From a virus: DNA of 58,296 bases. Positions within the stretch are counted from its first letter, which is position 1. Each line of letters begins with the position of its first letter. The notes under the pieces were generated by a model. The model was not told the DNA's origin, did not search any database, and saw only the letters and a list, made by a program, of their open reading frames with translations. The stretch is taken from positions 1 to 58,296 of the IMG/VR virus record IMGVR_UViG_3300042889_002114; one strand, given 5' to 3'. Positions 1-58,296 of the stretch are shown here, one piece after another. A program made the translations under genes and the position numbers.

Positions 1-519
1 GATCGTTACCTGACGCCGGAAGATCTAGGTATTGCCACGTTGAAGGTAGAGGATTTCGCAAGCGGTCCTGTGGTTGGGGGAGGTACTCTCGTGACTGAGC
101 TGCCAGGTGAGGCCGCTCTAGATGATCAAGCCAAAGAGGATCTAGCCCACTTCCATAGCCGTATGATGAAGCCTCTCTTCGTTCCCGCCGGCTATCCACC
201 AGAGGATAAGGCTGAAGAGCCAGAAGCTGCTTTCCCGTTCATGAAAGAGCTAGAAGAACATGGAACCGTACACGAGGAAGTTGCTGAAAATCCTGCAGCC
301 GTAAAACTAGAAATTGCAGAACAGACCGAGGCTCCAGTAGAGTCAGAAAATGAAGAGGGCACACCTCCTCTGACCGAGAAGGAAAAACTCCTCATCATGC
401 TGGAGAAGAATCCTGAGATTCTTCAAGACATTATCGAGGTAGTGGATACCTACCGGACTCCTACTAATCACACTGTTCAACTACGCGGAAGTCATGACCC
501 TACCAATACCAACGGATGA
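1..519 (+). CDS. Hypothetical protein, 5' end outside window
   Basis: The frame is open from base 1, so this is the C-terminal part of a gene that starts upstream. The visible 172 residues are acidic and rich in Glu, Ala and Pro in the middle, with no recognisable domain. The end (Leu-Thr-Glu-Lys-Glu-Lys, then a helical stretch) looks like a short coiled segment. It overlaps the next gene by 26 bases, so the two are probably translationally coupled. Function unknown. Confidence 0.6.
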   Translation, partial: DRYLTPEDLGIATLKVEDFASGPVVGGGTLVTELPGEAALDDQAKEDLAHFHSRMMKPLFVPAGYPPEDKAEEPEAAFPFMKELEEHGTVHEEVAENPAAVKLEIAEQTEAPVESENEEGTPPLTEKEKLLIMLEKNPEILQDIIEVVDTYRTPTNHTVQLRGSHDPTNTNG

Positions 520-925
520 TATCACTGTCGTAACCGCCCCTGACTTTGCGGAGCCCAGAGGTGGATCCACACTTCTGATACTGGGTGGTGTGGATCTAGA
601 TGCTGCTCCTATTCTGCAAGAGATCAATCGAGTCTGGGACGTCGAGGATCCTTTGGTGGTGTATGTCCAACCTGTGATCACGGCAAGCGATGTGAGCCGC
701 GCCGCGGCACTAGTCCACATTTGTGGCCAAGCGATTGTGATGCTGGATCCTTCCAATGCCTACCTATCTCTGTTGACTTCAACAATTCAATCCGAAATGG
801 GAGTGGTGGTCTCACCATCCGCCGAGCTCAACAACGTAGTGGCTTTCTTGGGCCTCCAGGCTACTTCTAGAATGGATGTCGCTGTCGCGTTCGCGGCGGG
901 CCACCTCAGAAACACGCCTAACTAA
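494..925 (+). CDS. Hypothetical protein (143 aa)
   Basis: This ORF starts with ATG inside the end of the preceding gene and stops 36 bases before clpX. The protein alternates hydrophobic strands and helices (LLILGGVDL, VVYVQPVI, ALVHICGQAIVML), suggesting a compact alpha/beta domain, but I see no catalytic motif and do not recognise a family. Its position suggests co-transcription with clpX. Confidence 0.6.
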   Translation: MTLPIPTDDITVVTAPDFAEPRGGSTLLILGGVDLDAAPILQEINRVWDVEDPLVVYVQPVITASDVSRAAALVHICGQAIVMLDPSNAYLSLLTSTIQSEMGVVVSPSAELNNVVAFLGLQATSRMDVAVAFAAGHLRNTPN

Positions 926-961
926 ATACCACCAGTACCCCAGCTTTCCCCGAGGCGGCTT

Positions 962-2206
962 ATGACATCCAAGAAAAAACTCAATTGTTCCTTCTGTGGC
1001 AAAACCCAAGATCAGGTAATCAAACTCATCGCCGGACCAGATGTCTTCATCTGCGATGAGTGCATCAAGCTTTGTACTGAAATTGTGGCCGCTGAAGACC
1101 CAGCAAAGGTATCTTTCGATGGCACGATTCCCAGCCCTCGTAAGATCAAAGAATTTCTGGATCAGTACATCATTGGACAAGAAGATGCCAAGCGGGTTAT
1201 GGCAGTCGCGGTGTACAATCATTATCAAAGATTGGCCAATCCCACGGTGGATGAGGTCGAACTCGAGAAGTCCAATATCCTCCTGCTTGGACCAACTGGT
1301 TCTGGTAAGACTCTCATTGCCCAGACCATTGCGAAACTCCTAGACGTTCCCTTTGCGATCGCAGATGCCACCTCGCTTACTGAGGCTGGTTATGTGGGTG
1401 ATGACGTCGAGACTATCATCACCCGCCTGGTACAGAATGCTGATGGTGATATCAGCAAAGCAGAACGTGGCATCATCTACCTCGATGAGGTAGACAAGAA
1501 AGCCAAACGTGGCGAAGGCGTGTCCATCACCCGTGATGTCTCGGGTGAAGGTGTACAACAGGCGTTGTTGAAAATTATCGAAGGCTCTGATGTCCGCGTA
1601 AGCCCCTCAGGTGGTCGCAAACACCCACAGAGTGAAATCATGCCCGTGAACACCAGAAATATTCTGTTCATTGTAGGCGGTGCGTTTGTGGGTCTAGATG
1701 ATATCGTTTCCAAGCGTCTGGACTCAGCGAACGTTTCCATCGGCTTCGGTGGCAAACTCAAAGACACTAAGAAGTCTAGAGAGACGGTAAACGACCTGTT
1801 GAGTCAAGTTGATACGGAAGATCTTGTGAAGTTTGGCCTTATACCAGAGCTGGTAGGTCGACTACCAGTGGTGACGGCCTTGCAAGAATTGAATGAACAA
1901 CAGCTCATTCAAGTTCTTACAGAACCCAAGAATGCCCTCGTGAAGCAATTCGTCAAACGCTTTAAGATTGAAGGTGTGGAACTTGAATTCACTGAAAAAG
2001 CGCTCCACATGATTGCGCATAATGCCGTTGAGCGCCGCACTGGCGCTCGTGGATTACGAGCAGTCATTGAACGCAAACTCATTCCCTTGCAATTCCAACT
2101 ACCTGATCTTGTGGTAGATGGACTTGTAAAGGTTATCATCACAGAAGAAGTCATTTTGGGAATAGGTGAACCTCGATTCACCTATGATACCAAAAAGGCT
2201 AAATGA
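962..2206 (+). CDS. clpX: ClpX, ATP-dependent unfoldase subunit of ClpXP
   Basis: A full-length ClpX (414 aa; E. coli has 424). It carries the N-terminal zinc domain (Cys9, Cys12, Cys31, Cys34), Walker A GPTGSGKT at 110-117, pore loop GYVG at 143-146, Walker B YLDEVD at 173-178, RKH loop at 219-221, IGF loop at 260-262 and the sensor-2 region GARGLRA. In known ClpX the IGF loop docks on ClpP, so this protein could pair with host ClpP. It would unfold ssrA-tagged and other substrates in the cytoplasm. An intact cellular ClpX in a phage is uncommon; with clpS at 18.7 kb it suggests control of host proteolysis. Confidence 0.97.
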
Positions 2207-2263
2207 ATAGTGACACCTTGATGTCAGGGTGTCAGAATACAACAATCAAGGAGATTGACGAAC

Positions 2264-2788
2264 GTGAGTTTTGATTATGTCGTGAATAACGACATCCGTA
2301 GTAAGGACGTCCGACTGGTTGACGCCGGTGGAAACCAAATTGGAGTAGTGAGTCTCAATGACGCACTGAACCGTGCCCGTCAGGCTGGACTGGATCTTGT
2401 GGCCATCAATCCCAAGAGCACTCCGCCGGTTTGTAAGATCCTTGACTATGGTAAATTCAAGTTCGAACAAAGCAAGAAAGACAAAGAGCTTGCTAGGGCC
2501 GCGCGTGAATCTCGCATCGACGTCAAGGAAGTTCAACTCCGACCAGTCATCGATCAGCACGATCTAGAGACCAAAGCTCGCAAGGCGGTGGCGTTCTTGG
2601 CCGCAGGAGACAAAGTCAAGGTTGTCCTCAAATTCCGCGGCCGTGAGATCTCTCATAGTGAATTGGGCCGCAAGGTGATGAATGACTTCTTGGCTCTTCT
2701 GGGTGACCATAAACTGGAGCGCCCCATTACCTTTAACGAACGGCAGATGTTTGCACTGGCCGCGCCCATCGGGGTAAAGACGGACTAA
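2264..2788 (+). CDS. infC: Translation initiation factor IF-3
   Basis: The protein contains both IF-3 domains: an N domain (NNDIRSKDVRLVD, then the ALNRARQAGLDLVAINP stretch) and a C domain (KEVQLRP, DKVKVVLKFRGREI), and is nearly full length. I chose GTG at 2264 because AAGGAG (2248-2253) lies ten bases before it; an in-frame TTG at 2255 is too close to that site. Cellular infC also uses a rare start codon. IF-3 binds the 30S subunit, keeps subunits apart and proofreads the start codon, so it would favour phage mRNAs. It probably shares a transcript with clpX. Confidence 0.95.
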   Translation: MSFDYVVNNDIRSKDVRLVDAGGNQIGVVSLNDALNRARQAGLDLVAINPKSTPPVCKILDYGKFKFEQSKKDKELARAARESRIDVKEVQLRPVIDQHDLETKARKAVAFLAAGDKVKVVLKFRGREISHSELGRKVMNDFLALLGDHKLERPITFNERQMFALAAPIGVKTD

Positions 2789-2804
2789 CATTATTGCGTG
2801 AAAG

Positions 2805-2839
2805 CTAGGCCGAGGAGTATTTTTCACTCCTCGGCCTAG
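2805..2839 (+). terminator. Hairpin after infC
   Basis: A 14-bp perfect stem (CTAGGCCGAGGAGT pairing with ACTCCTCGGCCTAG) with a 7-base loop that holds five T residues. No U tract follows on either strand, so it may be a processing or stability hairpin as well as a weak terminator. Confidence 0.55.
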
Positions 2840-2900
2840 TCATCTGTAAATAAAACACAGGAATCGTGCAACTTTTTATTGTGTGGCCAAAAAACAACCG

Positions 2901-2929
2901 TTGACGTGATGTCGTGTTCTGCATAGTCT
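2901..2929 (+). promoter_or_regulatory. Early-type promoter (TTGACG-17-TAGTCT)
   Basis: A sigma70-like -35 TTGACG (2901-2906) and -10 TAGTCT (2924-2929) with 17-base spacing. Transcription would begin near 2936, downstream of the first possible ATG (2931) of the next gene, which argues for a later start there. Confidence 0.55.
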
Positions 2930-3044
2930 CATGATATCGAGATATTGTCTCCGGCACCCAAGCCCTAGATATCTTCTCGACCCTTTAGGGTGGGCGATAG
3001 ATTACAATCGAGGGCCAAAACCCTCTTGGGTGCGAGAGAATACA

Positions 3045-3392
3045 TTGGTAGAGTCTGTCACTGGTGAGGTCATCGACCTCACCGAATATCGAAAAGGACT
3101 CGGCCGCACCCGTCAGCGCGTACAGATCCAACAAAGTTTTCAGCGTCTGTCTCGTATCGACCTTTTGAATGTCAGTCTCTCCGCCATTCAAGCTTGTAAG
3201 CAGGAATGTCAGGAGAAAGGAATTGACACATCCAAGGAAGGCTTTATTCAGGATATGGAGACGTTGGCGTATTTGATGCAAGGCGCACTTGAGCGTTCTA
3301 TTGCATTGGAGACCGACAACGTCCTCATGTTGGGTGCAATCCGCCTCAACATCCAAGATATGTTGGAGGTAGAAGCCAGTGGAAAAGGTTAA
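3045..3392 (+). CDS. Hypothetical protein, helical
   Basis: The frame is open from ATG 2931, but a promoter overlaps that codon, so I prefer TTG 3045 (GTG 3030 is also possible). From there the protein begins with VESVTGEVIDLTEYRKG and continues as mainly alpha-helical sequence. No domain is recognised. It overlaps the next ORF by 14 bases, the start of a short coupled operon reaching 4644. Confidence 0.5.
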   Translation: MVESVTGEVIDLTEYRKGLGRTRQRVQIQQSFQRLSRIDLLNVSLSAIQACKQECQEKGIDTSKEGFIQDMETLAYLMQGALERSIALETDNVLMLGAIRLNIQDMLEVEASGKG

Positions 3393-3567
3393 CATTACTT
3401 GCACCCAGACCGGCGTGACGATTGGCGCCGATGTTCTCAAGCGCAGTGATCGCTCCATGCGGGTGGTACTCGATGGGACGAATATCACGCTCAACCTCTC
3501 ACGGGTTGATGCCCGGACGCCCTACATCGGCAACCACGTTGGTCTGGAATTCACCACCAATGGCTAA
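3379..3567 (+). CDS. Small hypothetical protein (62 aa)
   Basis: A GTG start inside the end of the previous gene, with the stop inside the start of the next. The sequence looks like a small beta-rich fold (VNITCTQTGVTIGADVL, MRVVLDGTNITLNL). Function unknown; the tight overlaps on both sides support it being real. Confidence 0.5.
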   Translation: MEKVNITCTQTGVTIGADVLKRSDRSMRVVLDGTNITLNLSRVDARTPYIGNHVGLEFTTNG

Positions 3568-4078
3568 GCCAATGGATGAATACACCGACGAGGAATGGGA
3601 GGCCGAGAAGGTCGAAGCCCGAGAACGTGCTGAAGCTGAAGCTGCGGCACGGCCGACACTGACGTTCATGGAACGTCTCGCTGAGTTGGCTCGTGAACTC
3701 GAACCTGATATGGATGGAGTCTGTACCGCCGATCAACTACTCAGTGGCATCGACATTCCTCGTAACCTCGCCTTTGAAGAGTTCTGTGTGTTCGCGCGCG
3801 AGTGCATGGAAGATCTTCTCACGCATATCACTCCAGATCCTCGCGCGTTCACTCCGATGGGAGAACTTCGGGTCAAACGCTTTCTCGTGTGGGTGATAGA
3901 TCAACAGCCTGAATTGGCTATCTTGAGTACCAAAGCCATGCTGTCTGTGTACCGGATGCCGATCAAATCAGGCTGGGATGAGTTCGAGGCTATCGCGGTG
4001 AAGTACAAGAAATTCATTGTCGATGCTTCCACCCCACAAGAGCGCAAAACTCCCATCGCTGAACTCATCGGCGAATAA
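3560..4078 (+). CDS. Hypothetical protein (172 aa)
   Basis: ATG 3560 overlaps the preceding stop. The frame is open further upstream, but that part reads as a shadow of the previous gene. The N-terminus is very acidic with a Glu/Ala-rich helix (EWEAEKVEARERAEAEAAAR); the rest is helical. No family recognised. The stop overlaps the next ATG as TAATG. Confidence 0.6.
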   Translation: MAKPMDEYTDEEWEAEKVEARERAEAEAAARPTLTFMERLAELARELEPDMDGVCTADQLLSGIDIPRNLAFEEFCVFARECMEDLLTHITPDPRAFTPMGELRVKRFLVWVIDQQPELAILSTKAMLSVYRMPIKSGWDEFEAIAVKYKKFIVDASTPQERKTPIAELIGE

Positions 4079-4644
4079 TGAGCGTCCGCCTCCCAGAGCC
4101 TAGCTTGCTCAGGCAAGTCGTGCCCCGTGATTGGGAACACGCCACGACTCTGAATGGTGTTGAGATCTGGCGGGGCCGAATCATCACCATGGCCGATGAA
4201 CTGCGGCAGCGCAGACTCTATGAACCCTCGGGCGGCTTCCGCTTCCTGTTCTCTGACAACGAGACCAGTAAGGTCGTGGCTGCCGTACGACACGAGGGAA
4301 GGATCGTCAGCTATGCCATGCTGAGTCAGGATGGCTACTATGGTACGGCGCTACCTATGGTGAAGACAGATGTCTGTTTGGGAAACCTAGGAATGTGGAG
4401 TGATCCCGATCACAGGGAACGTGGCCACGCTCGTAAGGCACTCGAGGGTATCTTTCATGCCATACAGGGCCTTATGGAGCTCAACCAGGGTAGGTTCCAC
4501 GTAGTGTGGGCTCAGGCGCATGTTGCTCACTATATGCGTTGTACGGCCCGTAGACGCTTAAGTGATTTCGACTTCGATATCTTGGCCTTCCAGCACCTAG
4601 ATACCAAGCCACGCCAATATCCCAATGGTGTGATTCTACCATAG
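4078..4644 (+). CDS. GNAT-family acetyltransferase-like protein
   Basis: A 188-residue protein with a GNAT core. The strand GNLGMWSDPDHRERGHARKA (about 101-120) matches motif A, in which an R/Q-x-x-G-x-A/G turn binds the pyrophosphate of acetyl-CoA, followed by the usual helix. GNAT enzymes acetylate amines on proteins, antibiotics or metabolites; the substrate cannot be read. It ends the operon that begins near 3045. Confidence 0.65.
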   Translation: MSVRLPEPSLLRQVVPRDWEHATTLNGVEIWRGRIITMADELRQRRLYEPSGGFRFLFSDNETSKVVAAVRHEGRIVSYAMLSQDGYYGTALPMVKTDVCLGNLGMWSDPDHRERGHARKALEGIFHAIQGLMELNQGRFHVVWAQAHVAHYMRCTARRRLSDFDFDILAFQHLDTKPRQYPNGVILP

Positions 4645-5186
4645 GTAGATTGACTCCAGATATCCAGAGTGTTAATCTCCAGTTCTCGTGCCATAAATAG
4701 GCATTGACATACCTGCCACACAAAAACCCACTCTCGAATACAGGACGGGATGGTTGAGCCGCAGGGGCGAACTGGATTTTCTTAAGTGGGTTGTAGAGCT
4801 CACGGGTGTCGATGCCTTGGGATGCGCCAGTATAAACAAACGCGCCAATGGATGTGAGCTCTCGTGCGACCACGAACTCACTGCTTGATTCGTGCTACTT
4901 GAAAGGTACGAGTCAGGACACCGCTACAAATGGATTCCTAACTGCAAAACCGACAGGGTAACCCCGGTGCTAGACAGCCTCTAGTGTTAGTTTCAAGGTA
5001 TATCAGCGACAGCCTCCAACTGCACCGCCCAACCGAATTCTCCGATACGATAATCGAGCAATACTCTTCTGAGTGACTCTTATCGTATCGGGGATAAAGG
5101 TATGGCTCCTGCCTACTGCAACCTATACTTCGCTTCGCTCTCGTCGCTTCGCCGTACCGGCCATAATTCGAGAACCAGATCGAAGA
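4645..5186. other. Intergenic region with structured DNA, no gene seen
   Basis: About 540 bases without a convincing gene. It holds an orphan late box (CATAAATA, 4692-4699), a TTGACA-like motif just after it, and a large inverted repeat (5042-5091). Reverse-strand frames are open but lack a clear start site. It separates the forward operon from two reverse genes. Confidence 0.5.
5042..5091. repeat. Long inverted repeat (12-bp perfect stem)
   Basis: CCGATACGATAA (5042-5053) pairs perfectly with TTATCGTATCGG (5080-5091). The 26-base interior contains a second imperfect stem. With no U tract, it may be a bidirectional terminator between convergent transcripts or an RNA processing site. Confidence 0.6.
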
Positions 5187-5411
5187 CTATGGTACGCGAA
5201 CTCTGGCTTCAGATAAGGCTTTCTTCACAATGCACCAGATCACTAGAGTCAGACTCCAGTTGAAGAAAATACCAATGATGATGGCCACCCAAGCGGGTAC
5301 GTTGGTGGAGATCACAATAATCAGACTAACGATGAACTGGATCACAGCCAATCCCAAGCCTTGTAGGAGATCATAGCGCGTGAAGTCACCGAAGAACTTA
5401 CGAATAATCAT
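5187..5411 (-). CDS. Small membrane protein, two TM segments (74 aa)
   Basis: On the reverse strand. Two hydrophobic helices at about residues 17-35 and 40-63 are joined by a short turn, with basic residues near both ends. The start overlaps the stop of the upstream reverse gene as ATGA, so they form a two-gene unit. No family recognised; a lysis or membrane-modifying role is possible but not shown. Confidence 0.6.
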   Translation of the reverse strand: MIIRKFFGDFTRYDLLQGLGLAVIQFIVSLIIVISTNVPAWVAIIIGIFFNWSLTLVIWCIVKKALSEARVRVP

Positions 5412-5611
5412 CCCTTATCCATCTTCATTTCCACGAGCGCATCCATATTGTTCAGACCCACAGTCATGAGCAGACCCATACTGATCGCTCCCAAGAGATC
5501 CATACCAGCATGTTGGGCAATGTTTGTTGTCACGAAGATCACGATTAGATTGCCTGTGATGTATCGCACTAGATTGAGCCAGGACATCTTCTTCATGCCC
5601 GCCGCATACAA
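5408..5611 (-). CDS. Small membrane protein (67 aa)
   Basis: First gene of the reverse pair. TTG at 5611 has an AGGA site seven bases away; an in-frame ATG at 5596 is the alternative. The sequence has a basic amphipathic N-terminus and two hydrophobic stretches (LIVIFVTTNIAQ and LLGAISMGLLMTVG). The pair may act together in the inner membrane. Confidence 0.55.
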   Translation of the reverse strand: MYAAGMKKMSWLNLVRYITGNLIVIFVTTNIAQHAGMDLLGAISMGLLMTVGLNNMDALVEMKMDKG

Positions 5612-5639
5612 CTTTCCTTCCTAGGCTACAACCTTTTTA

Positions 5640-5668
5640 TTGAATCTGGATGAGAGTTTTTGTATATT
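5640..5668 (+). promoter_or_regulatory. Early-type promoter for the bS21 gene
   Basis: TTGAAT (5640-5645) and TATATT (5663-5668) with 17-base spacing, followed by an AAGGAG site and the rpsU-like start at 5700. Confidence 0.6.
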
Positions 5669-5699
5669 CAGAGTGTTCAACACAAGGAGAAAGCCACCA

Positions 5700-5963
5700 A
5701 TGGCTCACGTAAAGAACAATGGCAAGGAAGTTCACAAGCGCGGTATGTCCGTGGATGTGAAACCGGGTCATACCCCCGATCAGCAGGCTCGTAATATGGA
5801 GAATGCGATCAAGACCCTGAAGCGTCGTATGATGCAAGAAGGCGTCCTTAAGGAACTCCGTGCTCGAGAGTATTTCGAGAGCAAGGGTATCAAGAAGCGC
5901 AAAGCTCTCGCTGAAGCTCGTTCACGCGAGAATAAAGCGCGTAGACTTGCACTTCAAAAGTAA
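5700..5963 (+). CDS. rpsU: Ribosomal protein bS21-like
   Basis: An 87-residue basic protein. The frame is open further 5', but ATG 5700 has AAGGAG in front. Residues about 33-80 match bS21: a helix ending in LKRRMMQEGVLKELRAREYF, then KKRKALAEARSREN and a basic tail. Cellular bS21 joins the 30S platform near the anti-Shine-Dalgarno sequence and promotes initiation. Huge phages are known to carry bS21, thought to bias host ribosomes. Here it goes with infC and an EF-Ts core gene. Confidence 0.88.
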   Translation: MAHVKNNGKEVHKRGMSVDVKPGHTPDQQARNMENAIKTLKRRMMQEGVLKELRAREYFESKGIKKRKALAEARSRENKARRLALQK

Positions 5964-5990
5964 CTAGATAGGTTCTAAAGGAGACACCTC

Positions 5991-6137
5991 ATGTTCACAC
6001 TTCTACTCGGTATTGCTATCGGCCTCATCGTTGGCTGGAACTTCCTTCAACAGCCCATCTGGGCCGCGAAGATGGTCCATGACGTCAAGGCCAAGCTTGG
6101 CATGAATGATAACAGCATTCCGCCTTCGGTTAACTGA
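5991..6137 (+). CDS. Single-pass small membrane protein (48 aa)
   Basis: ATG 5991 follows an AAAGGAG site. The first ~20 residues (MFTLLLGIAIGLIVGWNFL) form one transmembrane helix, followed by a short soluble tail. It lies 27 bases after rpsU. Function unknown. Confidence 0.6.
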   Translation: MFTLLLGIAIGLIVGWNFLQQPIWAAKMVHDVKAKLGMNDNSIPPSVN

Positions 6138-6154
6138 TCCTAGGATCAGTTAAC
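6129..6154. repeat. 26-bp perfect palindrome at gene end
   Basis: GTTAACTGATCCT followed at once by its exact complement. It overlaps the stop of the small membrane gene and would form a loop-poor hairpin, probably an RNA end. Confidence 0.65.
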
Positions 6155-6162
6155 GGGTGCGG

Positions 6163-6189
6163 CCAGTCCCCGTATAAATAACTGGCCAA
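6163..6189 (+). promoter_or_regulatory. Late promoter box inside a hairpin
   Basis: The late box TATAAATA (6173-6180) sits between inverted copies GGCCAGT and ACTGGCC, just ahead of the tRNA-Gly. T4-type late promoters consist of this box alone. Confidence 0.6.
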
Positions 6190-6190
6190 T

Positions 6191-6265
6191 GCGGGAGTAG
6201 CTCAGTGGTAGAGCACTTGCTTGCCAAGCAAGATGTCGAGGGTTCGACCCCCTTCTCCCGCTCCA
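6191..6265 (+). tRNA. tRNA-Gly(GCC)
   Basis: A canonical cloverleaf: acceptor GCGGGAG/CTCCCGC, anticodon loop TTGCCAA, T-loop TTCGACC, T73 and encoded CCA. It is an outlier 38 kb from the main array. Confidence 0.97.
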
Positions 6266-6268
6266 AAT

Positions 6269-6291
6269 GATCCCGGCCTTGTGCCGGGATC
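6269..6291 (+). terminator. Hairpin after tRNA-Gly
   Basis: GATCCCGGC and GCCGGGATC flank a 5-base loop. No strong U tract follows. Confidence 0.55.
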
Positions 6292-6308
6292 AGCCATATC
6301 AGCCCTTC

Positions 6309-6316
6309 GATAAATA
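6309..6316 (+). promoter_or_regulatory. Late promoter for the tail fibre gene
   Basis: GATAAATA, 28 bases before the tail fibre start, followed by a small hairpin (CCTACAAG/CTTGTAGG) in the leader. Confidence 0.7.
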
Positions 6317-6343
6317 CCCTACAAGCTCTTGTAGGTGTAATCG

Positions 6344-9300
6344 ATGCTCCTCTACCCCATCAGATTTGATGTCTCCCTAAATCCAACCGACTACGTTGAT
6401 CTCGACAACGCTATGCGGTTGCGGATCCAAGACACGACTCTGATCATCAGTCTACAGGATGGCAAGGATACTCTTCTCAATCATGCCAATGTGGGCCTAG
6501 CCTACGCTACTCTGAATGCCATTCTAGTTGAACTGGCCAGTAGTATTGATGCGGCGGGTTGGTATGACATGAAACTGGTCAGCACTCAGCCGGTCGATGT
6601 TCTGAATCTCTACACTGTCGCTCGCTATCAGATCAAAAACAATTCACTGATCATCAGTCTGACAAATCAGGTTGAGATTACCTACAACTTCGCTGACCAA
6701 CCAACTCTGGCAGCGTTTGTGAGTGATTTTGCGGCTGCGCTGGCTGCTTTGCCTCCACAAGCGGCTGGCGGTCTACAACTGAGTGACATCGGCGTCACGG
6801 TTCAGGGCTATGATTCGGGCCTGGATTCTTTGTCTGGATTAACCGGCGCTGGTGTGGTCACCGCAACAGCAACCAACGTCTTCGCAATGCGAGCCATTGG
6901 AGTGTCCTCATCCACTGATATCTTGGATCGTGCCTCGGCAGATTCTCGATATGCTCTTGCGGCCTCATCTGGTGTAACAAGCTTCAACACTAGAACGGGT
7001 ATTGTGACTCTGACGAGTGGTGACGTGACGACCGCACTGACGTTCACTCCTTTGAATGCCGCGACCTACACGGCTGCTGATGTATTGTCCAAGCTTCTTA
7101 CCGTGGATGGTACTGGTTCGCTTCTAGATGCAGACCTCCTGGATGGACAAAACGGATCGTATTATCAGGATGCGGGTAATTTGAATGCCGGTACGATTCT
7201 GTCTGCAAGGCTAACTGGTACCTATGCGATCTCGGTCTCAGGATCAGCAGCAACGCTAACCACGCCTAGAACAATTGGTGGCGTGAGTTTTGATGGATCG
7301 GCCAATATCAACCTACCTGGTGTGAACACCACGGGTAGTCAAAATACCACGGGTTCAGCCGCGACACTGACTACTGGCCGCACGCTGGCCATTACAGGTG
7401 ACCTGACCTGGACATCTCCGTCATTTAACGGGTCTGGCAACGTCACGGCTGCTGGAACGCTAGCCACAGTTAACAGTAATGTGGGCTCATTTGGTTCTAC
7501 TTCTGCTGTTCCGATCATAACAGTCAATGCCAAAGGCCTCATCACTGCGGTGTCGACCGCCGCGTTGGGTACTGCGGCTGTCGCCAATATTGGAACATCC
7601 GGCGCCACCGTACCACTCCTCAATACCAGCAATACTTTCTCGGGTGCCACAACTACCTTTACCGGTAACGTCACCATGGCGAAGGCCTCTCCCACTTGGG
7701 TATTTGATGATACTGCTCAAATCGCACCATCACCCGTTGGTCTGTTCCGTCTCTATTCAGCGGCTGGTAACCTCTATTATACCCGCAACCTTTCTACCAC
7801 TCGTGATTTTTCATCAGAAGCCTCGGTACTTGTGATCAATGGAACCACTGGAGCGATCATATTCACATCCAGTGTTCTGACGGCGGCTGGTAATCAGATA
7901 TGGCACGGTGGTAACGACGGCGCGAGTTCCGGTCTCGATTCCGACCTCCTCGATGGCCAGCAGGGCTCTTTCTACCAGGACGCCGCCAACCTCAACGCAG
8001 GAACGATTCTCGCTGCCCGTATGCCCGCACACACGGGAGACGTTACAAGTTCGGCGGGTTCTGTTGCTCTCACTCTGGCTACGGTCAATAGCAATGTAGG
8101 CTCATTTGGTTCAGCTACGGCTGCTCCAACCTTCACGGTAAACGCCAAGGGTCTACTAACAGCCGCTGGATCGGTAGCTATTACGCCTGCTTGGAGCTCG
8201 ATCACTTCCAAGCCAACTACGATTTCTGGATTCGGTATCACCGACGCGGTTCTCAAGACCGGCGATACTATGACAGGTAACCTCCTGCTGACTGGCGGCG
8301 GCACCTATGCCGAACCGGCTACGATTGCCGGTGTGCTGTCGATGGACACGGTGGGTGGAGACTTCACCATTTCATCCCGATCCAATGGAGGCAGCACCGG
8401 AATTGCTTTCCGGACGTCCTCTTCTGGAACCGGGGCCGTACGGATGCGAATTTCATCGGCCGGAGATGTGGGTATCGGTGCATCTGCGCCCTCCCAGAAA
8501 TTTGCGGTTGATGTTGGTCGCGAACAAGTCTTCGGTGTTGACACACTCGGTTATGTGACAATGCCTCACGCAGACGCCTCTGGCTATTCAGTCTTGAAAG
8601 CTGCATCTGGCCGTGGCTTGCGCTTCATGAGCAATACCACCACGCTCTTTACCTTGCCGTCCAGCCCGGCATCAACTGTCAGTCTTGGATATGCAGCACT
8701 CCAGATCGGAGACTCATCTAGTTCGGGATATTCGATCTACTTGGGCTCAATCGGTAACTCGGATCTCAATCTCCGGGGCGGCGATGGCAACGTGGCACGC
8801 ACCGCTGATGTGATCATTTCTGTTAAGGACAACGTCGAAGTCGCTAGATTTACGGATACTGCTAGACTTGGTATTGGTACTAATGCTCCTAATGCCACTT
8901 TAGGTGTGGTCGGTAGAGCGTTGATCGGCAACGTCGATGTGGGTGGTGTACTTGGAGTCTACAATGCGTCGAGCGGCACCGTTGCCGCCTTCCAGTCTAA
9001 TGGTGCAGCCAACGGCGACACGATACTCGCAGTCAATCAAGGTGGGACCACTGTTACGGGCTCGGTCTATGGCTTCAAAGCCGGTATGTCCTGTACTTCA
9101 GACGCGTTGGCAACGGTTCAGCAGGGCGGTGCAGGTAATGCGGTGTTTGAGTCGCTCGTGCTTGGTGTTGGTGATGCTCTCTCAAGATACTCAATTAATG
9201 GTGGTGCAGCATGGTCTGTCGGACTTGATAATTCTGACGGCGATAAATTCAAAATTGCAGGGTCCGGTTCACTTGGTACTACAGACAGGCTGACTATTGA

Positions 9301-12300
9301 TTCTTCCGGTAATGTCGGTATCGGAACAACATCACCACTTGCCAAACTTCATGTTGACGCACATGGTTCTCTGACAGGTGGTGAACCCACTTACCGTGGC
9401 AATCTGATCATCTATCAGGGCAATAACATCGAAGCTGGTCACGGTGGTCTCGAATTCAAGGTCGACAATTCAAGTAGTGGGTACGGAAGTAGAATCCTGA
9501 ACGTATTCGACGGCAGCGCGTCATACGATGTGCGTTTCCAGACCCGCTCCAATTCGTCGGCGTGGACGACTCGTATGAGTATCGGAGGCTCCGCGGGTAG
9601 GGTGGGTGTTGGGACAACTTCACCCCTCACCCTATTCCACGCCGCAGGAACGGCAACATTTGGAGCCGGAAACCAAGGCTCACTCATTGGTAGCTCAGCG
9701 GTAAACATCCACAGTTCATCCGGTAGTGTTGCTTCGCTGACTATATGGCAAAATGGTGTCGCCTCTAGTCAGTTTGGACACAAAGCCAATGACACCAATC
9801 TGTATATCACGAACGATTATGCTGGTGCTGGACTTGGTTATGCGGTAACCTCGATAGCTCTTACAAGCGGTGGTGACGTCGGTGTCGGAACGACGACCCC
9901 GGCGCATAAGCTCGACGTCGCTGGAACTTTCCGACACACTGGTGTGATCACAAACGCCGCTGGGATAAAGACTTACAGCGTTGCGCCAGCCAACCAAGGC
10001 AACGTCAACTCCACCTATGAAATTATGCGGATCAGTAGAGACCCACTAAACTGGTCGAACAATATGCCGTATGAGATCACTGTCTACAGCAAGTATTACC
10101 AGTCTGGTGGTATGACTAAATGGCTTCTTTCGTATGGTTACGAATCTAATGGAACCCTCTCGTGTATTGATGCTCGTGGCGCACAGAAATTCAGGGTATA
10201 TTTGGGTGCGGAGGTTACCGTCAACGCCAACGTGGCGTATCGCCCAGTGTTCGTCGATATACCGAACTACTACGATGTGGCGATTGAAGTTAAGTTCAGT
10301 ACCAATGTCGTAACCAGCATCACTGACGAATCTCAGGTGCATTTCACCGGTACCATGGCTGTGGGCACGGGAACTCTTTACTCTGGCGACACCCACATCG
10401 TTCCTGATGGTGGAAATGTGGGTATTGGGACGACTTCTCCCGGCACCATTCTTGCTGTCCGAGATCCAGGTACCGGCCTCGGCTTTACAAACGCCGCTGG
10501 TGGTAACCTCAACATTGGTCTACTCGCCGGCACTGGATCTTCTCTGGGATACATCTTTCAGAGGGCTAATGCTGATCTAATCTTCGGGACGAACAATACT
10601 GAGACTTTACGCATCCTTGCAAACGGCAACGTGGGTATTGGGACGTCTTCACCGGATGCCAAACTCCACGTTGTGGGTTCTATTGCAGTTATTGACTCAA
10701 TATCAAACCCGGCAATCTACATTGGTGAAGCGTTTACGGGTGGCAACTACGGTTACCTTACTTGGGACAGGGCAAGTGATCTCCTCCAGCTAGGCACTCA
10801 AACATTCGGCCCCACCGTCACGATAAATGAATCTGGTAACGTGGGTATAGGAGAAAGCTCGCCATCTGAAAGATTAGTCGTCGCTGGCCAAGGAACTGGT
10901 CGAATGCTGGTGGGTGATGTTGGTTTTGGTGATGGCTACACCGGATTGAGCATGAACGGTGTGCTCTCATCCACGAATTACAATCTCTTGGGGTCGCCGG
11001 GCCAGAACCATCTTTGGATCAATAGAGCGACGGGTGGTAACATATATTTCCGTGAAGGGAATACTGATCAAGTAACCATTCAAGCCACCACGGGTAACGT
11101 GGGTATTGGTAATACGAATCCGGCCGCCGGAAAACTCCAAGTTTCTTATACCAACCCGGTTGGTGTACCAGCGGCGGGTATCGCAGGTCATGCTATCGCA
11201 GCAGGCACCTCTGGATATGGTGCGGCAATAGGCGTATTGACTAGTGGCAATGTTTACCTTCAAGCGACTCGTTGGGATGGTCTCGCCACGAATTACGATT
11301 TACTACTCCAACCCAATGGGGGTAACGTCGGAATAGGCATGACTGATCCTGCATACCAGTTTGAAGTTGGAAAGACTACTGGTGGAACTCTTGCTGTTTC
11401 TACTACCGGACAGGCAGGACTAAATGTTAGTCCTCTAATTCCAACTATCAACTTCCTTGGCTATCTCGATAAGGTCAAAGCCGCGATCACCGCAGAAGAT
11501 CGAGAAGGAAACGTTCTCGGCGGCTGGTTGAACTTCCATACGATGGATACCAGCAACGTGTCTCAAAAGCGCGTCACTATTGATCCATCGGGTAATTTTG
11601 GAATTGGCATTGCCGTTCCACTATCGAGGCTTCATACCTACAGAAATGGTTCAGCCGCTACCGCATCTCTCACTATTGAAGAAGCTGGAACTGGTGATGC
11701 CTCGCTGTCCTTCCTCCTAACAGGTGCAATCCAATGGAGCATGGGTCTCGATAACAGTGATTCTGATAAGTTCAAAATCTCTGCAAGTTCTGCATTGGGA
11801 ACGACTGACTACCTCTCGATTGACGGCGCGGGTGCAACTGCGTTCACATCCTCGACACTAACGGCTGGCGGGAACACTGTCTGGCACGCTGGTAATGATG
11901 GTGCTGGAACAGGTCTTGACGCTGACACCGTCGACGGCATTCAAGCAGCGGTTTTGGTCAGAACTAACGTAGATGCTCAGAATATTGGAGTCGCATCCCT
12001 ATACCTTAACGGAGGCCGTGGCCTCTCTATGGGTTACTCGGGTGGCAACTATGGCGGCATCGGTTACAACATCACTTATACGGGAACAAGTGATACTCAC
12101 ATTGCGCCATCCACCGACACCGCCTCGCGCTTGGATTTCACCTCCGGTGGTATGACCCTTTGGGGTAACGCGGCTGGCCTGGCTGGTCGAACTGTTACGT
12201 GGACTACTCTCCTTCAAGTACCACTTTCTGGAAACATGCTTCTCCGGGGTGATGCCGTTTGGACTGCAGGTAACGATGGCGCCTCATCTGGCCTAGATGC

Positions 12301-15300
12301 AGATCTCTTGGATGGTCAGCAAGGTTCCTTCTATCAAAACGCAGGTAATTTGAATGCTGGTACTCTGCTGGCTGCTCGTATGCCAGCCCTCGCAGGTGAC
12401 ATCACGACGTCGGCTGGTGCCGTTGCCACCACCTTGGCGACAGTGAACAGTAACGTGGGATCTTTTGGATCAGCTACCCAAGTAGCTACCTTTACGGTAA
12501 ATGCCAAGGGTTTGATCACGGCAGCCAGTAATACCACTATCGCCATTCCGTGGTCGGCGATCGCAAGCGGCAAGCCCACAACAATCAGTGGTTATGGTAT
12601 CACTGATGCTGTGGCGAGAGCTTCTTTTGCAGTCTCGCCTAACAGTTCAGTGGCGGCGGTTGATATTCGAAATATCACAAACCCCACAACGGGCATCGCG
12701 TATGTCGCCGGCGGCCGCTTCCGCTTCTCATCTCTGAATGATGATTCAACAACTCCGTATGCCGACGTCATCGACCTATCCACATATACCGACTCTAGCG
12801 GTGGCGGCTTCAACTCACTATACTTTGGGAAAAACTCCCAAGTCATTCTTCACAAGTATGCCGCGGCTGGTGGTACGTCTTGGACTACCAAGACTGTAGC
12901 TTATACTGATTCTGTTATTACTGGATCAGTGGCGACGCTGACCACTGGCCGTACTCTGACCATTACAGGTGACCTGACCTGGACATCTCCGTCATTTAAC
13001 GGGTCTGGAAACGTCACTGCCGCAGGCACGTTAGCTACCGTGAACTCCAATGTGGGCTCATTTGGTTCAGCAACTGCCGCTCCTACATTCACCGTCAATG
13101 GCAAAGGATTGATCACGGCGGCTGGTACCGTCACGATCACCCCGGCTTGGTCATCGGTCACATCCAAGCCGACGACACTTTCGGGCTTTGGCATTACAAA
13201 CGCTGTTTCGCAGCAAGATGGCTCCCGTACAAACCTTGACTTTAACGCCCAACTAACCAGCGGTTTCTACAACACAGACGCGTCGCCAACCAATGGGCCT
13301 TCTGCACATGCCTACGGTCAGTTAATTGTTGCCAAGGGCATTGATACCGGTTTGCAAATTGCAGGTGGCTATAACAATGCTCTGTATTTCCGTGGTTGGC
13401 ATAGCAGTGGCACCTTCTATGCATGGCAGAAAATTTGGACCGACAGTAATGATGGAGCCAGTTCGGGCCTCGATGCTGATCTTCTAGACGGTTATCAGTC
13501 GTCGTCGGCAGCAACGGGTAATACGATTGCTCTACGAGATAGTAGCGGCAACCTTTTTGCTCGAGACTTTACAGCATCTCGCGGAGACGGGACCGGTGTA
13601 ATCTATCTCAACGCTGCAGGAACTCGATACCTGTATTATGACGGGACGGCATACAACATGCCGAATGCCGCGTTAAATGTTGGTGGATCCCTTGGTGTTG
13701 GTGCAATCACATCCAGTGGAAGCATCACTGCATCGGGTGCTGGCGGGTTTATTAGTGCCACTTACCAGGCAGGAGCTCGCAACCCAATATGGAGATTTGG
13801 TGATGCTACTGGATATGGACTAAGTTATTTCCAAGGGAGTGCTGGTACTGGCGGCAGTGATAGTATTGGTTTCCACTTTGGAACTGCCACCTCTGCTGGC
13901 TCAATCGTTAATATAACTCCAACCGGCATTGTCATTAATGGTAATGCGGCATGGCATGCTGGTAATGATGGAGCCAGTTCGGGCCTCGATGCTGACCTCC
14001 TAGATGGCCAGCATGGATCGTTCTATCAATCAGCATCTAATATTAACGCGGGTACGCTTGGGTTAAGTTATGTGCCGTCTCAGCTGGTCAGATCAGGAAG
14101 CACTGGTGGAACAAACTGGAACGATGCATCAAGCGTACTGAATGGATTCTCAGGTCTCTTGCTGGGAACAGCGACCAATGGTCCCGGTGGTGGTGTGTAC
14201 TACCATCCTTGGACTATTGAATATTCGACTTCAGGCAATGTTACGCAATTCGCTATTCCATATAGTGATGCTAGTGCAATCCCAACAGGATTGCGATACC
14301 GTGGTCGATATGATGGGTCATGGACTAGCTGGAACACAATTTGGAGTTCTGGCAACGATGGTGCCAGTTCCGGCCTTGACGCGGACCTTCTGGATGGATT
14401 AGAGGCAACTCAATTTGCCCGTCTAGGAACGACTTCGACATTCACTACACAACAGATCATTAGCGGCCAAACTGTCGCCAACGACTGGACCAATTACGGC
14501 TTGCAAATTCGTGAAGTTGGGTTGGTCGGCGCAGCCCAATCATCGGGAAGCTACAACCCTGCCCTGACGTTCCATTGGGCGGGGAGATTCGCTAGACGCC
14601 TCCAAATGAACGCCAGCGGAATACTTCTTTGGGACAGCGATACTGTCTGGCACGCTGGTAACGACGGTTCGGGCTCGGGGCTTGACGCCGACCTCCTGGA
14701 TGGACTGAACTCATCCGCGACATCGGTGGCTAGCACAATTGCGGCCCGTGATGCGTCGGCCCAACTTACAGCCCACAGTTTCCACGTGGCCGCCGCGGCA
14801 GGGCTAGGCATCCGTTTCTGGGAGTCGTCGGATTACTCCATCTATATGTCTGATTCAGGAAACGGAACGTGGGGTGGCCGCGTCATCTCAGAAACCACGT
14901 CCGACTACAACATGTATTTCAAGATGACTTCTGGTACCAACCGCGGCTTCGTGTTTGAGAACGGAGCGACCTCGGTTGCTGGTATCGACGGTGCTGGTAA
15001 CATCAGAAGTGCGGCGGCATTGCGGTCCGTAAATGGACTGGTAAGTATTGGCTCCACTTCAGGATCGACCCATGCTACCCGTCACGTCAACCCAGGCGGT
15101 GGTAGTCGGACTACCGCTACGGCCACGGAAACAGGCGCAATTAAGATCAGACTTCCAAACCTACATTCGAACGCCATGTTCAGGATGCGAGTCGAAATCT
15201 ACAACTATAGTGCAGGGCAATCAGAAACGTTCGTAATTTCTGGATACCCATACAGTGCTACATGGGCCAACTGTTCCGCCGAACAATACACTGATTCGAA

Positions 15301-16489
15301 CGCGACTAAGAAGAGTGTCAGGTTTGGTAACGATGGTACCTATAACTGTGTCTGGATTGGTGAACTAACACAGACGTGGTCGCATCCACAGGTGTTCATC
15401 ACAGAATTCAATTATGGCTATTCTGGCTACACTCTTGATTACTCGTCTGGTTGGGATATTTCATTCGTGGCTTCGTTTGATACCGTTCAGATCACTCGCG
15501 CCGCCGCATATCATTGGAACGCTACCAACGATGGTGCTGGTTCTGGGCTAAACGCAGATCTTCTCGATGGATATGATTCTAGCCAAAATTCTGACACCGC
15601 CAATGCTGTTGCGGTGCGTGATGGTAGTGGTTATCTGAACCAACGTGTTATTCGAAACGCCGTTGGCGGTACTACTGACGGCATGTACGTTGGATATGGA
15701 AACGCAAGTAGCGGCGTGACGCGTCTTTATGGTGGTGGATCAACCAATGCGAGTATGCGAATCAACGCTGCCAACGCAACATGGTATGATGGTACGAGTG
15801 AACAAAATCTTTGGTATAAGGGCAACCTACCGCTCGATTCGTGGCAAACATCTACTGATGGCGTAGCTCGACTCTACTTTGAAGCGTCGTCCCACACCTA
15901 TCTGAGAAGCAACTCCAACATTTACTTCATGAATGCTGGTGGTTCAATTATTGCAACCTTTAACCCCAGCGGTAATTTTACCGCTGCTGGTACGATCGTT
16001 GCAACCAGTACGATCACCGGTACGGAATTTTATTCCGGATCAGGCAACTATTTCCGTGCTGGTGGTACCGGTGGGTTCTACTGCCAGACCTACGATGGTG
16101 GTTGGAATATGACCGATGGTACATGGATTCGTTCTATCGCCAACAAGGGTATTATTACCGGTGGCGCTATTCAAGGCGCCACCGTCACAGCAACATCTGA
16201 CCGTAGACTCAAGACTGAAATTGAACCACTCACGGGATTCAACGAAGTCATTGATTCCACCAATGTTTACAGCTTCATCAAGGATGGTATCCGCCAATGG
16301 GGTGTGATTGCCCAAGAAGTCCTAGAGACGCCGGCAGCACTTCTCGTCCATGAGGGCGGTACGGTGCATGAAGAAGACGGTGACGCTATTCTAACCGTAG
16401 ACTTCGCAGGGTTCACCTACGCTCTTCTTGCAGAAGTGAAGGAACTTCGTAAGCGTGTTGCGGTATTGGAAAACTCTTCCAGGGCTTGA
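6344..16489 (+). CDS. Giant tail fibre with C-terminal S74 chaperone
   Basis: One 3381-codon ORF. It contains many copies of tail-fibre repeats: NDGASSGLDADLLDGQ-type units followed by GSFYQ..ANLNAGT, SKPTTISGFGITDA-type units as in phage tail fibre repeat proteins, and many GNVGIGT(T/S)SP units. Around residues 3284-3381 lies an S74 intramolecular chaperone domain starting S-D-R-R-L-K (Ser about 3285), with the WGVIAQEV core and a C-terminal coiled coil (LAEVKELRKRVAVLEN). In this family the chaperone folds the trimer and is then cut off at the Ser. The protein is a receptor-binding or long tail fibre; the repeats allow length change by recombination. Confidence 0.93.
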   Translation: MLLYPIRFDVSLNPTDYVDLDNAMRLRIQDTTLIISLQDGKDTLLNHANVGLAYATLNAILVELASSIDAAGWYDMKLVSTQPVDVLNLYTVARYQIKNNSLIISLTNQVEITYNFADQPTLAAFVSDFAAALAALPPQAAGGLQLSDIGVTVQGYDSGLDSLSGLTGAGVVTATATNVFAMRAIGVSSSTDILDRASADSRYALAASSGVTSFNTRTGIVTLTSGDVTTALTFTPLNAATYTAADVLSKLLTVDGTGSLLDADLLDGQNGSYYQDAGNLNAGTILSARLTGTYAISVSGSAATLTTPRTIGGVSFDGSANINLPGVNTTGSQNTTGSAATLTTGRTLAITGDLTWTSPSFNGSGNVTAAGTLATVNSNVGSFGSTSAVPIITVNAKGLITAVSTAALGTAAVANIGTSGATVPLLNTSNTFSGATTTFTGNVTMAKASPTWVFDDTAQIAPSPVGLFRLYSAAGNLYYTRNLSTTRDFSSEASVLVINGTTGAIIFTSSVLTAAGNQIWHGGNDGASSGLDSDLLDGQQGSFYQDAANLNAGTILAARMPAHTGDVTSSAGSVALTLATVNSNVGSFGSATAAPTFTVNAKGLLTAAGSVAITPAWSSITSKPTTISGFGITDAVLKTGDTMTGNLLLTGGGTYAEPATIAGVLSMDTVGGDFTISSRSNGGSTGIAFRTSSSGTGAVRMRISSAGDVGIGASAPSQKFAVDVGREQVFGVDTLGYVTMPHADASGYSVLKAASGRGLRFMSNTTTLFTLPSSPASTVSLGYAALQIGDSSSSGYSIYLGSIGNSDLNLRGGDGNVARTADVIISVKDNVEVARFTDTARLGIGTNAPNATLGVVGRALIGNVDVGGVLGVYNASSGTVAAFQSNGAANGDTILAVNQGGTTVTGSVYGFKAGMSCTSDALATVQQGGAGNAVFESLVLGVGDALSRYSINGGAAWSVGLDNSDGDKFKIAGSGSLGTTDRLTIDSSGNVGIGTTSPLAKLHVDAHGSLTGGEPTYRGNLIIYQGNNIEAGHGGLEFKVDNSSSGYGSRILNVFDGSASYDVRFQTRSNSSAWTTRMSIGGSAGRVGVGTTSPLTLFHAAGTATFGAGNQGSLIGSSAVNIHSSSGSVASLTIWQNGVASSQFGHKANDTNLYITNDYAGAGLGYAVTSIALTSGGDVGVGTTTPAHKLDVAGTFRHTGVITNAAGIKTYSVAPANQGNVNSTYEIMRISRDPLNWSNNMPYEITVYSKYYQSGGMTKWLLSYGYESNGTLSCIDARGAQKFRVYLGAEVTVNANVAYRPVFVDIPNYYDVAIEVKFSTNVVTSITDESQVHFTGTMAVGTGTLYSGDTHIVPDGGNVGIGTTSPGTILAVRDPGTGLGFTNAAGGNLNIGLLAGTGSSLGYIFQRANADLIFGTNNTETLRILANGNVGIGTSSPDAKLHVVGSIAVIDSISNPAIYIGEAFTGGNYGYLTWDRASDLLQLGTQTFGPTVTINESGNVGIGESSPSERLVVAGQGTGRMLVGDVGFGDGYTGLSMNGVLSSTNYNLLGSPGQNHLWINRATGGNIYFREGNTDQVTIQATTGNVGIGNTNPAAGKLQVSYTNPVGVPAAGIAGHAIAAGTSGYGAAIGVLTSGNVYLQATRWDGLATNYDLLLQPNGGNVGIGMTDPAYQFEVGKTTGGTLAVSTTGQAGLNVSPLIPTINFLGYLDKVKAAITAEDREGNVLGGWLNFHTMDTSNVSQKRVTIDPSGNFGIGIAVPLSRLHTYRNGSAATASLTIEEAGTGDASLSFLLTGAIQWSMGLDNSDSDKFKISASSALGTTDYLSIDGAGATAFTSSTLTAGGNTVWHAGNDGAGTGLDADTVDGIQAAVLVRTNVDAQNIGVASLYLNGGRGLSMGYSGGNYGGIGYNITYTGTSDTHIAPSTDTASRLDFTSGGMTLWGNAAGLAGRTVTWTTLLQVPLSGNMLLRGDAVWTAGNDGASSGLDADLLDGQQGSFYQNAGNLNAGTLLAARMPALAGDITTSAGAVATTLATVNSNVGSFGSATQVATFTVNAKGLITAASNTTIAIPWSAIASGKPTTISGYGITDAVARASFAVSPNSSVAAVDIRNITNPTTGIAYVAGGRFRFSSLNDDSTTPYADVIDLSTYTDSSGGGFNSLYFGKNSQVILHKYAAAGGTSWTTKTVAYTDSVITGSVATLTTGRTLTITGDLTWTSPSFNGSGNVTAAGTLATVNSNVGSFGSATAAPTFTVNGKGLITAAGTVTITPAWSSVTSKPTTLSGFGITNAVSQQDGSRTNLDFNAQLTSGFYNTDASPTNGPSAHAYGQLIVAKGIDTGLQIAGGYNNALYFRGWHSSGTFYAWQKIWTDSNDGASSGLDADLLDGYQSSSAATGNTIALRDSSGNLFARDFTASRGDGTGVIYLNAAGTRYLYYDGTAYNMPNAALNVGGSLGVGAITSSGSITASGAGGFISATYQAGARNPIWRFGDATGYGLSYFQGSAGTGGSDSIGFHFGTATSAGSIVNITPTGIVINGNAAWHAGNDGASSGLDADLLDGQHGSFYQSASNINAGTLGLSYVPSQLVRSGSTGGTNWNDASSVLNGFSGLLLGTATNGPGGGVYYHPWTIEYSTSGNVTQFAIPYSDASAIPTGLRYRGRYDGSWTSWNTIWSSGNDGASSGLDADLLDGLEATQFARLGTTSTFTTQQIISGQTVANDWTNYGLQIREVGLVGAAQSSGSYNPALTFHWAGRFARRLQMNASGILLWDSDTVWHAGNDGSGSGLDADLLDGLNSSATSVASTIAARDASAQLTAHSFHVAAAAGLGIRFWESSDYSIYMSDSGNGTWGGRVISETTSDYNMYFKMTSGTNRGFVFENGATSVAGIDGAGNIRSAAALRSVNGLVSIGSTSGSTHATRHVNPGGGSRTTATATETGAIKIRLPNLHSNAMFRMRVEIYNYSAGQSETFVISGYPYSATWANCSAEQYTDSNATKKSVRFGNDGTYNCVWIGELTQTWSHPQVFITEFNYGYSGYTLDYSSGWDISFVASFDTVQITRAAAYHWNATNDGAGSGLNADLLDGYDSSQNSDTANAVAVRDGSGYLNQRVIRNAVGGTTDGMYVGYGNASSGVTRLYGGGSTNASMRINAANATWYDGTSEQNLWYKGNLPLDSWQTSTDGVARLYFEASSHTYLRSNSNIYFMNAGGSIIATFNPSGNFTAAGTIVATSTITGTEFYSGSGNYFRAGGTGGFYCQTYDGGWNMTDGTWIRSIANKGIITGGAIQGATVTATSDRRLKTEIEPLTGFNEVIDSTNVYSFIKDGIRQWGVIAQEVLETPAALLVHEGGTVHEEDGDAILTVDFAGFTYALLAEVKELRKRVAVLENSSRA

Positions 16490-16513
16490 CATATAGGTGA
16501 GATTTGCTAAAAC
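16486..16513 (+). promoter_or_regulatory. Early-type promoter (TTGACA-16-TAAAAC)
   Basis: TTGACA (16486-16491) overlaps the tail fibre stop; TAAAAC is at 16508-16513. It serves the gene starting at 16533. Confidence 0.6.
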
Positions 16514-16532
16514 AGGCGTTCGAGGAGATCGA

Positions 16533-17033
16533 ATGTCTAAAGAATTAGTGGATTACGCCGTCTATGATGGTCGGCGCCGGCTTATTGAACACCTACACGT
16601 TCCCTCACCAGAGCTTCTGGGAGAGCTTCTTTATGAAGATGGCATTCGATCCATTCAGGATGAAGTGGAGGGTATGACCATCTTCCATGTGGGAGACCGT
16701 CGCTACATCACCATGGCCGGACGCGCTTCCAAGAACTCGGATTCATTATGGTCCTGGAGACTTCTTGAGTTTAGAGCACCACATGAAACGGGTGCTGCTA
16801 TGTCAGCATCAATGACTTTCGACACTGTGAAAGAACGTCATTATGCTCCTATTGCCTTCATGGACAAGGAACCTTTAGATGCTGATCACGAGATCACATT
16901 CCAGGTGTTTCGTCCCTCAGATACCATCCACTATCCATTGAGCTCAACGGGTTATGTGGTTCAGCGTACCATCATGGGTTTAGCCAGGACCAAGGGTCGT
17001 GGTATCTTCCCCTCTAAGTGGCTTGACAACTAG
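16533..17033 (+). CDS. Hypothetical protein (166 aa)
   Basis: ATG 16533 is preceded by GAGGAG. The protein is mixed alpha/beta with several aromatic strands (MTIFHVGDRRYITMAGR, SLWSWRLLEF). No family recognised. Its own early-type promoter directly after the tail fibre suggests early expression, unlike the fibre. The next -35 element overlaps its end. Confidence 0.6.
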   Translation: MSKELVDYAVYDGRRRLIEHLHVPSPELLGELLYEDGIRSIQDEVEGMTIFHVGDRRYITMAGRASKNSDSLWSWRLLEFRAPHETGAAMSASMTFDTVKERHYAPIAFMDKEPLDADHEITFQVFRPSDTIHYPLSSTGYVVQRTIMGLARTKGRGIFPSKWLDN

Positions 17034-17051
17034 TCGCGGTTGAGCTATGGT
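17023..17051 (+). promoter_or_regulatory. Early-type promoter for tRNA at 17063
   Basis: TTGACA (17023-17028) and TATGGT (17046-17051), 17-base spacing, 11 bases before the tRNA. Confidence 0.65.
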
Positions 17052-17062
17052 CTCATTCTACT

Positions 17063-17139
17063 GTCGAGGTGGCAGAGTGGTTATGCACTGTGTCGGAAGA
17101 CGCAGGGACAGGTGGTTCAAGTCCCCTCCTCGACGCCCA
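17063..17139 (+). tRNA. tRNA-like gene, identity unclear (CGG or GGA)
   Basis: Acceptor GTCGAGG/CCTCGAC, a D-arm typical of class II tRNAs (GGCAGAGTGGTTATGC), and T-loop TTCAAGT. The anticodon stem CTGTG/CGCAG closes an 8-base loop TCGGAAGA. With U33 as the T it reads CGG (Pro); a GGA (Ser) reading would need C33. The long variable arm of tRNA-Ser is missing, and the 3' end reads GCCCA. Confidence 0.7.
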
Positions 17140-17140
17140 G

Positions 17141-17169
17141 GGCACTGTTGAAAACGACAGTGCCTTTTT
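17141..17169 (+). terminator. Rho-independent terminator
   Basis: GGCACTGT/ACAGTGCC hairpin with an 8-base loop, then five T residues. It ends the tRNA transcript at 17063. Confidence 0.85.
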
Positions 17170-17183
17170 CGTGACTTCCTAGA

Positions 17184-17191
17184 GCTAAATA
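17184..17191 (+). promoter_or_regulatory. Late promoter box for hsp20
   Basis: GCTAAATA, 53 bases before the Hsp20 start. Confidence 0.5.
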
Positions 17192-17244
17192 GGTTCTGGA
17201 TGCCTTCGGGGTCCATACATCAACCTTGCTCTATGGAGGTCTAT

Positions 17245-17691
17245 ATGACTAACTCACTACTCACCGCTGGTACCTATACGAGCGCCAGCCTACCCGATCT
17301 TATGAAGCGCCTTACTCGCTCAACTATCGGAAGCGATGCCTGGTTTGCATCGAACGATTTTGCTATCGACAACTATCCACCCTACAACCTAGAACGCTTC
17401 CTCGATGATAGCTATCGCTTGAGCTTCGCCGTGGCAGGTTTTGCCCGCGATGATCTGACTATCATGGTAAAGGATAACAACCTGATCATTCAGGGAAGTC
17501 GCACTGAAGACGATGCAGATCCTGAACAATTCATCCATCGTGGTATCGGACTTCGAGACTTCACTCGTACGTTCAAGCTAGACCGAGACGTAGAGGTCGA
17601 GAGTTCTCGCCTAGAGAATGGACTCTTGGTCGTAGTGCTACGGCGTAAAAAGGTTGAAGACGAAGATGGTGTAACCATTCAAATCGGCTAA
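17245..17691 (+). CDS. Small heat-shock protein, IbpA/Hsp20 type
   Basis: ATG 17245 follows a GGAGG site. The 148-residue protein has the alpha-crystallin domain at about 50-140: NYPPYNLERFLDDSYRLSFA, VAGF, LIIQGSR, a GIGLRDFTRTF strand and ENGLLVVVLRR. This order is that of IbpA-class proteins. Such holdases bind unfolding proteins without ATP; T4-like phages of several hosts carry them, perhaps for virion assembly. Late box upstream and its own terminator downstream: a single-gene late unit. Confidence 0.9.
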   Translation: MTNSLLTAGTYTSASLPDLMKRLTRSTIGSDAWFASNDFAIDNYPPYNLERFLDDSYRLSFAVAGFARDDLTIMVKDNNLIIQGSRTEDDADPEQFIHRGIGLRDFTRTFKLDRDVEVESSRLENGLLVVVLRRKKVEDEDGVTIQIG

Positions 17692-17694
17692 GGG

Positions 17695-17719
17695 AAGGCG
17701 GGACAAGTTCCCGCCTTTT
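17695..17719 (+). terminator. Rho-independent terminator after hsp20
   Basis: AAGGCGGGA/TCCCGCCTT stem, 5-base loop, and T residues at the end of the stem. Confidence 0.85.
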
Positions 17720-17815
17720 CCATGACTAATTTGTCTCCTGAATAATGACTCAGGAAGCCTCCAGGGTGCATAAACAGCGGATAGACCAGGTTAACTGGCG
17801 CCCCACGAGGTTGTT

Positions 17816-18658
17816 ATGATACTAGATAAGAATTTAGTTCAGGTGACTCCTGAACAGATGGTAGAAATCCGCAAAGCTATTAAGGCTAACGCGCGAGAGG
17901 ATGTGAGGCAAACTCGGAAGGGTATTCACTCTACCAATCTGTTTTGGATGTACGATACGCAGACCAAGACCGTGAAGAAATGCCACAAGCGCAGTACCGG
18001 TCGAAAGACAGATGACATCTATGCAGCCTCGGTAGTGGGTGCTCTGGTTATCCAAGGCAAGACAGGCGCTGACGCTGCCCTACCCATTAGTGATACCCTC
18101 TTGGAGCTCGTTGAGCTAAAGTTGTGCTACCGAAGTCTGGGTGAGTGTTGGGTGAGTAGTGAGATTCTCACTGACAAAAAGGTCCTTAGTTACACCAACC
18201 TGGAATATACCGTCTACGTTGGAGAGAATAAGTTTACGAGTAAGAAGAGCCTCAAGAGCAGCATCTGTGCTAGTTTTGAGATCTCTGAAGATGGCAATCT
18301 GGCTAGCAAGAACCGACGCACCTTTCTTTGCATTCGTGATGACGACAATGATGCGGTTATCGAGGTGGTTGAGCTAAGTGGTGATAAGGTTCATGAACTC
18401 CTGAAGGTTCGTTGTCAGGGGCGTAAGACCAAGACCGCGTTTAAGCCCAAGATCACATTCAATCAGTTCCTAGAACAAGGTTCGGTGTTTCACGGTCTCA
18501 TTCCCAGCGTGGGTATGGACAGGTGGAGCGAAGGATTGATTAAGAAGGCCGCAAAGAAGCACATGACACGCCGCGCTCGATTGATCAACAAACTGCCAGA
18601 GCTGCAGAAAGCCAAGCGGCTGAAGCGTGACCGAGATAACCGCCGCAAGGCGGCCTAA
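17816..18658 (+). CDS. Hypothetical basic protein (280 aa)
   Basis: ATG 17816 with a GAGG site. The middle is alpha/beta with an acidic-then-lysine stretch (TLLELVELKLCYRS, about residues 93-106) that faintly recalls the E-x-K strand of PD-(D/E)XK nucleases; I cannot confirm this. The C-terminal ~45 residues are strongly basic (KKAAKKHMTRRARLINKL onward), fitting nucleic-acid binding. Single gene between the hsp20 terminator and the clpS promoter. Confidence 0.6.
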   Translation: MILDKNLVQVTPEQMVEIRKAIKANAREDVRQTRKGIHSTNLFWMYDTQTKTVKKCHKRSTGRKTDDIYAASVVGALVIQGKTGADAALPISDTLLELVELKLCYRSLGECWVSSEILTDKKVLSYTNLEYTVYVGENKFTSKKSLKSSICASFEISEDGNLASKNRRTFLCIRDDDNDAVIEVVELSGDKVHELLKVRCQGRKTKTAFKPKITFNQFLEQGSVFHGLIPSVGMDRWSEGLIKKAAKKHMTRRARLINKLPELQKAKRLKRDRDNRRKAA

Positions 18659-18662
18659 GAAG

Positions 18663-18690
18663 TTGACACTGGTAGGCTCTGGCGTTAAAA
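18663..18690 (+). promoter_or_regulatory. Early-type promoter for clpS
   Basis: TTGACA (18663-18668) and TTAAAA (18685-18690), 16-base spacing, followed by an AGGAG site and the TTG start of clpS. Confidence 0.6.
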
Positions 18691-18713
18691 AGCGCGACAA
18701 ATAGGAGTACCAC

Positions 18714-19010
18714 TTGTCCAGCACCGACATCGCCACCGAAACTCGAGTCAAGATCAAAGAGCCAAGCCTCTATAAGGTGGTTCTTCAGAATGATAACTTC
18801 ACTCCCATGGAGTTCGTCATCCAGGTGCTGATGCAGATCTTTGCCATGGATGAGCCTACAGCCCACGAGGTTACGATGCAGATTCACAACAAGGGTCGTG
18901 GCGTCTGTGGTGTGTTCAGCAAAGAAGTCGCCGAGACCAAGGTCTATGAAACAATGATGGCCGCGAAATCCTATGGCTATCCCTTGGTCGCGCAGGTCGA
19001 GAAAGACTAA
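18714..19010 (+). CDS. clpS: ClpS, N-degron adaptor for ClpAP
   Basis: 98 residues (E. coli ClpS has 106). TTG start at 18714 after AGGAG. The ClpS core is complete: VVLQNDNFTPMEFVIQVL, then MQIHNKGRGVCGVFSKEVAE and TKV. The N-D pair and the His of the H-x-x-G motif form the pocket for bulky N-terminal residues. ClpS delivers N-degron substrates to ClpA and blocks other ClpA substrates, so the phage could retune host degradation. Its stop overlaps the next ATG as TAATG. Confidence 0.95.
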   Translation: MSSTDIATETRVKIKEPSLYKVVLQNDNFTPMEFVIQVLMQIFAMDEPTAHEVTMQIHNKGRGVCGVFSKEVAETKVYETMMAAKSYGYPLVAQVEKD

Positions 19011-19672
19011 TGACCATCAGGAGTAACCACGATCTACCAATGGTTCGTATGAGCCTGCAGGAGATTGAGGAGACCTTGAATTACATGGCGGGTGCGGTTA
19101 CCCTCCACAAGTCCAAAAAGAAAGCCAAGATTGGTATCACGCTGAATTCCACAGAGTTTGACTCTATAGAGAAGGCCAAGAAATTCATCGCCCATTATGA
19201 CTCCAACTACAGTCATAGTGGACAGAGTTTCGCGGACAAGATCGTCAATATCAAGCTTGAAGCCAAATGCACCGATGCTGACGAAGATTCCTACAGGGAT
19301 CGCGGCTATCGAAACATGGAAGTCGACATCAGAGAGAACCAGGTTCGCACCATGGTCTATGGCGATAACAACACGGATGTGTCTTGGGTTCACGGACAGG
19401 CTGAACTCTTTGATGCCCATATGCGACAATACGCCCTACCAGTCGCAGCTAAGGCCGTGAAGGTTGTGGGTCTGAGTAGCGCGGGTTTGATTTCCGTTGG
19501 CGGCCTTGTCGCCGGCCTTTTGATCTCGCCCTTTTTCCTACCCGTGATAGTTGTGGGAGGAGCAATCGCATTCGCGAGCCACAAAACCACACAGGGTAAG
19601 ATCATCAGCAAAGTCAGCTTCCTGCCTGCTCCTGAGCGGAACGCAGACGTGCTCGTGAACGTCGCCAGATAA
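19010..19672 (+). CDS. Hypothetical protein with C-terminal membrane hairpin (220 aa)
   Basis: Coupled to clpS by a one-base overlap. The N-terminal ~150 residues are soluble, mixed alpha/beta and charged. Residues about 150-190 hold two hydrophobic segments with Gly (VGLSSAGLISVGGLVAGLLI and FFLPVIVVGGAIAF) that would form a membrane hairpin. Family not recognised. Pairing with clpS suggests a membrane-linked role at the same infection stage. Confidence 0.6.
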   Translation: MTIRSNHDLPMVRMSLQEIEETLNYMAGAVTLHKSKKKAKIGITLNSTEFDSIEKAKKFIAHYDSNYSHSGQSFADKIVNIKLEAKCTDADEDSYRDRGYRNMEVDIRENQVRTMVYGDNNTDVSWVHGQAELFDAHMRQYALPVAAKAVKVVGLSSAGLISVGGLVAGLLISPFFLPVIVVGGAIAFASHKTTQGKIISKVSFLPAPERNADVLVNVAR

Positions 19673-19701
19673 ACATATTGCCCTGGCGGGTATTTCTACC
19701 G

Positions 19702-19709
19702 TATAAATA
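19702..19709 (+). promoter_or_regulatory. Late promoter box for the vWA gene
   Basis: TATAAATA, a perfect T4-type late box, 67 bases before the vWA start. Confidence 0.75.
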
Positions 19710-19776
19710 ACGATGTTGGGATGACCCTGTTCCAGCACGTCTTAAGTCTCGCGCGTTAGCGAGCAGAAGGAATAAA

Positions 19777-20490
19777 ATGACTATAGTGAATGCCGTCGAG
19801 GTTGCCGCCTCGACTAAAAAGAACAATGGCGAAACCCTCATCAACATCGTACTAGACGAAACCGGCTCGATGAATTCGTGTTGGGACCCGACGATCAGTG
19901 CCTTCAATGACTATCTGGGAAGCCAGAAGTCTCTTGATGGTGTCTGCAAGGTGACGATGACGATGTTCAGTAATGCGGGTGGCTATGGCACCCGTGGCGC
20001 TGGTGCCAACATCCGTACCATCTACTCCAACACACCAGTGGCTGATGTGACACCGCTGAGCCGCACCAACTACCGTCCCAACGGTGGTACCAATCTCTAT
20101 GATGCGATTGGCACAGCCATCCGCAACACAGAGACGCAGCTTGCTGGTCAGGACACCGTCCCCAACGTGCTCATGGTTATCATCACCGATGGTGAAGAGA
20201 ACTGCTCAACTGAGTTTACGGTCAAGGGCATCAAGGACCTGGTGAAAGCCAAAGAAGCTGATGGTTGGACGTTCGTGTACCTGGGTGCAAACCAAGATGC
20301 ATGGAAGGTTGGCCAGGCCTTCGGACTTGCCAAGGGCCAGACCAAATCCTACGACACCGCCAACATGGCAGCCACCATGGCTGCCGTATCTGGCTCCACC
20401 ATGGCATACCGCAGCACTCGTGGTGCCTTTGGCTCCGCCAATGGCACGGTGGAGAAGGACTTCTTCAAGGGCGACACGGATGCGATCTAA
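19777..20490 (+). CDS. von Willebrand factor A (vWA) domain protein
   Basis: 237 residues with a complete vWA fold. The MIDAS is D27-E-T29-G-S31, with T105 in GGTNLYDAIG and D138 in VIITDGEEN. vWA domains bind a divalent metal and mediate protein-protein contacts. A late box and AAGGA site precede it, and the next gene overlaps its end, so the two probably work together in the virion or in assembly. Exact role unknown. Confidence 0.85.
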   Translation: MTIVNAVEVAASTKKNNGETLINIVLDETGSMNSCWDPTISAFNDYLGSQKSLDGVCKVTMTMFSNAGGYGTRGAGANIRTIYSNTPVADVTPLSRTNYRPNGGTNLYDAIGTAIRNTETQLAGQDTVPNVLMVIITDGEENCSTEFTVKGIKDLVKAKEADGWTFVYLGANQDAWKVGQAFGLAKGQTKSYDTANMAATMAAVSGSTMAYRSTRGAFGSANGTVEKDFFKGDTDAI

Positions 20491-21445
20491 GGATTACGTC
20501 CTAAGCGTCATCGTCAAGGATCACCACATCGACGAATACAACCACGAGGGTTCTACCTTTGTGGAGGGTCGCAAGGGTAGTGACTTTGAGCTCTCGTTCA
20601 AGAACGCCAGCAAGGGCAGGGTTCTTGTCGTACCGAGTGTGGATGGATTGAGTCCTTTGGATGGCCTTGCGGCTGGTCCAGAGAGCCGAGGCTATGTGGT
20701 GGCCGCCGGCGCAACTCTAATCATTCCGGGCTGGACCTTCAATGATGAACAAGTGGCCAGGTTCATGTTCGAGAACAAGGATAAAAGCTACGGTAGTCAT
20801 ACCGAGGGTGGTACTGCGAACAGCGGAGTTGTTGGCGTTCTGGTCTATGCTGAAAAGCAAGAAGAGAAGCCCAAAGAAATCCACCATCATCACACTACCA
20901 TCGTTCAGCCGCCGGCTAGGATTCTACCAGTCTATCCCTCACCGATCTGGCCGCATTATCCCTACAATGGCTCACCAGTCTGGTATGGGAGTCAACCAGT
21001 AGGAACCTGTGCGGCCGGACAAGCTGGAAGTCTCACAGCTAGTTCTATCCGATCCATGCGAGATTCTGCAACCACCTCACACATGAGTGGCACAGCCATA
21101 CCTACCAGCAATGTGGTATCTCAGGATGCTATCTTTAGTAGTCAGGTTAGCGACACGCTTGCTCGTTATGGAGCAAAGGGAGAGCCACTGAGTAAAGAGG
21201 AATTCGAAGGCTCTGATGAAGCCTTTGGTCTCGGCACCGGTTGGGGTGAAAAAGTGGATTTCAAGATCAACCACGTCACATTCAACCGTGGTGACTTAGT
21301 TGCTCAGATGTTGATCTATTACGACACGCGTCGTAATCTAGAGAAACGTGGGATCGTCATCCGTCCACAACGAGCCTTACCTGAAGAGCTGCCACAAGCC
21401 TTTGTGGGGTTGGGTTGCAAGCCCCCGCCGGGCTGGACTGGCTAA
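20480..21445 (+). CDS. Hypothetical partner of the vWA protein (321 aa)
   Basis: ATG 20480 lies inside the end of the vWA gene. An open extension to 20261 is a shadow of that gene. The first ~120 residues form a beta-rich domain (SFKNASKGRVLVVPSVDGL, YVVAAGATLIIPGW, SGVVGVLVYAEK), followed by a His run and a Pro/Tyr/Ser-rich linker, then a C-terminal domain of about 100 residues ending in CKPPPGW. The layout looks structural. Overlap with the vWA gene suggests coupled synthesis. Confidence 0.65.
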   Translation: MRSKDYVLSVIVKDHHIDEYNHEGSTFVEGRKGSDFELSFKNASKGRVLVVPSVDGLSPLDGLAAGPESRGYVVAAGATLIIPGWTFNDEQVARFMFENKDKSYGSHTEGGTANSGVVGVLVYAEKQEEKPKEIHHHHTTIVQPPARILPVYPSPIWPHYPYNGSPVWYGSQPVGTCAAGQAGSLTASSIRSMRDSATTSHMSGTAIPTSNVVSQDAIFSSQVSDTLARYGAKGEPLSKEEFEGSDEAFGLGTGWGEKVDFKINHVTFNRGDLVAQMLIYYDTRRNLEKRGIVIRPQRALPEELPQAFVGLGCKPPPGWTG

Positions 21446-21513
21446 ACTCTGAATTGACAAACTGGACATCATGAGTGCAGACTGGGAGGAGTAAAAACTT
21501 CCCAGTCTGTGCC

Positions 21514-21759
21514 ATGATACCACCTCCGTTTTCTCTAAATCCCAGTGATTCCAACTTAGTAGCGCTCGCGGTTGATTTCTATATCAGCAACATTGGTGAC
21601 TTGACTCCTGACCAATATACAAAGCTGGAATCACTATTGATGTTGTTTGATGACTATCTCGATGCCCATGAAGACAAAGTCGTTGAAAAGCAACATGAAA
21701 AGATCCTGGAAACTCAGGGTAATCTTATCAGGGTAGACTTTGGTGAGAATTTAGATTGA
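21514..21759 (+). CDS. Small acidic hypothetical protein
   Basis: I chose ATG 21514; the frame is open to GTG 21475. A hairpin (GACTGGGAG/CTTCCCAGTC, 21480-21507) lies just before the ATG and a 7-codon ORF (21471) overlaps it, which hints at leader control. The 81-residue protein is helical with no known motif. Confidence 0.5.
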   Translation: MIPPPFSLNPSDSNLVALAVDFYISNIGDLTPDQYTKLESLLMLFDDYLDAHEDKVVEKQHEKILETQGNLIRVDFGENLD

Positions 21760-21782
21760 CATGAGTGCCAATCCGTTACACT
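21756..21782 (+). promoter_or_regulatory. Early-type promoter of the DUF1190/GSP-synthase cassette
   Basis: TTGACA (21756-21761) and TACACT (21777-21782), 15-base spacing. It lies 39 bases before the cassette's first start. Confidence 0.55.
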
Positions 21783-21820
21783 AACGACTCCTAGGACTTA
21801 ACCCTACGGAGAAATGTGAA

Positions 21821-22531
21821 ATGAAGCGGAGTCAACGGATCACGCTGACGATGCTGGCCACGGTGAGTATGGTCAGTATGGTCGCAGCATGTGATGATCA
21901 ACCACAGACCAAGGCACCGGCGGCTCAGGATGTGGCGGTCACCAGTGCGGTGTACAGCAATCTCACTGAATGCAAGGCCGACGGCAACACTGACGAGGCC
22001 TGTAACGCGCTGGTGAACCTGGTCAGCACGGCCCCGCAATTCACTTCGCAGCAATCCTGTGAAGCGCAGTTCGGTCCGGCGGCATGTACGCCCCGCACTG
22101 ACAGTTCGGGCAACAGCTTCTTTGGCCCGATGATGATGGGCTACATGCTGGGAAGCATCGGCAACGGCGGTGGTTACGACTACGATCGTGACTATAATCG
22201 CTACCGCAACTCGTCCTACTACAACCGGGACCGTGAGCGCACCCGTTCGGGTTATTACGCCGGCGGCGGTGGTGCTCGCGCCGTTCCCAACAGTGGCCGC
22301 TATTCGCAGGCCAACCCGGCACCCTCGGCACCCCGCAGCGTTCCTGTCACTCCGCCGGCTTCGGTACGTGGCGGCTTCAACAGCACCTCTGACAAAGCGG
22401 TCCTGAACCGCACCACGTCGCCCCGGGCGATCAACGCTGGTCAGTCGGCTCCTCGTTCCACTGCTTCGCGCGGCAACAGCTCGCGTGGTGGTTTCGGTGG
22501 CAGCTCGCGCGGCTTCGGCGGTGGCGGCTGA
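21821..22531 (+). CDS. DUF1190 lipoprotein (YgiB/YjfM-like)
   Basis: 236 residues. A basic N-terminus and hydrophobic stretch end in VAACDD, a lipobox-like site for lipid attachment. The region about 45-115 matches DUF1190: Cys-containing YSNLTECKADGNTDEACNAL, APQFTSQQSCEAQFG, then FFGPMMMGYMLGS. The C-terminal half is low complexity (Tyr/Arg, then Gly/Ser/Arg). In E. coli, ygiB is next to ygiC, and yjfM lies in the yjf operon with yjfC and yjfL; the same partners follow here. High GC compared with neighbours suggests acquisition. Confidence 0.85.
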   Translation: MKRSQRITLTMLATVSMVSMVAACDDQPQTKAPAAQDVAVTSAVYSNLTECKADGNTDEACNALVNLVSTAPQFTSQQSCEAQFGPAACTPRTDSSGNSFFGPMMMGYMLGSIGNGGGYDYDRDYNRYRNSSYYNRDRERTRSGYYAGGGGARAVPNSGRYSQANPAPSAPRSVPVTPPASVRGGFNSTSDKAVLNRTTSPRAINAGQSAPRSTASRGNSSRGGFGGSSRGFGGGG

Positions 22532-22956
22532 TGATTCGCAGGTTATACGTTCTGGCGGGGGCTCTGGCCCTCGCTGCCTGCGGACCCTCTGAACCCGCAC
22601 CCGCGTCGGTTACGATTCCTCCGGCTACCACAACGCAGAACGCCGCCGGCTCCACCGTGGCTTGTGTGAACGGTGGAGAAGTGGGTATCTCTTCCTACGG
22701 CGAGCTACTGTCTCCCTACAGAGAAAAACTGCTCACTCCGGCAGCGCAGGCTCAGGGCATCAAGGTGTTCCGCAACGCCTGGACCGAGAACCAATACGGC
22801 AGCATCACGCTTACCTATTGGGATGGTACGGGGCAATGTTTTCTTTGGGGAGAAACATTGACAATTCAGGAATATAGCGTAAGATTAGGAATGAGCCCGG
22901 TTGGGATCAGCCCGTTTTACGAAGCCGATACGTCGGCACCTGCAGGAGGAAACTAA
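22531..22956 (+). CDS. Small lipoprotein (141 aa)
   Basis: The start overlaps the DUF1190 stop. Signal MIRRLYVLAGALALAACG has a clear lipobox (L-A-A-C). The mature part is Pro/Ala/Thr-rich at first and then a small beta domain (KVFRNAWTENQYGSITLTYW). Probably anchored in the host membrane beside its neighbours. The family is not one I recognise. Confidence 0.75.
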   Translation: MIRRLYVLAGALALAACGPSEPAPASVTIPPATTTQNAAGSTVACVNGGEVGISSYGELLSPYREKLLTPAAQAQGIKVFRNAWTENQYGSITLTYWDGTGQCFLWGETLTIQEYSVRLGMSPVGISPFYEADTSAPAGGN

Positions 22957-24171
22957 ATGGAACGCATCAGCGTAACGCGACGTCCGGACTGGAAAAAGAA
23001 GTGCGAGGAAATCGGCTTCACTTTCCACACCATCGACACCGAGGTTCCCGTTGATGCCTCCAAGGGCGAGGCCGGTGGCACTGAACTGGTGCCGCTTCCC
23101 TATTGGGATGAAGACCACGCCTACAAGTTCACCTCCCTGGAGATCGACACCATCGAGGAAGCCAGCCAAACGCTGTACCGTCTCTGTCTCGCGGCCGTCC
23201 AGCACGTCATCGACAACAACCTGCAGGGCAAACTCGGTATCCCACCACAGTTTCACGACGTCGTGAAGCGTAGCTGGGAGAATCAGGACCTCGATATGTA
23301 CGGTCGGTTCGACCTCGCCTTCGACGCCCAGGGCGTTCCGAAGATGCTGGAATTCAACGCCGACACGCCCACCTCCCTCTATGAGGCCGGTGCCGTTCAG
23401 TGGTTCTGGCTCGAAGACCACATGCGGGCCAACAACATCTCGCTGGATCAGTTCAACTCCATCCAGGAAAAGCTGGAATGTGTTCTGAAGGATATCGGCT
23501 CCAAGTATATGGGTGGTGCAAGCCAGAAAATGTACTTCGCCTGCGTGGCCAACAACACCGAGGACCGCGTGACTGCCGACTATCTGCAGGACATCGCTCA
23601 GCAGGTGGGCATTAACACTGCCCATATCGATATGGAAGACATCGGTTGGAACGGCGAGGTCTTCACCGACCTTGACGAACAGCCCATCACAACCATCTTC
23701 AAGCTCTATCCCTGGGAATGGATGATCGCCGACGAGTTCGGTGCGAACATGATCAAGGCGCCCTGGGACGTCGTGGAGCCGGCCTGGAAGCTCATCCTGA
23801 GCAACAAGGGCATCCTCCCTATCCTGTGGGAGCTCTTCCCCAATCACCCCAACCTGCTTCCCACCTATTGGGACTCGTCCAAGCTGGGCGGTGACTATGT
23901 GGAGAAGCCCATGTTCTCCCGCGAAGGTGCCGACGTGGTCATCGTGAAGAACGGTGTGGTGCAGAACACGGTGCTGAATCGCGGCTATGGTCGCGAGGGA
24001 CACATCTACCAAGCCTACCTTCCCCTGCAAAAGTTTGATGGTATGACGCCCATCCTGGGCAGCTGGATCGTTGGTGGCAAATCCTGTGGCATGGGTATCC
24101 GTGAGGATGTCAACGAGGTCACCGGCAACACGTCTCGGTTCCTTCCCCACTTCTTTACCCCCGAGGCATAA
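22957..24171 (+). CDS. Glutathionylspermidine-synthase-like ATP-grasp enzyme (YgiC/YjfC)
   Basis: 404 residues after an AGGAGG site. The ATP-grasp core is visible: YGRFDL (115-120), KMLEFNADTPTS (129-140), then EAGAVQWFW, and later VEKPMFSREGADV with SWIVGGKSCGMGIRED at the C-terminus. The family ligates a carboxylate to an amine using ATP; E. coli Gss makes glutathionylspermidine, while YgiC and YjfC homologues lack a settled physiological product. Part of the four-gene cassette 21.8-24.6 kb. A long reverse ORF over this region is a codon-bias shadow. Confidence 0.92.
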   Translation: MERISVTRRPDWKKKCEEIGFTFHTIDTEVPVDASKGEAGGTELVPLPYWDEDHAYKFTSLEIDTIEEASQTLYRLCLAAVQHVIDNNLQGKLGIPPQFHDVVKRSWENQDLDMYGRFDLAFDAQGVPKMLEFNADTPTSLYEAGAVQWFWLEDHMRANNISLDQFNSIQEKLECVLKDIGSKYMGGASQKMYFACVANNTEDRVTADYLQDIAQQVGINTAHIDMEDIGWNGEVFTDLDEQPITTIFKLYPWEWMIADEFGANMIKAPWDVVEPAWKLILSNKGILPILWELFPNHPNLLPTYWDSSKLGGDYVEKPMFSREGADVVIVKNGVVQNTVLNRGYGREGHIYQAYLPLQKFDGMTPILGSWIVGGKSCGMGIREDVNEVTGNTSRFLPHFFTPEA

Positions 24172-24176
24172 CAGAT

Positions 24177-24209
24177 TGGGGGCCAGCTCAAGGGAGTGGC
24201 TGGCCCCCA
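24177..24209 (+). terminator. Hairpin between ATP-grasp and DUF350 genes
   Basis: TGGGGGCCAGC and GCTGGCCCCCA around a short loop, followed by TT. It lies inside the cassette and looks like an attenuating hairpin. Confidence 0.6.
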
Positions 24210-24236
24210 TTAATCAACTCCCAGGAGATCGCATAA

Positions 24237-24641
24237 ATGTTTGACTACTTCATCGCGGCCGCGCCGCACACCCTGCTCTATCTCGCCGTCACCCTGACTC
24301 TGGTCCTGGGTTTCCTCGCCGCCTACACGCTGGTCACTCCTCTGAATGAGTTCAAGCTCATCCAGGAAGGCAAACTCGCGCCGGCGGTCTCGCTGATCGG
24401 AGCCCTGCTGGGCTTTGTGATTCCTCTGAGTGCTGTGGTCACCCACAGTGAAAACATCCTCGATGTTACGCTCTGGGGTGCCCTTGTGCTCGCGGTGCAG
24501 ATCGCTGTGTTCTTCGTTGCCAATGCAATCCTGGGCCGCACGGCTGTTAAGATTGCCGATAACTGTCTGTCCACGGCGGCCTTCACGGGTGGCCTGGGTC
24601 TCGCGGTCGGCATCCTGATGGCGGGTTGCCTGGTTCCTTAA
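24237..24641 (+). CDS. DUF350 membrane protein (YjfL-like)
   Basis: 134 residues with four hydrophobic segments (about 12-32, 47-66, 75-96, 110-130), fitting DUF350: NEFKLIQEGKLAPAVSLIGA and the final TGGLGLAVGILMAGC. DUF350 genes usually lie beside YgiC/YjfC-like ATP-grasp genes, as here. A hairpin (GGGGGCCAGC/GCTGGCCCCC) separates it from the enzyme gene, maybe tuning relative expression. Confidence 0.88.
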   Translation: MFDYFIAAAPHTLLYLAVTLTLVLGFLAAYTLVTPLNEFKLIQEGKLAPAVSLIGALLGFVIPLSAVVTHSENILDVTLWGALVLAVQIAVFFVANAILGRTAVKIADNCLSTAAFTGGLGLAVGILMAGCLVP

Positions 24642-24644
24642 GAC

Positions 24645-24674
24645 TTGACACCAAGCACCACGCTATGGTATGTT
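24645..24674 (+). promoter_or_regulatory. Early-type promoter for the large ncRNA
   Basis: TTGACA (24645-24650) and TATGTT (24669-24674), 18-base spacing, just after the DUF350 stop. The next ~1.08 kb has no convincing ORF and ends at a strong terminator. Confidence 0.6.
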
Positions 24675-25386
24675 GAGTGATGCTGGTGGGGAGGTTGATT
24701 CCTCCCCATCGGTACTAAAGTTTTGTCTGTCCCCGAAGCCCTCCACCGTCCAGGTACCTTTAGGACACGGAGAGCAGGCCAATACTGGAGCCCAACAGGT
24801 GGCAAGGTATGGGAGGTGGATCGTTGGGAAGCATCTATACTTGCTCGACGATGAAGCAGCCAGCACGTTGTAGATCGCGCACGGTCAGACAAATTCAAAA
24901 CCCAACCCTACCCTTATACGGTTGGCGCGGGCTTCCCCAGCCAGGGAAAGGCTAAGTGATGGCCAGATATCACGGATTGACGCGGGACGATGGCATGGTG
25001 ACCGCAGCTTGGCAAAGTGAGCTATATCACTAAGCGTGAGCGCAACGTATTGGCGTGGCGAATGTGGGCGTGTAGGCAGACCACCAGTTTGTGAGTGTAG
25101 TAGGATAACGCATCAGAGGCTAGACTAGCTGGTCGAGGCCTAGGTTAAACGGATCTGTACTGTTAAAAACTCTCAAGTGAGATCCCCTGGGGTCTCCGGT
25201 TTGTGGGTGAAGTAAAGAGGATACAGGAGTTCAGGAATGAAGCAGATTGCCTGGACCAAGAGATACTCGGATCTGTAAAAACCCTCAGGGACGTGGAACC
25301 GTGCCCTTAAGTTGGCTACAACGGTTCACTTTATTCTAAAAGAGTGGTTGACGCTATCCAGCTTCCACTCTATGTTGTGAATGAGA

Positions 25387-25441
25387 CGACGATAGGGACC
25401 CGGCAATAGGCGGCAAGCCGACGATAGGGACCCGGCAATAG
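25387..25441 (+). repeat. 23-bp direct repeat within the ncRNA
   Basis: CGACGATAGGGACCC plus GGCAATAG occurs exactly twice (25387-25409 and 25419-25441) with a 9-base spacer. Two copies may form paired loops or a protein-binding tandem. Confidence 0.75.
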
Positions 25442-25520
25442 TCTTGGGGAGAGGCTCAGTAGAAACCCACCGGGTAACTGCAATCGCCTCTCTCCCACCG
25501 ATTCGTCCTTAGGGACAAAG

Positions 25521-25573
25521 AGTTTAGGGACCGGGATGGCCGGCTAAAGGGTTCAAGTCCTGATTCCCTAAAG
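25521..25573 (+). other. Minimal tRNA-like fold inside the ncRNA
   Basis: An 8-bp acceptor-like stem (TTTAGGGA/TCCCTAAA) encloses a small hairpin (CCGG-GATGG-CCGG) and a T-arm-like segment around GGTTCAAGTCC. There is no anticodon arm. The fold suggests a tRNA-mimic domain; some GOLLD RNAs contain a tRNA. Confidence 0.45.
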
Positions 25574-25715
25574 AAACGGAGTGGACCCGCTGGCGGCGGC
25601 TAGTCCCTCACTTTCCGGCCATTCCCGTGGCCAGCGGACGAGGCACTGCTCTTGTCTAAGGCGCTGATGAAGCGTCACGGGACTCATAGGGGTCGAGCGA
25701 AACCTCCCCCTCACT

Positions 25716-25757
25716 GGCCTCCGGATAGCTTCCTCCTTGCTATCCGGAGGTCCTTTT
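25716..25757 (+). terminator. Strong rho-independent terminator ending the ncRNA
   Basis: GGCCTCCGGATAGC pairs with GCTATCCGGAGGTCC around a ~9-base loop, followed by TTTT. Confidence 0.85.
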
Positions 25758-25760
25758 CGT

Positions 25761-25788
25761 TTGACATTGGTGCTATTCCTGCTAGGAT
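25761..25788 (+). promoter_or_regulatory. Early-type promoter (TTGACA-16-TAGGAT), leaderless
   Basis: TTGACA 25761-25766 and TAGGAT 25783-25788. The ATG at 25794 coincides with the expected transcription start. Confidence 0.65.
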
Positions 25789-25793
25789 TGGGT

Positions 25794-26393
25794 ATGACTC
25801 AAATACCCATTGGCGCCATGGTTGACGTACGGTTTCCAAGTGATGCCCGCGCATTTCGATATGGATATTTCCTTGGCTTGGATGATCACTTCCAAGGATT
25901 TCTGTTCTGCGTGGATGGGTTGAGTGATCACCCAATCTGTAGCTACAAGATGTCAGCTTTTGAGATCCGTGGCTCCCGTGGTATTAAGCCAAAGACGCTC
26001 ACTGTGGGTGACAAGCTCATCCGTGCAATACAGGGTAAACGCGATCCCATGGACCTCTACGAGTCCACCACGTGGCCCGTTGACATGGAGATGGCGGCTC
26101 CCGAGGATTGGACCAATAACTTCGCTATGGGTGAGAAAGTCTACATCACCTGCAGGGGAAGCCGTGAGCGCGTGACCGTGGTGACATGCTTCAGAGACTA
26201 CGTGGCCTTCCGTTGGCCTGTGGGTACTTTGGATTGCCGCCCAGCTCATGAGGTCTCCTCGGAACATGGTGAGATCAACACCGACATCATGCTTCGCATT
26301 CAAGACATCACCAGGGAATGGGGGGAAGGCAATTCTGCTTCCCCCGCATTGTCAGCCGCGGCCGTGTCCGCGATCAGGAAGGCTCTCAAATGA
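25794..26393 (+). CDS. Hypothetical protein (199 aa)
   Basis: ATG 25794 is where transcription should start; ATG 25818 is the alternative. The frame runs open to 25737, but that is inside the ncRNA terminator. The protein is beta-rich with charged turns (VDVRFPSDARAFRYGYFLG, MGEKVYITCRGSRERVTVV) and an Ala-rich tail. Family not recognised. It overlaps the next start as ATGA. Confidence 0.6.
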   Translation: MTQIPIGAMVDVRFPSDARAFRYGYFLGLDDHFQGFLFCVDGLSDHPICSYKMSAFEIRGSRGIKPKTLTVGDKLIRAIQGKRDPMDLYESTTWPVDMEMAAPEDWTNNFAMGEKVYITCRGSRERVTVVTCFRDYVAFRWPVGTLDCRPAHEVSSEHGEINTDIMLRIQDITREWGEGNSASPALSAAAVSAIRKALK

Positions 26394-27889
26394 ACAGACT
26401 TCAAAAAGGCACTTGGGTCAAGGTTCCCAAGGGTACCAAACTGCTCAACCATAGCGGCGAATACGAGGGTGAGACCTCTCGTGATGTTGTCGTGGAGGTC
26501 AAGGACACCAACTGGGTGAATTGGGCTGACAACGGACGATGGCTCACTATGATGGGCTACGCAGAACCGGATTATTGGGCCGCCCAACGCGCGGCCTATG
26601 GTGCTCGGAATACCGATGCCAAGCCCTTCATGGATAAAATCGCAGCCAAGATGGGCGTGAAGTCTCTGGAAAGCTTTAGCTGGTCTGACAAGACTACATT
26701 TGTGGAATTCTTGGAAGTGGTGCCCGCCCCGCCGCCAAAGAAAAAGTCAGAACCCAAGATCAACAAGAAGCAGCAGATGGTTCCCAAATCTAAGTGGAAG
26801 GTCACCAAAGATTTGGACCTTGCGATTGATATACCCAACACCGCCGTCGAATCAGCAATGGCCGCATGGGATCGTGCCCACAAGTCTACATGGCCCAACA
26901 CCTACACCCCAGGCGGCAAAGCCGCCTACGATGCTCACTTCAAGGCTCGTGATGCTGAGCGTGATCGTCTCAACGCCACGCTAGGTGAATTTTCTTCCCG
27001 CCCAATTCGCTCACTCAAAGCCGGGGAGGTATTTGAGGTAATGGGTAAATGGTCCACCTATTGTCCCTACAACTACTCAGTGCGTGGTGAGAGCTGGGTG
27101 GATGTTCAGTTCGACGGTGCCACTAAGACGCTGGCGATTCCCTACAAATCGGTGGAACCCGTGATCGAAGTTGAGAGCATTCCCACCGTGGACGTGTTCG
27201 TTATCCGCCAAAAGAGCACCGGGCTGTTCTACAAGGCTTATGACTGGGGTGCCTATCACGACAACGGTGACCACAAGGTGGAGTACGCTGACTCCTTCAT
27301 GAAAGCCAAGCAATACGACGGTGTGAGTCGGGCCAAATCTAGCGTGTTGGAACTCTCGGGTTACTACGCTGGTTTGCCCGGCAGTGAGAACCTGCCGGAA
27401 TGGATGGGTCATGGCAAGGTAGTCACGTTCACTGACGACTACGAGTTCGTGAAGTTTGACAAGTTAGGCCGCAAGGAAGTCGAGACTATCGACCTCTGGT
27501 CTTGGTTCCAGCGCGCCTGGGAGCTCAGGAAGCTCACCGTGGCGTTCGGCTCCAGTGTCCGCACTGTTTACAATGATCTGGATAAGCGAGGCGAGCTGGA
27601 CGAACAGAAGGGACTCTTGGTGTTCAAGGCTCCTGATGAACAAGACCAAGACTGGCGCACGGTTAATGACAAGAGTGTGTTCACCCCCGAACAACAGAAG
27701 AGCGTTGATGACCTTGTGAGCGCACTGAACCTCAAGCGTGGTAGCTTCCGTAAGGCACAGGACTTCCGCAGTTTCTCGATGTCCTTTAAGGACAAGGGTG
27801 CGGCGATGATTGCCAAACTGACCTACGGTGGCAACCTGAAGATGCACGTTTTGGATCTCGAGACCCTCAAGGAAGTCGCCGAGGGTTGA
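26390..27889 (+). CDS. Hypothetical multi-domain protein (499 aa)
   Basis: ATG 26390 overlaps the previous stop. Residues 1-55 (GTWVKVPKGTKLLNHSG.. RDVVVEVKDTNWVNW) look like an SH3-type small barrel. A Lys/Pro-rich linker at about 110-135 follows, then a second barrel-like segment (IRSLKAGEVFEVMGKW) and a C-terminal helical part. No enzyme motif seen. The Lys-rich linker hints at nucleic-acid binding (inference). Confidence 0.6.
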   Translation: MNRLQKGTWVKVPKGTKLLNHSGEYEGETSRDVVVEVKDTNWVNWADNGRWLTMMGYAEPDYWAAQRAAYGARNTDAKPFMDKIAAKMGVKSLESFSWSDKTTFVEFLEVVPAPPPKKKSEPKINKKQQMVPKSKWKVTKDLDLAIDIPNTAVESAMAAWDRAHKSTWPNTYTPGGKAAYDAHFKARDAERDRLNATLGEFSSRPIRSLKAGEVFEVMGKWSTYCPYNYSVRGESWVDVQFDGATKTLAIPYKSVEPVIEVESIPTVDVFVIRQKSTGLFYKAYDWGAYHDNGDHKVEYADSFMKAKQYDGVSRAKSSVLELSGYYAGLPGSENLPEWMGHGKVVTFTDDYEFVKFDKLGRKEVETIDLWSWFQRAWELRKLTVAFGSSVRTVYNDLDKRGELDEQKGLLVFKAPDEQDQDWRTVNDKSVFTPEQQKSVDDLVSALNLKRGSFRKAQDFRSFSMSFKDKGAAMIAKLTYGGNLKMHVLDLETLKEVAEG

Positions 27890-27890
27890 C

Positions 27891-27898
27891 GCTAAATA
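27891..27898 (+). promoter_or_regulatory. Late promoter box
   Basis: GCTAAATA just after the stop of the 499-aa gene and 26 bases before the next start. A TTGAC motif overlaps its 5' side. Confidence 0.5.
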
Positions 27899-27923
27899 TA
27901 GCTGCACTTAACCGGAGGCAGCT

Positions 27924-28409
27924 ATGCGGGCACACGAATACCTCTTTGAAGCTTCTGACGTGCGCACCACGCTGGAAAAGCTCAGAGATGTAATCGATCA
28001 TCCTGCCACTGAAGCTACCATCCGTGAAGTCGCCCAGCGGAAATACGATCTTCTCTCCAGTCAGATTGTGGATGAAGAGGAAATCAATCTCCCGGTAGTT
28101 AACCGAATCAATATTCCAGTGAATGTTGATGAGGAAATGTTGGACAAACAATTCATTGCCGGTGTGACGATCTACGACATATATCAGAGTCTGTGTGATA
28201 CTCTACCCAGTCCATCATCAATTGAATTTTCACGCATGGGCACCGTCACCATAGTGGTGCCACCGCCGTATCATGGCTATACCAAGCTTGAGTTTGCACA
28301 ACACCTTAGAGCGAACATACCCGGTGTGCGTAGCGTTACTGGTGGAGCCCAAAGGGTAGACAAAATGGGTGAAATGGAGGGCTATATCTTCATCCTCCAT
28401 TACGTCTAG
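27924..28409 (+). CDS. Hypothetical protein (161 aa)
   Basis: ATG 27924 follows GGAGG. The start MRAHEYLFEA resembles the M-x-x-x-E-(F/Y)-L-x-E-A beginning of many small T4-type phage proteins, possibly a processing or targeting signal. The rest is alpha/beta with a Pro-rich turn (TIVVPPPYHGYTKLEF). Function unknown. Confidence 0.6.
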   Translation: MRAHEYLFEASDVRTTLEKLRDVIDHPATEATIREVAQRKYDLLSSQIVDEEEINLPVVNRINIPVNVDEEMLDKQFIAGVTIYDIYQSLCDTLPSPSSIEFSRMGTVTIVVPPPYHGYTKLEFAQHLRANIPGVRSVTGGAQRVDKMGEMEGYIFILHYV

Positions 28410-28412
28410 GCG

Positions 28413-28441
28413 TTGACCTACTCTCCACAAGTTTGTAGATA
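28413..28441 (+). promoter_or_regulatory. Early-type promoter (TTGACC-17-TAGATA)
   Basis: TTGACC 28413-28418 and TAGATA 28436-28441, serving the gene at 28472. Confidence 0.6.
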
Positions 28442-28471
28442 GAAGATAGTTCAAAATTATTGGGTGGGCGC

Positions 28472-28804
28472 ATGGCTATCGCTGGTTACGCAGAAACGAG
28501 TCTGACAGATTCCAAGATCAAAGAGCTGGTTGAAGGCTTGTTGACTCGTCAAGGGTTCGTGACGACATTGGACGTCGAGACCCCAATGGGCCGAAGAAAA
28601 CAAAGAGTTGTGACGGTGGCCTCTCTTGGTCTGGGTATTCGTGCCCAAACCGGCCGTACCCTTTCAAAGTCACAACTGGTTGAACGCCTCGAGAAGGTAG
28701 GGTATGAAACTTTCACCGCATATCGTGGCACCACACCTATGACGGTCGTACTGACCAGCCATAACACTAAGGCGCTCCATAAAGAATTGGAAATGACTGG
28801 TTGA
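28472..28804 (+). CDS. Hypothetical protein (110 aa)
   Basis: ATG 28472; TTG 28460 is an upstream alternative. A small alpha/beta protein with a basic turn (TPMGRRKQRVVTVASLG). No recognised family. The next gene has its own promoter overlapping this stop. Confidence 0.55.
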   Translation: MAIAGYAETSLTDSKIKELVEGLLTRQGFVTTLDVETPMGRRKQRVVTVASLGLGIRAQTGRTLSKSQLVERLEKVGYETFTAYRGTTPMTVVLTSHNTKALHKELEMTG

Positions 28805-28829
28805 CGTATAGCCAGTTTGTGGTCATACT
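28801..28829 (+). promoter_or_regulatory. Early-type promoter (TTGACG-17-CATACT), leaderless
   Basis: TTGACG 28801-28806 and CATACT 28824-28829. The ATG at 28836 lies six bases after the -10 box, at the expected transcription start. Confidence 0.7.
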
Positions 28830-28835
28830 CCTACT

Positions 28836-29468
28836 ATGACCCATAAAGAACGCTACGCCAAGAAGCTACTCACCCTCCGGAGTCACCTCACAGGGGCTCG
28901 GTACTTCAACGCACTAGCGGCTCTAGAGTTTGCCCTGCGCTACCACGTGGGAACGCGCAAAGATGGTCTCACTCCTGAATTTCAACACCAGGTAGAGATC
29001 GCACTCTATACCCTTACCCTTCCTGATCTGCAATATCGCGAAGAAGCGATCGCAACAATCTTCCTCCACGATGTCAGGGAAGACTACGGGGTCTCCGACG
29101 GAGAGGTCCGTGCGATCTTCGACAACGACGAGTTTGCATCCAGGGTGGCAACTGCCGTGGATGCAATGACCAAGGAGTTTCGAGGGGTCAAGCGCAACGA
29201 GGAAGAGGTCTTTGCTGCCATTGCTGCAGATGCCATCGCGAGCATTGCCAAGGGCGCAGACCGGGTTCACAACCTCAACTCCATGCTGGGTGTGTTCACG
29301 GTGAAGAAGCAGAAGGAATACGTCGAAGAGGTACGGGTGTTCTTCCTACCCATGCTCAAGACAGCCCGCCGCCTCTTTCCCCACCAGGTCAACGCCTACG
29401 AGAATATCAAGTTCGTTCTTGAGACACAACTCGCGATGATCCAGGCCACCTGGCCAGCCGAGAAATAA
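28836..29468 (+). CDS. SpoT/MESH1-like (p)ppGpp hydrolase (HD domain)
   Basis: 210 residues. The hydrolase-domain motifs occur in order: H37-V-G-T-R41-K-D-G, H51, FLHDVRED with H78-D79 and E82-D83, MTKEF (about 111-115) and KGADRVHN with D142. This is the SpoT/RSH hydrolase pattern, with no synthetase or regulatory domain, so a small alarmone hydrolase. It would remove the 3' pyrophosphate of (p)ppGpp using a metal ion, lifting the stringent response. Early promoter, leaderless. An HD hydrolase of another nucleotide is possible, but the RKDG motif argues for an alarmone. Confidence 0.85.
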   Translation: MTHKERYAKKLLTLRSHLTGARYFNALAALEFALRYHVGTRKDGLTPEFQHQVEIALYTLTLPDLQYREEAIATIFLHDVREDYGVSDGEVRAIFDNDEFASRVATAVDAMTKEFRGVKRNEEEVFAAIAADAIASIAKGADRVHNLNSMLGVFTVKKQKEYVEEVRVFFLPMLKTARRLFPHQVNAYENIKFVLETQLAMIQATWPAEK

Positions 29469-29550
29469 ATTTACACCAGAGCGCCACTGAGCTTATGAAT
29501 TAATCTGAGCTCACGAGATACTTGAGATCGAACACCAATGGTGAGATCTC

Positions 29551-30201
29551 ATGAGCTATACTGGACGAGTCCATTATCTGGGCTATTACAACCGCAGTGG
29601 TGACACTGAACATCAGCGCGTCTTCAAGGTTCTAAGCGATAGGCTAGGCGCAGGCCAGCCCATCTACGTTCGTTGGCGTTCCGATGATCGCCGCGAAGGA
29701 AGCGTGGGTCTCCTGAGCAAGTTTGAAGTGGAGGATATCTCCCACTGGTACTCACCGAGGTGGGGTCCCACTACCTCGACCAAGGGTCTGTATTTTCAGA
29801 TCAATGATTGCGAAGTGACCTGGACGGGTCGCCGCAATGTTGTGAAGCCTATGGCACATGAATTGGAGTTCCTAGAAGACTGGGAAGAGGGTTCCGTGTG
29901 GGCTTGGAATACCGCCCCTGCTCAACCCAAGCCTCCCATTCCCACAATCACAGGTCACTTGGGTGAAGAGATCGTCATTGATGATTTCGTGAGCTTCGTG
30001 AGTCGCCGGTATGGCACAGTCAAACTCCACTTCGGAAACGTGGCCCGCATCAACCATAACGGTACGGTTTGGGTCAACACATTGAAACTCCGTGACGATG
30101 ATTCTCCCCAGGAAGTAAAGGTCCATGATCCCGACACAATCGTGAAGATTGGCAAGGACCTCATTGATCGCCTCATGATGGCAAGGTTGGCAGTGCGATG
30201 A
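29551..30201 (+). CDS. Tandem paralogue 1 of 3, barrel-like protein
   Basis: 216 residues, first of three related neighbours. All share a C-terminal module: (D/H)xxGxEIxxxDF(V/I), a strand ending in HFGxVxxI, xGxVWxxxxK, and a final KDL(I/L)DRLM(M/L)xxL helix. The N-terminal half has aromatic strands (PIYVRWRSDDRREGSVGLL). Short beta strands around Gly suggest an SH3-like fold. A palindrome (TGAGATCTCA) covers the start region. Function unknown. Confidence 0.6.
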   Translation: MSYTGRVHYLGYYNRSGDTEHQRVFKVLSDRLGAGQPIYVRWRSDDRREGSVGLLSKFEVEDISHWYSPRWGPTTSTKGLYFQINDCEVTWTGRRNVVKPMAHELEFLEDWEEGSVWAWNTAPAQPKPPIPTITGHLGEEIVIDDFVSFVSRRYGTVKLHFGNVARINHNGTVWVNTLKLRDDDSPQEVKVHDPDTIVKIGKDLIDRLMMARLAVR

Positions 30202-30854
30202 AAAGCTGGAGTCTACGAAACAACAGCACCGTACCAACCGTGATCGCCGCTCACGATGAGAAAATCCGTGATATGCATCGTCGGGTAATGGCTGACGAGA
30301 AGGTCTATGTGAAGTTCACGAAATCACACGACGAACGACGCACCGGTAGCATTGGATACCTGTCCAATTTTGATATCAAAGAACGTGCCGTCTATTCGGG
30401 CTATTCTCGTAGTTTCTTTTCGGGAAGGACCGCCCCACCGGATAGTATCCGTCCCCAAGTAGTCCATATGGAAGTCATGTGGGAAGGACGTAAGAACGTC
30501 ATCCGAGTATGGGACTATGACATTGAGATTCTAGATGGCTACACGGGTGGCAGTGTTTGGAAGTGGGAGAAGCCACAGGGGCCGCTCGTAGAGGCCAAGG
30601 ACCGTACAGGACGTGAGATTAAGAAGGGTGACTTCATCAATTACGTCTTGCACCACCATGTCTCCTACGGGACCACGATCCATTTCGGTACCGTTTCTAA
30701 AGTGGACAGGGATGGTACGGTATGGGCCAAGAACGTGAAAGTGGATGACAAGGAGACTGTTGCGGAAAAGCGCATTAAGAACAATGAAAACATTGTGGTA
30801 TTGACAAAGGACCTCCTGGATCGTTTAATGCTGCTCAAACTGGCATCAGCATAG
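30198..30854 (+). CDS. Tandem paralogue 2 of 3, barrel-like protein
   Basis: 218 residues, overlapping paralogue 1 by four bases. The C-terminal half aligns by eye with both neighbours: DRTGREIKKGDFINYVLHH, HFGTVSKVDRDGTVWAKN and TKDLLDRLMLLKL. The N-terminal half keeps the VYVKF..RRTGSIGYLSNF pattern of paralogue 1. Divergence is high, so the duplications are old. Confidence 0.6.
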   Translation: MKSWSLRNNSTVPTVIAAHDEKIRDMHRRVMADEKVYVKFTKSHDERRTGSIGYLSNFDIKERAVYSGYSRSFFSGRTAPPDSIRPQVVHMEVMWEGRKNVIRVWDYDIEILDGYTGGSVWKWEKPQGPLVEAKDRTGREIKKGDFINYVLHHHVSYGTTIHFGTVSKVDRDGTVWAKNVKVDDKETVAEKRIKNNENIVVLTKDLLDRLMLLKLASA

Positions 30855-30861
30855 GCAACCC

Positions 30862-31596
30862 GTGACTCCCATCAAGCTCTACAAACCCAGCAGGACAACC
30901 GCCGGGGTCCTTGCCTCGGATGCAGTCTTCAAAGAGATGTGGGAAATCCTGTTACGGGGCGACCCTGTCTATCTAGAGTACGACTGCCCCGCGGGATGGC
31001 CCGACGCCATGCGGAATGGTACTATCGGCAAGGTCACTTTTGATCCCAAGGAGAATGCGAGTGCATTCATCTCCTACAACTACAGCATCACGTCGACGTG
31101 GGAAGATCAGGTAGATCAGTTTGTAGAGGACTTCCACCTGGGCAAATACACCCTGGCGGATCTCATCAAGCACCGAGCCCATGGTTCGTGGGGTCCGCCC
31201 AATTTCGTGGTCAAGTTTGATGACCGTCGAAATGCGCTGAAGCCCAACTGGACGCACCTACTCTGGCTCAAGGACTACAAGGGTCCTACCATTTGGAAGA
31301 ACGCCACGCCACTCAAGAAAAAGCAGCCACCCAAAAAGGTTTACGATCGATTGGGCCGTGAGATAAATGTAGGTGACTTTGCGAACTATATCCTGTATCA
31401 TTATACGGTTACAGGCGCTGGTTCCTATTTTGGGGCCATCACTAAGATTACTGATTCGGGTAAGGTGTTTGCCAAGAACATCAAGCTAGGATCCAAGGAT
31501 CGATCGGAAGACAAACAAATCAAAGACCCAAGTCAGATTACGATCATGACAAAGGATCTTATGGATCAGCTCGTGCTGGCAAAGTTGAGAATGTGA
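30862..31596 (+). CDS. Tandem paralogue 3 of 3, barrel-like protein
   Basis: 244 residues from a GTG start, eight bases after paralogue 2. It keeps DRLGREINVGDFANYILYH, YFGAITKITDSGKVFAKN and TKDLMDQLVLAKL. The N-terminal half is longer and more acidic than its paralogues. The stop overlaps the next GTG start. Confidence 0.6.
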   Translation: MTPIKLYKPSRTTAGVLASDAVFKEMWEILLRGDPVYLEYDCPAGWPDAMRNGTIGKVTFDPKENASAFISYNYSITSTWEDQVDQFVEDFHLGKYTLADLIKHRAHGSWGPPNFVVKFDDRRNALKPNWTHLLWLKDYKGPTIWKNATPLKKKQPPKKVYDRLGREINVGDFANYILYHYTVTGAGSYFGAITKITDSGKVFAKNIKLGSKDRSEDKQIKDPSQITIMTKDLMDQLVLAKLRM

Positions 31597-31847
31597 AGTC
31601 CCTACCAGTATTTGTGCGTAAACATGGACCTTTGTTTGTAGTGGTCCTCCTTGCTACTTGGGTGGCCTACCATATAGGCCACCGAGATGGCTATTCTAAG
31701 GCTAGTGAACAGGTAGCCGTGGTGACTCAACTCCTGCTCATGGAGAACTGCTTGGCCTTCAATGCCAATCTCGAACAGTTGGGCAAATCCGAGCGGATGG
31801 ATTGTAGCCTGTTCAGCGATCTCAATCCCAGCGCGATGGTCCTATGA
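31593..31847 (+). CDS. Small single-pass membrane protein (84 aa)
   Basis: GTG start overlapping paralogue 3. After a basic N-terminus (MKSLPVFVRKH) comes one membrane helix (GPLFVVVLLATWVAYHIG), then a soluble region with two Cys. Coupled on both sides. Confidence 0.55.
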   Translation: MKSLPVFVRKHGPLFVVVLLATWVAYHIGHRDGYSKASEQVAVVTQLLLMENCLAFNANLEQLGKSERMDCSLFSDLNPSAMVL

Positions 31848-31993
31848 AGAAGCGTCTAGAAGATTTTCAATCCGAACGTGAATACCTAGCCTATCGTGAT
31901 AAACAGAATGGTTGGTTTGATTTCACGATGACCGTGGGTTTGCTGACGGTGGGCTTTGGCTCAATGATTCTCATCATGGTCCTAGGTAAATAG
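31844..31993 (+). CDS. Very small membrane protein (49 aa)
   Basis: ATG 31844 overlaps the previous stop as ATGA. A charged N-terminus (MKKRLEDFQSEREYLAYRDK) is followed by one hydrophobic helix (MTVGLLTVGFGSMILIMVL). Short, but supported by its overlap and clear topology. Confidence 0.55.
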   Translation: MKKRLEDFQSEREYLAYRDKQNGWFDFTMTVGLLTVGFGSMILIMVLGK

Positions 31994-32022
31994 TTGACGT
32001 AATGGTTAGCCTACTCTAGGTT
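31994..32022 (+). promoter_or_regulatory. Early-type promoter for tRNA-Ser
   Basis: TTGACG 31994-31999 and TAGGTT 32017-32022, 17-base spacing, 8 bases before the tRNA. Confidence 0.65.
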
Positions 32023-32030
32023 GAATTTAC

Positions 32031-32118
32031 GGAAGGTGGGCAGGCCGGTAATGCAGCAGATTGCTAATCTGTAGAACCCGCAAGGGTTCAGAGGGTTCGA
32101 TTCCCTCATCTTCCGCCA
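32031..32118 (+). tRNA. tRNA-Ser(GCT)
   Basis: Class II cloverleaf with long variable arm (GAACCC/GGGTTC). Acceptor GGAAGGT/ATCTTCC, anticodon loop TTGCTAA, T-loop TTCGATT, G73 and CCA. Confidence 0.95.
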
Positions 32119-32155
32119 AACATTCCAGCAAGAGATCGAACCGATCTGGAATGCT

Positions 32156-32605
32156 ATGTACTCCTCCAAGCAAGACTTGTTCTACGAGCAGGTAGGTAAG
32201 AACCTCTTTGCGGTGATGATCCGTGCAGATATCTATGTGGGCAAGCCCAACGTAGCCGCACATCAATTCACTTCCTGGATGGCCGACACAATCCCTGAAC
32301 GTCTACGCATCATCGAAACGAGAGTGGATCACTTCTTCGGTGACGGTCGTTTCATGCTTTGGTACGTCAACAAGTCTGAGCTCACACTGATCAAACTCGT
32401 CCACCCCATCAAGACTAAAGATCAATGGGTAGATGAGTATCATGATCGTACACGAAAGCTTATGGAAAAGATCAAAGAGGATATGGATCTTATCCTCAAT
32501 ACGAGTTTGACCCGCAATCTTGAAAATGCTTGGATCGAATCTGCGTTCACCACGAAGGCAGTGAATCAACTCTCAACCATGATAGGGAAGACCACCGATG
32601 AGTAA
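32156..32605 (+). CDS. Hypothetical protein (149 aa)
   Basis: ATG 32156. The frame continues upstream to the tRNA end with protein-like sequence (QQEIEPIWNA), so a rare start such as ATC/ATT near 32135 cannot be excluded. Helical, with a Trp-rich centre. It overlaps the WYL gene by eight bases. Confidence 0.55.
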   Translation: MYSSKQDLFYEQVGKNLFAVMIRADIYVGKPNVAAHQFTSWMADTIPERLRIIETRVDHFFGDGRFMLWYVNKSELTLIKLVHPIKTKDQWVDEYHDRTRKLMEKIKEDMDLILNTSLTRNLENAWIESAFTTKAVNQLSTMIGKTTDE

Positions 32606-32918
32606 CCACGCCGCCGTTATTGTTGATGCAATCAACAATCGCTTGCAGGTGACCTTCCGGTACCGAAGCAACGAAGAGACTGAATCCACCGAACGTGTGG
32701 TAGAGCCTTGGATCTACGGCACTCGAAACGGCAAGGAATGCCTCTATGGTTATGCTGTCTCTGGTGGCAGTGGTCCGGGGATGAAGCGTTTCAACCTTGA
32801 GAAGGTCAGGGGCATCTCTCTCAATGGCAATCTCATGGAGAACCATCCCGAGGGTGTCACGGATGTGACGAAATGGGATGAAGTCATTGCAGCATGGGAT
32901 CACAAGATCGCTGCATAA
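32598..32918 (+). CDS. Stand-alone WYL-domain-like protein
   Basis: 106 residues that match the WYL pattern: VTFRYRS, ERVVEPWIYGTRNGKECLYGYA and MKRFNLEKVRGI. WYL domains sense ligands (often nucleic acids or nucleotides) and usually sit in transcription regulators, many tied to phage defence. This copy has no DNA-binding domain. It may act as a ligand sponge or dominant partner of host WYL regulators (inference). Confidence 0.65.
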   Translation: MSNHAAVIVDAINNRLQVTFRYRSNEETESTERVVEPWIYGTRNGKECLYGYAVSGGSGPGMKRFNLEKVRGISLNGNLMENHPEGVTDVTKWDEVIAAWDHKIAA

Positions 32919-32921
32919 ATA
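32914..32921 (+). promoter_or_regulatory. Late promoter box, leaderless
   Basis: CATAAATA, with the ATG of the next gene six bases after it. Confidence 0.6.
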
Positions 32922-32927
32922 GGGTTT

Positions 32928-33122
32928 ATGAAGGAACCCTCGCTCGAAAACCTCACCTTAGTTCGTCTCTTGCAACTGCAACGGGCATGGGAGGCTGGTG
33001 CCAAGTCAGCTTTTGAAGCGGGTAGGCTCAATCTAGCGGCTAGTCTTGTAGCCAAGGTAGATCTTCTTCTACCCCTTATAGCAGCTAGACGAGCAGAGAA
33101 CCTCAACGACCTTTTCGCCTAA
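32928..33122 (+). CDS. Small helical protein (64 aa)
   Basis: ATG 32928 directly after a late box. The whole protein is predicted amphipathic helix, rich in Leu and Ala (LVRLLQLQRAWEAGAKSAFE), perhaps a helical hairpin. Own late promoter and terminator. Confidence 0.55.
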   Translation: MKEPSLENLTLVRLLQLQRAWEAGAKSAFEAGRLNLAASLVAKVDLLLPLIAARRAENLNDLFA

Positions 33123-33129
33123 GACATGA

Positions 33130-33167
33130 CCACCGCGCTCGGCTTGCCCACGCGGTGGTTTTCTTTT
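33130..33167 (+). terminator. Rho-independent terminator
   Basis: CCACCGCG/CGCGGTGG stem with a 13-base loop, then a T-rich tract. The T tract overlaps the next -35 box. Confidence 0.8.
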
Positions 33168-33193
33168 GACTTTGGTGCCAATATGTCTAGTAT
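33166..33193 (+). promoter_or_regulatory. Early-type promoter (TTGACT-16-TAGTAT), leaderless
   Basis: TTGACT 33166-33171 and TAGTAT 33188-33193. ATG 33200 lies six bases further, at the expected start of the RNA. Confidence 0.65.
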
Positions 33194-33199
33194 CTAGGC

Positions 33200-33721
33200 A
33201 TGTGTGAACAATGTCTTACCTGGCCAGTTAGCTTCGGTGACCCACTTCCCGGCTATGTGCTCATGCGAGCGCGCCGTGATGGTAACGACTGGATGAAGGG
33301 TGAATGGGGTCTCGTTGAATGTAACGATCCCACTTATATCTGGAAAAAGACACCCACCCCTAGCCCCGTGTGGGGGATGACGGATGATGAAGAAGAGATC
33401 TTCATCAATGGTTTAACTAAAGATGACCCGCGGCGTGATCGCGCCCTTGGTCTCAACCAGGCAGCATTCTCTGAATCATTTTACGGCACACCGGAGCAGG
33501 GACATCGTCTCATTGAAGCCGCCAAGACTGTGGGTTTTGATAGAGAGAAGCATGGATCGTTCACCTACTGGTTCTTCGACTACCTGGGTGAATATCTCAA
33601 GACCGCTGTAATGGTAGATGAGGGTGATCCCTTTCCCAAACGCGAGGAGTTTGCTCCCGTGGATCTTACCATTGGCCGTGACCCCATTCCAGGAGAAGAC
33701 GATGAAGCTAACAATCGGTGA
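33200..33721 (+). CDS. Hypothetical acidic protein (173 aa)
   Basis: ATG 33200 coincides with the expected transcription start. A Cys pair near the N-terminus (MCEQCLTW) might bind metal. Trp/Tyr-rich and acidic. First gene of a coupled run that leads to the ADP-ribosylglycohydrolase. Family not recognised. Confidence 0.6.
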   Translation: MCEQCLTWPVSFGDPLPGYVLMRARRDGNDWMKGEWGLVECNDPTYIWKKTPTPSPVWGMTDDEEEIFINGLTKDDPRRDRALGLNQAAFSESFYGTPEQGHRLIEAAKTVGFDREKHGSFTYWFFDYLGEYLKTAVMVDEGDPFPKREEFAPVDLTIGRDPIPGEDDEANNR

Positions 33722-34067
33722 AGCCATCGTGGATCGTAATCCACGGGACGCATTCGTACTCTATCTCAAGGTCATGCACGGTGACGCCGATGGCTACTCG
33801 ACCGAGGAGATCATGCGCGTACCCAATGACGAAGCCAACCTCGAGGACCTATATGAGGCTTTGCGGCTTATTGACGAAGTTGCTGAAGCGGATGATCAGG
33901 AGGCCATTCCTGGCATCATGGATAGTCACACGAAGTTGGATCAAGAGTGGCCCTACGACAGTACATGCGCCGGCAATGGCGATGGCACTCGGGCGAGCTA
34001 CGAGGAACATTGGGTTCGCTACTATGACACGGCGGGCGTTGAATTCTCGGTAAAGGTTGAGATCTAA
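33702..34067 (+). CDS. Hypothetical protein, paralogue of next gene (121 aa)
   Basis: ATG 33702 with AGGAG. Shares with its downstream neighbour the strand LxVMHGDAD(G/K)Y, an acidic middle, a (D/E)WPxD motif and a final (V/Y)RYxDxxGVE(F/Y)xVxxE. A small acidic family of unknown function; the acidity could allow DNA mimicry, but that is only a thought. Confidence 0.6.
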   Translation: MKLTIGEAIVDRNPRDAFVLYLKVMHGDADGYSTEEIMRVPNDEANLEDLYEALRLIDEVAEADDQEAIPGIMDSHTKLDQEWPYDSTCAGNGDGTRASYEEHWVRYYDTAGVEFSVKVEI

Positions 34068-34438
34068 TGCTATTCATGATTGGTAATCCTGTTCCCGCTG
34101 AAACCATAGAACCGGGATTCTATCTCGTCATGGACTTCATGCACGGAGACGCTGACAAGTACGAAACCCTGCGAGTCCTTCATGTGGATGATACTGACCA
34201 GGGCCGCCAGGAACTCGAGGAGGCCATTGAGCTTACCATACGGGCTCAAAAACTCATGGCGCCGGGTGGCGGCTGTGATGCTGAAGCTGGTAGTGAGATA
34301 CTCTACGATACCGTGGTGGGAGACGAATGGCCCGGTGATGTGACAGCGGATCACCAGTTCAAGGCAAGATGTCAGGCCTACTACGTCCGCTACTTCGATG
34401 ACTGCGGCGTGGAATACGAAGTGGATCTGGAAGACTAA
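34067..34438 (+). CDS. Hypothetical protein, paralogue of previous gene (123 aa)
   Basis: Start overlaps the previous stop (TAATG). Contains VMDFMHGDADKY, WPGD and YYVRYFDDCGVEYEVDLED, the same framework as its upstream neighbour. Ends overlapping the ADP-ribosylglycohydrolase start. Confidence 0.6.
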   Translation: MLFMIGNPVPAETIEPGFYLVMDFMHGDADKYETLRVLHVDDTDQGRQELEEAIELTIRAQKLMAPGGGCDAEAGSEILYDTVVGDEWPGDVTADHQFKARCQAYYVRYFDDCGVEYEVDLED

Positions 34439-35313
34439 TGCTCGTTGAGATGGCAGTTGGCGATGCCTATGGCATTGGCTTTGAGTTCGTGGACCGGGAG
34501 AACTGGCCAGGCCCCAACGACCTCTCGCAGATGTACCAGCATCCCACTTACGCAGAACTCCTACCAGGCATGTACACCGACGACACCCAGAGGGCGCTCG
34601 CCAATGCCGAAGTGGTGCTCGCTGGCAGCTATCTCGATGTGAGGGCCTACGCGGAAGCCTATGTCAATGCCTACCAGCGTGACCCCCGTGAGGGCTATTC
34701 TAGACGCTATCAGGAGTACTTGAAGGCTCATCCCAACGCCAAAGAGTTTCTACTGGATCTAGATCGTACTGCGGTCTCCAACGGAAGTCTCATGGGTGTG
34801 GCTCCCCTGGGTTTCATTGGAGACATCCGTGAACTCAAACTGGCTGCGATGATCCAAGCCATTTCCACCCACAGCCCTGAGACGGCCATTCATGCTCAGG
34901 TCGTGGCCCTGACAGCTCACTACTTCCTATATGAACTCGGTGAGAAAAAGGATCTCATTGATTTCCTGCAGATCAACAGTGATGTCAGGGAATGGGACTA
35001 CATCACAACCAAGACGAGCAAGACCACCATCCGGGCCAAGAGTGTGGTGAATACAATGCTCACTGGCATCCTGATGCACGATGATCTATGTAGCCTATTG
35101 AAGTGGTCGGTTGATCTTGAGGGCGACACCGATAGCGCGGCGGCTACCTGCATGGCTATCGGTGCGGTTATGCGGCCTGCCATGAAGAATAATCTAGGGA
35201 TTGGGCCAACCACGGTGGAGCAACATTATTCACTCTATCATCCCCTCGAGGATGGCGAGTATGGCAAGTCCTACCTACTCAGTATGGACAACATGCTCCA
35301 CGATCTACTTTAG
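34438..35313 (+). CDS. ADP-ribosylglycohydrolase family protein (ARH/DraG)
   Basis: 291 residues. The metal-site motifs are present in order: GDAYG (8-12), YTDDTQ (46-51), SNGSLMG (114-120) and GDTDS (229-233). These Asp/Thr residues hold the two metal ions in ARH and DraG enzymes, which remove ADP-ribose from Arg or other groups on proteins and nucleic acids. In a phage it could reverse host ADP-ribosylation defences or regulate its own modification. The N-terminus is short; a true start upstream is blocked by the previous gene. Confidence 0.88.
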   Translation: MLVEMAVGDAYGIGFEFVDRENWPGPNDLSQMYQHPTYAELLPGMYTDDTQRALANAEVVLAGSYLDVRAYAEAYVNAYQRDPREGYSRRYQEYLKAHPNAKEFLLDLDRTAVSNGSLMGVAPLGFIGDIRELKLAAMIQAISTHSPETAIHAQVVALTAHYFLYELGEKKDLIDFLQINSDVREWDYITTKTSKTTIRAKSVVNTMLTGILMHDDLCSLLKWSVDLEGDTDSAAATCMAIGAVMRPAMKNNLGIGPTTVEQHYSLYHPLEDGEYGKSYLLSMDNMLHDLL

Positions 35314-35314
35314 G

Positions 35315-35342
35315 TAGACAAGACTGGTTCTCCAGTTATACT
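35315..35342 (+). promoter_or_regulatory. Early-type promoter (TAGACA-16-TATACT)
   Basis: TAGACA 35315-35320 and TATACT 35337-35342, with an AGGAGG site and ATG following at 35370. Confidence 0.6.
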
Positions 35343-35369
35343 GACATCAAGACAACCTAGGAGGGCTCC

Positions 35370-35849
35370 ATGGCCACGATGCACATTCTTGTTGGTCTAC
35401 CTGGTTCGGGTAAGTCCACCTGGCGCACCAAGCACCTGTTGACCAATCCTGATGCCGTCACCGTCTCGACAGATGACATGATCGAGGAGTATGCGGCCGA
35501 GAAGGGTCTGACCTATTCGGAGGCTTGGGACAAGGTTGACATGAAGTCGTTCAACACCCGCTTCAAGTATGCCATCAAGGCCGCTGTCGACGCTGGCCGG
35601 GACATCATCATCGACCGCACCAACATGGGTGTGAAGGCTCGGCGTGAACTCTTGAAGCACCTGACCGAGGACTACGATGCTCACGCCGTGGTGTTCGTGG
35701 TCACTGACGCCGTGCTCAAGGAACGGCTGAAGACTCGTGCTGAAAAGACGGGTAAGGTCATTCCTGAATTTGTGCTGAAGAGCATGGCCAACAACTACGT
35801 CGCCCCCACCCGTGAAGAGGGCTTCACGAGTGTTACCTACGTTCGTTAA
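35370..35849 (+). CDS. Polynucleotide kinase-like P-loop protein
   Basis: 159 residues. P-loop GLPGSGKST at 9-17, S-T-D-D at 33-36, and DRTN at 82-85, followed by the LKERLKTRAEKTGK lid region. This is the 5'-kinase module of T4 Pnkp-type enzymes, without the phosphatase domain. T4 Pnkp repairs tRNA cut by anticodon nucleases; a similar role fits a phage with a huge tRNA set, but a nucleotide or small-molecule kinase is also possible. Convergent with the next reverse gene. Confidence 0.8.
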   Translation: MATMHILVGLPGSGKSTWRTKHLLTNPDAVTVSTDDMIEEYAAEKGLTYSEAWDKVDMKSFNTRFKYAIKAAVDAGRDIIIDRTNMGVKARRELLKHLTEDYDAHAVVFVVTDAVLKERLKTRAEKTGKVIPEFVLKSMANNYVAPTREEGFTSVTYVR

Positions 35850-36622
35850 TTCTTGCTGGCGCGGAGGCCGATGCTATCGGCGCCAGCGGAATACGCTGCC
35901 GATACGTCGGTGAGTGGTCCACTCGCCCAGTCATCCTTGGTCATCCTGACCTTGTATGTCTTAGCTAGTTTGGCCCACATGGCCTGACTACCAGGTGTCT
36001 GAACACTGTCGGCATCTAGGATTACTCCCTGATCAAGAAGCCAAGCGTAGAAGGCGAAGCCATACCCTCGGCTCTGAAAGAGTGGTGAGATCCAAATATG
36101 GCCAATCTTGTAGTGGTTGGTCTGTGCATCAATGGTGGTAAGTCTCGCACTACCAACGGGCCGCCCGTTGTTTACGAAGTAGAATCGAGGACGATCCGTG
36201 CTTGAATTGGGCCAATCCTCACAGTGTATGGTCCAGTCCTTGATCTTACCAACCTGAGCGGGAATACCATCTCGGGTCCATTGCATCAGACGGGAGTCGT
36301 TGTCACCGTCGTGCTTGGGATCGAAGGGTTCAATAGTTTGTACCTCCTCGATGTCCTGCTCGTTGATGCTCTCTTTGAGTTTGGTCCCGTCAGGCCCCAT
36401 CCAGTCATCGCCACCATTGACGGTATCTTTGGCATTGGTGAAATGTCTGGCACCCTTTTGGAATGTGGGCGGGCACCCATTGGCATCGAGTACGAAGCCC
36501 ATTTTGGCAGCTTGTCTTTGAGTCTCACCTGGTTGAACATCCACCGTGGTATTCACATTGGGAACGATCTTGCCCTCTTCAAAAAGCACATCGAGGCTTG
36601 AATACAACTGCCAAATCTTCAT
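35846..36622 (-). CDS. GNAT acetyltransferase fused to a phage N-terminal domain
   Basis: 258 residues on the reverse strand. Residues 1-55 (VPNVNTTVDVQPGETQRQAAKMGF) form a segment I associate with T4-type structural or accessory proteins. The C-terminal ~130 residues contain a GNAT fold, with motif A at HIWISPLFQSRGYGFAFY. A reverse late box (GGTAAATA, 36654-36661) precedes it. Possibly a protein acetyltransferase carried or made late. Confidence 0.7.
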   Translation of the reverse strand: MKIWQLYSSLDVLFEEGKIVPNVNTTVDVQPGETQRQAAKMGFVLDANGCPPTFQKGARHFTNAKDTVNGGDDWMGPDGTKLKESINEQDIEEVQTIEPFDPKHDGDNDSRLMQWTRDGIPAQVGKIKDWTIHCEDWPNSSTDRPRFYFVNNGRPVGSARLTTIDAQTNHYKIGHIWISPLFQSRGYGFAFYAWLLDQGVILDADSVQTPGSQAMWAKLAKTYKVRMTKDDWASGPLTDVSAAYSAGADSIGLRASKN

Positions 36623-36677
36623 TCCAAACCTCGTTATCTACTGGCTTAATGTGTATTTACCACAAATAAGTAAGAGT

Positions 36678-36755
36678 GTCTCGAGGGGCGCGGTTTGCCC
36701 CACCGGAAGATCGACCATCCTGAACCAGTTCAAAAGCTACGTCGTTCCTCGAGAC
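36678..36755 (+). other. Structured region closed by a 9-bp stem
   Basis: GTCTCGAGG (36678-36686) pairs with CCTCGAGAC (36747-36755) around ~60 bases with inner short stems. It ends directly at a late promoter box, so it may be a small RNA, or the terminator of the upstream region. Confidence 0.45.
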
Positions 36756-36763
36756 TATAAATA
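36756..36763 (+). promoter_or_regulatory. Late promoter box, leaderless
   Basis: TATAAATA, with ATG 36769 five bases downstream. Confidence 0.7.
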
Positions 36764-36768
36764 CCTGT

Positions 36769-37146
36769 ATGGCACTACCTGAAGGCGTATCAATAATCCA
36801 AGAAGATGACAGGGATCAAGATGGTCTCTACGTCATTCATAGTGGATGTACGCACATTCACCCTTTCATCGTTCCAATTCTAGGCAGCATCAAACTCACA
36901 ATCATTCATGCAGTGGGTGGTCAGGATCACAGTATCAGATGTTGGTTGGGATATGAGCCACTCAATGATACTATCGCGGCCGTCATGGGCTTGGTGGAAC
37001 TGGACAGAACCCCTCTGGTCTATGAGATATTTGATGAATTGAATGCCGAGGAAGGCACGGATTCTCTACCCAGCGCCCGAACGATTTATCTCAACATTTT
37101 GAATAGACAGAATAGCCCCAACAATTATCGGCTAGTGTTCGAGTGA
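36769..37146 (+). CDS. Hypothetical protein (125 aa)
   Basis: ATG 36769 right after a late box. Alpha/beta sequence with His-rich strands (GLYVIHSGCTHIHPFIVPIL). Function unknown. A long reverse ORF downstream (37091-38266) is a shadow and not a partner. Confidence 0.55.
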   Translation: MALPEGVSIIQEDDRDQDGLYVIHSGCTHIHPFIVPILGSIKLTIIHAVGGQDHSIRCWLGYEPLNDTIAAVMGLVELDRTPLVYEIFDELNAEEGTDSLPSARTIYLNILNRQNSPNNYRLVFE

Positions 37147-37158
37147 TAACCAAATAGG

Positions 37159-37186
37159 TTGACAATAGGAGCCCTGGTGCTAGGAT
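37159..37186 (+). promoter_or_regulatory. Early-type promoter (TTGACA-16-TAGGAT)
   Basis: TTGACA 37159-37164 and TAGGAT 37181-37186, for the gene at 37214. Confidence 0.65.
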
Positions 37187-37213
37187 GATAGAAATCATTC
37201 CATTGGAGCATCC

Positions 37214-38554
37214 ATGTCTGTTTACGGTCTCAAAGAAAGCGTCGATAATCGGATTGCAACCCTTGTGGTAGCAGCTGATACGGTCGAGGAGTACGGCAAG
37301 TGGTACACGGATCTGCAGGCGCTCGAGGGTGACGAACGCCTCTTTGAGGAAGAGATTCTCAGCCAGGTCATGGCTCATCTCTTGGAGCCGGTCTACAAAG
37401 GCTTCAAGAAGCCCGTTCATGTCATCTTCCACAAGGACGAGGCACAACGTGACGCCTTCTTCGAACAACAGAAGTTGGTAGAGCAGAAGAGCAACCCCGC
37501 CCGTGACAGACAGGCTGACATGCTTCATCGTCACAAGGAAGCGGTACGAGAGGAAACCGAAAGCGACGAAGACCGGAACCGCACCATCGAGGAGCGTACG
37601 GGTCTGGACAAGGTCGATCCCTTCGATCGTCGTTCTGAAGAAGAAGTCCAGGCCGATCAGGCCATGAAGGACGAGATGAAGAAGCAACGTGCCGCCGGTA
37701 CGGTATCCAGTGACAGCTTCGCAGACCCCGACGCTATCCGCGCTCAGCGCAAAACGGATCGCCTCAAGGATGCCCTGGGTGGCAAGATGAGCGAGACGAT
37801 GGCGCGTGAACAGCTCAAGGAACTCATCGACCCCACCGATGCCAAGTATGGCGAACTCGACGGCATGACCGCTGATGAGCTCATCGACATCCTGGCTGAA
37901 CACGACATCGAAGGTGTTGAGGTCCTCCCGGATGCGGACTACAATGAGATCCGCAAGGGCATCATGGGTGATGAAACCCCGAGTGCCGATGGCGGTGATC
38001 TGCAGATTCGTGAAATCGGTGTCTCCCACAACGCCGATGGTAGCATCAATGTTGAGACTATCCGCGCTACCAAGACCGGCGGCGAGGTCGACACTGAACT
38101 GGCAGAGGCACGCCAAGAGGATTATGATCGGCGCGCCGAAGAGGCCAAGGGTGGCAAGCGATCCTTCCACCCCGACGACTTCGAGAAAGTCCTGCGTGGC
38201 GATGGACGCGGCGATGCGGTCATCAACCAAGAGGGTGACAAGGCCAACCCTGCTGGTCCGGGCCACTCGCGCCCCTCACTGAGTGACCACGCCGAGGCTG
38301 CTCGTCGGGAACACCAGGCTGCTCAGGATGCGTTGCGTCAACAGCGTGAGGACAACGAGCGCGAGGAAGCCATCCGCAATGGAAGCTTGCGTCCGACGCA
38401 GGAAGGCCAAGAGGAGACCCGCACTTCCAACACCCGTGACGTCACCCTCACTCCCAAGATGTGGGACGAGATTGATGCACTGGTCAAGGGTGGTGACTAC
38501 GCGGATGTCAGTGAAGTCATCCGCGAGGCTATTCGCGCCTACAAGGCTCGGTGA
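37214..38554 (+). CDS. Ribbon-helix-helix protein with long charged region (446 aa)
   Basis: The last ~40 residues (VTLTPKMWDEIDALVKGGDYADVSEVIREAIRAYKAR, here given in pieces: VTLTPKMWDEIDALV, DYADVSEVIREAIRAY) form a ribbon-helix-helix DNA-binding domain like CopG/ParD. The N-terminal ~75 residues are a small folded domain; the middle ~300 are very charged, mostly Glu/Asp/Arg/Lys, and probably coiled or disordered. It could be an early DNA-binding regulator or a nucleoid-type protein. Its stop overlaps the next GTG. Confidence 0.7.
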   Translation: MSVYGLKESVDNRIATLVVAADTVEEYGKWYTDLQALEGDERLFEEEILSQVMAHLLEPVYKGFKKPVHVIFHKDEAQRDAFFEQQKLVEQKSNPARDRQADMLHRHKEAVREETESDEDRNRTIEERTGLDKVDPFDRRSEEEVQADQAMKDEMKKQRAAGTVSSDSFADPDAIRAQRKTDRLKDALGGKMSETMAREQLKELIDPTDAKYGELDGMTADELIDILAEHDIEGVEVLPDADYNEIRKGIMGDETPSADGGDLQIREIGVSHNADGSINVETIRATKTGGEVDTELAEARQEDYDRRAEEAKGGKRSFHPDDFEKVLRGDGRGDAVINQEGDKANPAGPGHSRPSLSDHAEAARREHQAAQDALRQQREDNEREEAIRNGSLRPTQEGQEETRTSNTRDVTLTPKMWDEIDALVKGGDYADVSEVIREAIRAYKAR

Positions 38555-38895
38555 GCTACGCGGTATATCATATCGCTAGGTTTTACGAAGGGGAGCAGGA
38601 AACTCTCCCCTTCGTTTCTAGCCATCCTAGTCTTACTCCGGTGTATGAACTCTTTGAGAGCAACGTCACACTCCGACAGAAGTACATAGGTCTTTATGAA
38701 CACCGGGCCAGAATCACAGAACTTACGCAAAAGCGTGAGTACATGCGATCTCGTGGCTACAAGGTTGAAGAATACAGGCTTAATGAAATCGACCTAGAGA
38801 TTGGTCAGGCCGTTTTTGAAGAACAGAAGATTCACAAAGACTATGAGATGATCCGTAGACTTTGGGCCTATGAAGAGTCCGCTCTGAAACTTTAG
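38551..38895 (+). CDS. Coiled-coil hypothetical protein (114 aa)
   Basis: GTG 38551 overlaps the previous stop as GTGA. Residues about 35-95 form a continuous charged helix (LYEHRARITELTQKREYMRS) suggesting a coiled coil. Unknown function. Confidence 0.55.
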   Translation: MSYAVYHIARFYEGEQETLPFVSSHPSLTPVYELFESNVTLRQKYIGLYEHRARITELTQKREYMRSRGYKVEEYRLNEIDLEIGQAVFEEQKIHKDYEMIRRLWAYEESALKL

Positions 38896-38956
38896 TCGAT
38901 TTGAATAATGACGCCATGGGTACCGCTCATCCACTATGAAGTGGATTGGAGCACTT

Positions 38957-39583
38957 ATGTACCTCTTCCTCTTCCAGGCCCCCAAGCACGGCAACGTCTA
39001 TACCTACTATCGGTATAAGAAGTCCAACACCCGTGGTGAGTTTGATTTACGGTCCCTGCGCAAGGCCACCAAGGGCGCCGTGAAGATTTGGGGACACGGT
39101 ACCCATCCGGCGCATCTCATCCTACAGGACCATGGTTTGAGTAGAGCTCTCAACGGCCACCTTCTAGAAGTCGAAGATCCTAAGACAGCGGTTTGGATCA
39201 AACTCAACTACGACCTCTTGGGTAAATCGGGTGTCAAGTACGTCGGTGGCTTCAAAGACCTGGATGTGGAAGTCATGCGTGAGATGAGCAAGACTATCAC
39301 CGCCTTGGATGCGAAGAAGCGTGAGGTTGCTCAACACCAATGGACTGTGAACAACGCCACCGTGGCTCTGGATCGCCTCATTAGTAACTTTGGAAACGAT
39401 AACACTCACGCATATCTGAGCAAGGATACCGCAGAATCCGCCCGACAATTCTATGGTCTTCTGCGAGCTGACACGGATGTGAGGCGCCTCGAAGATCTAG
39501 ATCTTACCAACAACCTACACAATGCCAAGGTTGCGCTGGAGGACTACGTCAAGAGTTGTGGTATGGATCCAGGTGCTCGCTAA
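38957..39583 (+). CDS. Hypothetical protein (208 aa)
   Basis: ATG 38957 has GGAG seven bases before it; ATG 38936 in the same frame has no such site. The N-terminal half is alpha/beta (TKGAVKIWGHGTHPAHLIL), the C-terminal half helical. Family not recognised. Confidence 0.6.
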   Translation: MYLFLFQAPKHGNVYTYYRYKKSNTRGEFDLRSLRKATKGAVKIWGHGTHPAHLILQDHGLSRALNGHLLEVEDPKTAVWIKLNYDLLGKSGVKYVGGFKDLDVEVMREMSKTITALDAKKREVAQHQWTVNNATVALDRLISNFGNDNTHAYLSKDTAESARQFYGLLRADTDVRRLEDLDLTNNLHNAKVALEDYVKSCGMDPGAR

Positions 39584-39587
39584 ACGG

Positions 39588-39615
39588 TAGACAAATCTTC
39601 CCTATGTGTTAATCT
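39588..39615 (+). promoter_or_regulatory. Early-type promoter (TAGACA-16-TAATCT)
   Basis: TAGACA 39588-39593 and TAATCT 39610-39615, followed by GGGAGG and the TTG start at 39641. Confidence 0.55.
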
Positions 39616-39640
39616 GGCAGTTCAGTAGGGAGGCCATTGA

Positions 39641-40411
39641 TTGACAGATCTACCCACCAAACAGGAAGTTGAATCCCACGCACGCCAGGCCGTTGAACGG
39701 ATGACTGAGTGGGCCTGTAAGGAGTTTGGGTTCACGAGTTTTGATCCCATGGATCTCTACATCACATTTCAGAATAACTACTACCGGAGTAAGGGTGGTC
39801 GTGGATTCAGGGACGGCAAACAACACGCCGTTATCTCTCTGCATCTTCATCAATTCACCGCATTGAAGTCCAGAGGTCACTATGAATATGTGGCCTTTGG
39901 TGGTGATCTAGAGATCGGCAGTTTCATCCACCCCGATTGGAGGGTGAACCTGGAAGCCCTGATCGCCCATGAGGTCAGTCACGCAATTCAACATCTCCTT
40001 CCCTATTGGCCTAGCCGCTTCCAAGCAAGCGGTAAAAGTGCCAGATATGGGGACCTGGGTTTGTGGGAAGCCAATCATGGTGACTTCTTTCAAAACATCT
40101 ATCGTAAGATGCGCAAAGAATTCATTAATCACAAGCTGGAATACTACCAGTTGGGTTGCCCAGGATTGAGCTTTGAACTTGATCTCCTTCCCAGTGATGC
40201 TGTGGGAGAACGCATCGTGGGTCTGAACAATCGAGCCTATGAGGTTTTGGGTCGTCGCCCTCGTGCTCGTGTTCAAGTCTATTGGTTGCGAGACCTCAAA
40301 ACCAATGATCTAGCCACGGTATCAGCACAAGAGCTTTATGATTGGTGGCCAACCATTCTTCCCAGTCTACAAGTTGACGGCTATTCAGTTGTCACTAAAA
40401 TGACTGCATGA
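39641..40411 (+). CDS. SprT-like zinc metalloprotein
   Basis: 256 residues from TTG 39641 after GGAGG. The zinc motif is IAHEVSHAIQH (HExxH near residues 109-113), with a third His in NHGDFFQNIYRKMR about 35 residues later, as in SprT/Spartan-like proteins. The N-terminal region (ITFQNNYYRSKGG..) also fits. Such proteins cut DNA-bound or other proteins; the phage role is unknown. It overlaps the next gene as ATGA. Confidence 0.8.
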   Translation: MTDLPTKQEVESHARQAVERMTEWACKEFGFTSFDPMDLYITFQNNYYRSKGGRGFRDGKQHAVISLHLHQFTALKSRGHYEYVAFGGDLEIGSFIHPDWRVNLEALIAHEVSHAIQHLLPYWPSRFQASGKSARYGDLGLWEANHGDFFQNIYRKMRKEFINHKLEYYQLGCPGLSFELDLLPSDAVGERIVGLNNRAYEVLGRRPRARVQVYWLRDLKTNDLATVSAQELYDWWPTILPSLQVDGYSVVTKMTA

Positions 40412-40866
40412 TCCAAAAATATACCAGGGAGGATATTTGGAATATCCTCACTCGTCCCGACGATCCAAAGAACGACAGGCAGGATCGACAGAGGATGCAC
40501 ACGATTGGTAGGGCTCTCGTGGCTGTTGCCTCTCGGCGTCACCTTAGACACACGATTGAAATCACACGGGAACCCTGCGGTTTTGCCGGGCAGGAGGCCG
40601 AGCGTGGTGAGAGTATGGCTAGGTATTATACCGAGAAGGGTCGCCTAACCGACCTGCAGGTCAAATGGTGGTTGGTTCCCGACGCCAAGGGTGTTCCGAG
40701 GATCTGCAAATACTGGCGACAGCTTCTCCTAATCGCCAATGAAAAGCTTCGAGTCATGGAATATCGTAGGAGCAAATACCTACCCGATCAAATGGATCTC
40801 TTTGATTGTGATGAAGTGGTGATGGATCGTTCCGAAGCGATTGAAAGACGAAGCAATGAACGGTGA
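40408..40866 (+). CDS. Hypothetical basic protein (152 aa)
   Basis: Coupled to the SprT-like gene. Arg-rich N-terminal half, then LQVKWWLVPDAKGVPRICKY and a helical end. May bind nucleic acid. No family recognised. Confidence 0.55.
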   Translation: MIQKYTREDIWNILTRPDDPKNDRQDRQRMHTIGRALVAVASRRHLRHTIEITREPCGFAGQEAERGESMARYYTEKGRLTDLQVKWWLVPDAKGVPRICKYWRQLLLIANEKLRVMEYRRSKYLPDQMDLFDCDEVVMDRSEAIERRSNER

Positions 40867-40976
40867 TGCAGTTCTTACTGGTTGCGATCTTGTCTTTTGC
40901 GTATATGCTTTCAGGAATGGTTGAATACCAATTCGAGACTTCTTGGGAGAACAAAACGCAATGCAGGTACTCATAA
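40866..40976 (+). CDS. Tiny membrane peptide (36 aa)
   Basis: ATG 40866 overlaps the previous stop as TGATG. One hydrophobic helix (MQFLLVAILSFAYMLSGMV) and a short polar tail. It overlaps the next start. Too short to be sure, but the arrangement matches the other coupled small membrane genes here. Confidence 0.45.
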   Translation: MQFLLVAILSFAYMLSGMVEYQFETSWENKTQCRYS

Positions 40977-41389
40977 CGACGGTTCAAGCTATCAGGCCAC
41001 ATGGCGACAGCTTGAGCATCGTAACCGTGGATGGCCATGAAGTGGTGGCCAACCGCCTCGAGGACGGCAGCTTCCGTTGGACCGAGGGCGAAGTCTGCGT
41101 CTACGTTCCCGAGAACGCCATCATCCCCGAGGACGTACTCAAGGAGCGCGGCTATTGGAACGACGAAAAGAACAAGGGACTGCTCGGCGGCAGCAAAGGC
41201 AACCGTGTGAAGATGCAACGCTTCGCCGGTCACGAGTCGCGTGGGCTTCTGTTCAAAGTCGAGACCTCAGGCGAAGCCAACCCCAGCCTTTGGTTGGAGC
41301 GTGGTGAGGAAGATGTCTGGGAAGACATCGAGGTCGGTGACAATGTCAAGGATTACCTGGGCATCACAGAATACATTCCGGAGAGCTGA
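40961..41389 (+). CDS. OB-fold domain like that of DRB0094-type RNA ligases, no ligase domain
   Basis: 142 residues from ATG 40961 (TTG 40943 is an alternative). It resembles the N-terminal OB module of the DRB0094/Rnl5-like RNA ligase family: SIVTVDGHEVVANRLEDG, EGEVCVYVPENAIIPEDVL, then GGSKGNRVKMQRFAGHESRG and LLF. The catalytic ligase domain (K-x-D-G motif) is absent here and in the next gene. It may be a remnant or a stand-alone RNA-binding module. With the kinase at 35.4 kb it hints at RNA repair. Confidence 0.6.
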   Translation: MQVLITTVQAIRPHGDSLSIVTVDGHEVVANRLEDGSFRWTEGEVCVYVPENAIIPEDVLKERGYWNDEKNKGLLGGSKGNRVKMQRFAGHESRGLLFKVETSGEANPSLWLERGEEDVWEDIEVGDNVKDYLGITEYIPES

Positions 41390-41391
41390 AT

Positions 41392-41580
41392 ATGGACGAC
41401 GTAATCTACGCTGAACTCGCAGAGGTGGCACGTCACGCCATGCTTGAGCAGTCGGAGGTGGCCATCTCGGCTGCTATCATCCAGGCCTATGCGGTGCTCC
41501 GTGCGGCCAACATCACGGCTGAAATGGCTTGGCCAGGTGTGGTAGAGGCTGGTATCACGACTCCGATCACGGCCGCCTAG
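41392..41580 (+). CDS. Small helical protein (62 aa)
   Basis: ATG 41392 two bases after the previous stop, with GGAGAG before it. All-helical and Ala-rich (AELAEVARHAMLEQSEVAIS). Unknown function. Confidence 0.5.
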   Translation: MDDVIYAELAEVARHAMLEQSEVAISAAIIQAYAVLRAANITAEMAWPGVVEAGITTPITAA

Positions 41581-41581
41581 A

Positions 41582-41953
41582 ATGATCGACACAGAGCGAC
41601 AAATCGCTGTCTGCAATGTGCTGGGTTGGGGTATCGAACGCCGCCTCGATGATAGCTGGATGGTGGTCGACCGCAGCAAGGGTAGAGAGATCAACTACAC
41701 ACGATTGGGAAACAAAGGTTTCCCAAGCCGAGATACGGCGATCATGGCGTGCTGGTCATTCGTACTGAAAGAGCATGACCTCTACCTGCACAAAAAGGGT
41801 GGCATCTACCGCAAACAGGATGAGCGTCTGGTTCATGACACGGATATCACAGTCGTCAACTACGAGCACATCCACCCACACGAACGCGCTCCGGGATGCC
41901 GGACCAAATCCGAGTGGGAGACTCCTGGCCGCTTCGTGAAGATCACCCTATGA
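41582..41953 (+). CDS. Hypothetical protein (123 aa)
   Basis: Start one base after the previous stop. A compact alpha/beta protein; the C-terminal part (GGIYRKQDE.. VVNYEHIHPHER.. SEWETPGRF) looks like a small beta barrel with many aromatic and His residues. Function unknown. Overlaps the next gene as ATGA. Confidence 0.55.
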   Translation: MIDTERQIAVCNVLGWGIERRLDDSWMVVDRSKGREINYTRLGNKGFPSRDTAIMACWSFVLKEHDLYLHKKGGIYRKQDERLVHDTDITVVNYEHIHPHERAPGCRTKSEWETPGRFVKITL

Positions 41954-42399
41954 GTCGGCTGGATACTGCTCGTTCAATCCTGCAGGGTGAGACACTTCAC
42001 GCCCCACGCGGTGTTGCTGCGGTTCCCTTGTTGGTTGCTGACTATACCTGGTACAGCCTCGAGGAACTCACAAGGCGTCATGCCGCCGATGTCAGACAAA
42101 TGGCCGATGTCAGTGCCAGTATGGCATACAACCAGGCCGTGAGTGTCGCCCAGAGCATTTTACGGGCACAGGGTGGTACACATTATTATGACGCGGGCCG
42201 CAAGGAACCAGAGGAGCACCTAGGCCTCCACGTGGGTGACTACGTGACTTGGGACAATTGGTCAGGTCGAATCAAAGAACTGGACAGTTTCGGTTGGGCA
42301 TTTGTTTCTGTACGGATCAAAGAGCCTAATGGTAAGCGAGGCCATCAGGTAAGCATCCGCATCAAGAGAAACAAACTCCAGAGACTCACGCTGGACTGA
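41950..42399 (+). CDS. Hypothetical protein (149 aa)
   Basis: ATG 41950 overlaps the previous stop. The N-terminal half is helical; residues about 95-149 (LHVGDYVTWDNWSGRIKELD.. FVSVRIKEPNG) read as an SH3/KOW-like barrel. May bind nucleic acid or ribosome, but this is inference. Confidence 0.55.
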   Translation: MSRLDTARSILQGETLHAPRGVAAVPLLVADYTWYSLEELTRRHAADVRQMADVSASMAYNQAVSVAQSILRAQGGTHYYDAGRKEPEEHLGLHVGDYVTWDNWSGRIKELDSFGWAFVSVRIKEPNGKRGHQVSIRIKRNKLQRLTLD

Positions 42400-42524
42400 T
42401 GATCCTTATCACCCGAAAGCAAGGTGATACTCGTAAAGCGACCAGTTCACACCTGGGCCTAATATGGCAGCTTTTCCGCTGGTGGTATGAACTCAAGCGG
42501 AATCTTCCATCCTCTAAATATAGG
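42399..42524 (+). pseudogene. Possible truncated gene start ahead of the HNH unit
   Basis: An open frame of 42 codons starts at ATG 42399, coupled to the previous gene as TGATG, and runs in frame into the HNH gene. Its sequence (SSHLGLIWQLFRWWYELKRN) is unlike the HNH part. The HNH gene has its own late box and ATG, so this may be the head of an older gene interrupted by it, or an N-terminal extension. Confidence 0.35.
42513..42520 (+). promoter_or_regulatory. Late promoter box of the HNH gene, leaderless
   Basis: TCTAAATA with ATG four bases later (42525), the same layout as the tRNA-borne homing genes. Confidence 0.65.
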
Positions 42525-42935
42525 ATGGACCATAGGATACCACCTAAACCCACTAGCTATGACTCTGCCCCCAAGGGCACTTGTCGCTGGTGCAACAATC
42601 CCATCCTGGGGAAAACTGGTAAGCCAAACGTGAGAGCGTCTTGGCATCCCAAATGTGTGAATGAGTACAAGTTGATTCACTGGCCGGGTGTAACCCGCCG
42701 CGCAGTCTTCAAGCGTGACCGTGGTGTCTGTGCATCATGTGGACATCAATGTGCCCGTAAGGGCAAGGACGTCTGGCATATGGACCACATCAAGCCTCTG
42801 ATTGAGTCGCTCGGTGATCTCAAGTTTTGGAAGTTGCCGAATCTACAGACGTTGTGTCAACGATGCCACTTCGCGAAGACGGGACGAGAAGCGACCGCCA
42901 GAGCCGAGGCCAGACGACAAGAAAAGCAATCATAA
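42525..42935 (+). CDS. HNH homing endonuclease
   Basis: 136 residues from ATG 42525. A Cys-rich N-terminal part (C-x2-C at CRWC, then WHPKC) is followed by VTRRAVFKRDRGVCASCG, WHMDHIKPL (the H-N-H metal site) and LPNLQTLCQRCHFAKT. HNH free-standing nucleases cut cognate phages and spread their own gene. The late box four bases upstream makes it a self-contained mobile gene. Confidence 0.85.
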   Translation: MDHRIPPKPTSYDSAPKGTCRWCNNPILGKTGKPNVRASWHPKCVNEYKLIHWPGVTRRAVFKRDRGVCASCGHQCARKGKDVWHMDHIKPLIESLGDLKFWKLPNLQTLCQRCHFAKTGREATARAEARRQEKQS

Positions 42936-43091
42936 GCCCTTCTTTTCACGACGAAGGTTCTTGATGTCAGTCTCGATGCTTTCCGTGGAATCCGAGGCTA
43001 CTTCCTCGTCCGCGTTGTAGCCCATAACGGCTAGGCAGTTCACTGGTAGATCTTTCCACCAACTCTCCGGCATGATTTCTAGTGCTCTCAT
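42930..43091 (-). CDS. Small acidic protein (53 aa)
   Basis: Reverse strand. I take ATG at 43091 because a reverse late box (GATAAATA, 43097-43104) lies five bases before it; the frame is open to 43160. Acidic middle (NADEEVASDSTESIETD) and basic end. Overlaps the HNH stop by six bases. Confidence 0.5.
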   Translation of the reverse strand: MRALEIMPESWWKDLPVNCLAVMGYNADEEVASDSTESIETDIKNLRREKKGL

Positions 43092-43154
43092 GTGGGTATT
43101 TATCACAGTATTTAATGGCTTGCTCTGAAGCTGCTTTTCGCATACATTGGCACC

Positions 43155-43625
43155 ATGCAAGCCAGATCAGCAAACGTCGTTAACTATCGCCATCGAGTCT
43201 CGCTGGACCTTCTAGCTAGGGACCTCGATCGGGTGCTATCCAAACAGCAGAAGCAAGTCATCACCCTCGAGTTGATCGAGAAGGGATTGATGTTGATGCC
43301 TTGGTGGCTCCGGCTTATTAAGCTCGCCTGCTCAGCTGACAAGTGGAAGTTGGTCATGTACCGCGTGTGGGATCAACACGATGACCTCCTGGATTCGATG
43401 TGGCGCGACTCAATGACCCACATGACTCGGGGCAAGGATCGTGTGGACCCCAAGAGTGCTGGTGGCTACAACGGTGACGAGATGAAGATCTTCACTGATC
43501 TATTGGACCGAGTGGGTTACATGCCGGGTAACAACCTGGTGATGACCGCGTTGCGGGATGGCTTCTTCCAGGACAGCGGACTGGCCACAGCCCAGCAACT
43601 CAAGGAAGAATTCAGCCTTGCTTGA
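43155..43625 (+). CDS. Hypothetical protein (156 aa)
   Basis: ATG 43155. Weak promoter-like TTGCTC/CATACA upstream. Helical, with a Trp-rich segment (LMPWWLRLIKLACSADKW). Unknown function. Overlaps the next gene by eight bases. Confidence 0.55.
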   Translation: MQARSANVVNYRHRVSLDLLARDLDRVLSKQQKQVITLELIEKGLMLMPWWLRLIKLACSADKWKLVMYRVWDQHDDLLDSMWRDSMTHMTRGKDRVDPKSAGGYNGDEMKIFTDLLDRVGYMPGNNLVMTALRDGFFQDSGLATAQQLKEEFSLA

Positions 43626-43926
43626 ATGGGGTGAACCCCGTGACATGTTGCTGGCTCCCAGAGACGGGAGGCAGATCATGTTGCTACTCAGTAATGGCTG
43701 GTTGGCACTGGCCCGCTATCCTCGCACTGAAACCGATAAGCCAGCAAGCGACCGCTATAATGTATGGTGGCAACTTACTGGCCAAGGCGATGTCATTGAT
43801 GCCTCGACATTCAAGGGACAGCCCACTGGATTATACCCAGTGGGCTGGTGGAATGTTCCTGATCAAGACTGGGCCTGGGAGACCGCCCAACGGCTTAGGC
43901 CTGAAGGATCATCTGGGCAACCTTAG
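43618..43926 (+). CDS. Small phage protein of the 'APRDG' type (102 aa)
   Basis: TTG 43618 after AAGGAAG; ATG 43645 is the alternative. The pattern LAPRDGRQIMLLLSNGWLAL..YPR.. and VGWWNVPDQDW resembles the common small phage family with W..I.TAPRDG-like starts. Those proteins have no firm function. Its end overlaps the convergent reverse gene by 32 bases. Confidence 0.6.
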   Translation: MLEWGEPRDMLLAPRDGRQIMLLLSNGWLALARYPRTETDKPASDRYNVWWQLTGQGDVIDASTFKGQPTGLYPVGWWNVPDQDWAWETAQRLRPEGSSGQP

Positions 43927-44398
43927 TGCCCGCTTCTTCGGCATCCATCGAGACATTGATTTCACCGCGGCTGTCTAGACCGGAAACGAAATCCAGCATG
44001 TCATCTTCACTATATAGCGCATCAATGCCCTCGTAGGACATCGCTACGTTGGCGACAGCCATCTGCCATTCGCGAGCATCAACGTTCTCGGCAACCGTTT
44101 CCATTTGACGGGGACGGGCCTTGAGGTGAACCTGGACCTGATACTCCGAACCATCTTGGAGATCGATGTTGATGTAGTTCATGCCGCTGCTACCATCGAC
44201 GTGGCCCACACGCGAGACATTGATATCGTTCTCGCCGTACTGATAGCCTTGTAGAAGTTCACGAATGGCCATGGTGACCTCTTCCGTGGTCAAGCCCTCA
44301 CCCTCGAATTCTTCGTCATCGCCGAATTCCAAGACTACTTGGTTGAAAGCATTCTCGAGAAGAGCTAGTGCTCTGTTAATCTTATCTGAATTGGCCAT
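43895..44398 (-). CDS. Hypothetical acidic protein (167 aa)
   Basis: Reverse strand, AGGAG before the ATG and a reverse late box (GATAAATA, 44420-44427) upstream. Acidic, with a beta-rich centre (MNYINIDLQDGSEYQVQVHLKA in part). Late, possibly structural. Family not recognised. Confidence 0.6.
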   Translation of the reverse strand: MANSDKINRALALLENAFNQVVLEFGDDEEFEGEGLTTEEVTMAIRELLQGYQYGENDINVSRVGHVDGSSGMNYINIDLQDGSEYQVQVHLKARPRQMETVAENVDAREWQMAVANVAMSYEGIDALYSEDDMLDFVSGLDSRGEINVSMDAEEAGTKVAQMILQA

Positions 44399-44452
44399 GG
44401 TGTCTCCTAGGGTTCAGGATATTTATCCAGAATAGGTAGAGTGGTAGATTTA

Positions 44453-44460
44453 GATAAATA
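44453..44460 (+). promoter_or_regulatory. Late promoter box, leaderless homing gene
   Basis: GATAAATA, five bases before ATG 44466. Confidence 0.65.
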
Positions 44461-44465
44461 GGAAC

Positions 44466-45053
44466 ATGAAACGAGTGTTCCTAAAAGACTTTGACTGGGT
44501 TGGGATTCAATCAGCATACGATTCAGGAATATCATGGCAAGGAATCATCGAGAAATTCAAGACGACTCCCACTAGCTTGAACAAAGCTGCGAAGCTTGGA
44601 TTGTTCAAAACTAGATCACAGAAGGAAGGTTCTGTGAGAGCGGCCGCCAGCCGTCCCAAACAAGTTCACACCGATGAATTCTGTCAGGCACAATCCCGTC
44701 GAGCCAAAGAACGTGGGTTGGGTGGTCAACGGAACAGTCACAAGATAGAATACAAGGGTGTGGTTTTAGATTCATCTTACGAGCTAGAGATGGCACAGAA
44801 TCTAGATGCTGCGGGTGTAAAATGGTCTCGCCCTGGCCGCTTCAAATGGATTGATGATTCGGGTGTGGATCACCATTATACGCCGGATTTCTACCTTCCC
44901 CATTATAATGTGTATCTCGATCCCAAACACAAGGGTTTGATTCCTCTCCACGCTAGGAAAATTGAATTGGTCCAGGAGCAGAATGACATAAGAGTTCTGG
45001 TTCTTACAAAAGAACAGTTGACGTGGGCTGCCGTACTCAGTTACGTTGGATAA
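44466..45053 (+). CDS. PD-(D/E)XK homing endonuclease
   Basis: 195 residues. The N-terminus (about 10-50) is a helix-turn-helix-like segment (IQSAYDSGISWQGIIEKF.. AAKLGLFKTRS) shared with two other copies. The nuclease core is YELEMAQ (E106), HYTPDFYLP (D141) and VYLDPK (D152, K154). I-Ssp6803I is a known PD-(D/E)XK homing enzyme that targets a tRNA gene. Here the gene ends 13 bases before tRNA-Ala, with a second late box across its stop. Confidence 0.85.
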   Translation: MKRVFLKDFDWVGIQSAYDSGISWQGIIEKFKTTPTSLNKAAKLGLFKTRSQKEGSVRAAASRPKQVHTDEFCQAQSRRAKERGLGGQRNSHKIEYKGVVLDSSYELEMAQNLDAAGVKWSRPGRFKWIDDSGVDHHYTPDFYLPHYNVYLDPKHKGLIPLHARKIELVQEQNDIRVLVLTKEQLTWAAVLSYVG

Positions 45054-45056
45054 ATA
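45049..45056 (+). promoter_or_regulatory. Late promoter box ahead of the tRNA array
   Basis: GATAAATA overlapping the homing gene stop, 10 bases before tRNA-Ala(TGC). Confidence 0.55.
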
Positions 45057-45066
45057 GGAACACACC

Positions 45067-45141
45067 GGGGACTTAGTGATAACGGTAGCACGCCAGATTT
45101 GCATTCTGGATGTAGGGGTTCGATTCCCCTAGTCTCCACCA
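45067..45141 (+). tRNA. tRNA-Ala(TGC)
   Basis: Acceptor GGGGACT/AGTCTCC with the G3-T70 pair that marks alanine tRNAs. Anticodon loop TTTGCAT, T-loop TTCGATT, A73, CCA. Confidence 0.95.
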
Positions 45142-45144
45142 ATA

Positions 45145-45179
45145 CTGGATGTCATCGGTTCGAATCCGTTATTCTCCAC
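45145..45179 (+). pseudogene. tRNA 3' fragment
   Basis: A T-arm (ATCGG-TTCGAAT-CCGTT) and acceptor strand ATTCTCC remain; no 5' half lies nearby. Remnant of a lost tRNA. Confidence 0.6.
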
Positions 45180-45418
45180 TTAGGTTCCACGCCAAGAGAT
45201 GCGTCTCTTGGCCCACTCCTGCTTTCGGGCGGAGATAGATAGCCCGGCGTGGCCACGCCGGGCTATCGCCATATAATGAGAGCCCTAGTGGTTTTCAAAG
45301 AATTCAGAAACATATTGCAACGCCACACACGGTAGTGCATTATGGATCAGTAGTCGGACGGAGACGCCCGGCGGACTTGGACGCAGAAAAGTTTCTGTAG
45401 AAAAGTTGAATTAAACGG
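45180..45418. other. Structured intergenic region, no gene seen
   Basis: About 240 bases with dense inverted repeats: CCAAGAGA/TCTCTTGG (45192-45211), a CTCC/GGAG hairpin, and a 30-base perfect palindrome (45238-45267). No ORF. Probably structured RNA or transcription stops. Confidence 0.45.
45238..45267. repeat. 30-bp perfect palindrome
   Basis: GATAGCCCGGCGTGG followed directly by its exact reverse complement. Forms a very stable hairpin or a symmetric protein site. Confidence 0.75.
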
Positions 45419-45446
45419 TTGACGTATCATCCGTTTGGTATAAATA
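45419..45446 (+). promoter_or_regulatory. Combined early/late promoter
   Basis: TTGACG (45419-45424) stands 16 bases before TAAATA, which is itself part of TATAAATA (45439-45446). It could serve host and late polymerase forms. Confidence 0.6.
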
Positions 45447-45501
45447 GAAATAACAGTCCAAGCCATTCCGGCGCGGACAACCTAAGGATTCGTAATCTAC
45501 T

Positions 45502-45681
45502 ATGTTCGACTCGTCCACCCTCTTTAGCAAAAAGCTCGCCGGTGCAAACCGTCGCGGCTGGTCGGCTGAGCGCGGCGGATGCGAACATAATGTGATTATG
45601 CCGTCCGCCTTGTATCAAAATCAGCCTACACAGCTGGTCAGCGATACAGGCACCCGGGGTTCTCCTGGAGGTTCTTGCTAA
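45502..45681 (+). CDS. Possible small protein (59 aa)
   Basis: ATG 45502, TAA 45679-45681. It lies between a promoter (45419-45446) and a terminator (45714-45744), which supports a transcript. The protein is basic and then Gly/Ser-rich (FSKKLAGANRRGWSAERGG, PSALYQNQPTQLVSDTG). A TAAGGA site is 13 bases upstream, a long spacing. The transcript could instead be noncoding. Confidence 0.4.
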   Translation: MFDSSTLFSKKLAGANRRGWSAERGGCEHNVIMPSALYQNQPTQLVSDTGTRGSPGGSC

Positions 45682-45713
45682 GAGGTAACTTTAAGCAAAA
45701 CACTTCTAGTAGT

Positions 45714-45744
45714 AAACGCCCCGGGCACCGAAAGGTCCCGGGGC
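45714..45744 (+). terminator. Rho-independent terminator
   Basis: CGCCCCGGG and CCCGGGGC pair around CACCGAAAGGT, followed by TTCTT. Confidence 0.75.
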
Positions 45745-45808
45745 TTCTTGCATCTGGACCCGACGGTAACGGGGCAGAAAATAAAATGCGGAAAACTTAA
45801 AAAGTTAG

Positions 45809-45837
45809 TTGACAGTGTTTTAGAAGTATGCTAAAAT
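45809..45837 (+). promoter_or_regulatory. Near-consensus sigma70 promoter
   Basis: TTGACA (45809-45814) and TAAAAT (45832-45837) with 17-base spacing. No ORF follows, so it drives RNA. Confidence 0.8.
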
Positions 45838-45843
45838 AGAATT

Positions 45844-46075
45844 CCGAAGGACTTAGGTCCCAAGGAGCAGTTGCTGGACTTAAACCAGCAGTGGTAAACG
45901 CGGAACGAGACTGCGGGATAGCCACTCAAAATAAACCCGAATGGGCGGTGCCGAGGATGAAACCCAGGTGATGGGGAGTAAAAATAGGTGGATGTATTGA
46001 ATCCACCGTGGGCAGTGAGAGGGAAACCTCTCGCAAGCGGATCCGTCTAAAGTGCTAGACAACATATTCCGCTTA
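45844..46075 (+). ncRNA. Structured RNA A (candidate)
   Basis: About 230 bases after a near-consensus promoter and before tRNA-Pro, with no ORF. Stems seen: TGCTGG/CCAGCA closing a 7-base loop ACTTAAA, GGTGGAT/ATCCACC, GAGAGG/CCTCTC, and AAGCGGA/TCCGCTT. The ACTTAAA hairpin followed by GTGG is shared with the candidate RNA at 56.4 kb. Confidence 0.5.
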
Positions 46076-46098
46076 TCAATAAAAAAGGCCAAAGTTTT

Positions 46099-46176
46099 CA
46101 GCGTGTAGGGGAGTCTGGAGTCCCTGCCACCTCGGGAAGGTGGAGATCGCAGGTTCAAATCCTGCTACGCTGACCA
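46099..46176 (+). tRNA. tRNA-Pro(GGG), C33
   Basis: Acceptor CAGCGTG/TACGCTG, with C1-G72 and A73 as usual for Pro. Stem CCACC/GGTGG closes loop TCGGGAA, so position 33 is C instead of the near-universal U. T-loop TTCAAAT. Confidence 0.88.
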
Positions 46177-46222
46177 AGATTTATATCCAGGCTGAGCGGC
46201 ACTCATAAGTCCTGGACGATAT

Positions 46223-46297
46223 GCTTCTGTAGCACAATGGCTAGTGCAACGAGCTGATAACTCGTAGATTCAGGTTCGATTCCTGGCAGAAGTACCA
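46223..46297 (+). tRNA. tRNA-Ile(GAT)
   Basis: Acceptor GCTTCTG/CAGAAGT, anticodon loop CTGATAA, T-loop TTCGATT, CCA encoded. Confidence 0.93.
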
Positions 46298-46306
46298 ACA
46301 CAATAT

Positions 46307-46391
46307 GCGGTTGTGATGAAACTGGTAGACTTGCTGCACTCAGAATGCAGTGCCTTCGGGCGTGGTGGTTCGAATCCACTCAGCCGCACCA
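46307..46391 (+). tRNA. tRNA-Leu(CAG)
   Basis: Class II with variable arm TGCC-TTCG-GGCG. Anticodon loop CTCAGAA, acceptor GCGGTTG/CAGCCGC. Confidence 0.95.
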
Positions 46392-46395
46392 ACAC

Positions 46396-46469
46396 GTGAT
46401 CATAGTTCAATTTCAGAGAACGCCGGCCCTGGGCTGGAAGTGCGGGGGAAGATCCCGCTGATTGCACCA
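46396..46469 (+). tRNA. tRNA-like gene with aberrant anticodon and T loops
   Basis: Acceptor GTGATCA/TGATTGC, a good D-arm (GTTC..GAAC) and T-stem GCGGG/CCCGC, with ACCA. But the T-loop is GGAAGAT, with none of the conserved bases, and the anticodon stem CCGGC/GCTGG leaves only CCTGG. With one pair opened the loop CCCTGGG would read CTG (Gln). May be a degenerate or specialised RNA. Confidence 0.55.
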
Positions 46470-46479
46470 ACTCTTTCAT

Positions 46480-46556
46480 TCCCATTGGTCCCTGTCGGTA
46501 GGGGAGCGACACTGTTAATGTCGATGTTGTAGGTTCGAGTCCTACATTGGGAGCCA
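46480..46556 (+). tRNA. tRNA-Asn(GTT) copy 1
   Basis: Anticodon loop CTGTTAA, T-loop TTCGAGT, G73, CCA. One acceptor mismatch (6-67). Confidence 0.92.
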
Positions 46557-46571
46557 ACATTCACCTTTTAT

Positions 46572-46647
46572 TCCTGTTTAGTCATCTTGGTGAGGGCGTC
46601 CGGCTGTTAACCGGAATAGGCTGGTTCGAACCCAGCAACAGGAGCCA
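46572..46647 (+). tRNA. tRNA-Asn(GTT) copy 2
   Basis: Acceptor TCCTGTT/AACAGGA, anticodon loop CTGTTAA, T-loop TTCGAAC. Confidence 0.95.
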
Positions 46648-46655
46648 ACATTTAT

Positions 46656-46692
46656 GCGCGGTCGACAGGAGGTGGTTCCTGCCAGGTCTCCG
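46656..46692 (+). pseudogene. tRNA 5' half before the GIY-YIG gene
   Basis: Acceptor strand GCGCGGT, a D-arm (CAGGA..TCCTG) and the 5' anticodon stem, broken off in the anticodon loop where CTAAATA begins. No matching 3' half (ACCGCGC) found in the window. Confidence 0.65.
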
Positions 46693-46699
46693 CTAAATA
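46692..46699 (+). promoter_or_regulatory. Late promoter box at the tRNA break point
   Basis: GCTAAATA, starting exactly where the tRNA half ends. Confidence 0.6.
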
Positions 46700-46704
46700 C
46701 TGGT

Positions 46705-47259
46705 ATGCGATATACCATTTACAAAATCACGAATTTGCTCAACGGTAAGTTCTATATCGGGAAGCACCAAACCTCTAATCCACTTGATGGATATTTTGGT
46801 TCGGGGCGGGCACTGAAGAGTGCCATCAAGCTTCACGGTAAAGAGAACTTCACCAAAGAGATACTCTTCGAGTTTGACTCAGAAGAGGAAATGAATGCCA
46901 AGGAGCGCGATCTCATTACCCTAGAGTTGGTTAATGATCCAGCATCCTATAACATGGCAGTTGGTGGTGAAGGTGGTCCTCACTTCAAAGGGCGACAACA
47001 TTCATCGGAAACCAAAGAACGAATTAGCCAGAGCTTAACAGGAAAGCAAGCCGCCTCGGTGTCCGAAGAGACCCGAGCAAAGCTTTCGGAGAAGAGCAAG
47101 GGTAACAAAAGTAAAACTGGTCAACAGACCTCGGAAGAGGTTAAGGCTAAGATAGCCAAGTCAATGACCGGTAAGAAACACAGTGAAGAAACCAAACAGA
47201 AGCTGCGAGAAGCTCGTTTGAGAACACTGGACAAGTCGCGGGTAGGACAAGACAGTTAG
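46705..47259 (+). CDS. GIY-YIG homing endonuclease with NUMOD3 repeats
   Basis: 184 residues from ATG 46705, six bases after a late box; the frame opens earlier inside the tRNA half. The catalytic domain begins YTIYKITNLLNGKFYIGKH (GIY-YIG) with E near residue 75. The C-terminal part holds three NUMOD3-like DNA-binding repeats (HSSETKERISQSLTGK type). The stop lies inside the D-loop of the next tRNA-Met gene. Confidence 0.9.
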   Translation: MRYTIYKITNLLNGKFYIGKHQTSNPLDGYFGSGRALKSAIKLHGKENFTKEILFEFDSEEEMNAKERDLITLELVNDPASYNMAVGGEGGPHFKGRQHSSETKERISQSLTGKQAASVSEETRAKLSEKSKGNKSKTGQQTSEEVKAKIAKSMTGKKHSEETKQKLREARLRTLDKSRVGQDS

Positions 47260-47314
47260 TCGCCAGCCTCATAAGCTGGATATCTGGTAGTTGCGAGCAC
47301 TACACCCGCTCCCA
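47238..47314 (+). tRNA. tRNA-Met(CAT) copy 1, atypical T-loop
   Basis: Anticodon loop CTCATAA with stem CAGC/GCTG. T-stem GTAGT/ACTAC closes loop TGCGAGC (G55 in place of U55). Six-pair acceptor. Its first 22 bases are coding sequence of the GIY-YIG gene. Could be elongator Met or a CAT-Ile tRNA. Confidence 0.8.
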
Positions 47315-47318
47315 TTCC

Positions 47319-47341
47319 AAGCTGGAGATGACAACCAGCTT
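47319..47341 (+). terminator. Hairpin between tRNAs
   Basis: AAGCTGG and CCAGCTT around AGATGACAA, then TATA. Could be a processing site. Confidence 0.5.
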
Positions 47342-47344
47342 TAT

Positions 47345-47419
47345 ACCACTGTACGCATCTGGTGAGGCGACTCCCCTGTCACGGGAATGAGGCGGGTTCG
47401 ATTCCCGTCAGTGGTGCCA
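47345..47419 (+). tRNA. tRNA-Asp(GTC) copy 1
   Basis: Acceptor ACCACTG/CAGTGGT, anticodon loop CTGTCAC, T-loop TTCGATT. Confidence 0.93.
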
Positions 47420-47427
47420 ACTTCTCT

Positions 47428-47504
47428 GCCCGTATCGTTCTTCTGGAGAGGTCACCTGCTCGACACGCAGGGTTAGGTGAGTTCGATTCTCACTGCGGGC
47501 ACCA
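47428..47504 (+). tRNA. tRNA-Val(GAC), C33
   Basis: Acceptor GCCCGTA/TGCGGGC. Stem CCTGC/GCAGG closes TCGACAC, so the base before the GAC anticodon is C. T-loop TTCGATT, A73, CCA. Confidence 0.88.
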
Positions 47505-47517
47505 ACAAGTCATTCAT

Positions 47518-47591
47518 GGCTCGCGCGATGGAGTCGCGGCTGATCCTTACAAGATCGGCGTCACAGGGTTCGATTCCCTGACGGGCTACCA
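47518..47591 (+). tRNA. tRNA-Val(TAC)
   Basis: Anticodon loop CTTACAA within GATC/GATC, T-arm CAGGG-TTCGATT-CCCTG. Acceptor is imperfect (GGCTCGC/ACGGGCT). Confidence 0.85.
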
Positions 47592-47597
47592 AATACT

Positions 47598-47672
47598 GGA
47601 CTGGGGTCCCCATGGTGGGGAAGCACACTCTTAATGTGCCCGTCGAGGGTTCGATCCCCTCCTAGTCCTCCA
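47598..47672 (+). tRNA. tRNA-Lys(CTT) copy 1
   Basis: Acceptor GGACTGG/CTAGTCC, anticodon loop CTCTTAA, T-loop TTCGATC. Confidence 0.93.
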
Positions 47673-47679
47673 ACATCAC

Positions 47680-47756
47680 GGACCTGTAGCACAATTGGTA
47701 GTTGCGGGGGCCTCTTAAGCCCTAGGTTGTCGGTTCGACCCCGACCAGGTTCACCA
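47680..47756 (+). tRNA. tRNA-Lys(CTT) copy 2
   Basis: Acceptor GGACCTG/CAGGTTC, anticodon loop CTCTTAA, T-loop TTCGACC, A73. Confidence 0.95.
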
Positions 47757-47782
47757 AAGACCTAGCTCTGCTAGGCACTAAC

Positions 47783-47865
47783 GGGAAGGTAAAGCCGATG
47801 GTTTCGGCAGGCAGTCTGTAAAACTGCTCTTTCGGGGAGTGGATCGTAACCGCACCTTCCCACCA
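47783..47865 (+). tRNA. tRNA-Tyr(GTA), A54/T58 T-loop
   Basis: Acceptor GGGAAGG/CCTTCCC, stem GCAGT/ACTGC with loop CTGTAAA, variable arm TCTTTCGGGGA. The T-loop is ATCGTAA: A54 and T58 replace the usual T54 and A58. Confidence 0.92.
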
Positions 47866-47869
47866 ATAT

Positions 47870-47952
47870 GCACCAGTAACCGAGAGTCATATGGGTATGG
47901 CGGGAGGCTTTTAATCTCCTGGTAGGGGGATCGTAACCTCACTGGTGTGCCA
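47870..47952 (+). tRNA. tRNA-Lys(TTT), A54/T58 T-loop
   Basis: Acceptor GCACCAG/CTGGTGT, stem GGAGG/TCTCC with loop CTTTTAA. T-loop ATCGTAA on a four-pair T-stem. The D-region is longer than usual. Confidence 0.85.
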
Positions 47953-47964
47953 ATAAAATCAAAT

Positions 47965-48035
47965 GGCTAGGGTACTGGGTACGCGAGACTCTCATAAGGT
48001 CTTGTTGCCGGGATCGTAACCCGGACTAGCCTCCA
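47965..48035 (+). tRNA. tRNA-Met(CAT) copy 2, A54/T58 T-loop
   Basis: Acceptor GGCTAG/CTAGCC, anticodon loop CTCATAA with stem AGACT/GGTCT. The T-stem CCGGG/CCCGG is perfect and closes ATCGTAA, so the odd loop is not an alignment error. Confidence 0.88.
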
Positions 48036-48039
48036 ACAT

Positions 48040-48116
48040 GCCCGCGTGACGTAACTGGTAAACGTGTCACGCTTAGACCGTGAATTCTGGAGGTTCGAAT
48101 CCTCTCGCGGGCACCA
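48040..48116 (+). tRNA. tRNA-Leu(TAG) with short variable loop
   Basis: Acceptor GCCCGCG/CGCGGGC, stem TCACG/CGTGA with loop CTTAGAC (TAG), T-loop TTCGAAT. Leucine tRNAs normally have a long variable arm; this has only ATTCT. Confidence 0.85.
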
Positions 48117-48123
48117 AAGCTGA

Positions 48124-48154
48124 TGGAGATTAGTGTAGCTGGTAACATACCGCA
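48124..48154 (+). pseudogene. tRNA-Gln 5' half before a homing gene
   Basis: TGGAGAT, TA and the D-arm GTGTAGCTGGTAACAT match the intact tRNA-Gln at 48773 closely. It ends at ACTAAATA, where the homing gene unit begins. Confidence 0.7.
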
Positions 48155-48161
48155 CTAAATA
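48154..48161 (+). promoter_or_regulatory. Late promoter box at the tRNA break point
   Basis: ACTAAATA, with ATG 48166 four bases after it. Confidence 0.65.
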
Positions 48162-48165
48162 CAGT

Positions 48166-48768
48166 ATGATCATACAGCTCAAAAACAAATCATTGGTCCT
48201 TGAAGACCTGCAGAAATACTATGATGAAGGTCATAGTGTTGCGGCAACTGCCAAAGAGTTTGGTATTTCAAGTAGAACATTGATGAGGTTAAAAGCTAGT
48301 CACGGGTTTGTAACCAGGGACAAGTCAGCTGCATTGGTAGTATCCAATGCAAAGTATCCTAGAACCTTCAGCGAAGCTCAACGTGGTGTGCTTAGAACTC
48401 ACATGGAACGTCGGCTTGCTAATGGAACATATCCAACTCTTGGTAGGTCAAATCGGAAGATCGGGAAGCCATCATATCCGGAGACCTTCTTCAAGGAAGT
48501 GATCGAAAACGAGTTTACAGACAAACGCTACGAGGCGGAACATCCATTTGGATCCTTCTCCTTAGATTTTGCCTGGTTGCACTTGAAGAAGTGCATTGAG
48601 ATTGACGGTGAACAACATTTTGCTTCGCAAGAAGCGATTGATCGTGACTGTCGAAAAGATGCTTTCCTCGCCACAAACGGCTGGAAAGTATTTAGAATAC
48701 GGTGGAAGGATTTCTACAAAGATCCAAAGCCGCTCATCCTTCTTGTGAAGCAATTCATAGAAGAATGA
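48166..48768 (+). CDS. Vsr/DUF559-like homing endonuclease
   Basis: 200 residues. An N-terminal helix-turn-helix (LQKYYDEGHSVAATAKEFGI.. SSRTLMRLKASHGFVTR) resembles the other tRNA-borne enzymes. The C-terminal nuclease is of the Vsr/DUF559 type: SFSLDFAW, KKCIEIDGEQHF, DRDCRKDAFLATNGWKVFRI. Such EDxHD/PD-(D/E)XK proteins are a known class of phage homing enzymes. It ends four bases before tRNA-Gln(CTG). Confidence 0.85.
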   Translation: MIIQLKNKSLVLEDLQKYYDEGHSVAATAKEFGISSRTLMRLKASHGFVTRDKSAALVVSNAKYPRTFSEAQRGVLRTHMERRLANGTYPTLGRSNRKIGKPSYPETFFKEVIENEFTDKRYEAEHPFGSFSLDFAWLHLKKCIEIDGEQHFASQEAIDRDCRKDAFLATNGWKVFRIRWKDFYKDPKPLILLVKQFIEE

Positions 48769-48772
48769 TTAT

Positions 48773-48847
48773 TGGAGATTGGTGTAAACGGTAACATCGA
48801 CGCCTCTGAAGCGTTTGTCCTAGGTTCGAACCCTAGATCTCCAGCCA
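48773..48847 (+). tRNA. tRNA-Gln(CTG)
   Basis: Acceptor TGGAGAT/ATCTCCA, stem GACGC/GCGTT with loop CTCTGAA, T-loop TTCGAAC. Confidence 0.95.
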
Positions 48848-48860
48848 ACTAGTCATTCAT

Positions 48861-48934
48861 TGGGGAATGGTGTAAAGGTAGCATAACTGACTTTGAATCA
48901 GTTGGATCACGTTCGATACGTGGTTCCCCAGCCA
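48861..48934 (+). tRNA. tRNA-Gln(TTG)
   Basis: Acceptor TGGGGAA/TTCCCCA, anticodon loop CTTTGAA, T-loop TTCGATA. Confidence 0.93.
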
Positions 48935-49013
48935 ATAGGCCTTAGAGGATTTAGGGGATTAGGCACCCCACACCGGGATCACGAAAGTGACCGCATCTAC
49001 GGTTCCTCACTAT

Positions 49014-49085
49014 GCTGTTGTGGGGTGGCTCTCACGCTTGGTTGTGTCCCAGGTGGTTTCGGTTCGACTCCGAACAACAGTACCA
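49014..49085 (+). tRNA. tRNA-His(GTG) copy 1
   Basis: Stem CTTGG/CCAGG closes loop TTGTGTC (GTG). Acceptor GCTGTTG/CAACAGT with A73 and T, not G, at -1. T-loop TTCGACT. A73 without G-1 is the histidine variant of many Alphaproteobacteria. Confidence 0.82.
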
Positions 49086-49092
49086 ATATCAT

Positions 49093-49130
49093 GCGTCTAT
49101 AGCTCAATGGTAGAGCCACTGCCTTGGTCA
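49093..49130 (+). pseudogene. tRNA-Gly 5' half, interrupted
   Basis: GCGTCTA, TA, D-arm GCTCAATGGTAGAGC and CACTGCCTTGG, stopping in the anticodon loop. Its acceptor matches the 3' half at 49774-49812 (TAGACGC). The ACTGCCTTG part matches tRNA-Gly(GCC). Confidence 0.75.
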
Positions 49131-49138
49131 ACTAAATA
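49131..49138 (+). promoter_or_regulatory. Late promoter box at the tRNA break point
   Basis: ACTAAATA, with ATG 49143 four bases later. Confidence 0.65.
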
Positions 49139-49142
49139 GAGT

Positions 49143-49712
49143 ATGATCAAGAAGATATTTAATTGGCCCGAGATCCAAGCTTTTTACGATACTGGTAACA
49201 GTAGCGGAAAAACTGCCAAGCAATTTGGAATGTCAGGTAAAACTTTGTTCCTCGCGGCAAAACGTGGTGATTTTGTTACTCGATCCAGAAGTGAGGCGGC
49301 GACGGTTGGTTCAACAACCCGTCCACCTCATTCTCAGGTCACCAAAGACAAGTTGAGTAAGATTGCTTCCGACAGAGAATTTGGTGGCAAGAACTACCGT
49401 AAAACTTTCCCCTACAAGGGCGTTGTGTTGGAGAGCTCATACGAGCTTGCACTTGCACAAGAACTTGATGGTGAGGGTATTGCTTGGGTGCGTCCCAAGC
49501 GTTTCTACTGGACTGATGACACTGGTAGGCGTAGACACTACACACCAGACTTCTTCCTTCCAGACTACGGGATTTATCTAGATCCCAAAAACGACTACCT
49601 GATCAAGATAGATAGTGATAAGATCAACCGAGTGATGTTACAAAATGACATACGGGTGTTGGTGTTGTCTAAGAGTCAACTGTCCTGGTCATACATTGCA
49701 TCTGTAGTATAG
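49143..49712 (+). CDS. PD-(D/E)XK homing endonuclease
   Basis: 189 residues, same family as the genes at 44466 and 56933. N-terminal HTH (IQAFYDTGNSSGKTAKQFGM, SGKTLFLAAKRGDFVTRSRS), then YELALAQE, HYTPDFFLP and IYLDPK catalytic strands. The last five codons are also the first 15 bases of tRNA-Gly(TCC). Lies between the two halves of a broken tRNA-Gly. Confidence 0.87.
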   Translation: MIKKIFNWPEIQAFYDTGNSSGKTAKQFGMSGKTLFLAAKRGDFVTRSRSEAATVGSTTRPPHSQVTKDKLSKIASDREFGGKNYRKTFPYKGVVLESSYELALAQELDGEGIAWVRPKRFYWTDDTGRRRHYTPDFFLPDYGIYLDPKNDYLIKIDSDKINRVMLQNDIRVLVLSKSQLSWSYIASVV

Positions 49713-49772
49713 TGGCTATTATGTTTGGCTTCCAACCAGAAGATGTGGGTTCGATTCCCACCAGATGCTCCA
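49698..49772 (+). tRNA. tRNA-Gly(TCC)
   Basis: Acceptor GCATCTG/CAGATGC, anticodon loop CTTCCAA, T-loop TTCGATT, T73. Overlaps the homing gene 3' end by 15 bases. Confidence 0.95.
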
Positions 49773-49773
49773 A

Positions 49774-49812
49774 GGAATGGCTAGCAGGGTTCGATCCTCT
49801 CTAGACGCTCCA
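49774..49812 (+). pseudogene. tRNA-Gly 3' half, interrupted
   Basis: T-arm CAGGG-TTCGATC-CTCTC and acceptor TAGACGC with TCCA. It pairs exactly with GCGTCTA at 49093, 0.7 kb upstream, across a homing gene and a complete tRNA. Confidence 0.7.
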
Positions 49813-49819
49813 ACTTTAT

Positions 49820-49895
49820 CCTGGCAAAGTCTTTGCGGTGGAGGCGCTGGTTTGTGGAGCCGGATGGCTAGGTTCGAATCCTAGTGCCAGGACCA
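49820..49895 (+). tRNA. tRNA-His(GTG) copy 2
   Basis: Acceptor CCTGGCA/TGCCAGG, A73, T at -1. Stem CTGGT/GCCGG closes TTGTGGA. T-arm CTAGG-TTCGAAT-CCTAG. Confidence 0.82.
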
Positions 49896-49902
49896 AGTTT
49901 AT

Positions 49903-49976
49903 GCGAATATAGCTCAAGGGTAGAGCAGAGCGTTGCCAACGCTCCGATAGGGGTTCGAATCCCCTTATTCGCTCCA
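49903..49976 (+). tRNA. tRNA-Gly(GCC) copy 2
   Basis: Acceptor GCGAATA/TATTCGC, anticodon loop TTGCCAA, T-loop TTCGAAT, T73. Confidence 0.96.
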
Positions 49977-49983
49977 ACACAAT

Positions 49984-50059
49984 GCGGCATTAGTATATTG
50001 GTTGATTGCATCACCTTGCCATGGTGAGAAGATGGGTTCGATTCCCATATGCCGCTCCA
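49984..50059 (+). tRNA. tRNA-Gly(GCC) copy 3
   Basis: Acceptor GCGGCAT/ATGCCGC, anticodon loop TTGCCAT, T-loop TTCGATT, T73. Confidence 0.95.
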
Positions 50060-50221
50060 AAGACGTTGTACGAAGCAGGGCTGCAAACCCTGAGCGAGAG
50101 GCCTTTAATGCGCGGGACAGTCTATCCCGAGAACTGTGAACAGCTTCACGGCGGGGGCCAAGAACCCCTAGTAGCATAGGAGAGGCGGAGTGGGGTGTGG
50201 ATACCCATTGCAAAGGAATAT
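50060..50221 (+). ncRNA. Structured inter-tRNA region with a Cys-type anticodon hairpin
   Basis: No ORF. CAGGG/CCCTG (50076-50092) closes the 7-base loop CTGCAAA, a perfect tRNA-Cys(GCA) anticodon arm, but no acceptor or T-arm belongs to it. Further stems follow (GGGG/CCCC, TGGG/CCCA). Confidence 0.4.
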
Positions 50222-50297
50222 GTGTAGTTGGTGAAGCTGGAGCTCACATTGGCTTGAAACCCCAAAGAACTAGGTTCGATCCCTAGACTACACACCA
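50222..50297 (+). tRNA. tRNA-Phe(GAA) copy 1
   Basis: Acceptor GTGTAGT/ACTACAC, anticodon loop TTGAAAC, T-loop TTCGATC. One mismatch at 31-39. Confidence 0.88.
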
Positions 50298-50445
50298 AGT
50301 TCTCCTAGGAGGACGGAGCCTACTTACGCCCTAGGCTCGTAAAATATGGAGACGTTCTGCACTGTGGAGCGTTGGGACCTCGCAGCGCCGGGCGGCCAGT
50401 TCGTAAGGAACAAGTAGCTCATTACCTGGAAGGGGCAGGTTACCG
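50298..50445 (+). other. Structured intergenic region, no gene seen
   Basis: About 150 bases with GAGCCTA/TAGGCTC (50316-50339) and a GC-rich stem region. A TATAAT (50448-50453) follows and probably helps drive the next gene. Confidence 0.4.
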
Positions 50446-50506
50446 ATTATAATGGTTGCGCGTTTCTAGTTGGCAACATAGAGTGCTTTTTTAACAGGAG
50501 CACCAC

Positions 50507-50827
50507 ATGAACCAGCAACAAGGTTTTCTCGCGCACGCCGACGGCACGATTGCCGGACTGAAGTCCCAGCAAGTTGCGATCGAATATCGCAAGACGATCT
50601 GCCCCAAGGACCAAGTCGAGATCCTCGACCTGGACGTGGCGCGCCTGCAACGCGAGATTGACCGGCTGGTCATCATCCGCACTGACGTTGAGTCCAAGCT
50701 GAGCAAGGAAGAGATCGCCCAGTATGAAGCGTCGCGGGTCAAGCCCAAGACGGAACTCGAGAAGCGCGCCGAGATTGAAGAAATGAATCGGCGCATGAAC
50801 GAGAACAAGGACCGGCCGGGGATCTAA
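50507..50827 (+). CDS. Coiled-coil protein (106 aa)
   Basis: ATG 50507 with AGGAG. GC-rich codons unlike the tRNA flanks. Helical with heptads (QVEILDLDVARLQREIDRLV, EIEEMNRRMNEN). Unknown function; probably an accessory protein expressed from the TATAAT promoter upstream. Confidence 0.65.
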   Translation: MNQQQGFLAHADGTIAGLKSQQVAIEYRKTICPKDQVEILDLDVARLQREIDRLVIIRTDVESKLSKEEIAQYEASRVKPKTELEKRAEIEEMNRRMNENKDRPGI

Positions 50828-50839
50828 TCCCCTGCCTAT

Positions 50840-50962
50840 GTGAAGGTAGTGTGAGGACGTGCTAGGATGCAGGGGACCGGAAAACTCTGCAGGGGATCAC
50901 GGACGGGATAACACAACGGGGAGGACCCGGAGATGTTGGTTCAAATCCAACCCTTTACACCA
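50840..50962 (+). tRNA. tRNA-like gene with large D-loop insertion
   Basis: Acceptor GTGAAGG/CCTTTAC with ACCA, and a perfect T-arm GTTGG-TTCAAAT-CCAAC. D-stem GTGT/ACAC encloses about 59 bases, with inner stem CGTG/CACG and flanking AGGAC..GGAC motifs, where a normal D-loop has 8-10. The anticodon arm is unclear (CGGG-GAGGA-CCCG). Confidence 0.55.
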
Positions 50963-50969
50963 ACTACAT

Positions 50970-51071
50970 CGAGAGGTAGTTTAAGGACGCGACGGGGTCG
51001 ACACCAAGCGGACTGGTAAAATGGGCGTGTGAGAACGTCAGATGTAGGCTCGAAACCTTCCCTCTCGGCCA
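50970..51071 (+). tRNA. tRNA-like gene with D-loop insertion
   Basis: Acceptor CGAGAGG/CCTCTCG with GCCA. After TA-GTTT comes AGGACGCG..AGCGGAC and then CTGGTAAAA, the normal end of a D-arm, so about 28 extra bases sit in the D-loop. Anticodon hairpin GGCGT/ACGTC with loop GTGAGA (perhaps GAG). T-loop CTCGAAA. Confidence 0.55.
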
Positions 51072-51072
51072 T

Positions 51073-51148
51073 GTACCTGTAGCTCAGTTGGTAGAGCAAC
51101 GCACTGAAAATGCGTGTGTCGGTGGTTCGAGTCCACCTAGGTGCACCA
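51073..51148 (+). tRNA. tRNA-Phe(GAA) copy 2
   Basis: Stem ACGCA/TGCGT closes CTGAAAA; T-arm GGTGG-TTCGAGT-CCACC; A73, CCA. Confidence 0.95.
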
Positions 51149-51174
51149 ATACCAAAATCCACCCTTTGAGGTGG

Positions 51175-51250
51175 CACCCAGGGTGGGTGGTTAACGTGAA
51201 GCGGGGTTCGATGCCCTAAACGATCGGGTTCGACTCCCCTTCGTGCTTGG
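51175..51250 (+). pseudogene. Two overlapping tRNA 3' fragments
   Basis: Two T-arm-like segments (GCGGGG-TTCGATG-CCC and CGGG-TTCGACT-CCCC) lie 30 bases apart without complete tRNAs. Degenerate copies. Confidence 0.5.
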
Positions 51251-51271
51251 CTGCAATATCGTTAATGAAAC

Positions 51272-51347
51272 GGGGTATGCTCTGGGTTAAGCGGATTAGT
51301 TTTGCAAACTGATTGTCTGAAGGGTTCGATTCCCTTATATTCCACCA
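51272..51347 (+). tRNA. tRNA-Ala(TGC) copy 2
   Basis: Acceptor GGGGTAT/ATATTCC with G3-T70, stem TTAGT/ACTGA closing TTTGCAA, T-loop TTCGATT. Confidence 0.9.
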
Positions 51348-51409
51348 ACGAGCCGAAGACAATGGGTTATCTTTTGCTGATAAACACCCACCGTCATTTA
51401 CTTGCTCGT
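51348..51409 (+). ncRNA. Inter-tRNA RNA closed by ACGAGC/GCTCGT
   Basis: Starts right after the CCA of tRNA-Ala. ACGAGC (51348-51353) pairs with GCTCGT (51404-51409); inside are TGGG/CCCA and GTTATC/GATAAAC stems. No ORF. Confidence 0.45.
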
Positions 51410-51415
51410 TACCAT

Positions 51416-51490
51416 GGCGCATTAGTTCACTGGCTAGAATACCGCTCTTTCACAGCGGGGAAACGAGATCGATACTCGTATGCGTCACCA
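51416..51490 (+). tRNA. tRNA-Glu(TTC) copy 1, A54 T-loop
   Basis: Acceptor GGCGCAT/ATGCGTC, stem CCGCT/AGCGG closing CTTTCAC. T-arm ACGAG-ATCGATA-CTCGT: A54 with A58. Confidence 0.9.
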
Positions 51491-51494
51491 ACAT

Positions 51495-51568
51495 GCTTCT
51501 GCCGGCGGATTCCGGCATTTGGACTTCTAATCCGAAATGCGAGGGTTCGACTCCTTCCAGAAGCGCCA
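51495..51568 (+). tRNA. tRNA-Arg(TCT)
   Basis: Acceptor GCTTCTG/CAGAAGC, stem TTGGA/TCCGA closing CTTCTAA, T-loop TTCGACT. Confidence 0.93.
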
Positions 51569-51606
51569 AGCATTTCATATGCCTCTGATGATGGATTTCA
51601 TACCCC

Positions 51607-51679
51607 GACCTTGCCAACGGATTTTGGCCCCGACGCTTCGAACGTCAGGTATCGAGTTCGACTCTCGACAGGGTCTCCA
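51607..51679 (+). tRNA. tRNA-Arg(TCG)
   Basis: Acceptor GACCTTG/CAGGGTC, stem GACG/CGTC closing CTTCGAA, T-arm TCGAG-TTCGACT-CTCGA. Confidence 0.92.
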
Positions 51680-51687
51680 ACCATATT

Positions 51688-51759
51688 GTCTCCGCTAGTG
51701 GATCTAGTCTGTTCCCTGCGAAGGAAGAGAAGCCTGTTCGACTCAGGCCGGAGACGCCA
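51688..51759 (+). tRNA. tRNA-Arg(GCG) copy 1
   Basis: Acceptor GTCTCCG/CGGAGAC, loop CTGCGAA, T-arm GCCTG-TTCGACT-CAGGC. Bacteria usually read CGC with ACG (inosine), so GCG is a phage-style choice. Confidence 0.88.
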
Positions 51760-51766
51760 ATTAAAT

Positions 51767-51840
51767 ACCCGCGCCGAGGGATTGCGGCACAGGCCCTGCG
51801 AAGGCTTGATGTTCAGGTTCGACTCCTGACGTGGGTGCCA
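51767..51840 (+). tRNA. tRNA-Arg(GCG) copy 2
   Basis: Acceptor ACCCGCG/CGTGGGT, stem AGGCC/GGCTT closing CTGCGAA, T-loop TTCGACT. Its 3' 28 bases overlap the end of the reverse homing gene. Confidence 0.9.
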
Positions 51841-52448
51841 ACTGCATCAAAGATTTCTTGAGGAGTACCGTAGATTAGGTCAACTGATCCTACGAGTGCA
51901 TCAAGTTTCTCTTGTTGTTTTTCAACTACGATCCTGTTCTTAGGATCAAGGTAGAGATTGAATTCTGGTAGATAGAAATCTGCAAAGTATTTGTGTGGTT
52001 TGCCTTTTTGGTCATACCAAACGATTGCATCAGTGGGTCGAAGCCAACTTATGGAATGCTCATTGAGCCACTTAGCAACAATGACTTCCCATCCTGAATC
52101 AAACATCTCTCCCTCGTATTCTTGTTTCTTGACACCTGATGCGTTCTTACGCTTTGACGAAATAAAGCATTGGTCAGAACATAGAAGACCATACCATCCA
52201 CTGTCAGTTCGTTGACTCCAGAATTGATTAGAGCAAAACGAACAGTTGGATCGTTTTATTTTGGTGTGTTGATACTTGGTGGGTTGTTTCCGAATAAAGG
52301 ATCTACCCTTCAAAGATTCAGAAGTTTTTGATTTGCTACTAATGGTTCTAGGTGCTCTGTTTGTATTATTGAATACAGCGGCGCATGAACAAGAACAGAA
52401 TTTGTTCTTGTTGGGAATTGGTTTGGCACAAGTGATACAGTATTTCAT
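51813..52448 (-). CDS. PD-(D/E)XK homing endonuclease with zinc fingers (reverse)
   Basis: 211 residues on the reverse strand. The N-terminus has paired Cys motifs (YCITCAKP..FCSCSC and CSFCSNQFW.. LLCSDQC). The nuclease core is GWEVIVAKWLNEH, KYFADFYLP and LYLDPK. The start follows a reverse late box (52453-52460) next to a broken tRNA 3' half; the stop lies inside the antisense of tRNA-Arg. Same break-and-overlap layout as the forward copies, but inverted. Confidence 0.87.
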   Translation of the reverse strand: MKYCITCAKPIPNKNKFCSCSCAAVFNNTNRAPRTISSKSKTSESLKGRSFIRKQPTKYQHTKIKRSNCSFCSNQFWSQRTDSGWYGLLCSDQCFISSKRKNASGVKKQEYEGEMFDSGWEVIVAKWLNEHSISWLRPTDAIVWYDQKGKPHKYFADFYLPEFNLYLDPKNRIVVEKQQEKLDALVGSVDLIYGTPQEIFDAVGTHVRSRT

Positions 52449-52452
52449 GTTG

Positions 52453-52460
52453 TATTTAGC
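52453..52460 (-). promoter_or_regulatory. Reverse late promoter box at the tRNA break point
   Basis: Reverse-strand GCTAAATA, four bases before the homing gene ATG. Confidence 0.6.
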
Positions 52461-52498
52461 GAAACCGAAAATCTAGGTTCGATCCCTAGTGGAACCGC
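52461..52498 (+). pseudogene. tRNA 3' half beside the reverse homing gene
   Basis: Starts in the anticodon loop (GAAA), then CCGAA, a T-arm CTAGG-TTCGATC-CCTAG and acceptor strand TGGAACC. No 5' half adjoins it. Confidence 0.6.
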
Positions 52499-52748
52499 TT
52501 AATCGGAGACACCCACAGGCCCTAGGGCTCGTGACGTGAGCTTGGCGCTAGAGGGCTTACCGCGTGTAGCGGATGAGTCCGGAGTGGGAGTGTGGAAACC
52601 CACCGATTGAAGATACTCCTTGTAAATGACCCTTCCTAGTCCGGTTGCAAACGGACGACGTGGGAGGCAGTTTAGATGAGCGGACTTGCGGCGTTTGGAG
52701 CCGAGGTAGTCTAGGAGCCGGGTGAGGAAACCGGCCTTGGAGCATAAT
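52499..52748 (+). ncRNA. Structured inter-tRNA RNA with a Cys-type loop
   Basis: About 250 bases, no ORF, many stems. GTCCG/CGGAC (52639-52656) closes an 8-base loop GTTGCAAA. Ends at tRNA-Ala(GGC). Possibly a leader or small RNA. Confidence 0.4.
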
Positions 52749-52823
52749 GGGCTGTTAGTGATAACGGTAGCACGGGACAATGGCATTGTCTTAGCAGGGG
52801 TTCGATTCCCCTACAGTCCACCA
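52749..52823 (+). tRNA. tRNA-Ala(GGC)
   Basis: Acceptor GGGCTGT/ACAGTCC with G3-T70, loop ATGGCAT, T-loop TTCGATT. Confidence 0.92.
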
Positions 52824-52836
52824 ACTGATATTCTTT

Positions 52837-52910
52837 GGCCCATTAGTTTAATGGTAGAATACCGCCCTCTCACGGCGTCAGCAGGGGTTCGATTCCCCTA
52901 TGGGTCACCA
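52837..52910 (+). tRNA. tRNA-Glu(CTC)
   Basis: Acceptor GGCCCAT/ATGGGTC, stem CGCC/GGCG closing CTCTCAC, T-loop TTCGATT. Confidence 0.93.
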
Positions 52911-53014
52911 ACTACTACCTCACGGAGGTGGTGCTTTAGAGACGCTCCCGCTTTGTTTGGAGCCAGGGAAACCTGTGGCGGTCTCGGAGGGGAATGTGGA
53001 CCTCCCCAGTAGTT
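52910..53014 (+). ncRNA. Inter-tRNA RNA, four-way junction fold
   Basis: AACTACT/AGTAGTT close the element. Inside are three arms: CCTC/GAGG, GAGAC/GTCTC (holding CAGG-GAAA-CCTG) and GGAGG/CCTCC. Overall shape is cloverleaf-like but there is no anticodon loop or T-loop. Confidence 0.5.
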
Positions 53015-53020
53015 GAATAT

Positions 53021-53096
53021 GGCGCATTAGTTTATAGGGTGAAAATACTGGGCTTTCAATCCGGAGTGGTGGGTTCGATCCCCACATGCGTCGCCA
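53021..53096 (+). tRNA. tRNA-Glu(TTC) copy 2
   Basis: Acceptor GGCGCAT/ATGCGTC, loop CTTTCAA, T-arm GTGGG-TTCGATC-CCCAC. Confidence 0.93.
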
Positions 53097-53102
53097 AACT
53101 TG

Positions 53103-53131
53103 TTGACACTCTGGAGACAGGGTGTTACATT
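53103..53131 (+). promoter_or_regulatory. Early-type promoter (TTGACA-17-TACATT)
   Basis: TTGACA 53103-53108 and TACATT 53126-53131, ahead of the TGA-containing gene. Confidence 0.7.
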
Positions 53132-53189
53132 GATTCTACCAACTAGTCCCTCCCTGTAGCTGTTTCTAGCAACAGAAGGAGATAAGACG

Positions 53190-53450
53190 ATGAAGGTATA
53201 TGTGGTTCTGCACAATAACTGGCAACACTACGAAGGTGGTGGAGCGGAGATTGTTTCGATTCATGCTTCCACGAACTGAGCGTTGGCGGAAGTCAAAGCT
53301 CAGTTCGTGGAACTGAATAAAAATCGCTACTCGTATCAACCCGAGTATGTGATGGTGGATCGTGAAAACGAGTCCGATTGTTGGTACTACCAGGAAACTG
53401 GTGGGGCTGACTATTGGTACTCCATCGAGGAACACAAGATTGAGGACTAG
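53190..53450 (+). CDS. Small gene with an in-frame TGA at codon 30
   Basis: ATG 53190 follows AGAAGGAG and a good early promoter. After 29 codons (ending HASTN) comes TGA (53277-53279), then 56 more codons in the same frame ending at TAG 53448. Both parts read like real protein: MKVYVVLHNNWQHYEGGG and ALAEVKAQFVELNKNRYSY, DCWYYQETGGADYWYSIEE. Options: read-through or recoding of TGA, a recent nonsense mutation (for example from CGA or TGG), or a sequence error. TGG is used for Trp elsewhere, so general recoding is unlikely. Confidence 0.6.
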
Positions 53451-53463
53451 GAAACTGGTCCTC
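53442..53463 (+). terminator. Hairpin at the end of the TGA gene
   Basis: GAGGAC/GTCCTC around TAGGAAACTG, overlapping the stop codon; no strong T tract. Confidence 0.5.
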
Positions 53464-53626
53464 CGATCTAATACTCTGGTATGCAGTAACCAAAGCATAC
53501 TCCCGCCACACGGGAAACGTGGCCCTGCATGACTCCGGCAATCGGTAGTGGAGGAATTTCATCCCCTTGATGCAAAGGGGGTCGGCACGGGTATGATGGC
53601 ACTCTACGTTAGTGAGCCCATTAGTC
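53464..53626 (+). other. Structured intergenic region, no gene seen
   Basis: About 160 bases of short stems. Open frames here run into tRNA-Asn and are not genes. Confidence 0.4.
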
Positions 53627-53655
53627 GGGTGGGGATGGTACCCCACCCGCTTTTC
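53627..53655 (+). terminator. Rho-independent terminator
   Basis: GGGTGGGG/CCCCACCC around ATGGTA, followed by GCTTTT. Confidence 0.75.
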
Positions 53656-53731
53656 CTAGCTAGTCATCTTGGTGATGGCGCTCCGCTGTTAACGGAGATT
53701 GAGCTCAGTTCGAATCTGAGGCTAGGAGCCA
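53654..53731 (+). tRNA. tRNA-Asn(GTT) copy 3
   Basis: Acceptor TCCTAGC/GCTAGGA, stem CTCCG/CGGAG closing CTGTTAA, T-loop TTCGAAT. Confidence 0.95.
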
Positions 53732-53773
53732 ATAATATAGACGCCATCGAAGCAGTAATGCTTTACTCTGGAA

Positions 53774-54196
53774 ATGAACTTTCGAGGCGTCAAGGATTCA
53801 ACCTTTGTTTGTGGGTTTTGTGAGAAGTCTTTCTCTTGGAGAGGCTACTCCACCTCCCACAAGTTTTGTTCTACAGACTGTGCTCACTCTAACAGGGTGA
53901 AGATGACTAGAGAACGAGACGACGCGCTCTTCGATACTGGCCAGTTAACAAGTCGGCCATCAATCTACCAAATACTTGTTACCCGTCGTGGTAACAAGTG
54001 TGAGAGTTGTAATATTCAAGACTGGATGGGCAAAGCAATCCGATTTTGGGTCGACCACATTGATGGGTGTGCAACCAATAATGATCCATCAAACTTGAGA
54101 TTGGTCTGTCCCAACTGTGATAGTCAATCTGCCACATTCGGTGGTAAAAATAGAGGTAGTGGCCGTAAGTCCCTAGGGCTTGCGCCATACAGTTAA
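53774..54196 (+). CDS. HNH homing endonuclease with zinc finger
   Basis: 140 residues. N-terminal zinc finger (CGFCEKSF, KFCSTDC), then an HNH core: RRGNKCESC, FWVDHIDGC, NLRLVCPNCDSQ. No late box immediately upstream, unlike the other homing genes; it sits between tRNA-Asn and tRNA-Asp. Free-standing intergenic nuclease. Confidence 0.85.
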   Translation: MNFRGVKDSTFVCGFCEKSFSWRGYSTSHKFCSTDCAHSNRVKMTRERDDALFDTGQLTSRPSIYQILVTRRGNKCESCNIQDWMGKAIRFWVDHIDGCATNNDPSNLRLVCPNCDSQSATFGGKNRGSGRKSLGLAPYS

Positions 54197-54201
54197 ACAA
54201 T

Positions 54202-54277
54202 CCCCTCGGACCCAGCTGGTGACGGGAGCCGCTTGTCAGGCGGATGCGGGCGAGTTCAATTCTCGTCGAGGGGGCCA
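54202..54277 (+). tRNA. tRNA-Asp(GTC) copy 2
   Basis: Acceptor CCCCTCG/CGAGGGG, loop TTGTCAG, T-arm GCGAG-TTCAATT-CTCGT. Confidence 0.93.
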
Positions 54278-54403
54278 ACTTAGAGCCGATTGATTCGGGT
54301 TATCTTTCTGTGAAAAAGCGATGGAGGGTTCGATTCCCTTGCCGGGGCTCACGCCTTGGTCCTTGGATGGCTGGCAACGTCCGGTTCTCCACTTGCTCTA
54401 AGT
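54278..54403 (+). ncRNA. Inter-tRNA RNA closed by a 9-bp stem, with tRNA-like core
   Basis: ACTTAGAGC (54278-54286) pairs with GCTCTAAGT (54395-54403). Inside lie an anticodon-like hairpin (CTTT-CTGTGAA-AAAG) and a T-arm (GAGGG-TTCGATT-CCCTT), but no D-arm or CCA end. Begins at the CCA of tRNA-Asp. Confidence 0.5.
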
Positions 54404-54407
54404 CTTT

Positions 54408-54490
54408 AGTTCTGTAGCTCAGTGGCCAGAGCATTCCTGTGTATCGCTACGCTGGGAAGGGCCAGAGGTTCGAATCCTCTCAGAACTGCT
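54408..54490 (+). tRNA. tRNA-like gene with extended anticodon arm
   Basis: Acceptor AGTTCTG/CAGAACT, D-arm GCTCAGTGGCCAGAGC and T-arm AGAGG-TTCGAAT-CCTCT are perfect. The anticodon arm is a long hairpin, TTCC/GGAA continued by GTGTA/TACGC with tetraloop TCGC, leaving no 7-base loop. The 3' end is GCTA, not CCA. Confidence 0.6.
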
Positions 54491-54492
54491 AA

Positions 54493-54561
54493 ACGGGCCG
54501 ATTTGTAAGGGTTATTGCATATGAAGCCGATGGCGGGAGTTCGATTCTCCCACCCCCGACC
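54493..54561 (+). pseudogene. tRNA with lost D-arm, 3' part intact
   Basis: T-arm GGGAG-TTCGATT-CTCCC and acceptor ACCCCCG with ACCA. The 5' region resembles 54285 onward (GCCGATT..GGGTTAT). Its acceptor strand fits perfectly with CGGGGGT just downstream (54576). Confidence 0.5.
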
Positions 54562-54575
54562 AACACGTTAGACCT

Positions 54576-54606
54576 CCGGGGGTTAGTTTAATGGTAGAAC
54601 AGCGAA
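54576..54606 (+). pseudogene. tRNA 5' half located after its complement
   Basis: CGGGGGT, TA and a canonical D-arm GTTTAATGGTAGAAC, followed by no anticodon arm. Its 7-base acceptor complements ACCCCCG at 54551-54557, in permuted order. Confidence 0.5.
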
Positions 54607-54638
54607 AAACGTCCTTGCTACCACTTGCCCGTTTTATT

Positions 54639-54728
54639 GGATAGTAGACCAGGTGGGACCTGGCGGCGCCTGGAAAGCGTCTGGAGCCCTTTACCGGGCT
54701 TGTGGATCGAGACCACTGCTGTCCGCCA
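54639..54728 (+). tRNA. tRNA-Ser(GGA), A54 T-loop
   Basis: Class II. Acceptor GGATAGT/GCTGTCC, stem GGCGC/GCGTC closing CTGGAAA, variable arm AGCCC/GGGCT, T-loop ATCGAGA. Confidence 0.9.
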
Positions 54729-54734
54729 ACTCAT

Positions 54735-54825
54735 GGAGAGTTAAGCAGAGCGGCCTCTGCACCTGCCTCGAAAACAGTGTGTGCCCGTAGAACGGCATGG
54801 GAATCGACATCTCAGCTCTCCGCCA
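54735..54825 (+). tRNA. tRNA-Ser(CGA), A54 T-loop
   Basis: Class II. Acceptor GGAGAGT/GCTCTCC, loop CTCGAAA, variable arm GCC/GGC, T-stem TGGGA/TCTCA closing ATCGACA. Confidence 0.88.
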
Positions 54826-54831
54826 ATAAAT

Positions 54832-54935
54832 GGGCCAGAACCCTGTGGACTTAGATCCACTTACCGTGAAAGTCGGTGGAGGTATGGAGACGGGAGTAGC
54901 TCTCCCATGCGGGTTCAAATCCCCACTGGTCCACT
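54832..54935 (+). tRNA. tRNA-like class II gene, anticodon unresolved
   Basis: Acceptor GGGCCAG/CTGGTCC, T-loop TTCAAAT, a variable-arm hairpin (GGGAG/CTCCC). Two inner hairpins compete: GTGGA-CTTAGA-TCCAC (TAG-like) and ACCG-TGAAAGT-CGGT. At 104 nt it is too long, perhaps with an inserted arm. 3' end ACTA. Confidence 0.5.
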
Positions 54936-54941
54936 AAACCT

Positions 54942-55029
54942 TGGATGGTTAAACGGGGAGGTCCCCGTACCTGTTTGCTAAACAGTGGGTGCCGAAAGGC
55001 ATGGGTTTCGAGTACTCAGCCATCCGCCA
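54942..55029 (+). tRNA. tRNA-Ser(GCT) copy 2
   Basis: Class II. Acceptor GGATGGT/GCCATCC, loop TTGCTAA, variable arm TGCC/GGCA, T-loop TTCGAGT. Confidence 0.93.
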
Positions 55030-55030
55030 A

Positions 55031-55126
55031 CGTACGAGCCGACCGAGAACGAAACCATCGTCCGGAACCTCGGTCTAATCCCGGTCAACCCTAGCAAGCT
55101 ACTAGGGCGAAGGGGGTGCTCGTACG
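55031..55126 (+). ncRNA. Inter-tRNA RNA closed by CGTACGAGC/GCTCGTACG
   Basis: A 9-bp perfect closing stem (55031-55039 with 55118-55126). Inside are ACCGAG/CTCGGT and CCCTAG/CTAGGG hairpins. It fills the gap between tRNA-Ser and tRNA-Pro. Confidence 0.55.
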
Positions 55127-55139
55127 CCCAATACATCAT

Positions 55140-55213
55140 CAGGGTGTAAGATAGTGGTAGTCGCGAACCCTCGGACGGTGCGAGTGCTGGTTCGATTCCA
55201 GCTACCCTGACCA
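55140..55213 (+). tRNA. tRNA-Pro(CGG)
   Basis: Acceptor CAGGGTG/TACCCTG, loop CTCGGAC, T-arm GCTGG-TTCGATT-CCAGC, A73, CCA. Confidence 0.93.
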
Positions 55214-55228
55214 CTGACTAAGTATCGA

Positions 55229-55236
55229 ACTAAATA
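55229..55236 (+). promoter_or_regulatory. Late promoter box, leaderless GIY-YIG gene
   Basis: ACTAAATA, four bases before ATG 55241. Confidence 0.65.
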
Positions 55237-55240
55237 GAGT

Positions 55241-55897
55241 ATGTTCTACTTGGTCTATAAAATCACCAACACGGTGAATGGTAAAATCTACATCGGCGCC
55301 CATAAGACTGCTGATGTAAATGACAACTATATGGGATCTGGTTCCATCTTGAAGATGGCCCAAGAGAAATATGGCACGTCAAACTTCACCAAAGAGATTC
55401 TGTTTGTCTTCAGCTCACCAGAAGAGATGTTCCTTATGGAAGCTCAACTGGTCAATGAAGACTTTGTATCTAGAGCAGATACCTACAACCTAAAAGAGGG
55501 TGGTACCGGTGGCTTTGGCTTCATTCACCAACACAATCTACACCTTAATGGGGTTCCCAACTTCACAAAGGACAATGCCAAGGCGTTAAGCATCAAAGGT
55601 AACGGGAGGAAGGAAATCCTCCATGCTACTGATCCAGAGTGGAGGCAGAGATACTTGGACAGAATGTCCAAGTCCATGCGCGGCCATCAAGGTTTCCTGG
55701 GTAAGACCCATAGTGCTGAGACACTAGAAAAGATGCGGCAGGCTAAAACTGCTCATGGTTTAGGAAAGAACAATTCGCAATTCGGCTCCTTCTGGATCTA
55801 TAATGAGACTACTGGAGAATCCTGTAAAACCAAGGGTGATATCCCGGAAGGTTGGATTCGTGGTCGAAAGATAGGAACCCGAAGAAATGATCTTTGA
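55241..55897 (+). CDS. GIY-YIG homing endonuclease
   Basis: 218 residues. Catalytic start FYLVYKITNTVNGKIYIGAH, Glu in FLMEAQLVN near residue 69, and a C-terminal NUMOD3-like motif (GKTHSAETLEKMRQAK). Related to the copy at 46705. Here the unit lies after a complete tRNA-Pro, not in a visible tRNA half. Confidence 0.9.
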   Translation: MFYLVYKITNTVNGKIYIGAHKTADVNDNYMGSGSILKMAQEKYGTSNFTKEILFVFSSPEEMFLMEAQLVNEDFVSRADTYNLKEGGTGGFGFIHQHNLHLNGVPNFTKDNAKALSIKGNGRKEILHATDPEWRQRYLDRMSKSMRGHQGFLGKTHSAETLEKMRQAKTAHGLGKNNSQFGSFWIYNETTGESCKTKGDIPEGWIRGRKIGTRRNDL

Positions 55898-56147
55898 AAA
55901 AGTTGAAGTCACAGAACATCAGTTTAGCACAATCAAAAATGACTATGATTTGAAAATCATGTTCAGAAGTGGTGGATGGCCATCAGATGATGAACAATAT
56001 CTTGGCATGATTGAGCTCAGACTAGATTGTGGCAATAGCCTACTCACCGATTCAGTCAATGACTGCCTTAGATTGACTAAAGAAGATGCCATCCTTCAAC
56101 TTCGAAGGGCAGCTGATTTTCTAGAATCAGAACTAAACGGGGAGTGA
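55887..56147 (+). CDS. Hypothetical acidic protein (86 aa)
   Basis: Overlaps the GIY-YIG end by 11 bases. Alpha/beta with strands YDLKIMFRSGG and MIELRLDCG and a C-terminal helix. May travel with the homing gene or be the older resident gene. Unknown function. Confidence 0.55.
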   Translation: MIFEKVEVTEHQFSTIKNDYDLKIMFRSGGWPSDDEQYLGMIELRLDCGNSLLTDSVNDCLRLTKEDAILQLRRAADFLESELNGE

Positions 56148-56157
56148 TCCCCACAAT

Positions 56158-56232
56158 GGGCCCTTAGTGGTAATGGTAAAACGACGCTTTCGCACGGCGT
56201 AGATAAGGGTTCGATTCCCTTAGGGTCCACCA
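56158..56232 (+). tRNA. tRNA-Ala(CGC)
   Basis: Acceptor GGGCCCT/AGGGTCC with G3-T70, stem ACGCT/GGCGT closing TTCGCAC, T-loop TTCGATT. Confidence 0.92.
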
Positions 56233-56282
56233 ATATAATCAGCTCATCGGGGTAGGATCAGCTGGGTAAGACAACCTATCAT

Positions 56283-56357
56283 CAGGGTAGGATCGGCAAG
56301 TGAAGAGGTCACGCTTGGAACGTGGCAGGCCAGGAGCGTTACCTGGTACCCTGACCA
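56283..56357 (+). tRNA. tRNA-Pro(TGG), A54/T58 T-loop
   Basis: Acceptor CAGGGTA/TACCCTG, stem CACG/CGTG closing CTTGGAA. A perfect T-stem CCAGG/CCTGG closes AGCGTTA, again A54 with T58, and G55. Confidence 0.85.
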
Positions 56358-56362
56358 ACATA

Positions 56363-56389
56363 TTGACTAGTAGTTCTGTTCACTATAAG
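56363..56389 (+). promoter_or_regulatory. Early-type promoter for RNA B
   Basis: TTGACT 56363-56368 and TATAAG 56384-56389, 15-base spacing. Confidence 0.5.
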
Positions 56390-56395
56390 ATGTGT

Positions 56396-56580
56396 TTAGT
56401 TCTCGGACTTAAACCGAGTGGCGAGGATGAGAAATCATTCCCGACGTTCTTGGACGTAAACCAAGTGGTGGAGCGCCTTGAATCTTGGTTCACGGCTCCA
56501 GTCCTGGCAGGGGACTTTAACTCTGCCCACAATACGGCGGGATCAAGGCGGCAGTCTCATGGGGTGACCCTGTAGCAACG
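56396..56580 (+). ncRNA. Structured RNA B (candidate)
   Basis: Follows a promoter and precedes tRNA-Trp. Two hairpins of the same kind, CTCGG-ACTTAAA-CCGAG and CTTGG-ACGTAAA-CCAAG, each followed by TGG, match the hairpin in RNA A at 45.9 kb. A 61-codon frame also runs through here from ATG 56390, so coding is not excluded. Confidence 0.45.
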
Positions 56581-56596
56581 GCCTCCCGTGCGTTAT

Positions 56597-56671
56597 AGGG
56601 GTGTAGTAAAGTGGCCTATACACCGGTCTCCAAAACCGAGCATGGGGGTTCGATTCCCTCCACCCTTGCCA
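56597..56671 (+). tRNA. tRNA-Trp(CCA)
   Basis: Acceptor AGGGGTG/CACCCTT, stem CCGGT/ACCGA closing CTCCAAA, T-loop TTCGATT, G73. Confidence 0.93.
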
Positions 56672-56679
56672 AATAGATC

Positions 56680-56736
56680 TTACGAAGGCCTGGGGTGTGG
56701 TTGAAAGATGGGCCCCTTGGACTCGAGACTTCGTGA
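56680..56736 (+). ncRNA. Inter-tRNA RNA closed by an 8-bp stem
   Basis: TTACGAAG pairs with CTTCGTGA (one G-T) around a GC-rich hairpin (GGGGTG..GGGCCCC region). Another closed element directly after a tRNA. Confidence 0.4.
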
Positions 56737-56789
56737 GTAAAGGTGTAGCTGCCCTCGACACAACTAAAGGCGCACCAATAATTTCCCAT

Positions 56790-56880
56790 AGGGGTGGGAC
56801 TGGCGATCGGATTCCAAACCCGATGACGTTTAACCTAAGCCAGTGGTAGTCTACGGGTTCAATTCCTGCCACCCTTGCCA
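56790..56880 (+). tRNA. Rearranged tRNA-like gene (CCA anticodon hairpin)
   Basis: Same acceptor as the tRNA-Trp before it (AGGGGTG/CACCCTT) and a T-loop TTCAATT. The hairpin ATCGG-(A)TTCCAAA(C)-CCGAT carries CCA, but it lies inside an ACTGGC/GCCAGT stem, and after GTGGTAGTC there is no room for another anticodon arm. Either an insertion in the D-loop or an internal rearrangement. Confidence 0.5.
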
Positions 56881-56887
56881 ACTCAAT

Positions 56888-56921
56888 GGTCCTATAGCTT
56901 AATGGCAGAGCCCTCCGCTTG
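56888..56921 (+). pseudogene. tRNA 5' half before a homing gene (Thr-like)
   Basis: GGTCCTA, TA, D-arm GCTTAATGGCAGAGC, then CTCCGCTTG broken at the anticodon. CTTG would fit a TGT (Thr) loop. It ends at GCTAAATA. Confidence 0.65.
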
Positions 56922-56928
56922 CTAAATA
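56921..56928 (+). promoter_or_regulatory. Late promoter box at the tRNA break point
   Basis: GCTAAATA, with ATG 56933 four bases later. Confidence 0.65.
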
Positions 56929-56932
56929 CGGC

Positions 56933-57574
56933 ATGAACCGTAAACGTAAATATGACTACCAACAGATCCAAGAACTGTATGACAGTGGTTTTTCAATTAA
57001 GATTACCTGTAAAATTTCAGGTATGTCACCGGCTAGATTCAATGCTCTTGTAAAGCAAGGATTTCTTGTTACTAGGACACAATCAGAAGCCGCTATACTT
57101 ACTGGAGGATCAGGCTTTTGTTCTCCTGATTATGTGGGTTCTGAGAAACATAGACAGTCCTCGGCAAAGGGTGGTGGATATAAAGAGCGAGCGGGACGTT
57201 CCAAGGGTGCATTCCGTATAGACGGCTATGGTGTCAAAACCTGGCTACAATCAAGCTATGAGACGCAACTAGCAGATATCATGACGCAAAATGATATTCT
57301 ATGGTGTCGCCCCAAAGCACTCTCCTATAATGATGGAGATCGGGATAGGAAATACTATCCTGATTTCTTCCTTCCAGACTATGATTTGTATCTGGATACG
57401 AAGAACGACTACTTGGCTAAAGTGGACGCGGGTAAGATTGAACTGGTTCGAAACCAACATGGTATTCAACTGTTCATCATCACGCAGAAGCAAATCACAC
57501 TGGAGTATCTCCAGTCATTATGGTCTCATCGTACAATGGCTCAGTACGCTCGGCTGATAACCGGGAAATCGTAG
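56933..57574 (+). CDS. PD-(D/E)XK homing endonuclease
   Basis: 213 residues, third member of the family with 44466 and 49143. HTH-like start (IQELYDSGFSIKITCKISGM.. FLVTRTQSEAA), then YETQLADI, KYYPDFFLP and LYLDTK. The last ~17 codons (HRTMAQYARLITGKS) are also the sequence of tRNA-Ile up to its variable loop, so protein and tRNA share DNA. Confidence 0.87.
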   Translation: MNRKRKYDYQQIQELYDSGFSIKITCKISGMSPARFNALVKQGFLVTRTQSEAAILTGGSGFCSPDYVGSEKHRQSSAKGGGYKERAGRSKGAFRIDGYGVKTWLQSSYETQLADIMTQNDILWCRPKALSYNDGDRDRKYYPDFFLPDYDLYLDTKNDYLAKVDAGKIELVRNQHGIQLFIITQKQITLEYLQSLWSHRTMAQYARLITGKS

Positions 57575-57598
57575 GTTCAATTCCTCGTGGGACTACCA
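57522..57598 (+). tRNA. tRNA-Ile(GAT) copy 2, overlaps homing gene
   Basis: Acceptor GGTCTCA/TGGGACT, stem TCGG/CCGG closing CTGATAA, T-loop TTCAATT. Its first 53 bases encode the homing enzyme C-terminus. Confidence 0.88.
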
Positions 57599-57622
57599 AG
57601 CAGACGCGGTGTCTGTTTGTTA
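57599..57622 (+). terminator. Hairpin terminator after tRNA-Ile
   Basis: CAGAC/GTCTG around GCGGT, followed by TTTGTT. Confidence 0.6.
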
Positions 57623-57687
57623 CGATCTTGAATCTCTAGGATGTGTGGGCTCATTACCCACCAGGATCTCTAACTAAGGTGAACGCT

Positions 57688-57966
57688 ATGGTTGGTAGGA
57701 TTGAAACCTACATCCACAGTGACAACATCACGCCCAACAAGGGTGGTGTGTTGATCTATGTGAAATGTGATACAGACTTCGCGGCTAGAACCCCGGAGTT
57801 CATCGAGTTCTCTGAGATGGCTGCAAAGCGCGTCTATGGTGCGGATGCACTCTCTTGGGAAGACACCATCGCGGTGTTTCCCGATATGGAGGAGCGCCGT
57901 ATAGAACTCCAGAAGAAGATTCGGGAGACGGTTGCCGTTGAGGCGATTCAGATCTTGAAGCTTTGA
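57688..57966 (+). CDS. EF-Ts core-like protein
   Basis: 92 residues from ATG 57688 (TAAGGTG before it). It matches the EF-Ts core N-subdomain: GRIETYIHSDN, GGVLIYVKCDTDFAART (T29-D30-F31 equals the conserved TDFV, whose Asp-Phe side chains enter EF-Tu), then PEFIEFSEMAAKRV. The EF-Ts N-terminal UBA-like domain and second core half are missing. Cellular EF-Ts recycles EF-Tu by GDP release. A mini EF-Ts could recharge EF-Tu or capture it, as phage Qbeta captures EF-Tu/Ts for its replicase. Placed among tRNA genes, with IF-3 and bS21 elsewhere. Confidence 0.78.
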   Translation: MVGRIETYIHSDNITPNKGGVLIYVKCDTDFAARTPEFIEFSEMAAKRVYGADALSWEDTIAVFPDMEERRIELQKKIRETVAVEAIQILKL

Positions 57967-57985
57967 TCTTGACTGTGGCCCTGAG

Positions 57986-57993
57986 ACTAAATA
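57986..57993 (+). promoter_or_regulatory. Late promoter box ahead of the last tRNA group
   Basis: ACTAAATA, 20 bases before tRNA-Leu(CAA); a TTGACT (57969-57974) lies just upstream. Confidence 0.5.
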
Positions 57994-58013
57994 TCTTGGG
58001 GCCACGGTCTCAT

Positions 58014-58096
58014 GCCCTTGTGGTGGAATTGGTAGACGCGCTGCACTCAAAACGCAGTTCTTCGGAGTGTCGGTTCGAGTCCGACCAGGGGCACCA
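58014..58096 (+). tRNA. tRNA-Leu(CAA)
   Basis: Class II. Acceptor GCCCTTG/CAGGGGC, loop CTCAAAA, variable arm TTCTTCGGAGTGT, T-loop TTCGAGT. Confidence 0.94.
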
Positions 58097-58106
58097 ATCC
58101 AACGAC

Positions 58107-58180
58107 GCTCCAGTCGTATAGTGGTATTACGCCGCCTTCGTAACGCGGATACAGGGGTTCAATTCCTCTTTGGAGCACCA
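58107..58180 (+). tRNA. tRNA-Thr(CGT)
   Basis: Acceptor GCTCCAG/TTGGAGC, stem CCGCC/CGCGG-type closing TTCGTAA, T-arm AGGGG-TTCAATT-CCTCT. The only intact threonine tRNA seen. Confidence 0.92.
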
Positions 58181-58184
58181 ATAC

Positions 58185-58262
58185 GCCCTTGTAGTCCAAC
58201 GGTAGAGGCAACCGGTTTAAGCCCGGTAAAGGTGATGGGTTCGAATCCCTCCAGGGGCACCG
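58185..58262 (+). tRNA. tRNA-Leu(TAA) with short variable loop
   Basis: Acceptor GCCCTTG/CAGGGGC, stem ACCGG/CCGGT closing TTTAAGC, T-loop TTCGAAT. The variable region is only AAAGGTG, too short for a leucine tRNA, and the 3' end reads ACCG. Confidence 0.82.
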
Positions 58263-58296
58263 ATTGACAAAACTCAACCACCCAGCTAAGTAGGTC

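Follow-up and report, generated by a model that had tools for sequence, protein, structure and literature searches.

Nuclease genes in the anticodon of viral tRNA genes, usually followed by a complete isoacceptor tRNA, as candidate homing elements

A restriction-fold nuclease acting at a tRNA anticodon loop has a precedent in I-Ssp6803I, an intron-encoded PD-(D/E)XK homing endonuclease of the tRNA-fMet group I intron, but its gene lies in a self-splicing intron, whereas the phage units described here have none. Another close system is SegB of T4, a free-standing GIY-YIG homing endonuclease with a predicted late promoter, which cuts tRNA genes and favours inheritance of the tRNA region (PMC2988022, PMC13096335). 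However, unlike the units studied here, in which a tRNA is split, SegB is encoded between tRNA-Arg and tRNA-Ile, leaves both tRNAs unsplit and brings no replacement; moreover, many SegB cuts occur at RAWTSGAAC in tRNA genes, which is T arm-like rather than part of the anticodon loop. Mobile ORFs of fungal mitochondria (in atp6 of Allomyces, and in atp6, atp9, cox2 and nad3 of Glomus) provide replacement C-termini (PMC3630166). There too, a homing endonuclease breaks up an important gene, and the part cut off is made good by a diverged substitute that it brings, but the targets are mitochondrial protein genes and the substitute is a fused C-terminus, whereas what is broken in the phage units is a tRNA gene, for which an entire isoacceptor is usually supplied. 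Finally, the synthetic home-and-rescue drives known as HomeR direct a nuclease against an essential conserved site and carry a recoded functional copy in the cassette (PMC7968924). The conserved target and the recoded functional copy carried along would be common to both, but HomeR drives are CRISPR drives engineered in insects, whereas the phage units are natural and known from sequence. In the open-access literature that we searched, we found no earlier description of the arrangement reported below.

The window, a stretch of 58,296 nt of viral DNA (positions 1 to 58,296 of IMGVR_UViG_3300042889_002114), contains five nuclease genes, each flanked by a broken tRNA, hereafter X, and a complete tRNA, hereafter Y, which overlaps or abuts the 3' end of the nuclease gene. 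This layout, proposed in an earlier note, was borne out for all five units. Four of the units are on the forward strand. In the first, an orphan 5' half (46656–46690), probably of a tRNA-Met(CAU) broken at about C34/A35 (the nearest intact tRNA, a weak match, is MetCAT), is followed by a GCTAAATA box (46692–46699), an ATG 5 nt further on and a 184-aa gene with GIY-YIG and NUMOD3 matches in Pfam (46705–47259). Its Y (47238–47313), a tRNA-like cloverleaf with a CAU anticodon that overlaps the gene end, was recognised by folding; neither ARAGORN nor Rfam reported a tRNA there. Close GIY-YIG relatives at loci L446 and L459 also have a Met-like X, and L446 a Met Y. In the second unit, a tRNA-Gln 5' half (48124–48153), whose acceptor strand TGGAGAT is the same as that of Y, a ACTAAATA box (48154–48161, ATG 4 nt further on) and a gene with HTH and DUF559/MTES_1575 nuclease matches in Pfam (48166–48768) precede a complete tRNA-Gln(CUG) (48773–48847) starting at +4 nt from the stop codon. 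The third has a 5' half that is tRNA-Gly-like by sequence (49093–49126; acceptor GCGTCTA), broken at about 34/35, the same position as at loci L003-L005, then a ACTAAATA box (49131–49138, ATG 4 nt further on), an HTH plus PD-(D/E)XK-like nuclease gene (49143–49712) and a complete tRNA-Gly(UCC) (49698–49772), which starts at −15 nt from the stop codon and thus overlaps the gene; the orphan 3' half of X follows (49774–49812), and its acceptor strand TAGACGC pairs at 7/7 positions with GCGTCTA. The fourth consists of a tRNA-Ile-like 5' half broken at about 34/35 (56888–56920), a GCTAAATA box (56921–56928, ATG 4 nt further on), an HTH plus PD-(D/E)XK-like nuclease gene (56933–57574) and a complete tRNA-Ile(GAU) (57522–57598) starting inside the gene, at −53 nt from its stop codon. 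In the inverted unit, a GCTAAATA box (52453–52460, reverse strand, ATG 4 nt further on) precedes a reverse-strand gene for a treble clef plus PD-(D/E)XK-like nuclease (51813–52448) that extends 28 nt into a complete forward-strand tRNA-Arg(GCG) (51765–51840). The tRNA half noted beside this gene is present (52459–52498, forward strand), but its sequence corrects the earlier reading, as it is a 3' half beginning at the GCG anticodon, and Y and the half are both Arg(GCG). A further unit of the same plan is probably formed, on the forward strand, by a PD-(D/E)XK-like nuclease gene (44466–45053) with a GATAAATA box 5 nt 5' of its ATG, a complete tRNA-Ala(UGC) (45067–45141) and behind it, judging from sequence, a 3' half of an Ala-like X (45142–45178), an assignment that is tentative because the 5' half has decayed. 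The X of the 46705, 49143 and 44466 units are all decayed or weakly assigned.

The nuclease genes belong to several families, with domain matches among unit ORFs to GIY-YIG, DUF559/MTES_1575, PD-(D/E)XK-like and HNH. The 49143 nuclease has 50 relatives, a conserved E and PDF..(D/E)xK motif and an AF2 model with a pLDDT of 89, and single-sequence scans found 1–2 relatives each for the 48166, 55241 and 51813 genes. Foldseek searches against the PDB returned weak matches to RecE, T7 endonuclease I and TnsA, which are compatible with a PD-(D/E)XK fold but do not prove it. Since DUF559/MTES_1575 and PD-(D/E)XK may share one restriction-fold superfamily, the earlier claim of three unrelated nuclease types holds at the family level. 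The window contains 10 copies of RCTAAATA, where 1.6 are expected (0/100 shuffles reach 10), and 8 of CTAAATA followed after 3–8 nt by ATG (0.38 expected), and every window unit has a TAAATA box 4–5 nt 5' of its ATG. A TAAATA box upstream of a gene is the signature of T4-type late promoters, and many units appear from their sequence to carry such a putative promoter. With the box only 4–5 nt before the ATG, the message in the window may be leaderless. That units bring their own late promoter, as previously suggested, is consistent with the window and many relatives, but the unit of Escherichia phage PhaxI lacks such a box, and in units from elsewhere than the window a distance of 13–28 nt between box and ATG is often seen.

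A survey of 2.9 million viral contigs with a D-arm pattern blind to nuclease family indicates that the arrangement is widespread: in many bacterial viruses, nuclease genes appear to interrupt a viral tRNA precisely at its anticodon, usually bringing along a second, complete tRNA of the same isotype. A looser pattern, whose matches were almost all chance, was dropped in favour of this stricter one. Orphan 5' tRNA halves made up 112 of the 116 matches, whereas in cellular genomes the same pattern found mostly intact tRNAs (97 of 120 matches). Complete ORFs of at least 95 aa, 38 of them distinct and nearly all nuclease-like, directly continue 52 of the 112 orphan halves, and in 43 of these 52 cases Y lies at −60 to +60 nt of the ORF end.

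Relatives of several units have the uninterrupted tRNA. The gene cut at U34/C35 in L003-L005 is an intact tRNA-Gly(UCC) in 120 contigs, and L005 is near-isogenic to L058 and L089, its flanks, once joined, aligning gap-free at the insertion site. In other pairs, the uninterrupted tRNA has the isotype and anticodon of Y: Ile(UAU) in L465/L332 (97.6%), Ile(GAU) in L042/L188 (95%), Gly(UCC) in L007/L066 (about 82%) and, reciprocally, Thr(AGU) and Gly(GCC) in L314/L366 (76–80%). Among cultured phages, PhaxI is occupied where Salmonella phage dinky has an uninterrupted tRNA-Met, the 5' half being the same in both and the flanks 99.6% identical, and tRNA-Met is split at CUCA/UAA in the Aeromonas phages AsFcp_1, PX29 and AsFcp_2 but intact in Aeh1 and avDM12. 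In relatives, a given site is therefore found both occupied and empty, as the earlier note would have it, but for the sites of the window itself the searched collection yielded no empty allele, and megablast of the window tRNA array against cultured phages gave no DNA match there. Together with the X/Y agreement described below, these same-isotype tRNAs strongly support capture by a shared route in which one presumably working tRNA is retained, a statement that holds for most units but not for AsFcp_1 and PX29, in which the nuclease merely splits tRNA-Met and no Y is carried.

X and Y agree in isotype in 29 of 45 cases, whereas 20,000 shuffles gave 6.7 on average (sd 2.3) and 17 at most, and Y 5' halves diverge more than ordinary tRNAs do (p=1e-6). 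Could Y nevertheless be a passive neighbour, just the tRNA that happened to come next where a nuclease gene homed into the array, retained because the gene end overlaps it? Such an overlap would select against clean gene loss, and in Menderavirus relatives, where the nuclease lies between intact tRNAs in the manner of SegB, the downstream tRNA is the same as in empty relatives. We nonetheless find this explanation unlikely in view of the isotype matching, of PhaxI, which swaps one tRNA-Met for another at an otherwise 99.6% identical locus, and of the 3' half of X, which is still behind Y in L299/L408 (where acceptors covary), L390, L303 and the 49143 unit. These three observations show that in several cases Y arrived with the insertion. 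The 3' half of X has been lost from most units, which goes beyond what simple homing explains. We also considered, and rejected, the idea that Y is as a rule a chimera joining a 5' half brought in with the insert to the 3' half of X, as this holds for L003-L005 and L396 only; in general, the pairing of X acceptors with the 3' strand of Y is not superior to that with control tRNAs (3.54 versus 3.50).

It is improbable, in our view, that the halves are mere debris of tRNA arrays recombining at conserved tRNA sequence, with nucleases at the junctions by accident or via general breakage. This account is in keeping with the rearrangement seen in phage tRNA arrays, with the degenerate state of many tRNAs in the window and with the unchanged intact tRNAs around the Menderavirus nucleases (Bhz51, Mendera and Marzo were set aside as plain insertions between intact tRNAs). 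However, orphan halves are rare: in 120 loci not picked for orphans, only 3 of 164 D-arm motifs were orphan, one of them in another such unit, and the isolated halves in nuclease-free relatives that would have spoken against capture did not emerge. Furthermore, the halves stop in the anticodon arm with box and ORF directly behind and share the isotype of the tRNA that follows, and relatives have the uninterrupted tRNA at the site. That the units are group I introns or integrase-type elements is scarcely credible, even though I-Ssp6803I shows restriction-fold nucleases in such introns and integrative elements often restore their tRNA, because no group I intron matches across 44300–58296 and the X-to-ATG gap of just ~10–50 nt is too short, placing the ORF outside any intron, and because the units have no integrase gene or att-like identical repeats, their X and Y halves differ and Y is a separate complete tRNA.

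The units are thus very probably free-standing homing-endonuclease genes targeting phage tRNA anticodon loops, most with a rescue isoacceptor tRNA; as in known enzymes of this kind, the ORFs contain a site-specific nuclease domain, with no intron or intein around them. In the mechanism that we propose, the nuclease would cut X in the anticodon arm, and repair of the break from the carrier phage would copy into X a piece that comprises, 5' to 3', often a TAAATA box, the nuclease gene and, in most cases, a complete and diverged Y that matches X in isotype, begins inside the nuclease gene or just behind it and would substitute for X. Being recoded outside the anticodon loop, Y may resist the nuclease; since it still shares with the target a core of 11–12 nt (GCCTTCCAAGCT for L003-L005, GACTCATAATC for PhaxI), such putative resistance must come from flanking bases. 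The broader idea, to which we give even chances, is that of a natural home-and-rescue drive in which GIY-YIG, HNH/NUMOD and PD-(D/E)XK nucleases (with HTH or zinc finger) each converged on nearly immutable anticodon loops, a recoded cleavage-resistant isoacceptor paying for the broken tRNA. This would offer a natural counterpart to man-made home-and-rescue gene drives, and it suggests that part of the redundant, odd and broken tRNAs of large phages reflects a selfish-gene battleground and not codon-usage tuning. Cultured pairs make the idea testable, namely PhaxI versus dinky-type Kutterviruses and PX29/AsFcp_1 versus Aeh1. There is also a warning for annotation, as tRNA-finding programs overlook halves and score replacement tRNAs as ordinary genes.

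Besides the five units that it listed, the earlier note had missed the one at 44466–45053 and two other features of the window. One is a forward-strand variant (55229–55897) made of a ACTAAATA box and a GIY-YIG gene (55241–55897), with an intact tRNA-Pro and no tRNA half upstream, and a tRNA-Ala(CGC) 260 nt downstream, a second ORF lying between. The other is an HNH gene at 42525.

The window, an IMG/VR fragment of 58,296 nt from a large phage, has 36 of its 39 tRNAs (predicted by ARAGORN) at 45-58.3 kb, in an array whose DNA had no matching phage within the searched collection. All five nuclease/tRNA units claimed there in an earlier note are present, and Pfam and conserved motifs identify the unit genes as nucleases. 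In the unit whose gene starts at 49143, the 5' half of a Gly-like tRNA (GCGTCTA...CTTG) breaks off near position 34, a tRNA-Gly(UCC) overlaps the gene end by 15 nt, and directly behind it lies a 3' half whose acceptor, TAGACGC, makes 7 of 7 pairs with GCGTCTA; TAAATA box, gene and complete Gly tRNA are thus nested in another Gly-like tRNA. The 49143 product gives a confident AlphaFold model (pLDDT 89), the best PDB matches of which are weak and include RecE, T7 endonuclease I and TnsA. The 48166 unit has a Gln half upstream and tRNA-Gln downstream, and the 56933 unit an Ile-like half upstream and tRNA-Ile downstream. The half of the 46705 unit is probably Met, broken after C34; its gene end is overlapped by a cloverleaf with a CAU anticodon, and Met-like halves and neighbouring tRNA-Met(CAU) genes accompany close relatives of its GIY-YIG gene. 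In the inverted unit (51813-52448), the 3' half begins at the GCG anticodon and the gene extends into a complete tRNA-Arg(GCG). The 44466 unit has the same layout with Ala, its halves decayed, and the 55241 gene has the box and no tRNA half. The isotypes given for degenerate window halves were assigned visually, on the basis of the loop, stem and discriminator, and are tentative. A 14-nt direct repeat, GATAAATAGGAACA, flanks the nuclease gene 44466-45053, one copy (44453-44466) spanning its box and start and the other (45049-45062) lying at its stop.

CTAAATA-N3..8-ATG occurs 8 times in the window (0.38 expected), and TAAATA lies 4-5 nt from the ATG of array nuclease genes and 21-33 nt from that of several other window genes. 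Should this box act as a late promoter of the T4 type, nuclease messages would begin at or near the ATG. TAAATA also directly precedes tRNA-Arg(gcg) (51762-51767) and lies upstream of tRNA-Leu(caa) (57988-57993), and late promoters may drive tRNAs too. Outside the array, an HNH gene (42525-42935) has CTAAATA 4 nt upstream of an internal ATG.

Relatives of 49143 reveal the site in both states. A scan with this gene gave 50 loci, most within tRNA arrays; in three (L003-L005), the gene is preceded by the half GCGGGGTTCGTATAGTGGTAATACCTTAG...CTT, which an exact search found in at least 120 further contigs, with tRNA-Gly(UCC) uninterrupted in all those listed, placing the insertion point between U34 and C35. 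L058 and L089 resemble L005 on both flanks, and the alignment closes exactly once the element is omitted. Orphan D-arms are rare in the 120 empty-allele loci (3 of 164). In L003-L005 the 3' acceptor strand ACCCCGC pairs fully with the orphan half GCGGGGT but imperfectly with the carried 5' half, GCGGAGT, which marks the carried tRNA as a chimera. Both states were also found for an Ile UAU site (L465/L332, 97.6%), an Ile GAU site (L042/L188, 95%) and a Gly UCC site (L007/L066); L314 and L366 are reciprocal, each empty at the other's occupied site.

Cultured phages show the same polymorphism. Escherichia phage PhaxI and Salmonella phage dinky share a tRNA-Met 5' half, and their flanks are 99.6% identical; in PhaxI the half is followed by a nuclease gene and then by a complete but different tRNA-Met(CAU). 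In Aeromonas phages AsFcp_1, AsFcp_2 and PX29, a nuclease gene splits tRNA-Met at CUCA|UAA, where Aeh1 and avDM12 have it whole; no carried tRNA is present at the split locus, and such a simple split may represent an early stage or a failed one. At the PX29/Aeh1 locus, the tRNA-Met of Aeromonas phage Ah1 (1132-1206) shares their acceptor stem but has a completely different body, possibly a resistant or post-insertion allele. Menderavirus phages, with nuclease genes between intact tRNAs, represent the ordinary case.

The arrangement is not tied to one nuclease family. A pattern that assumes no gene identity (TAGCTCARY-N0..1-GGTAGAGC-N8..24-TAAATA) had 116 matches in IMG/VR, and 112 of these do not lie in an intact tRNA. 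A closed ORF of at least 95 aa lies behind 52 of these orphan halves (38 distinct proteins, matching HNH, NUMOD3, GIY-YIG/SegE, DUF559, Phage_endo_I and zinc fingers), and for 43 of the 52 the first base of a complete tRNA lies no more than 60 nt from the stop codon, inside the gene in 32 cases. Among the matches listed for cellular genomes, 97 of 120 are intact tRNAs and just two are orphans with such an ORF. About 58 orphan halves (L317, L320 and similar loci) have no ORF of that length behind them; some recur across many contigs, such as a tRNA-Val-like half followed by CCAATATAAATACA.

When the broken tRNA was assigned the isotype of the nearest intact tRNA from other loci only, leaving out the carried one, the two isotypes agreed in 29 of 45 units (6.7 +/- 2.3 when shuffled, maximum 17 in 20,000), and by this sequence measure the two tRNAs are mostly isoacceptors. 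Most carried tRNAs are whole rather than chimeric, since their acceptors are usually self-consistent (6.9 of 7 pairs) and the broken acceptor pairs with the carried 3' strand no better than with control tRNAs. Their 5' halves are more distant from same-isotype tRNAs than those of ordinary tRNAs (median score 38 vs 49). The 3' half of the broken tRNA is retained behind the carried one in L299 and L408, where acceptors covary (GCCCGAT...ATCGGGT and GCCCGGT...ACCGGGT, respectively), in L390 (GCCCAGG...CCTGGGC) and likewise in L303/L363; its loss in most units suggests repair ending in downstream homology. Odd shapes occur among carried tRNAs, such as the tRNA-Thr of L318 and L021 with a long variable arm.

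Site, polymorphism, isotype match, divergence of the carried tRNA and the involvement of several nuclease families are established. Readings as group I introns or integrase elements fail, and by their defining features the units classify as free-standing homing endonuclease genes. We propose that the encoded enzymes would cut the anticodon arm of the target tRNA gene, that break repair would copy the unit into it, and that the carried tRNA would take over, its changes outside the loop perhaps protecting it from cutting; an 11-12 nt core of the target persists in the carried tRNA. Our search of the open-access literature turned up no account of anticodon-loop insertion combined with isoacceptor replacement. 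The nearest phage case, T4 SegB, is intergenic and supplies no replacement (PMC2988022, PMC13096335). In mechanism, the closest parallel is with mobile ORFs of fungal mitochondria that carry replacement C-termini (PMC3630166); among engineered designs, HomeR comes nearest (PMC7968924).

Some further features were noted. In PhaxI, a perfect 12-bp hairpin (654-689, AAGTAATACC...GGTATTACTT) ends just upstream of the nuclease ATG. Translation-blocking hairpins have been described for some T4 homing genes, and by analogy this one could block translation of the nuclease gene. Within the tRNA array of the window, an ORF at 57688-57966 resembles the N-terminal portion of elongation factor Ts (PF00889, E 5.5e-7). 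The window also contains IF-3-like (2255-2788) and ClpX-like (962-2206) genes, named by eye from their translations.
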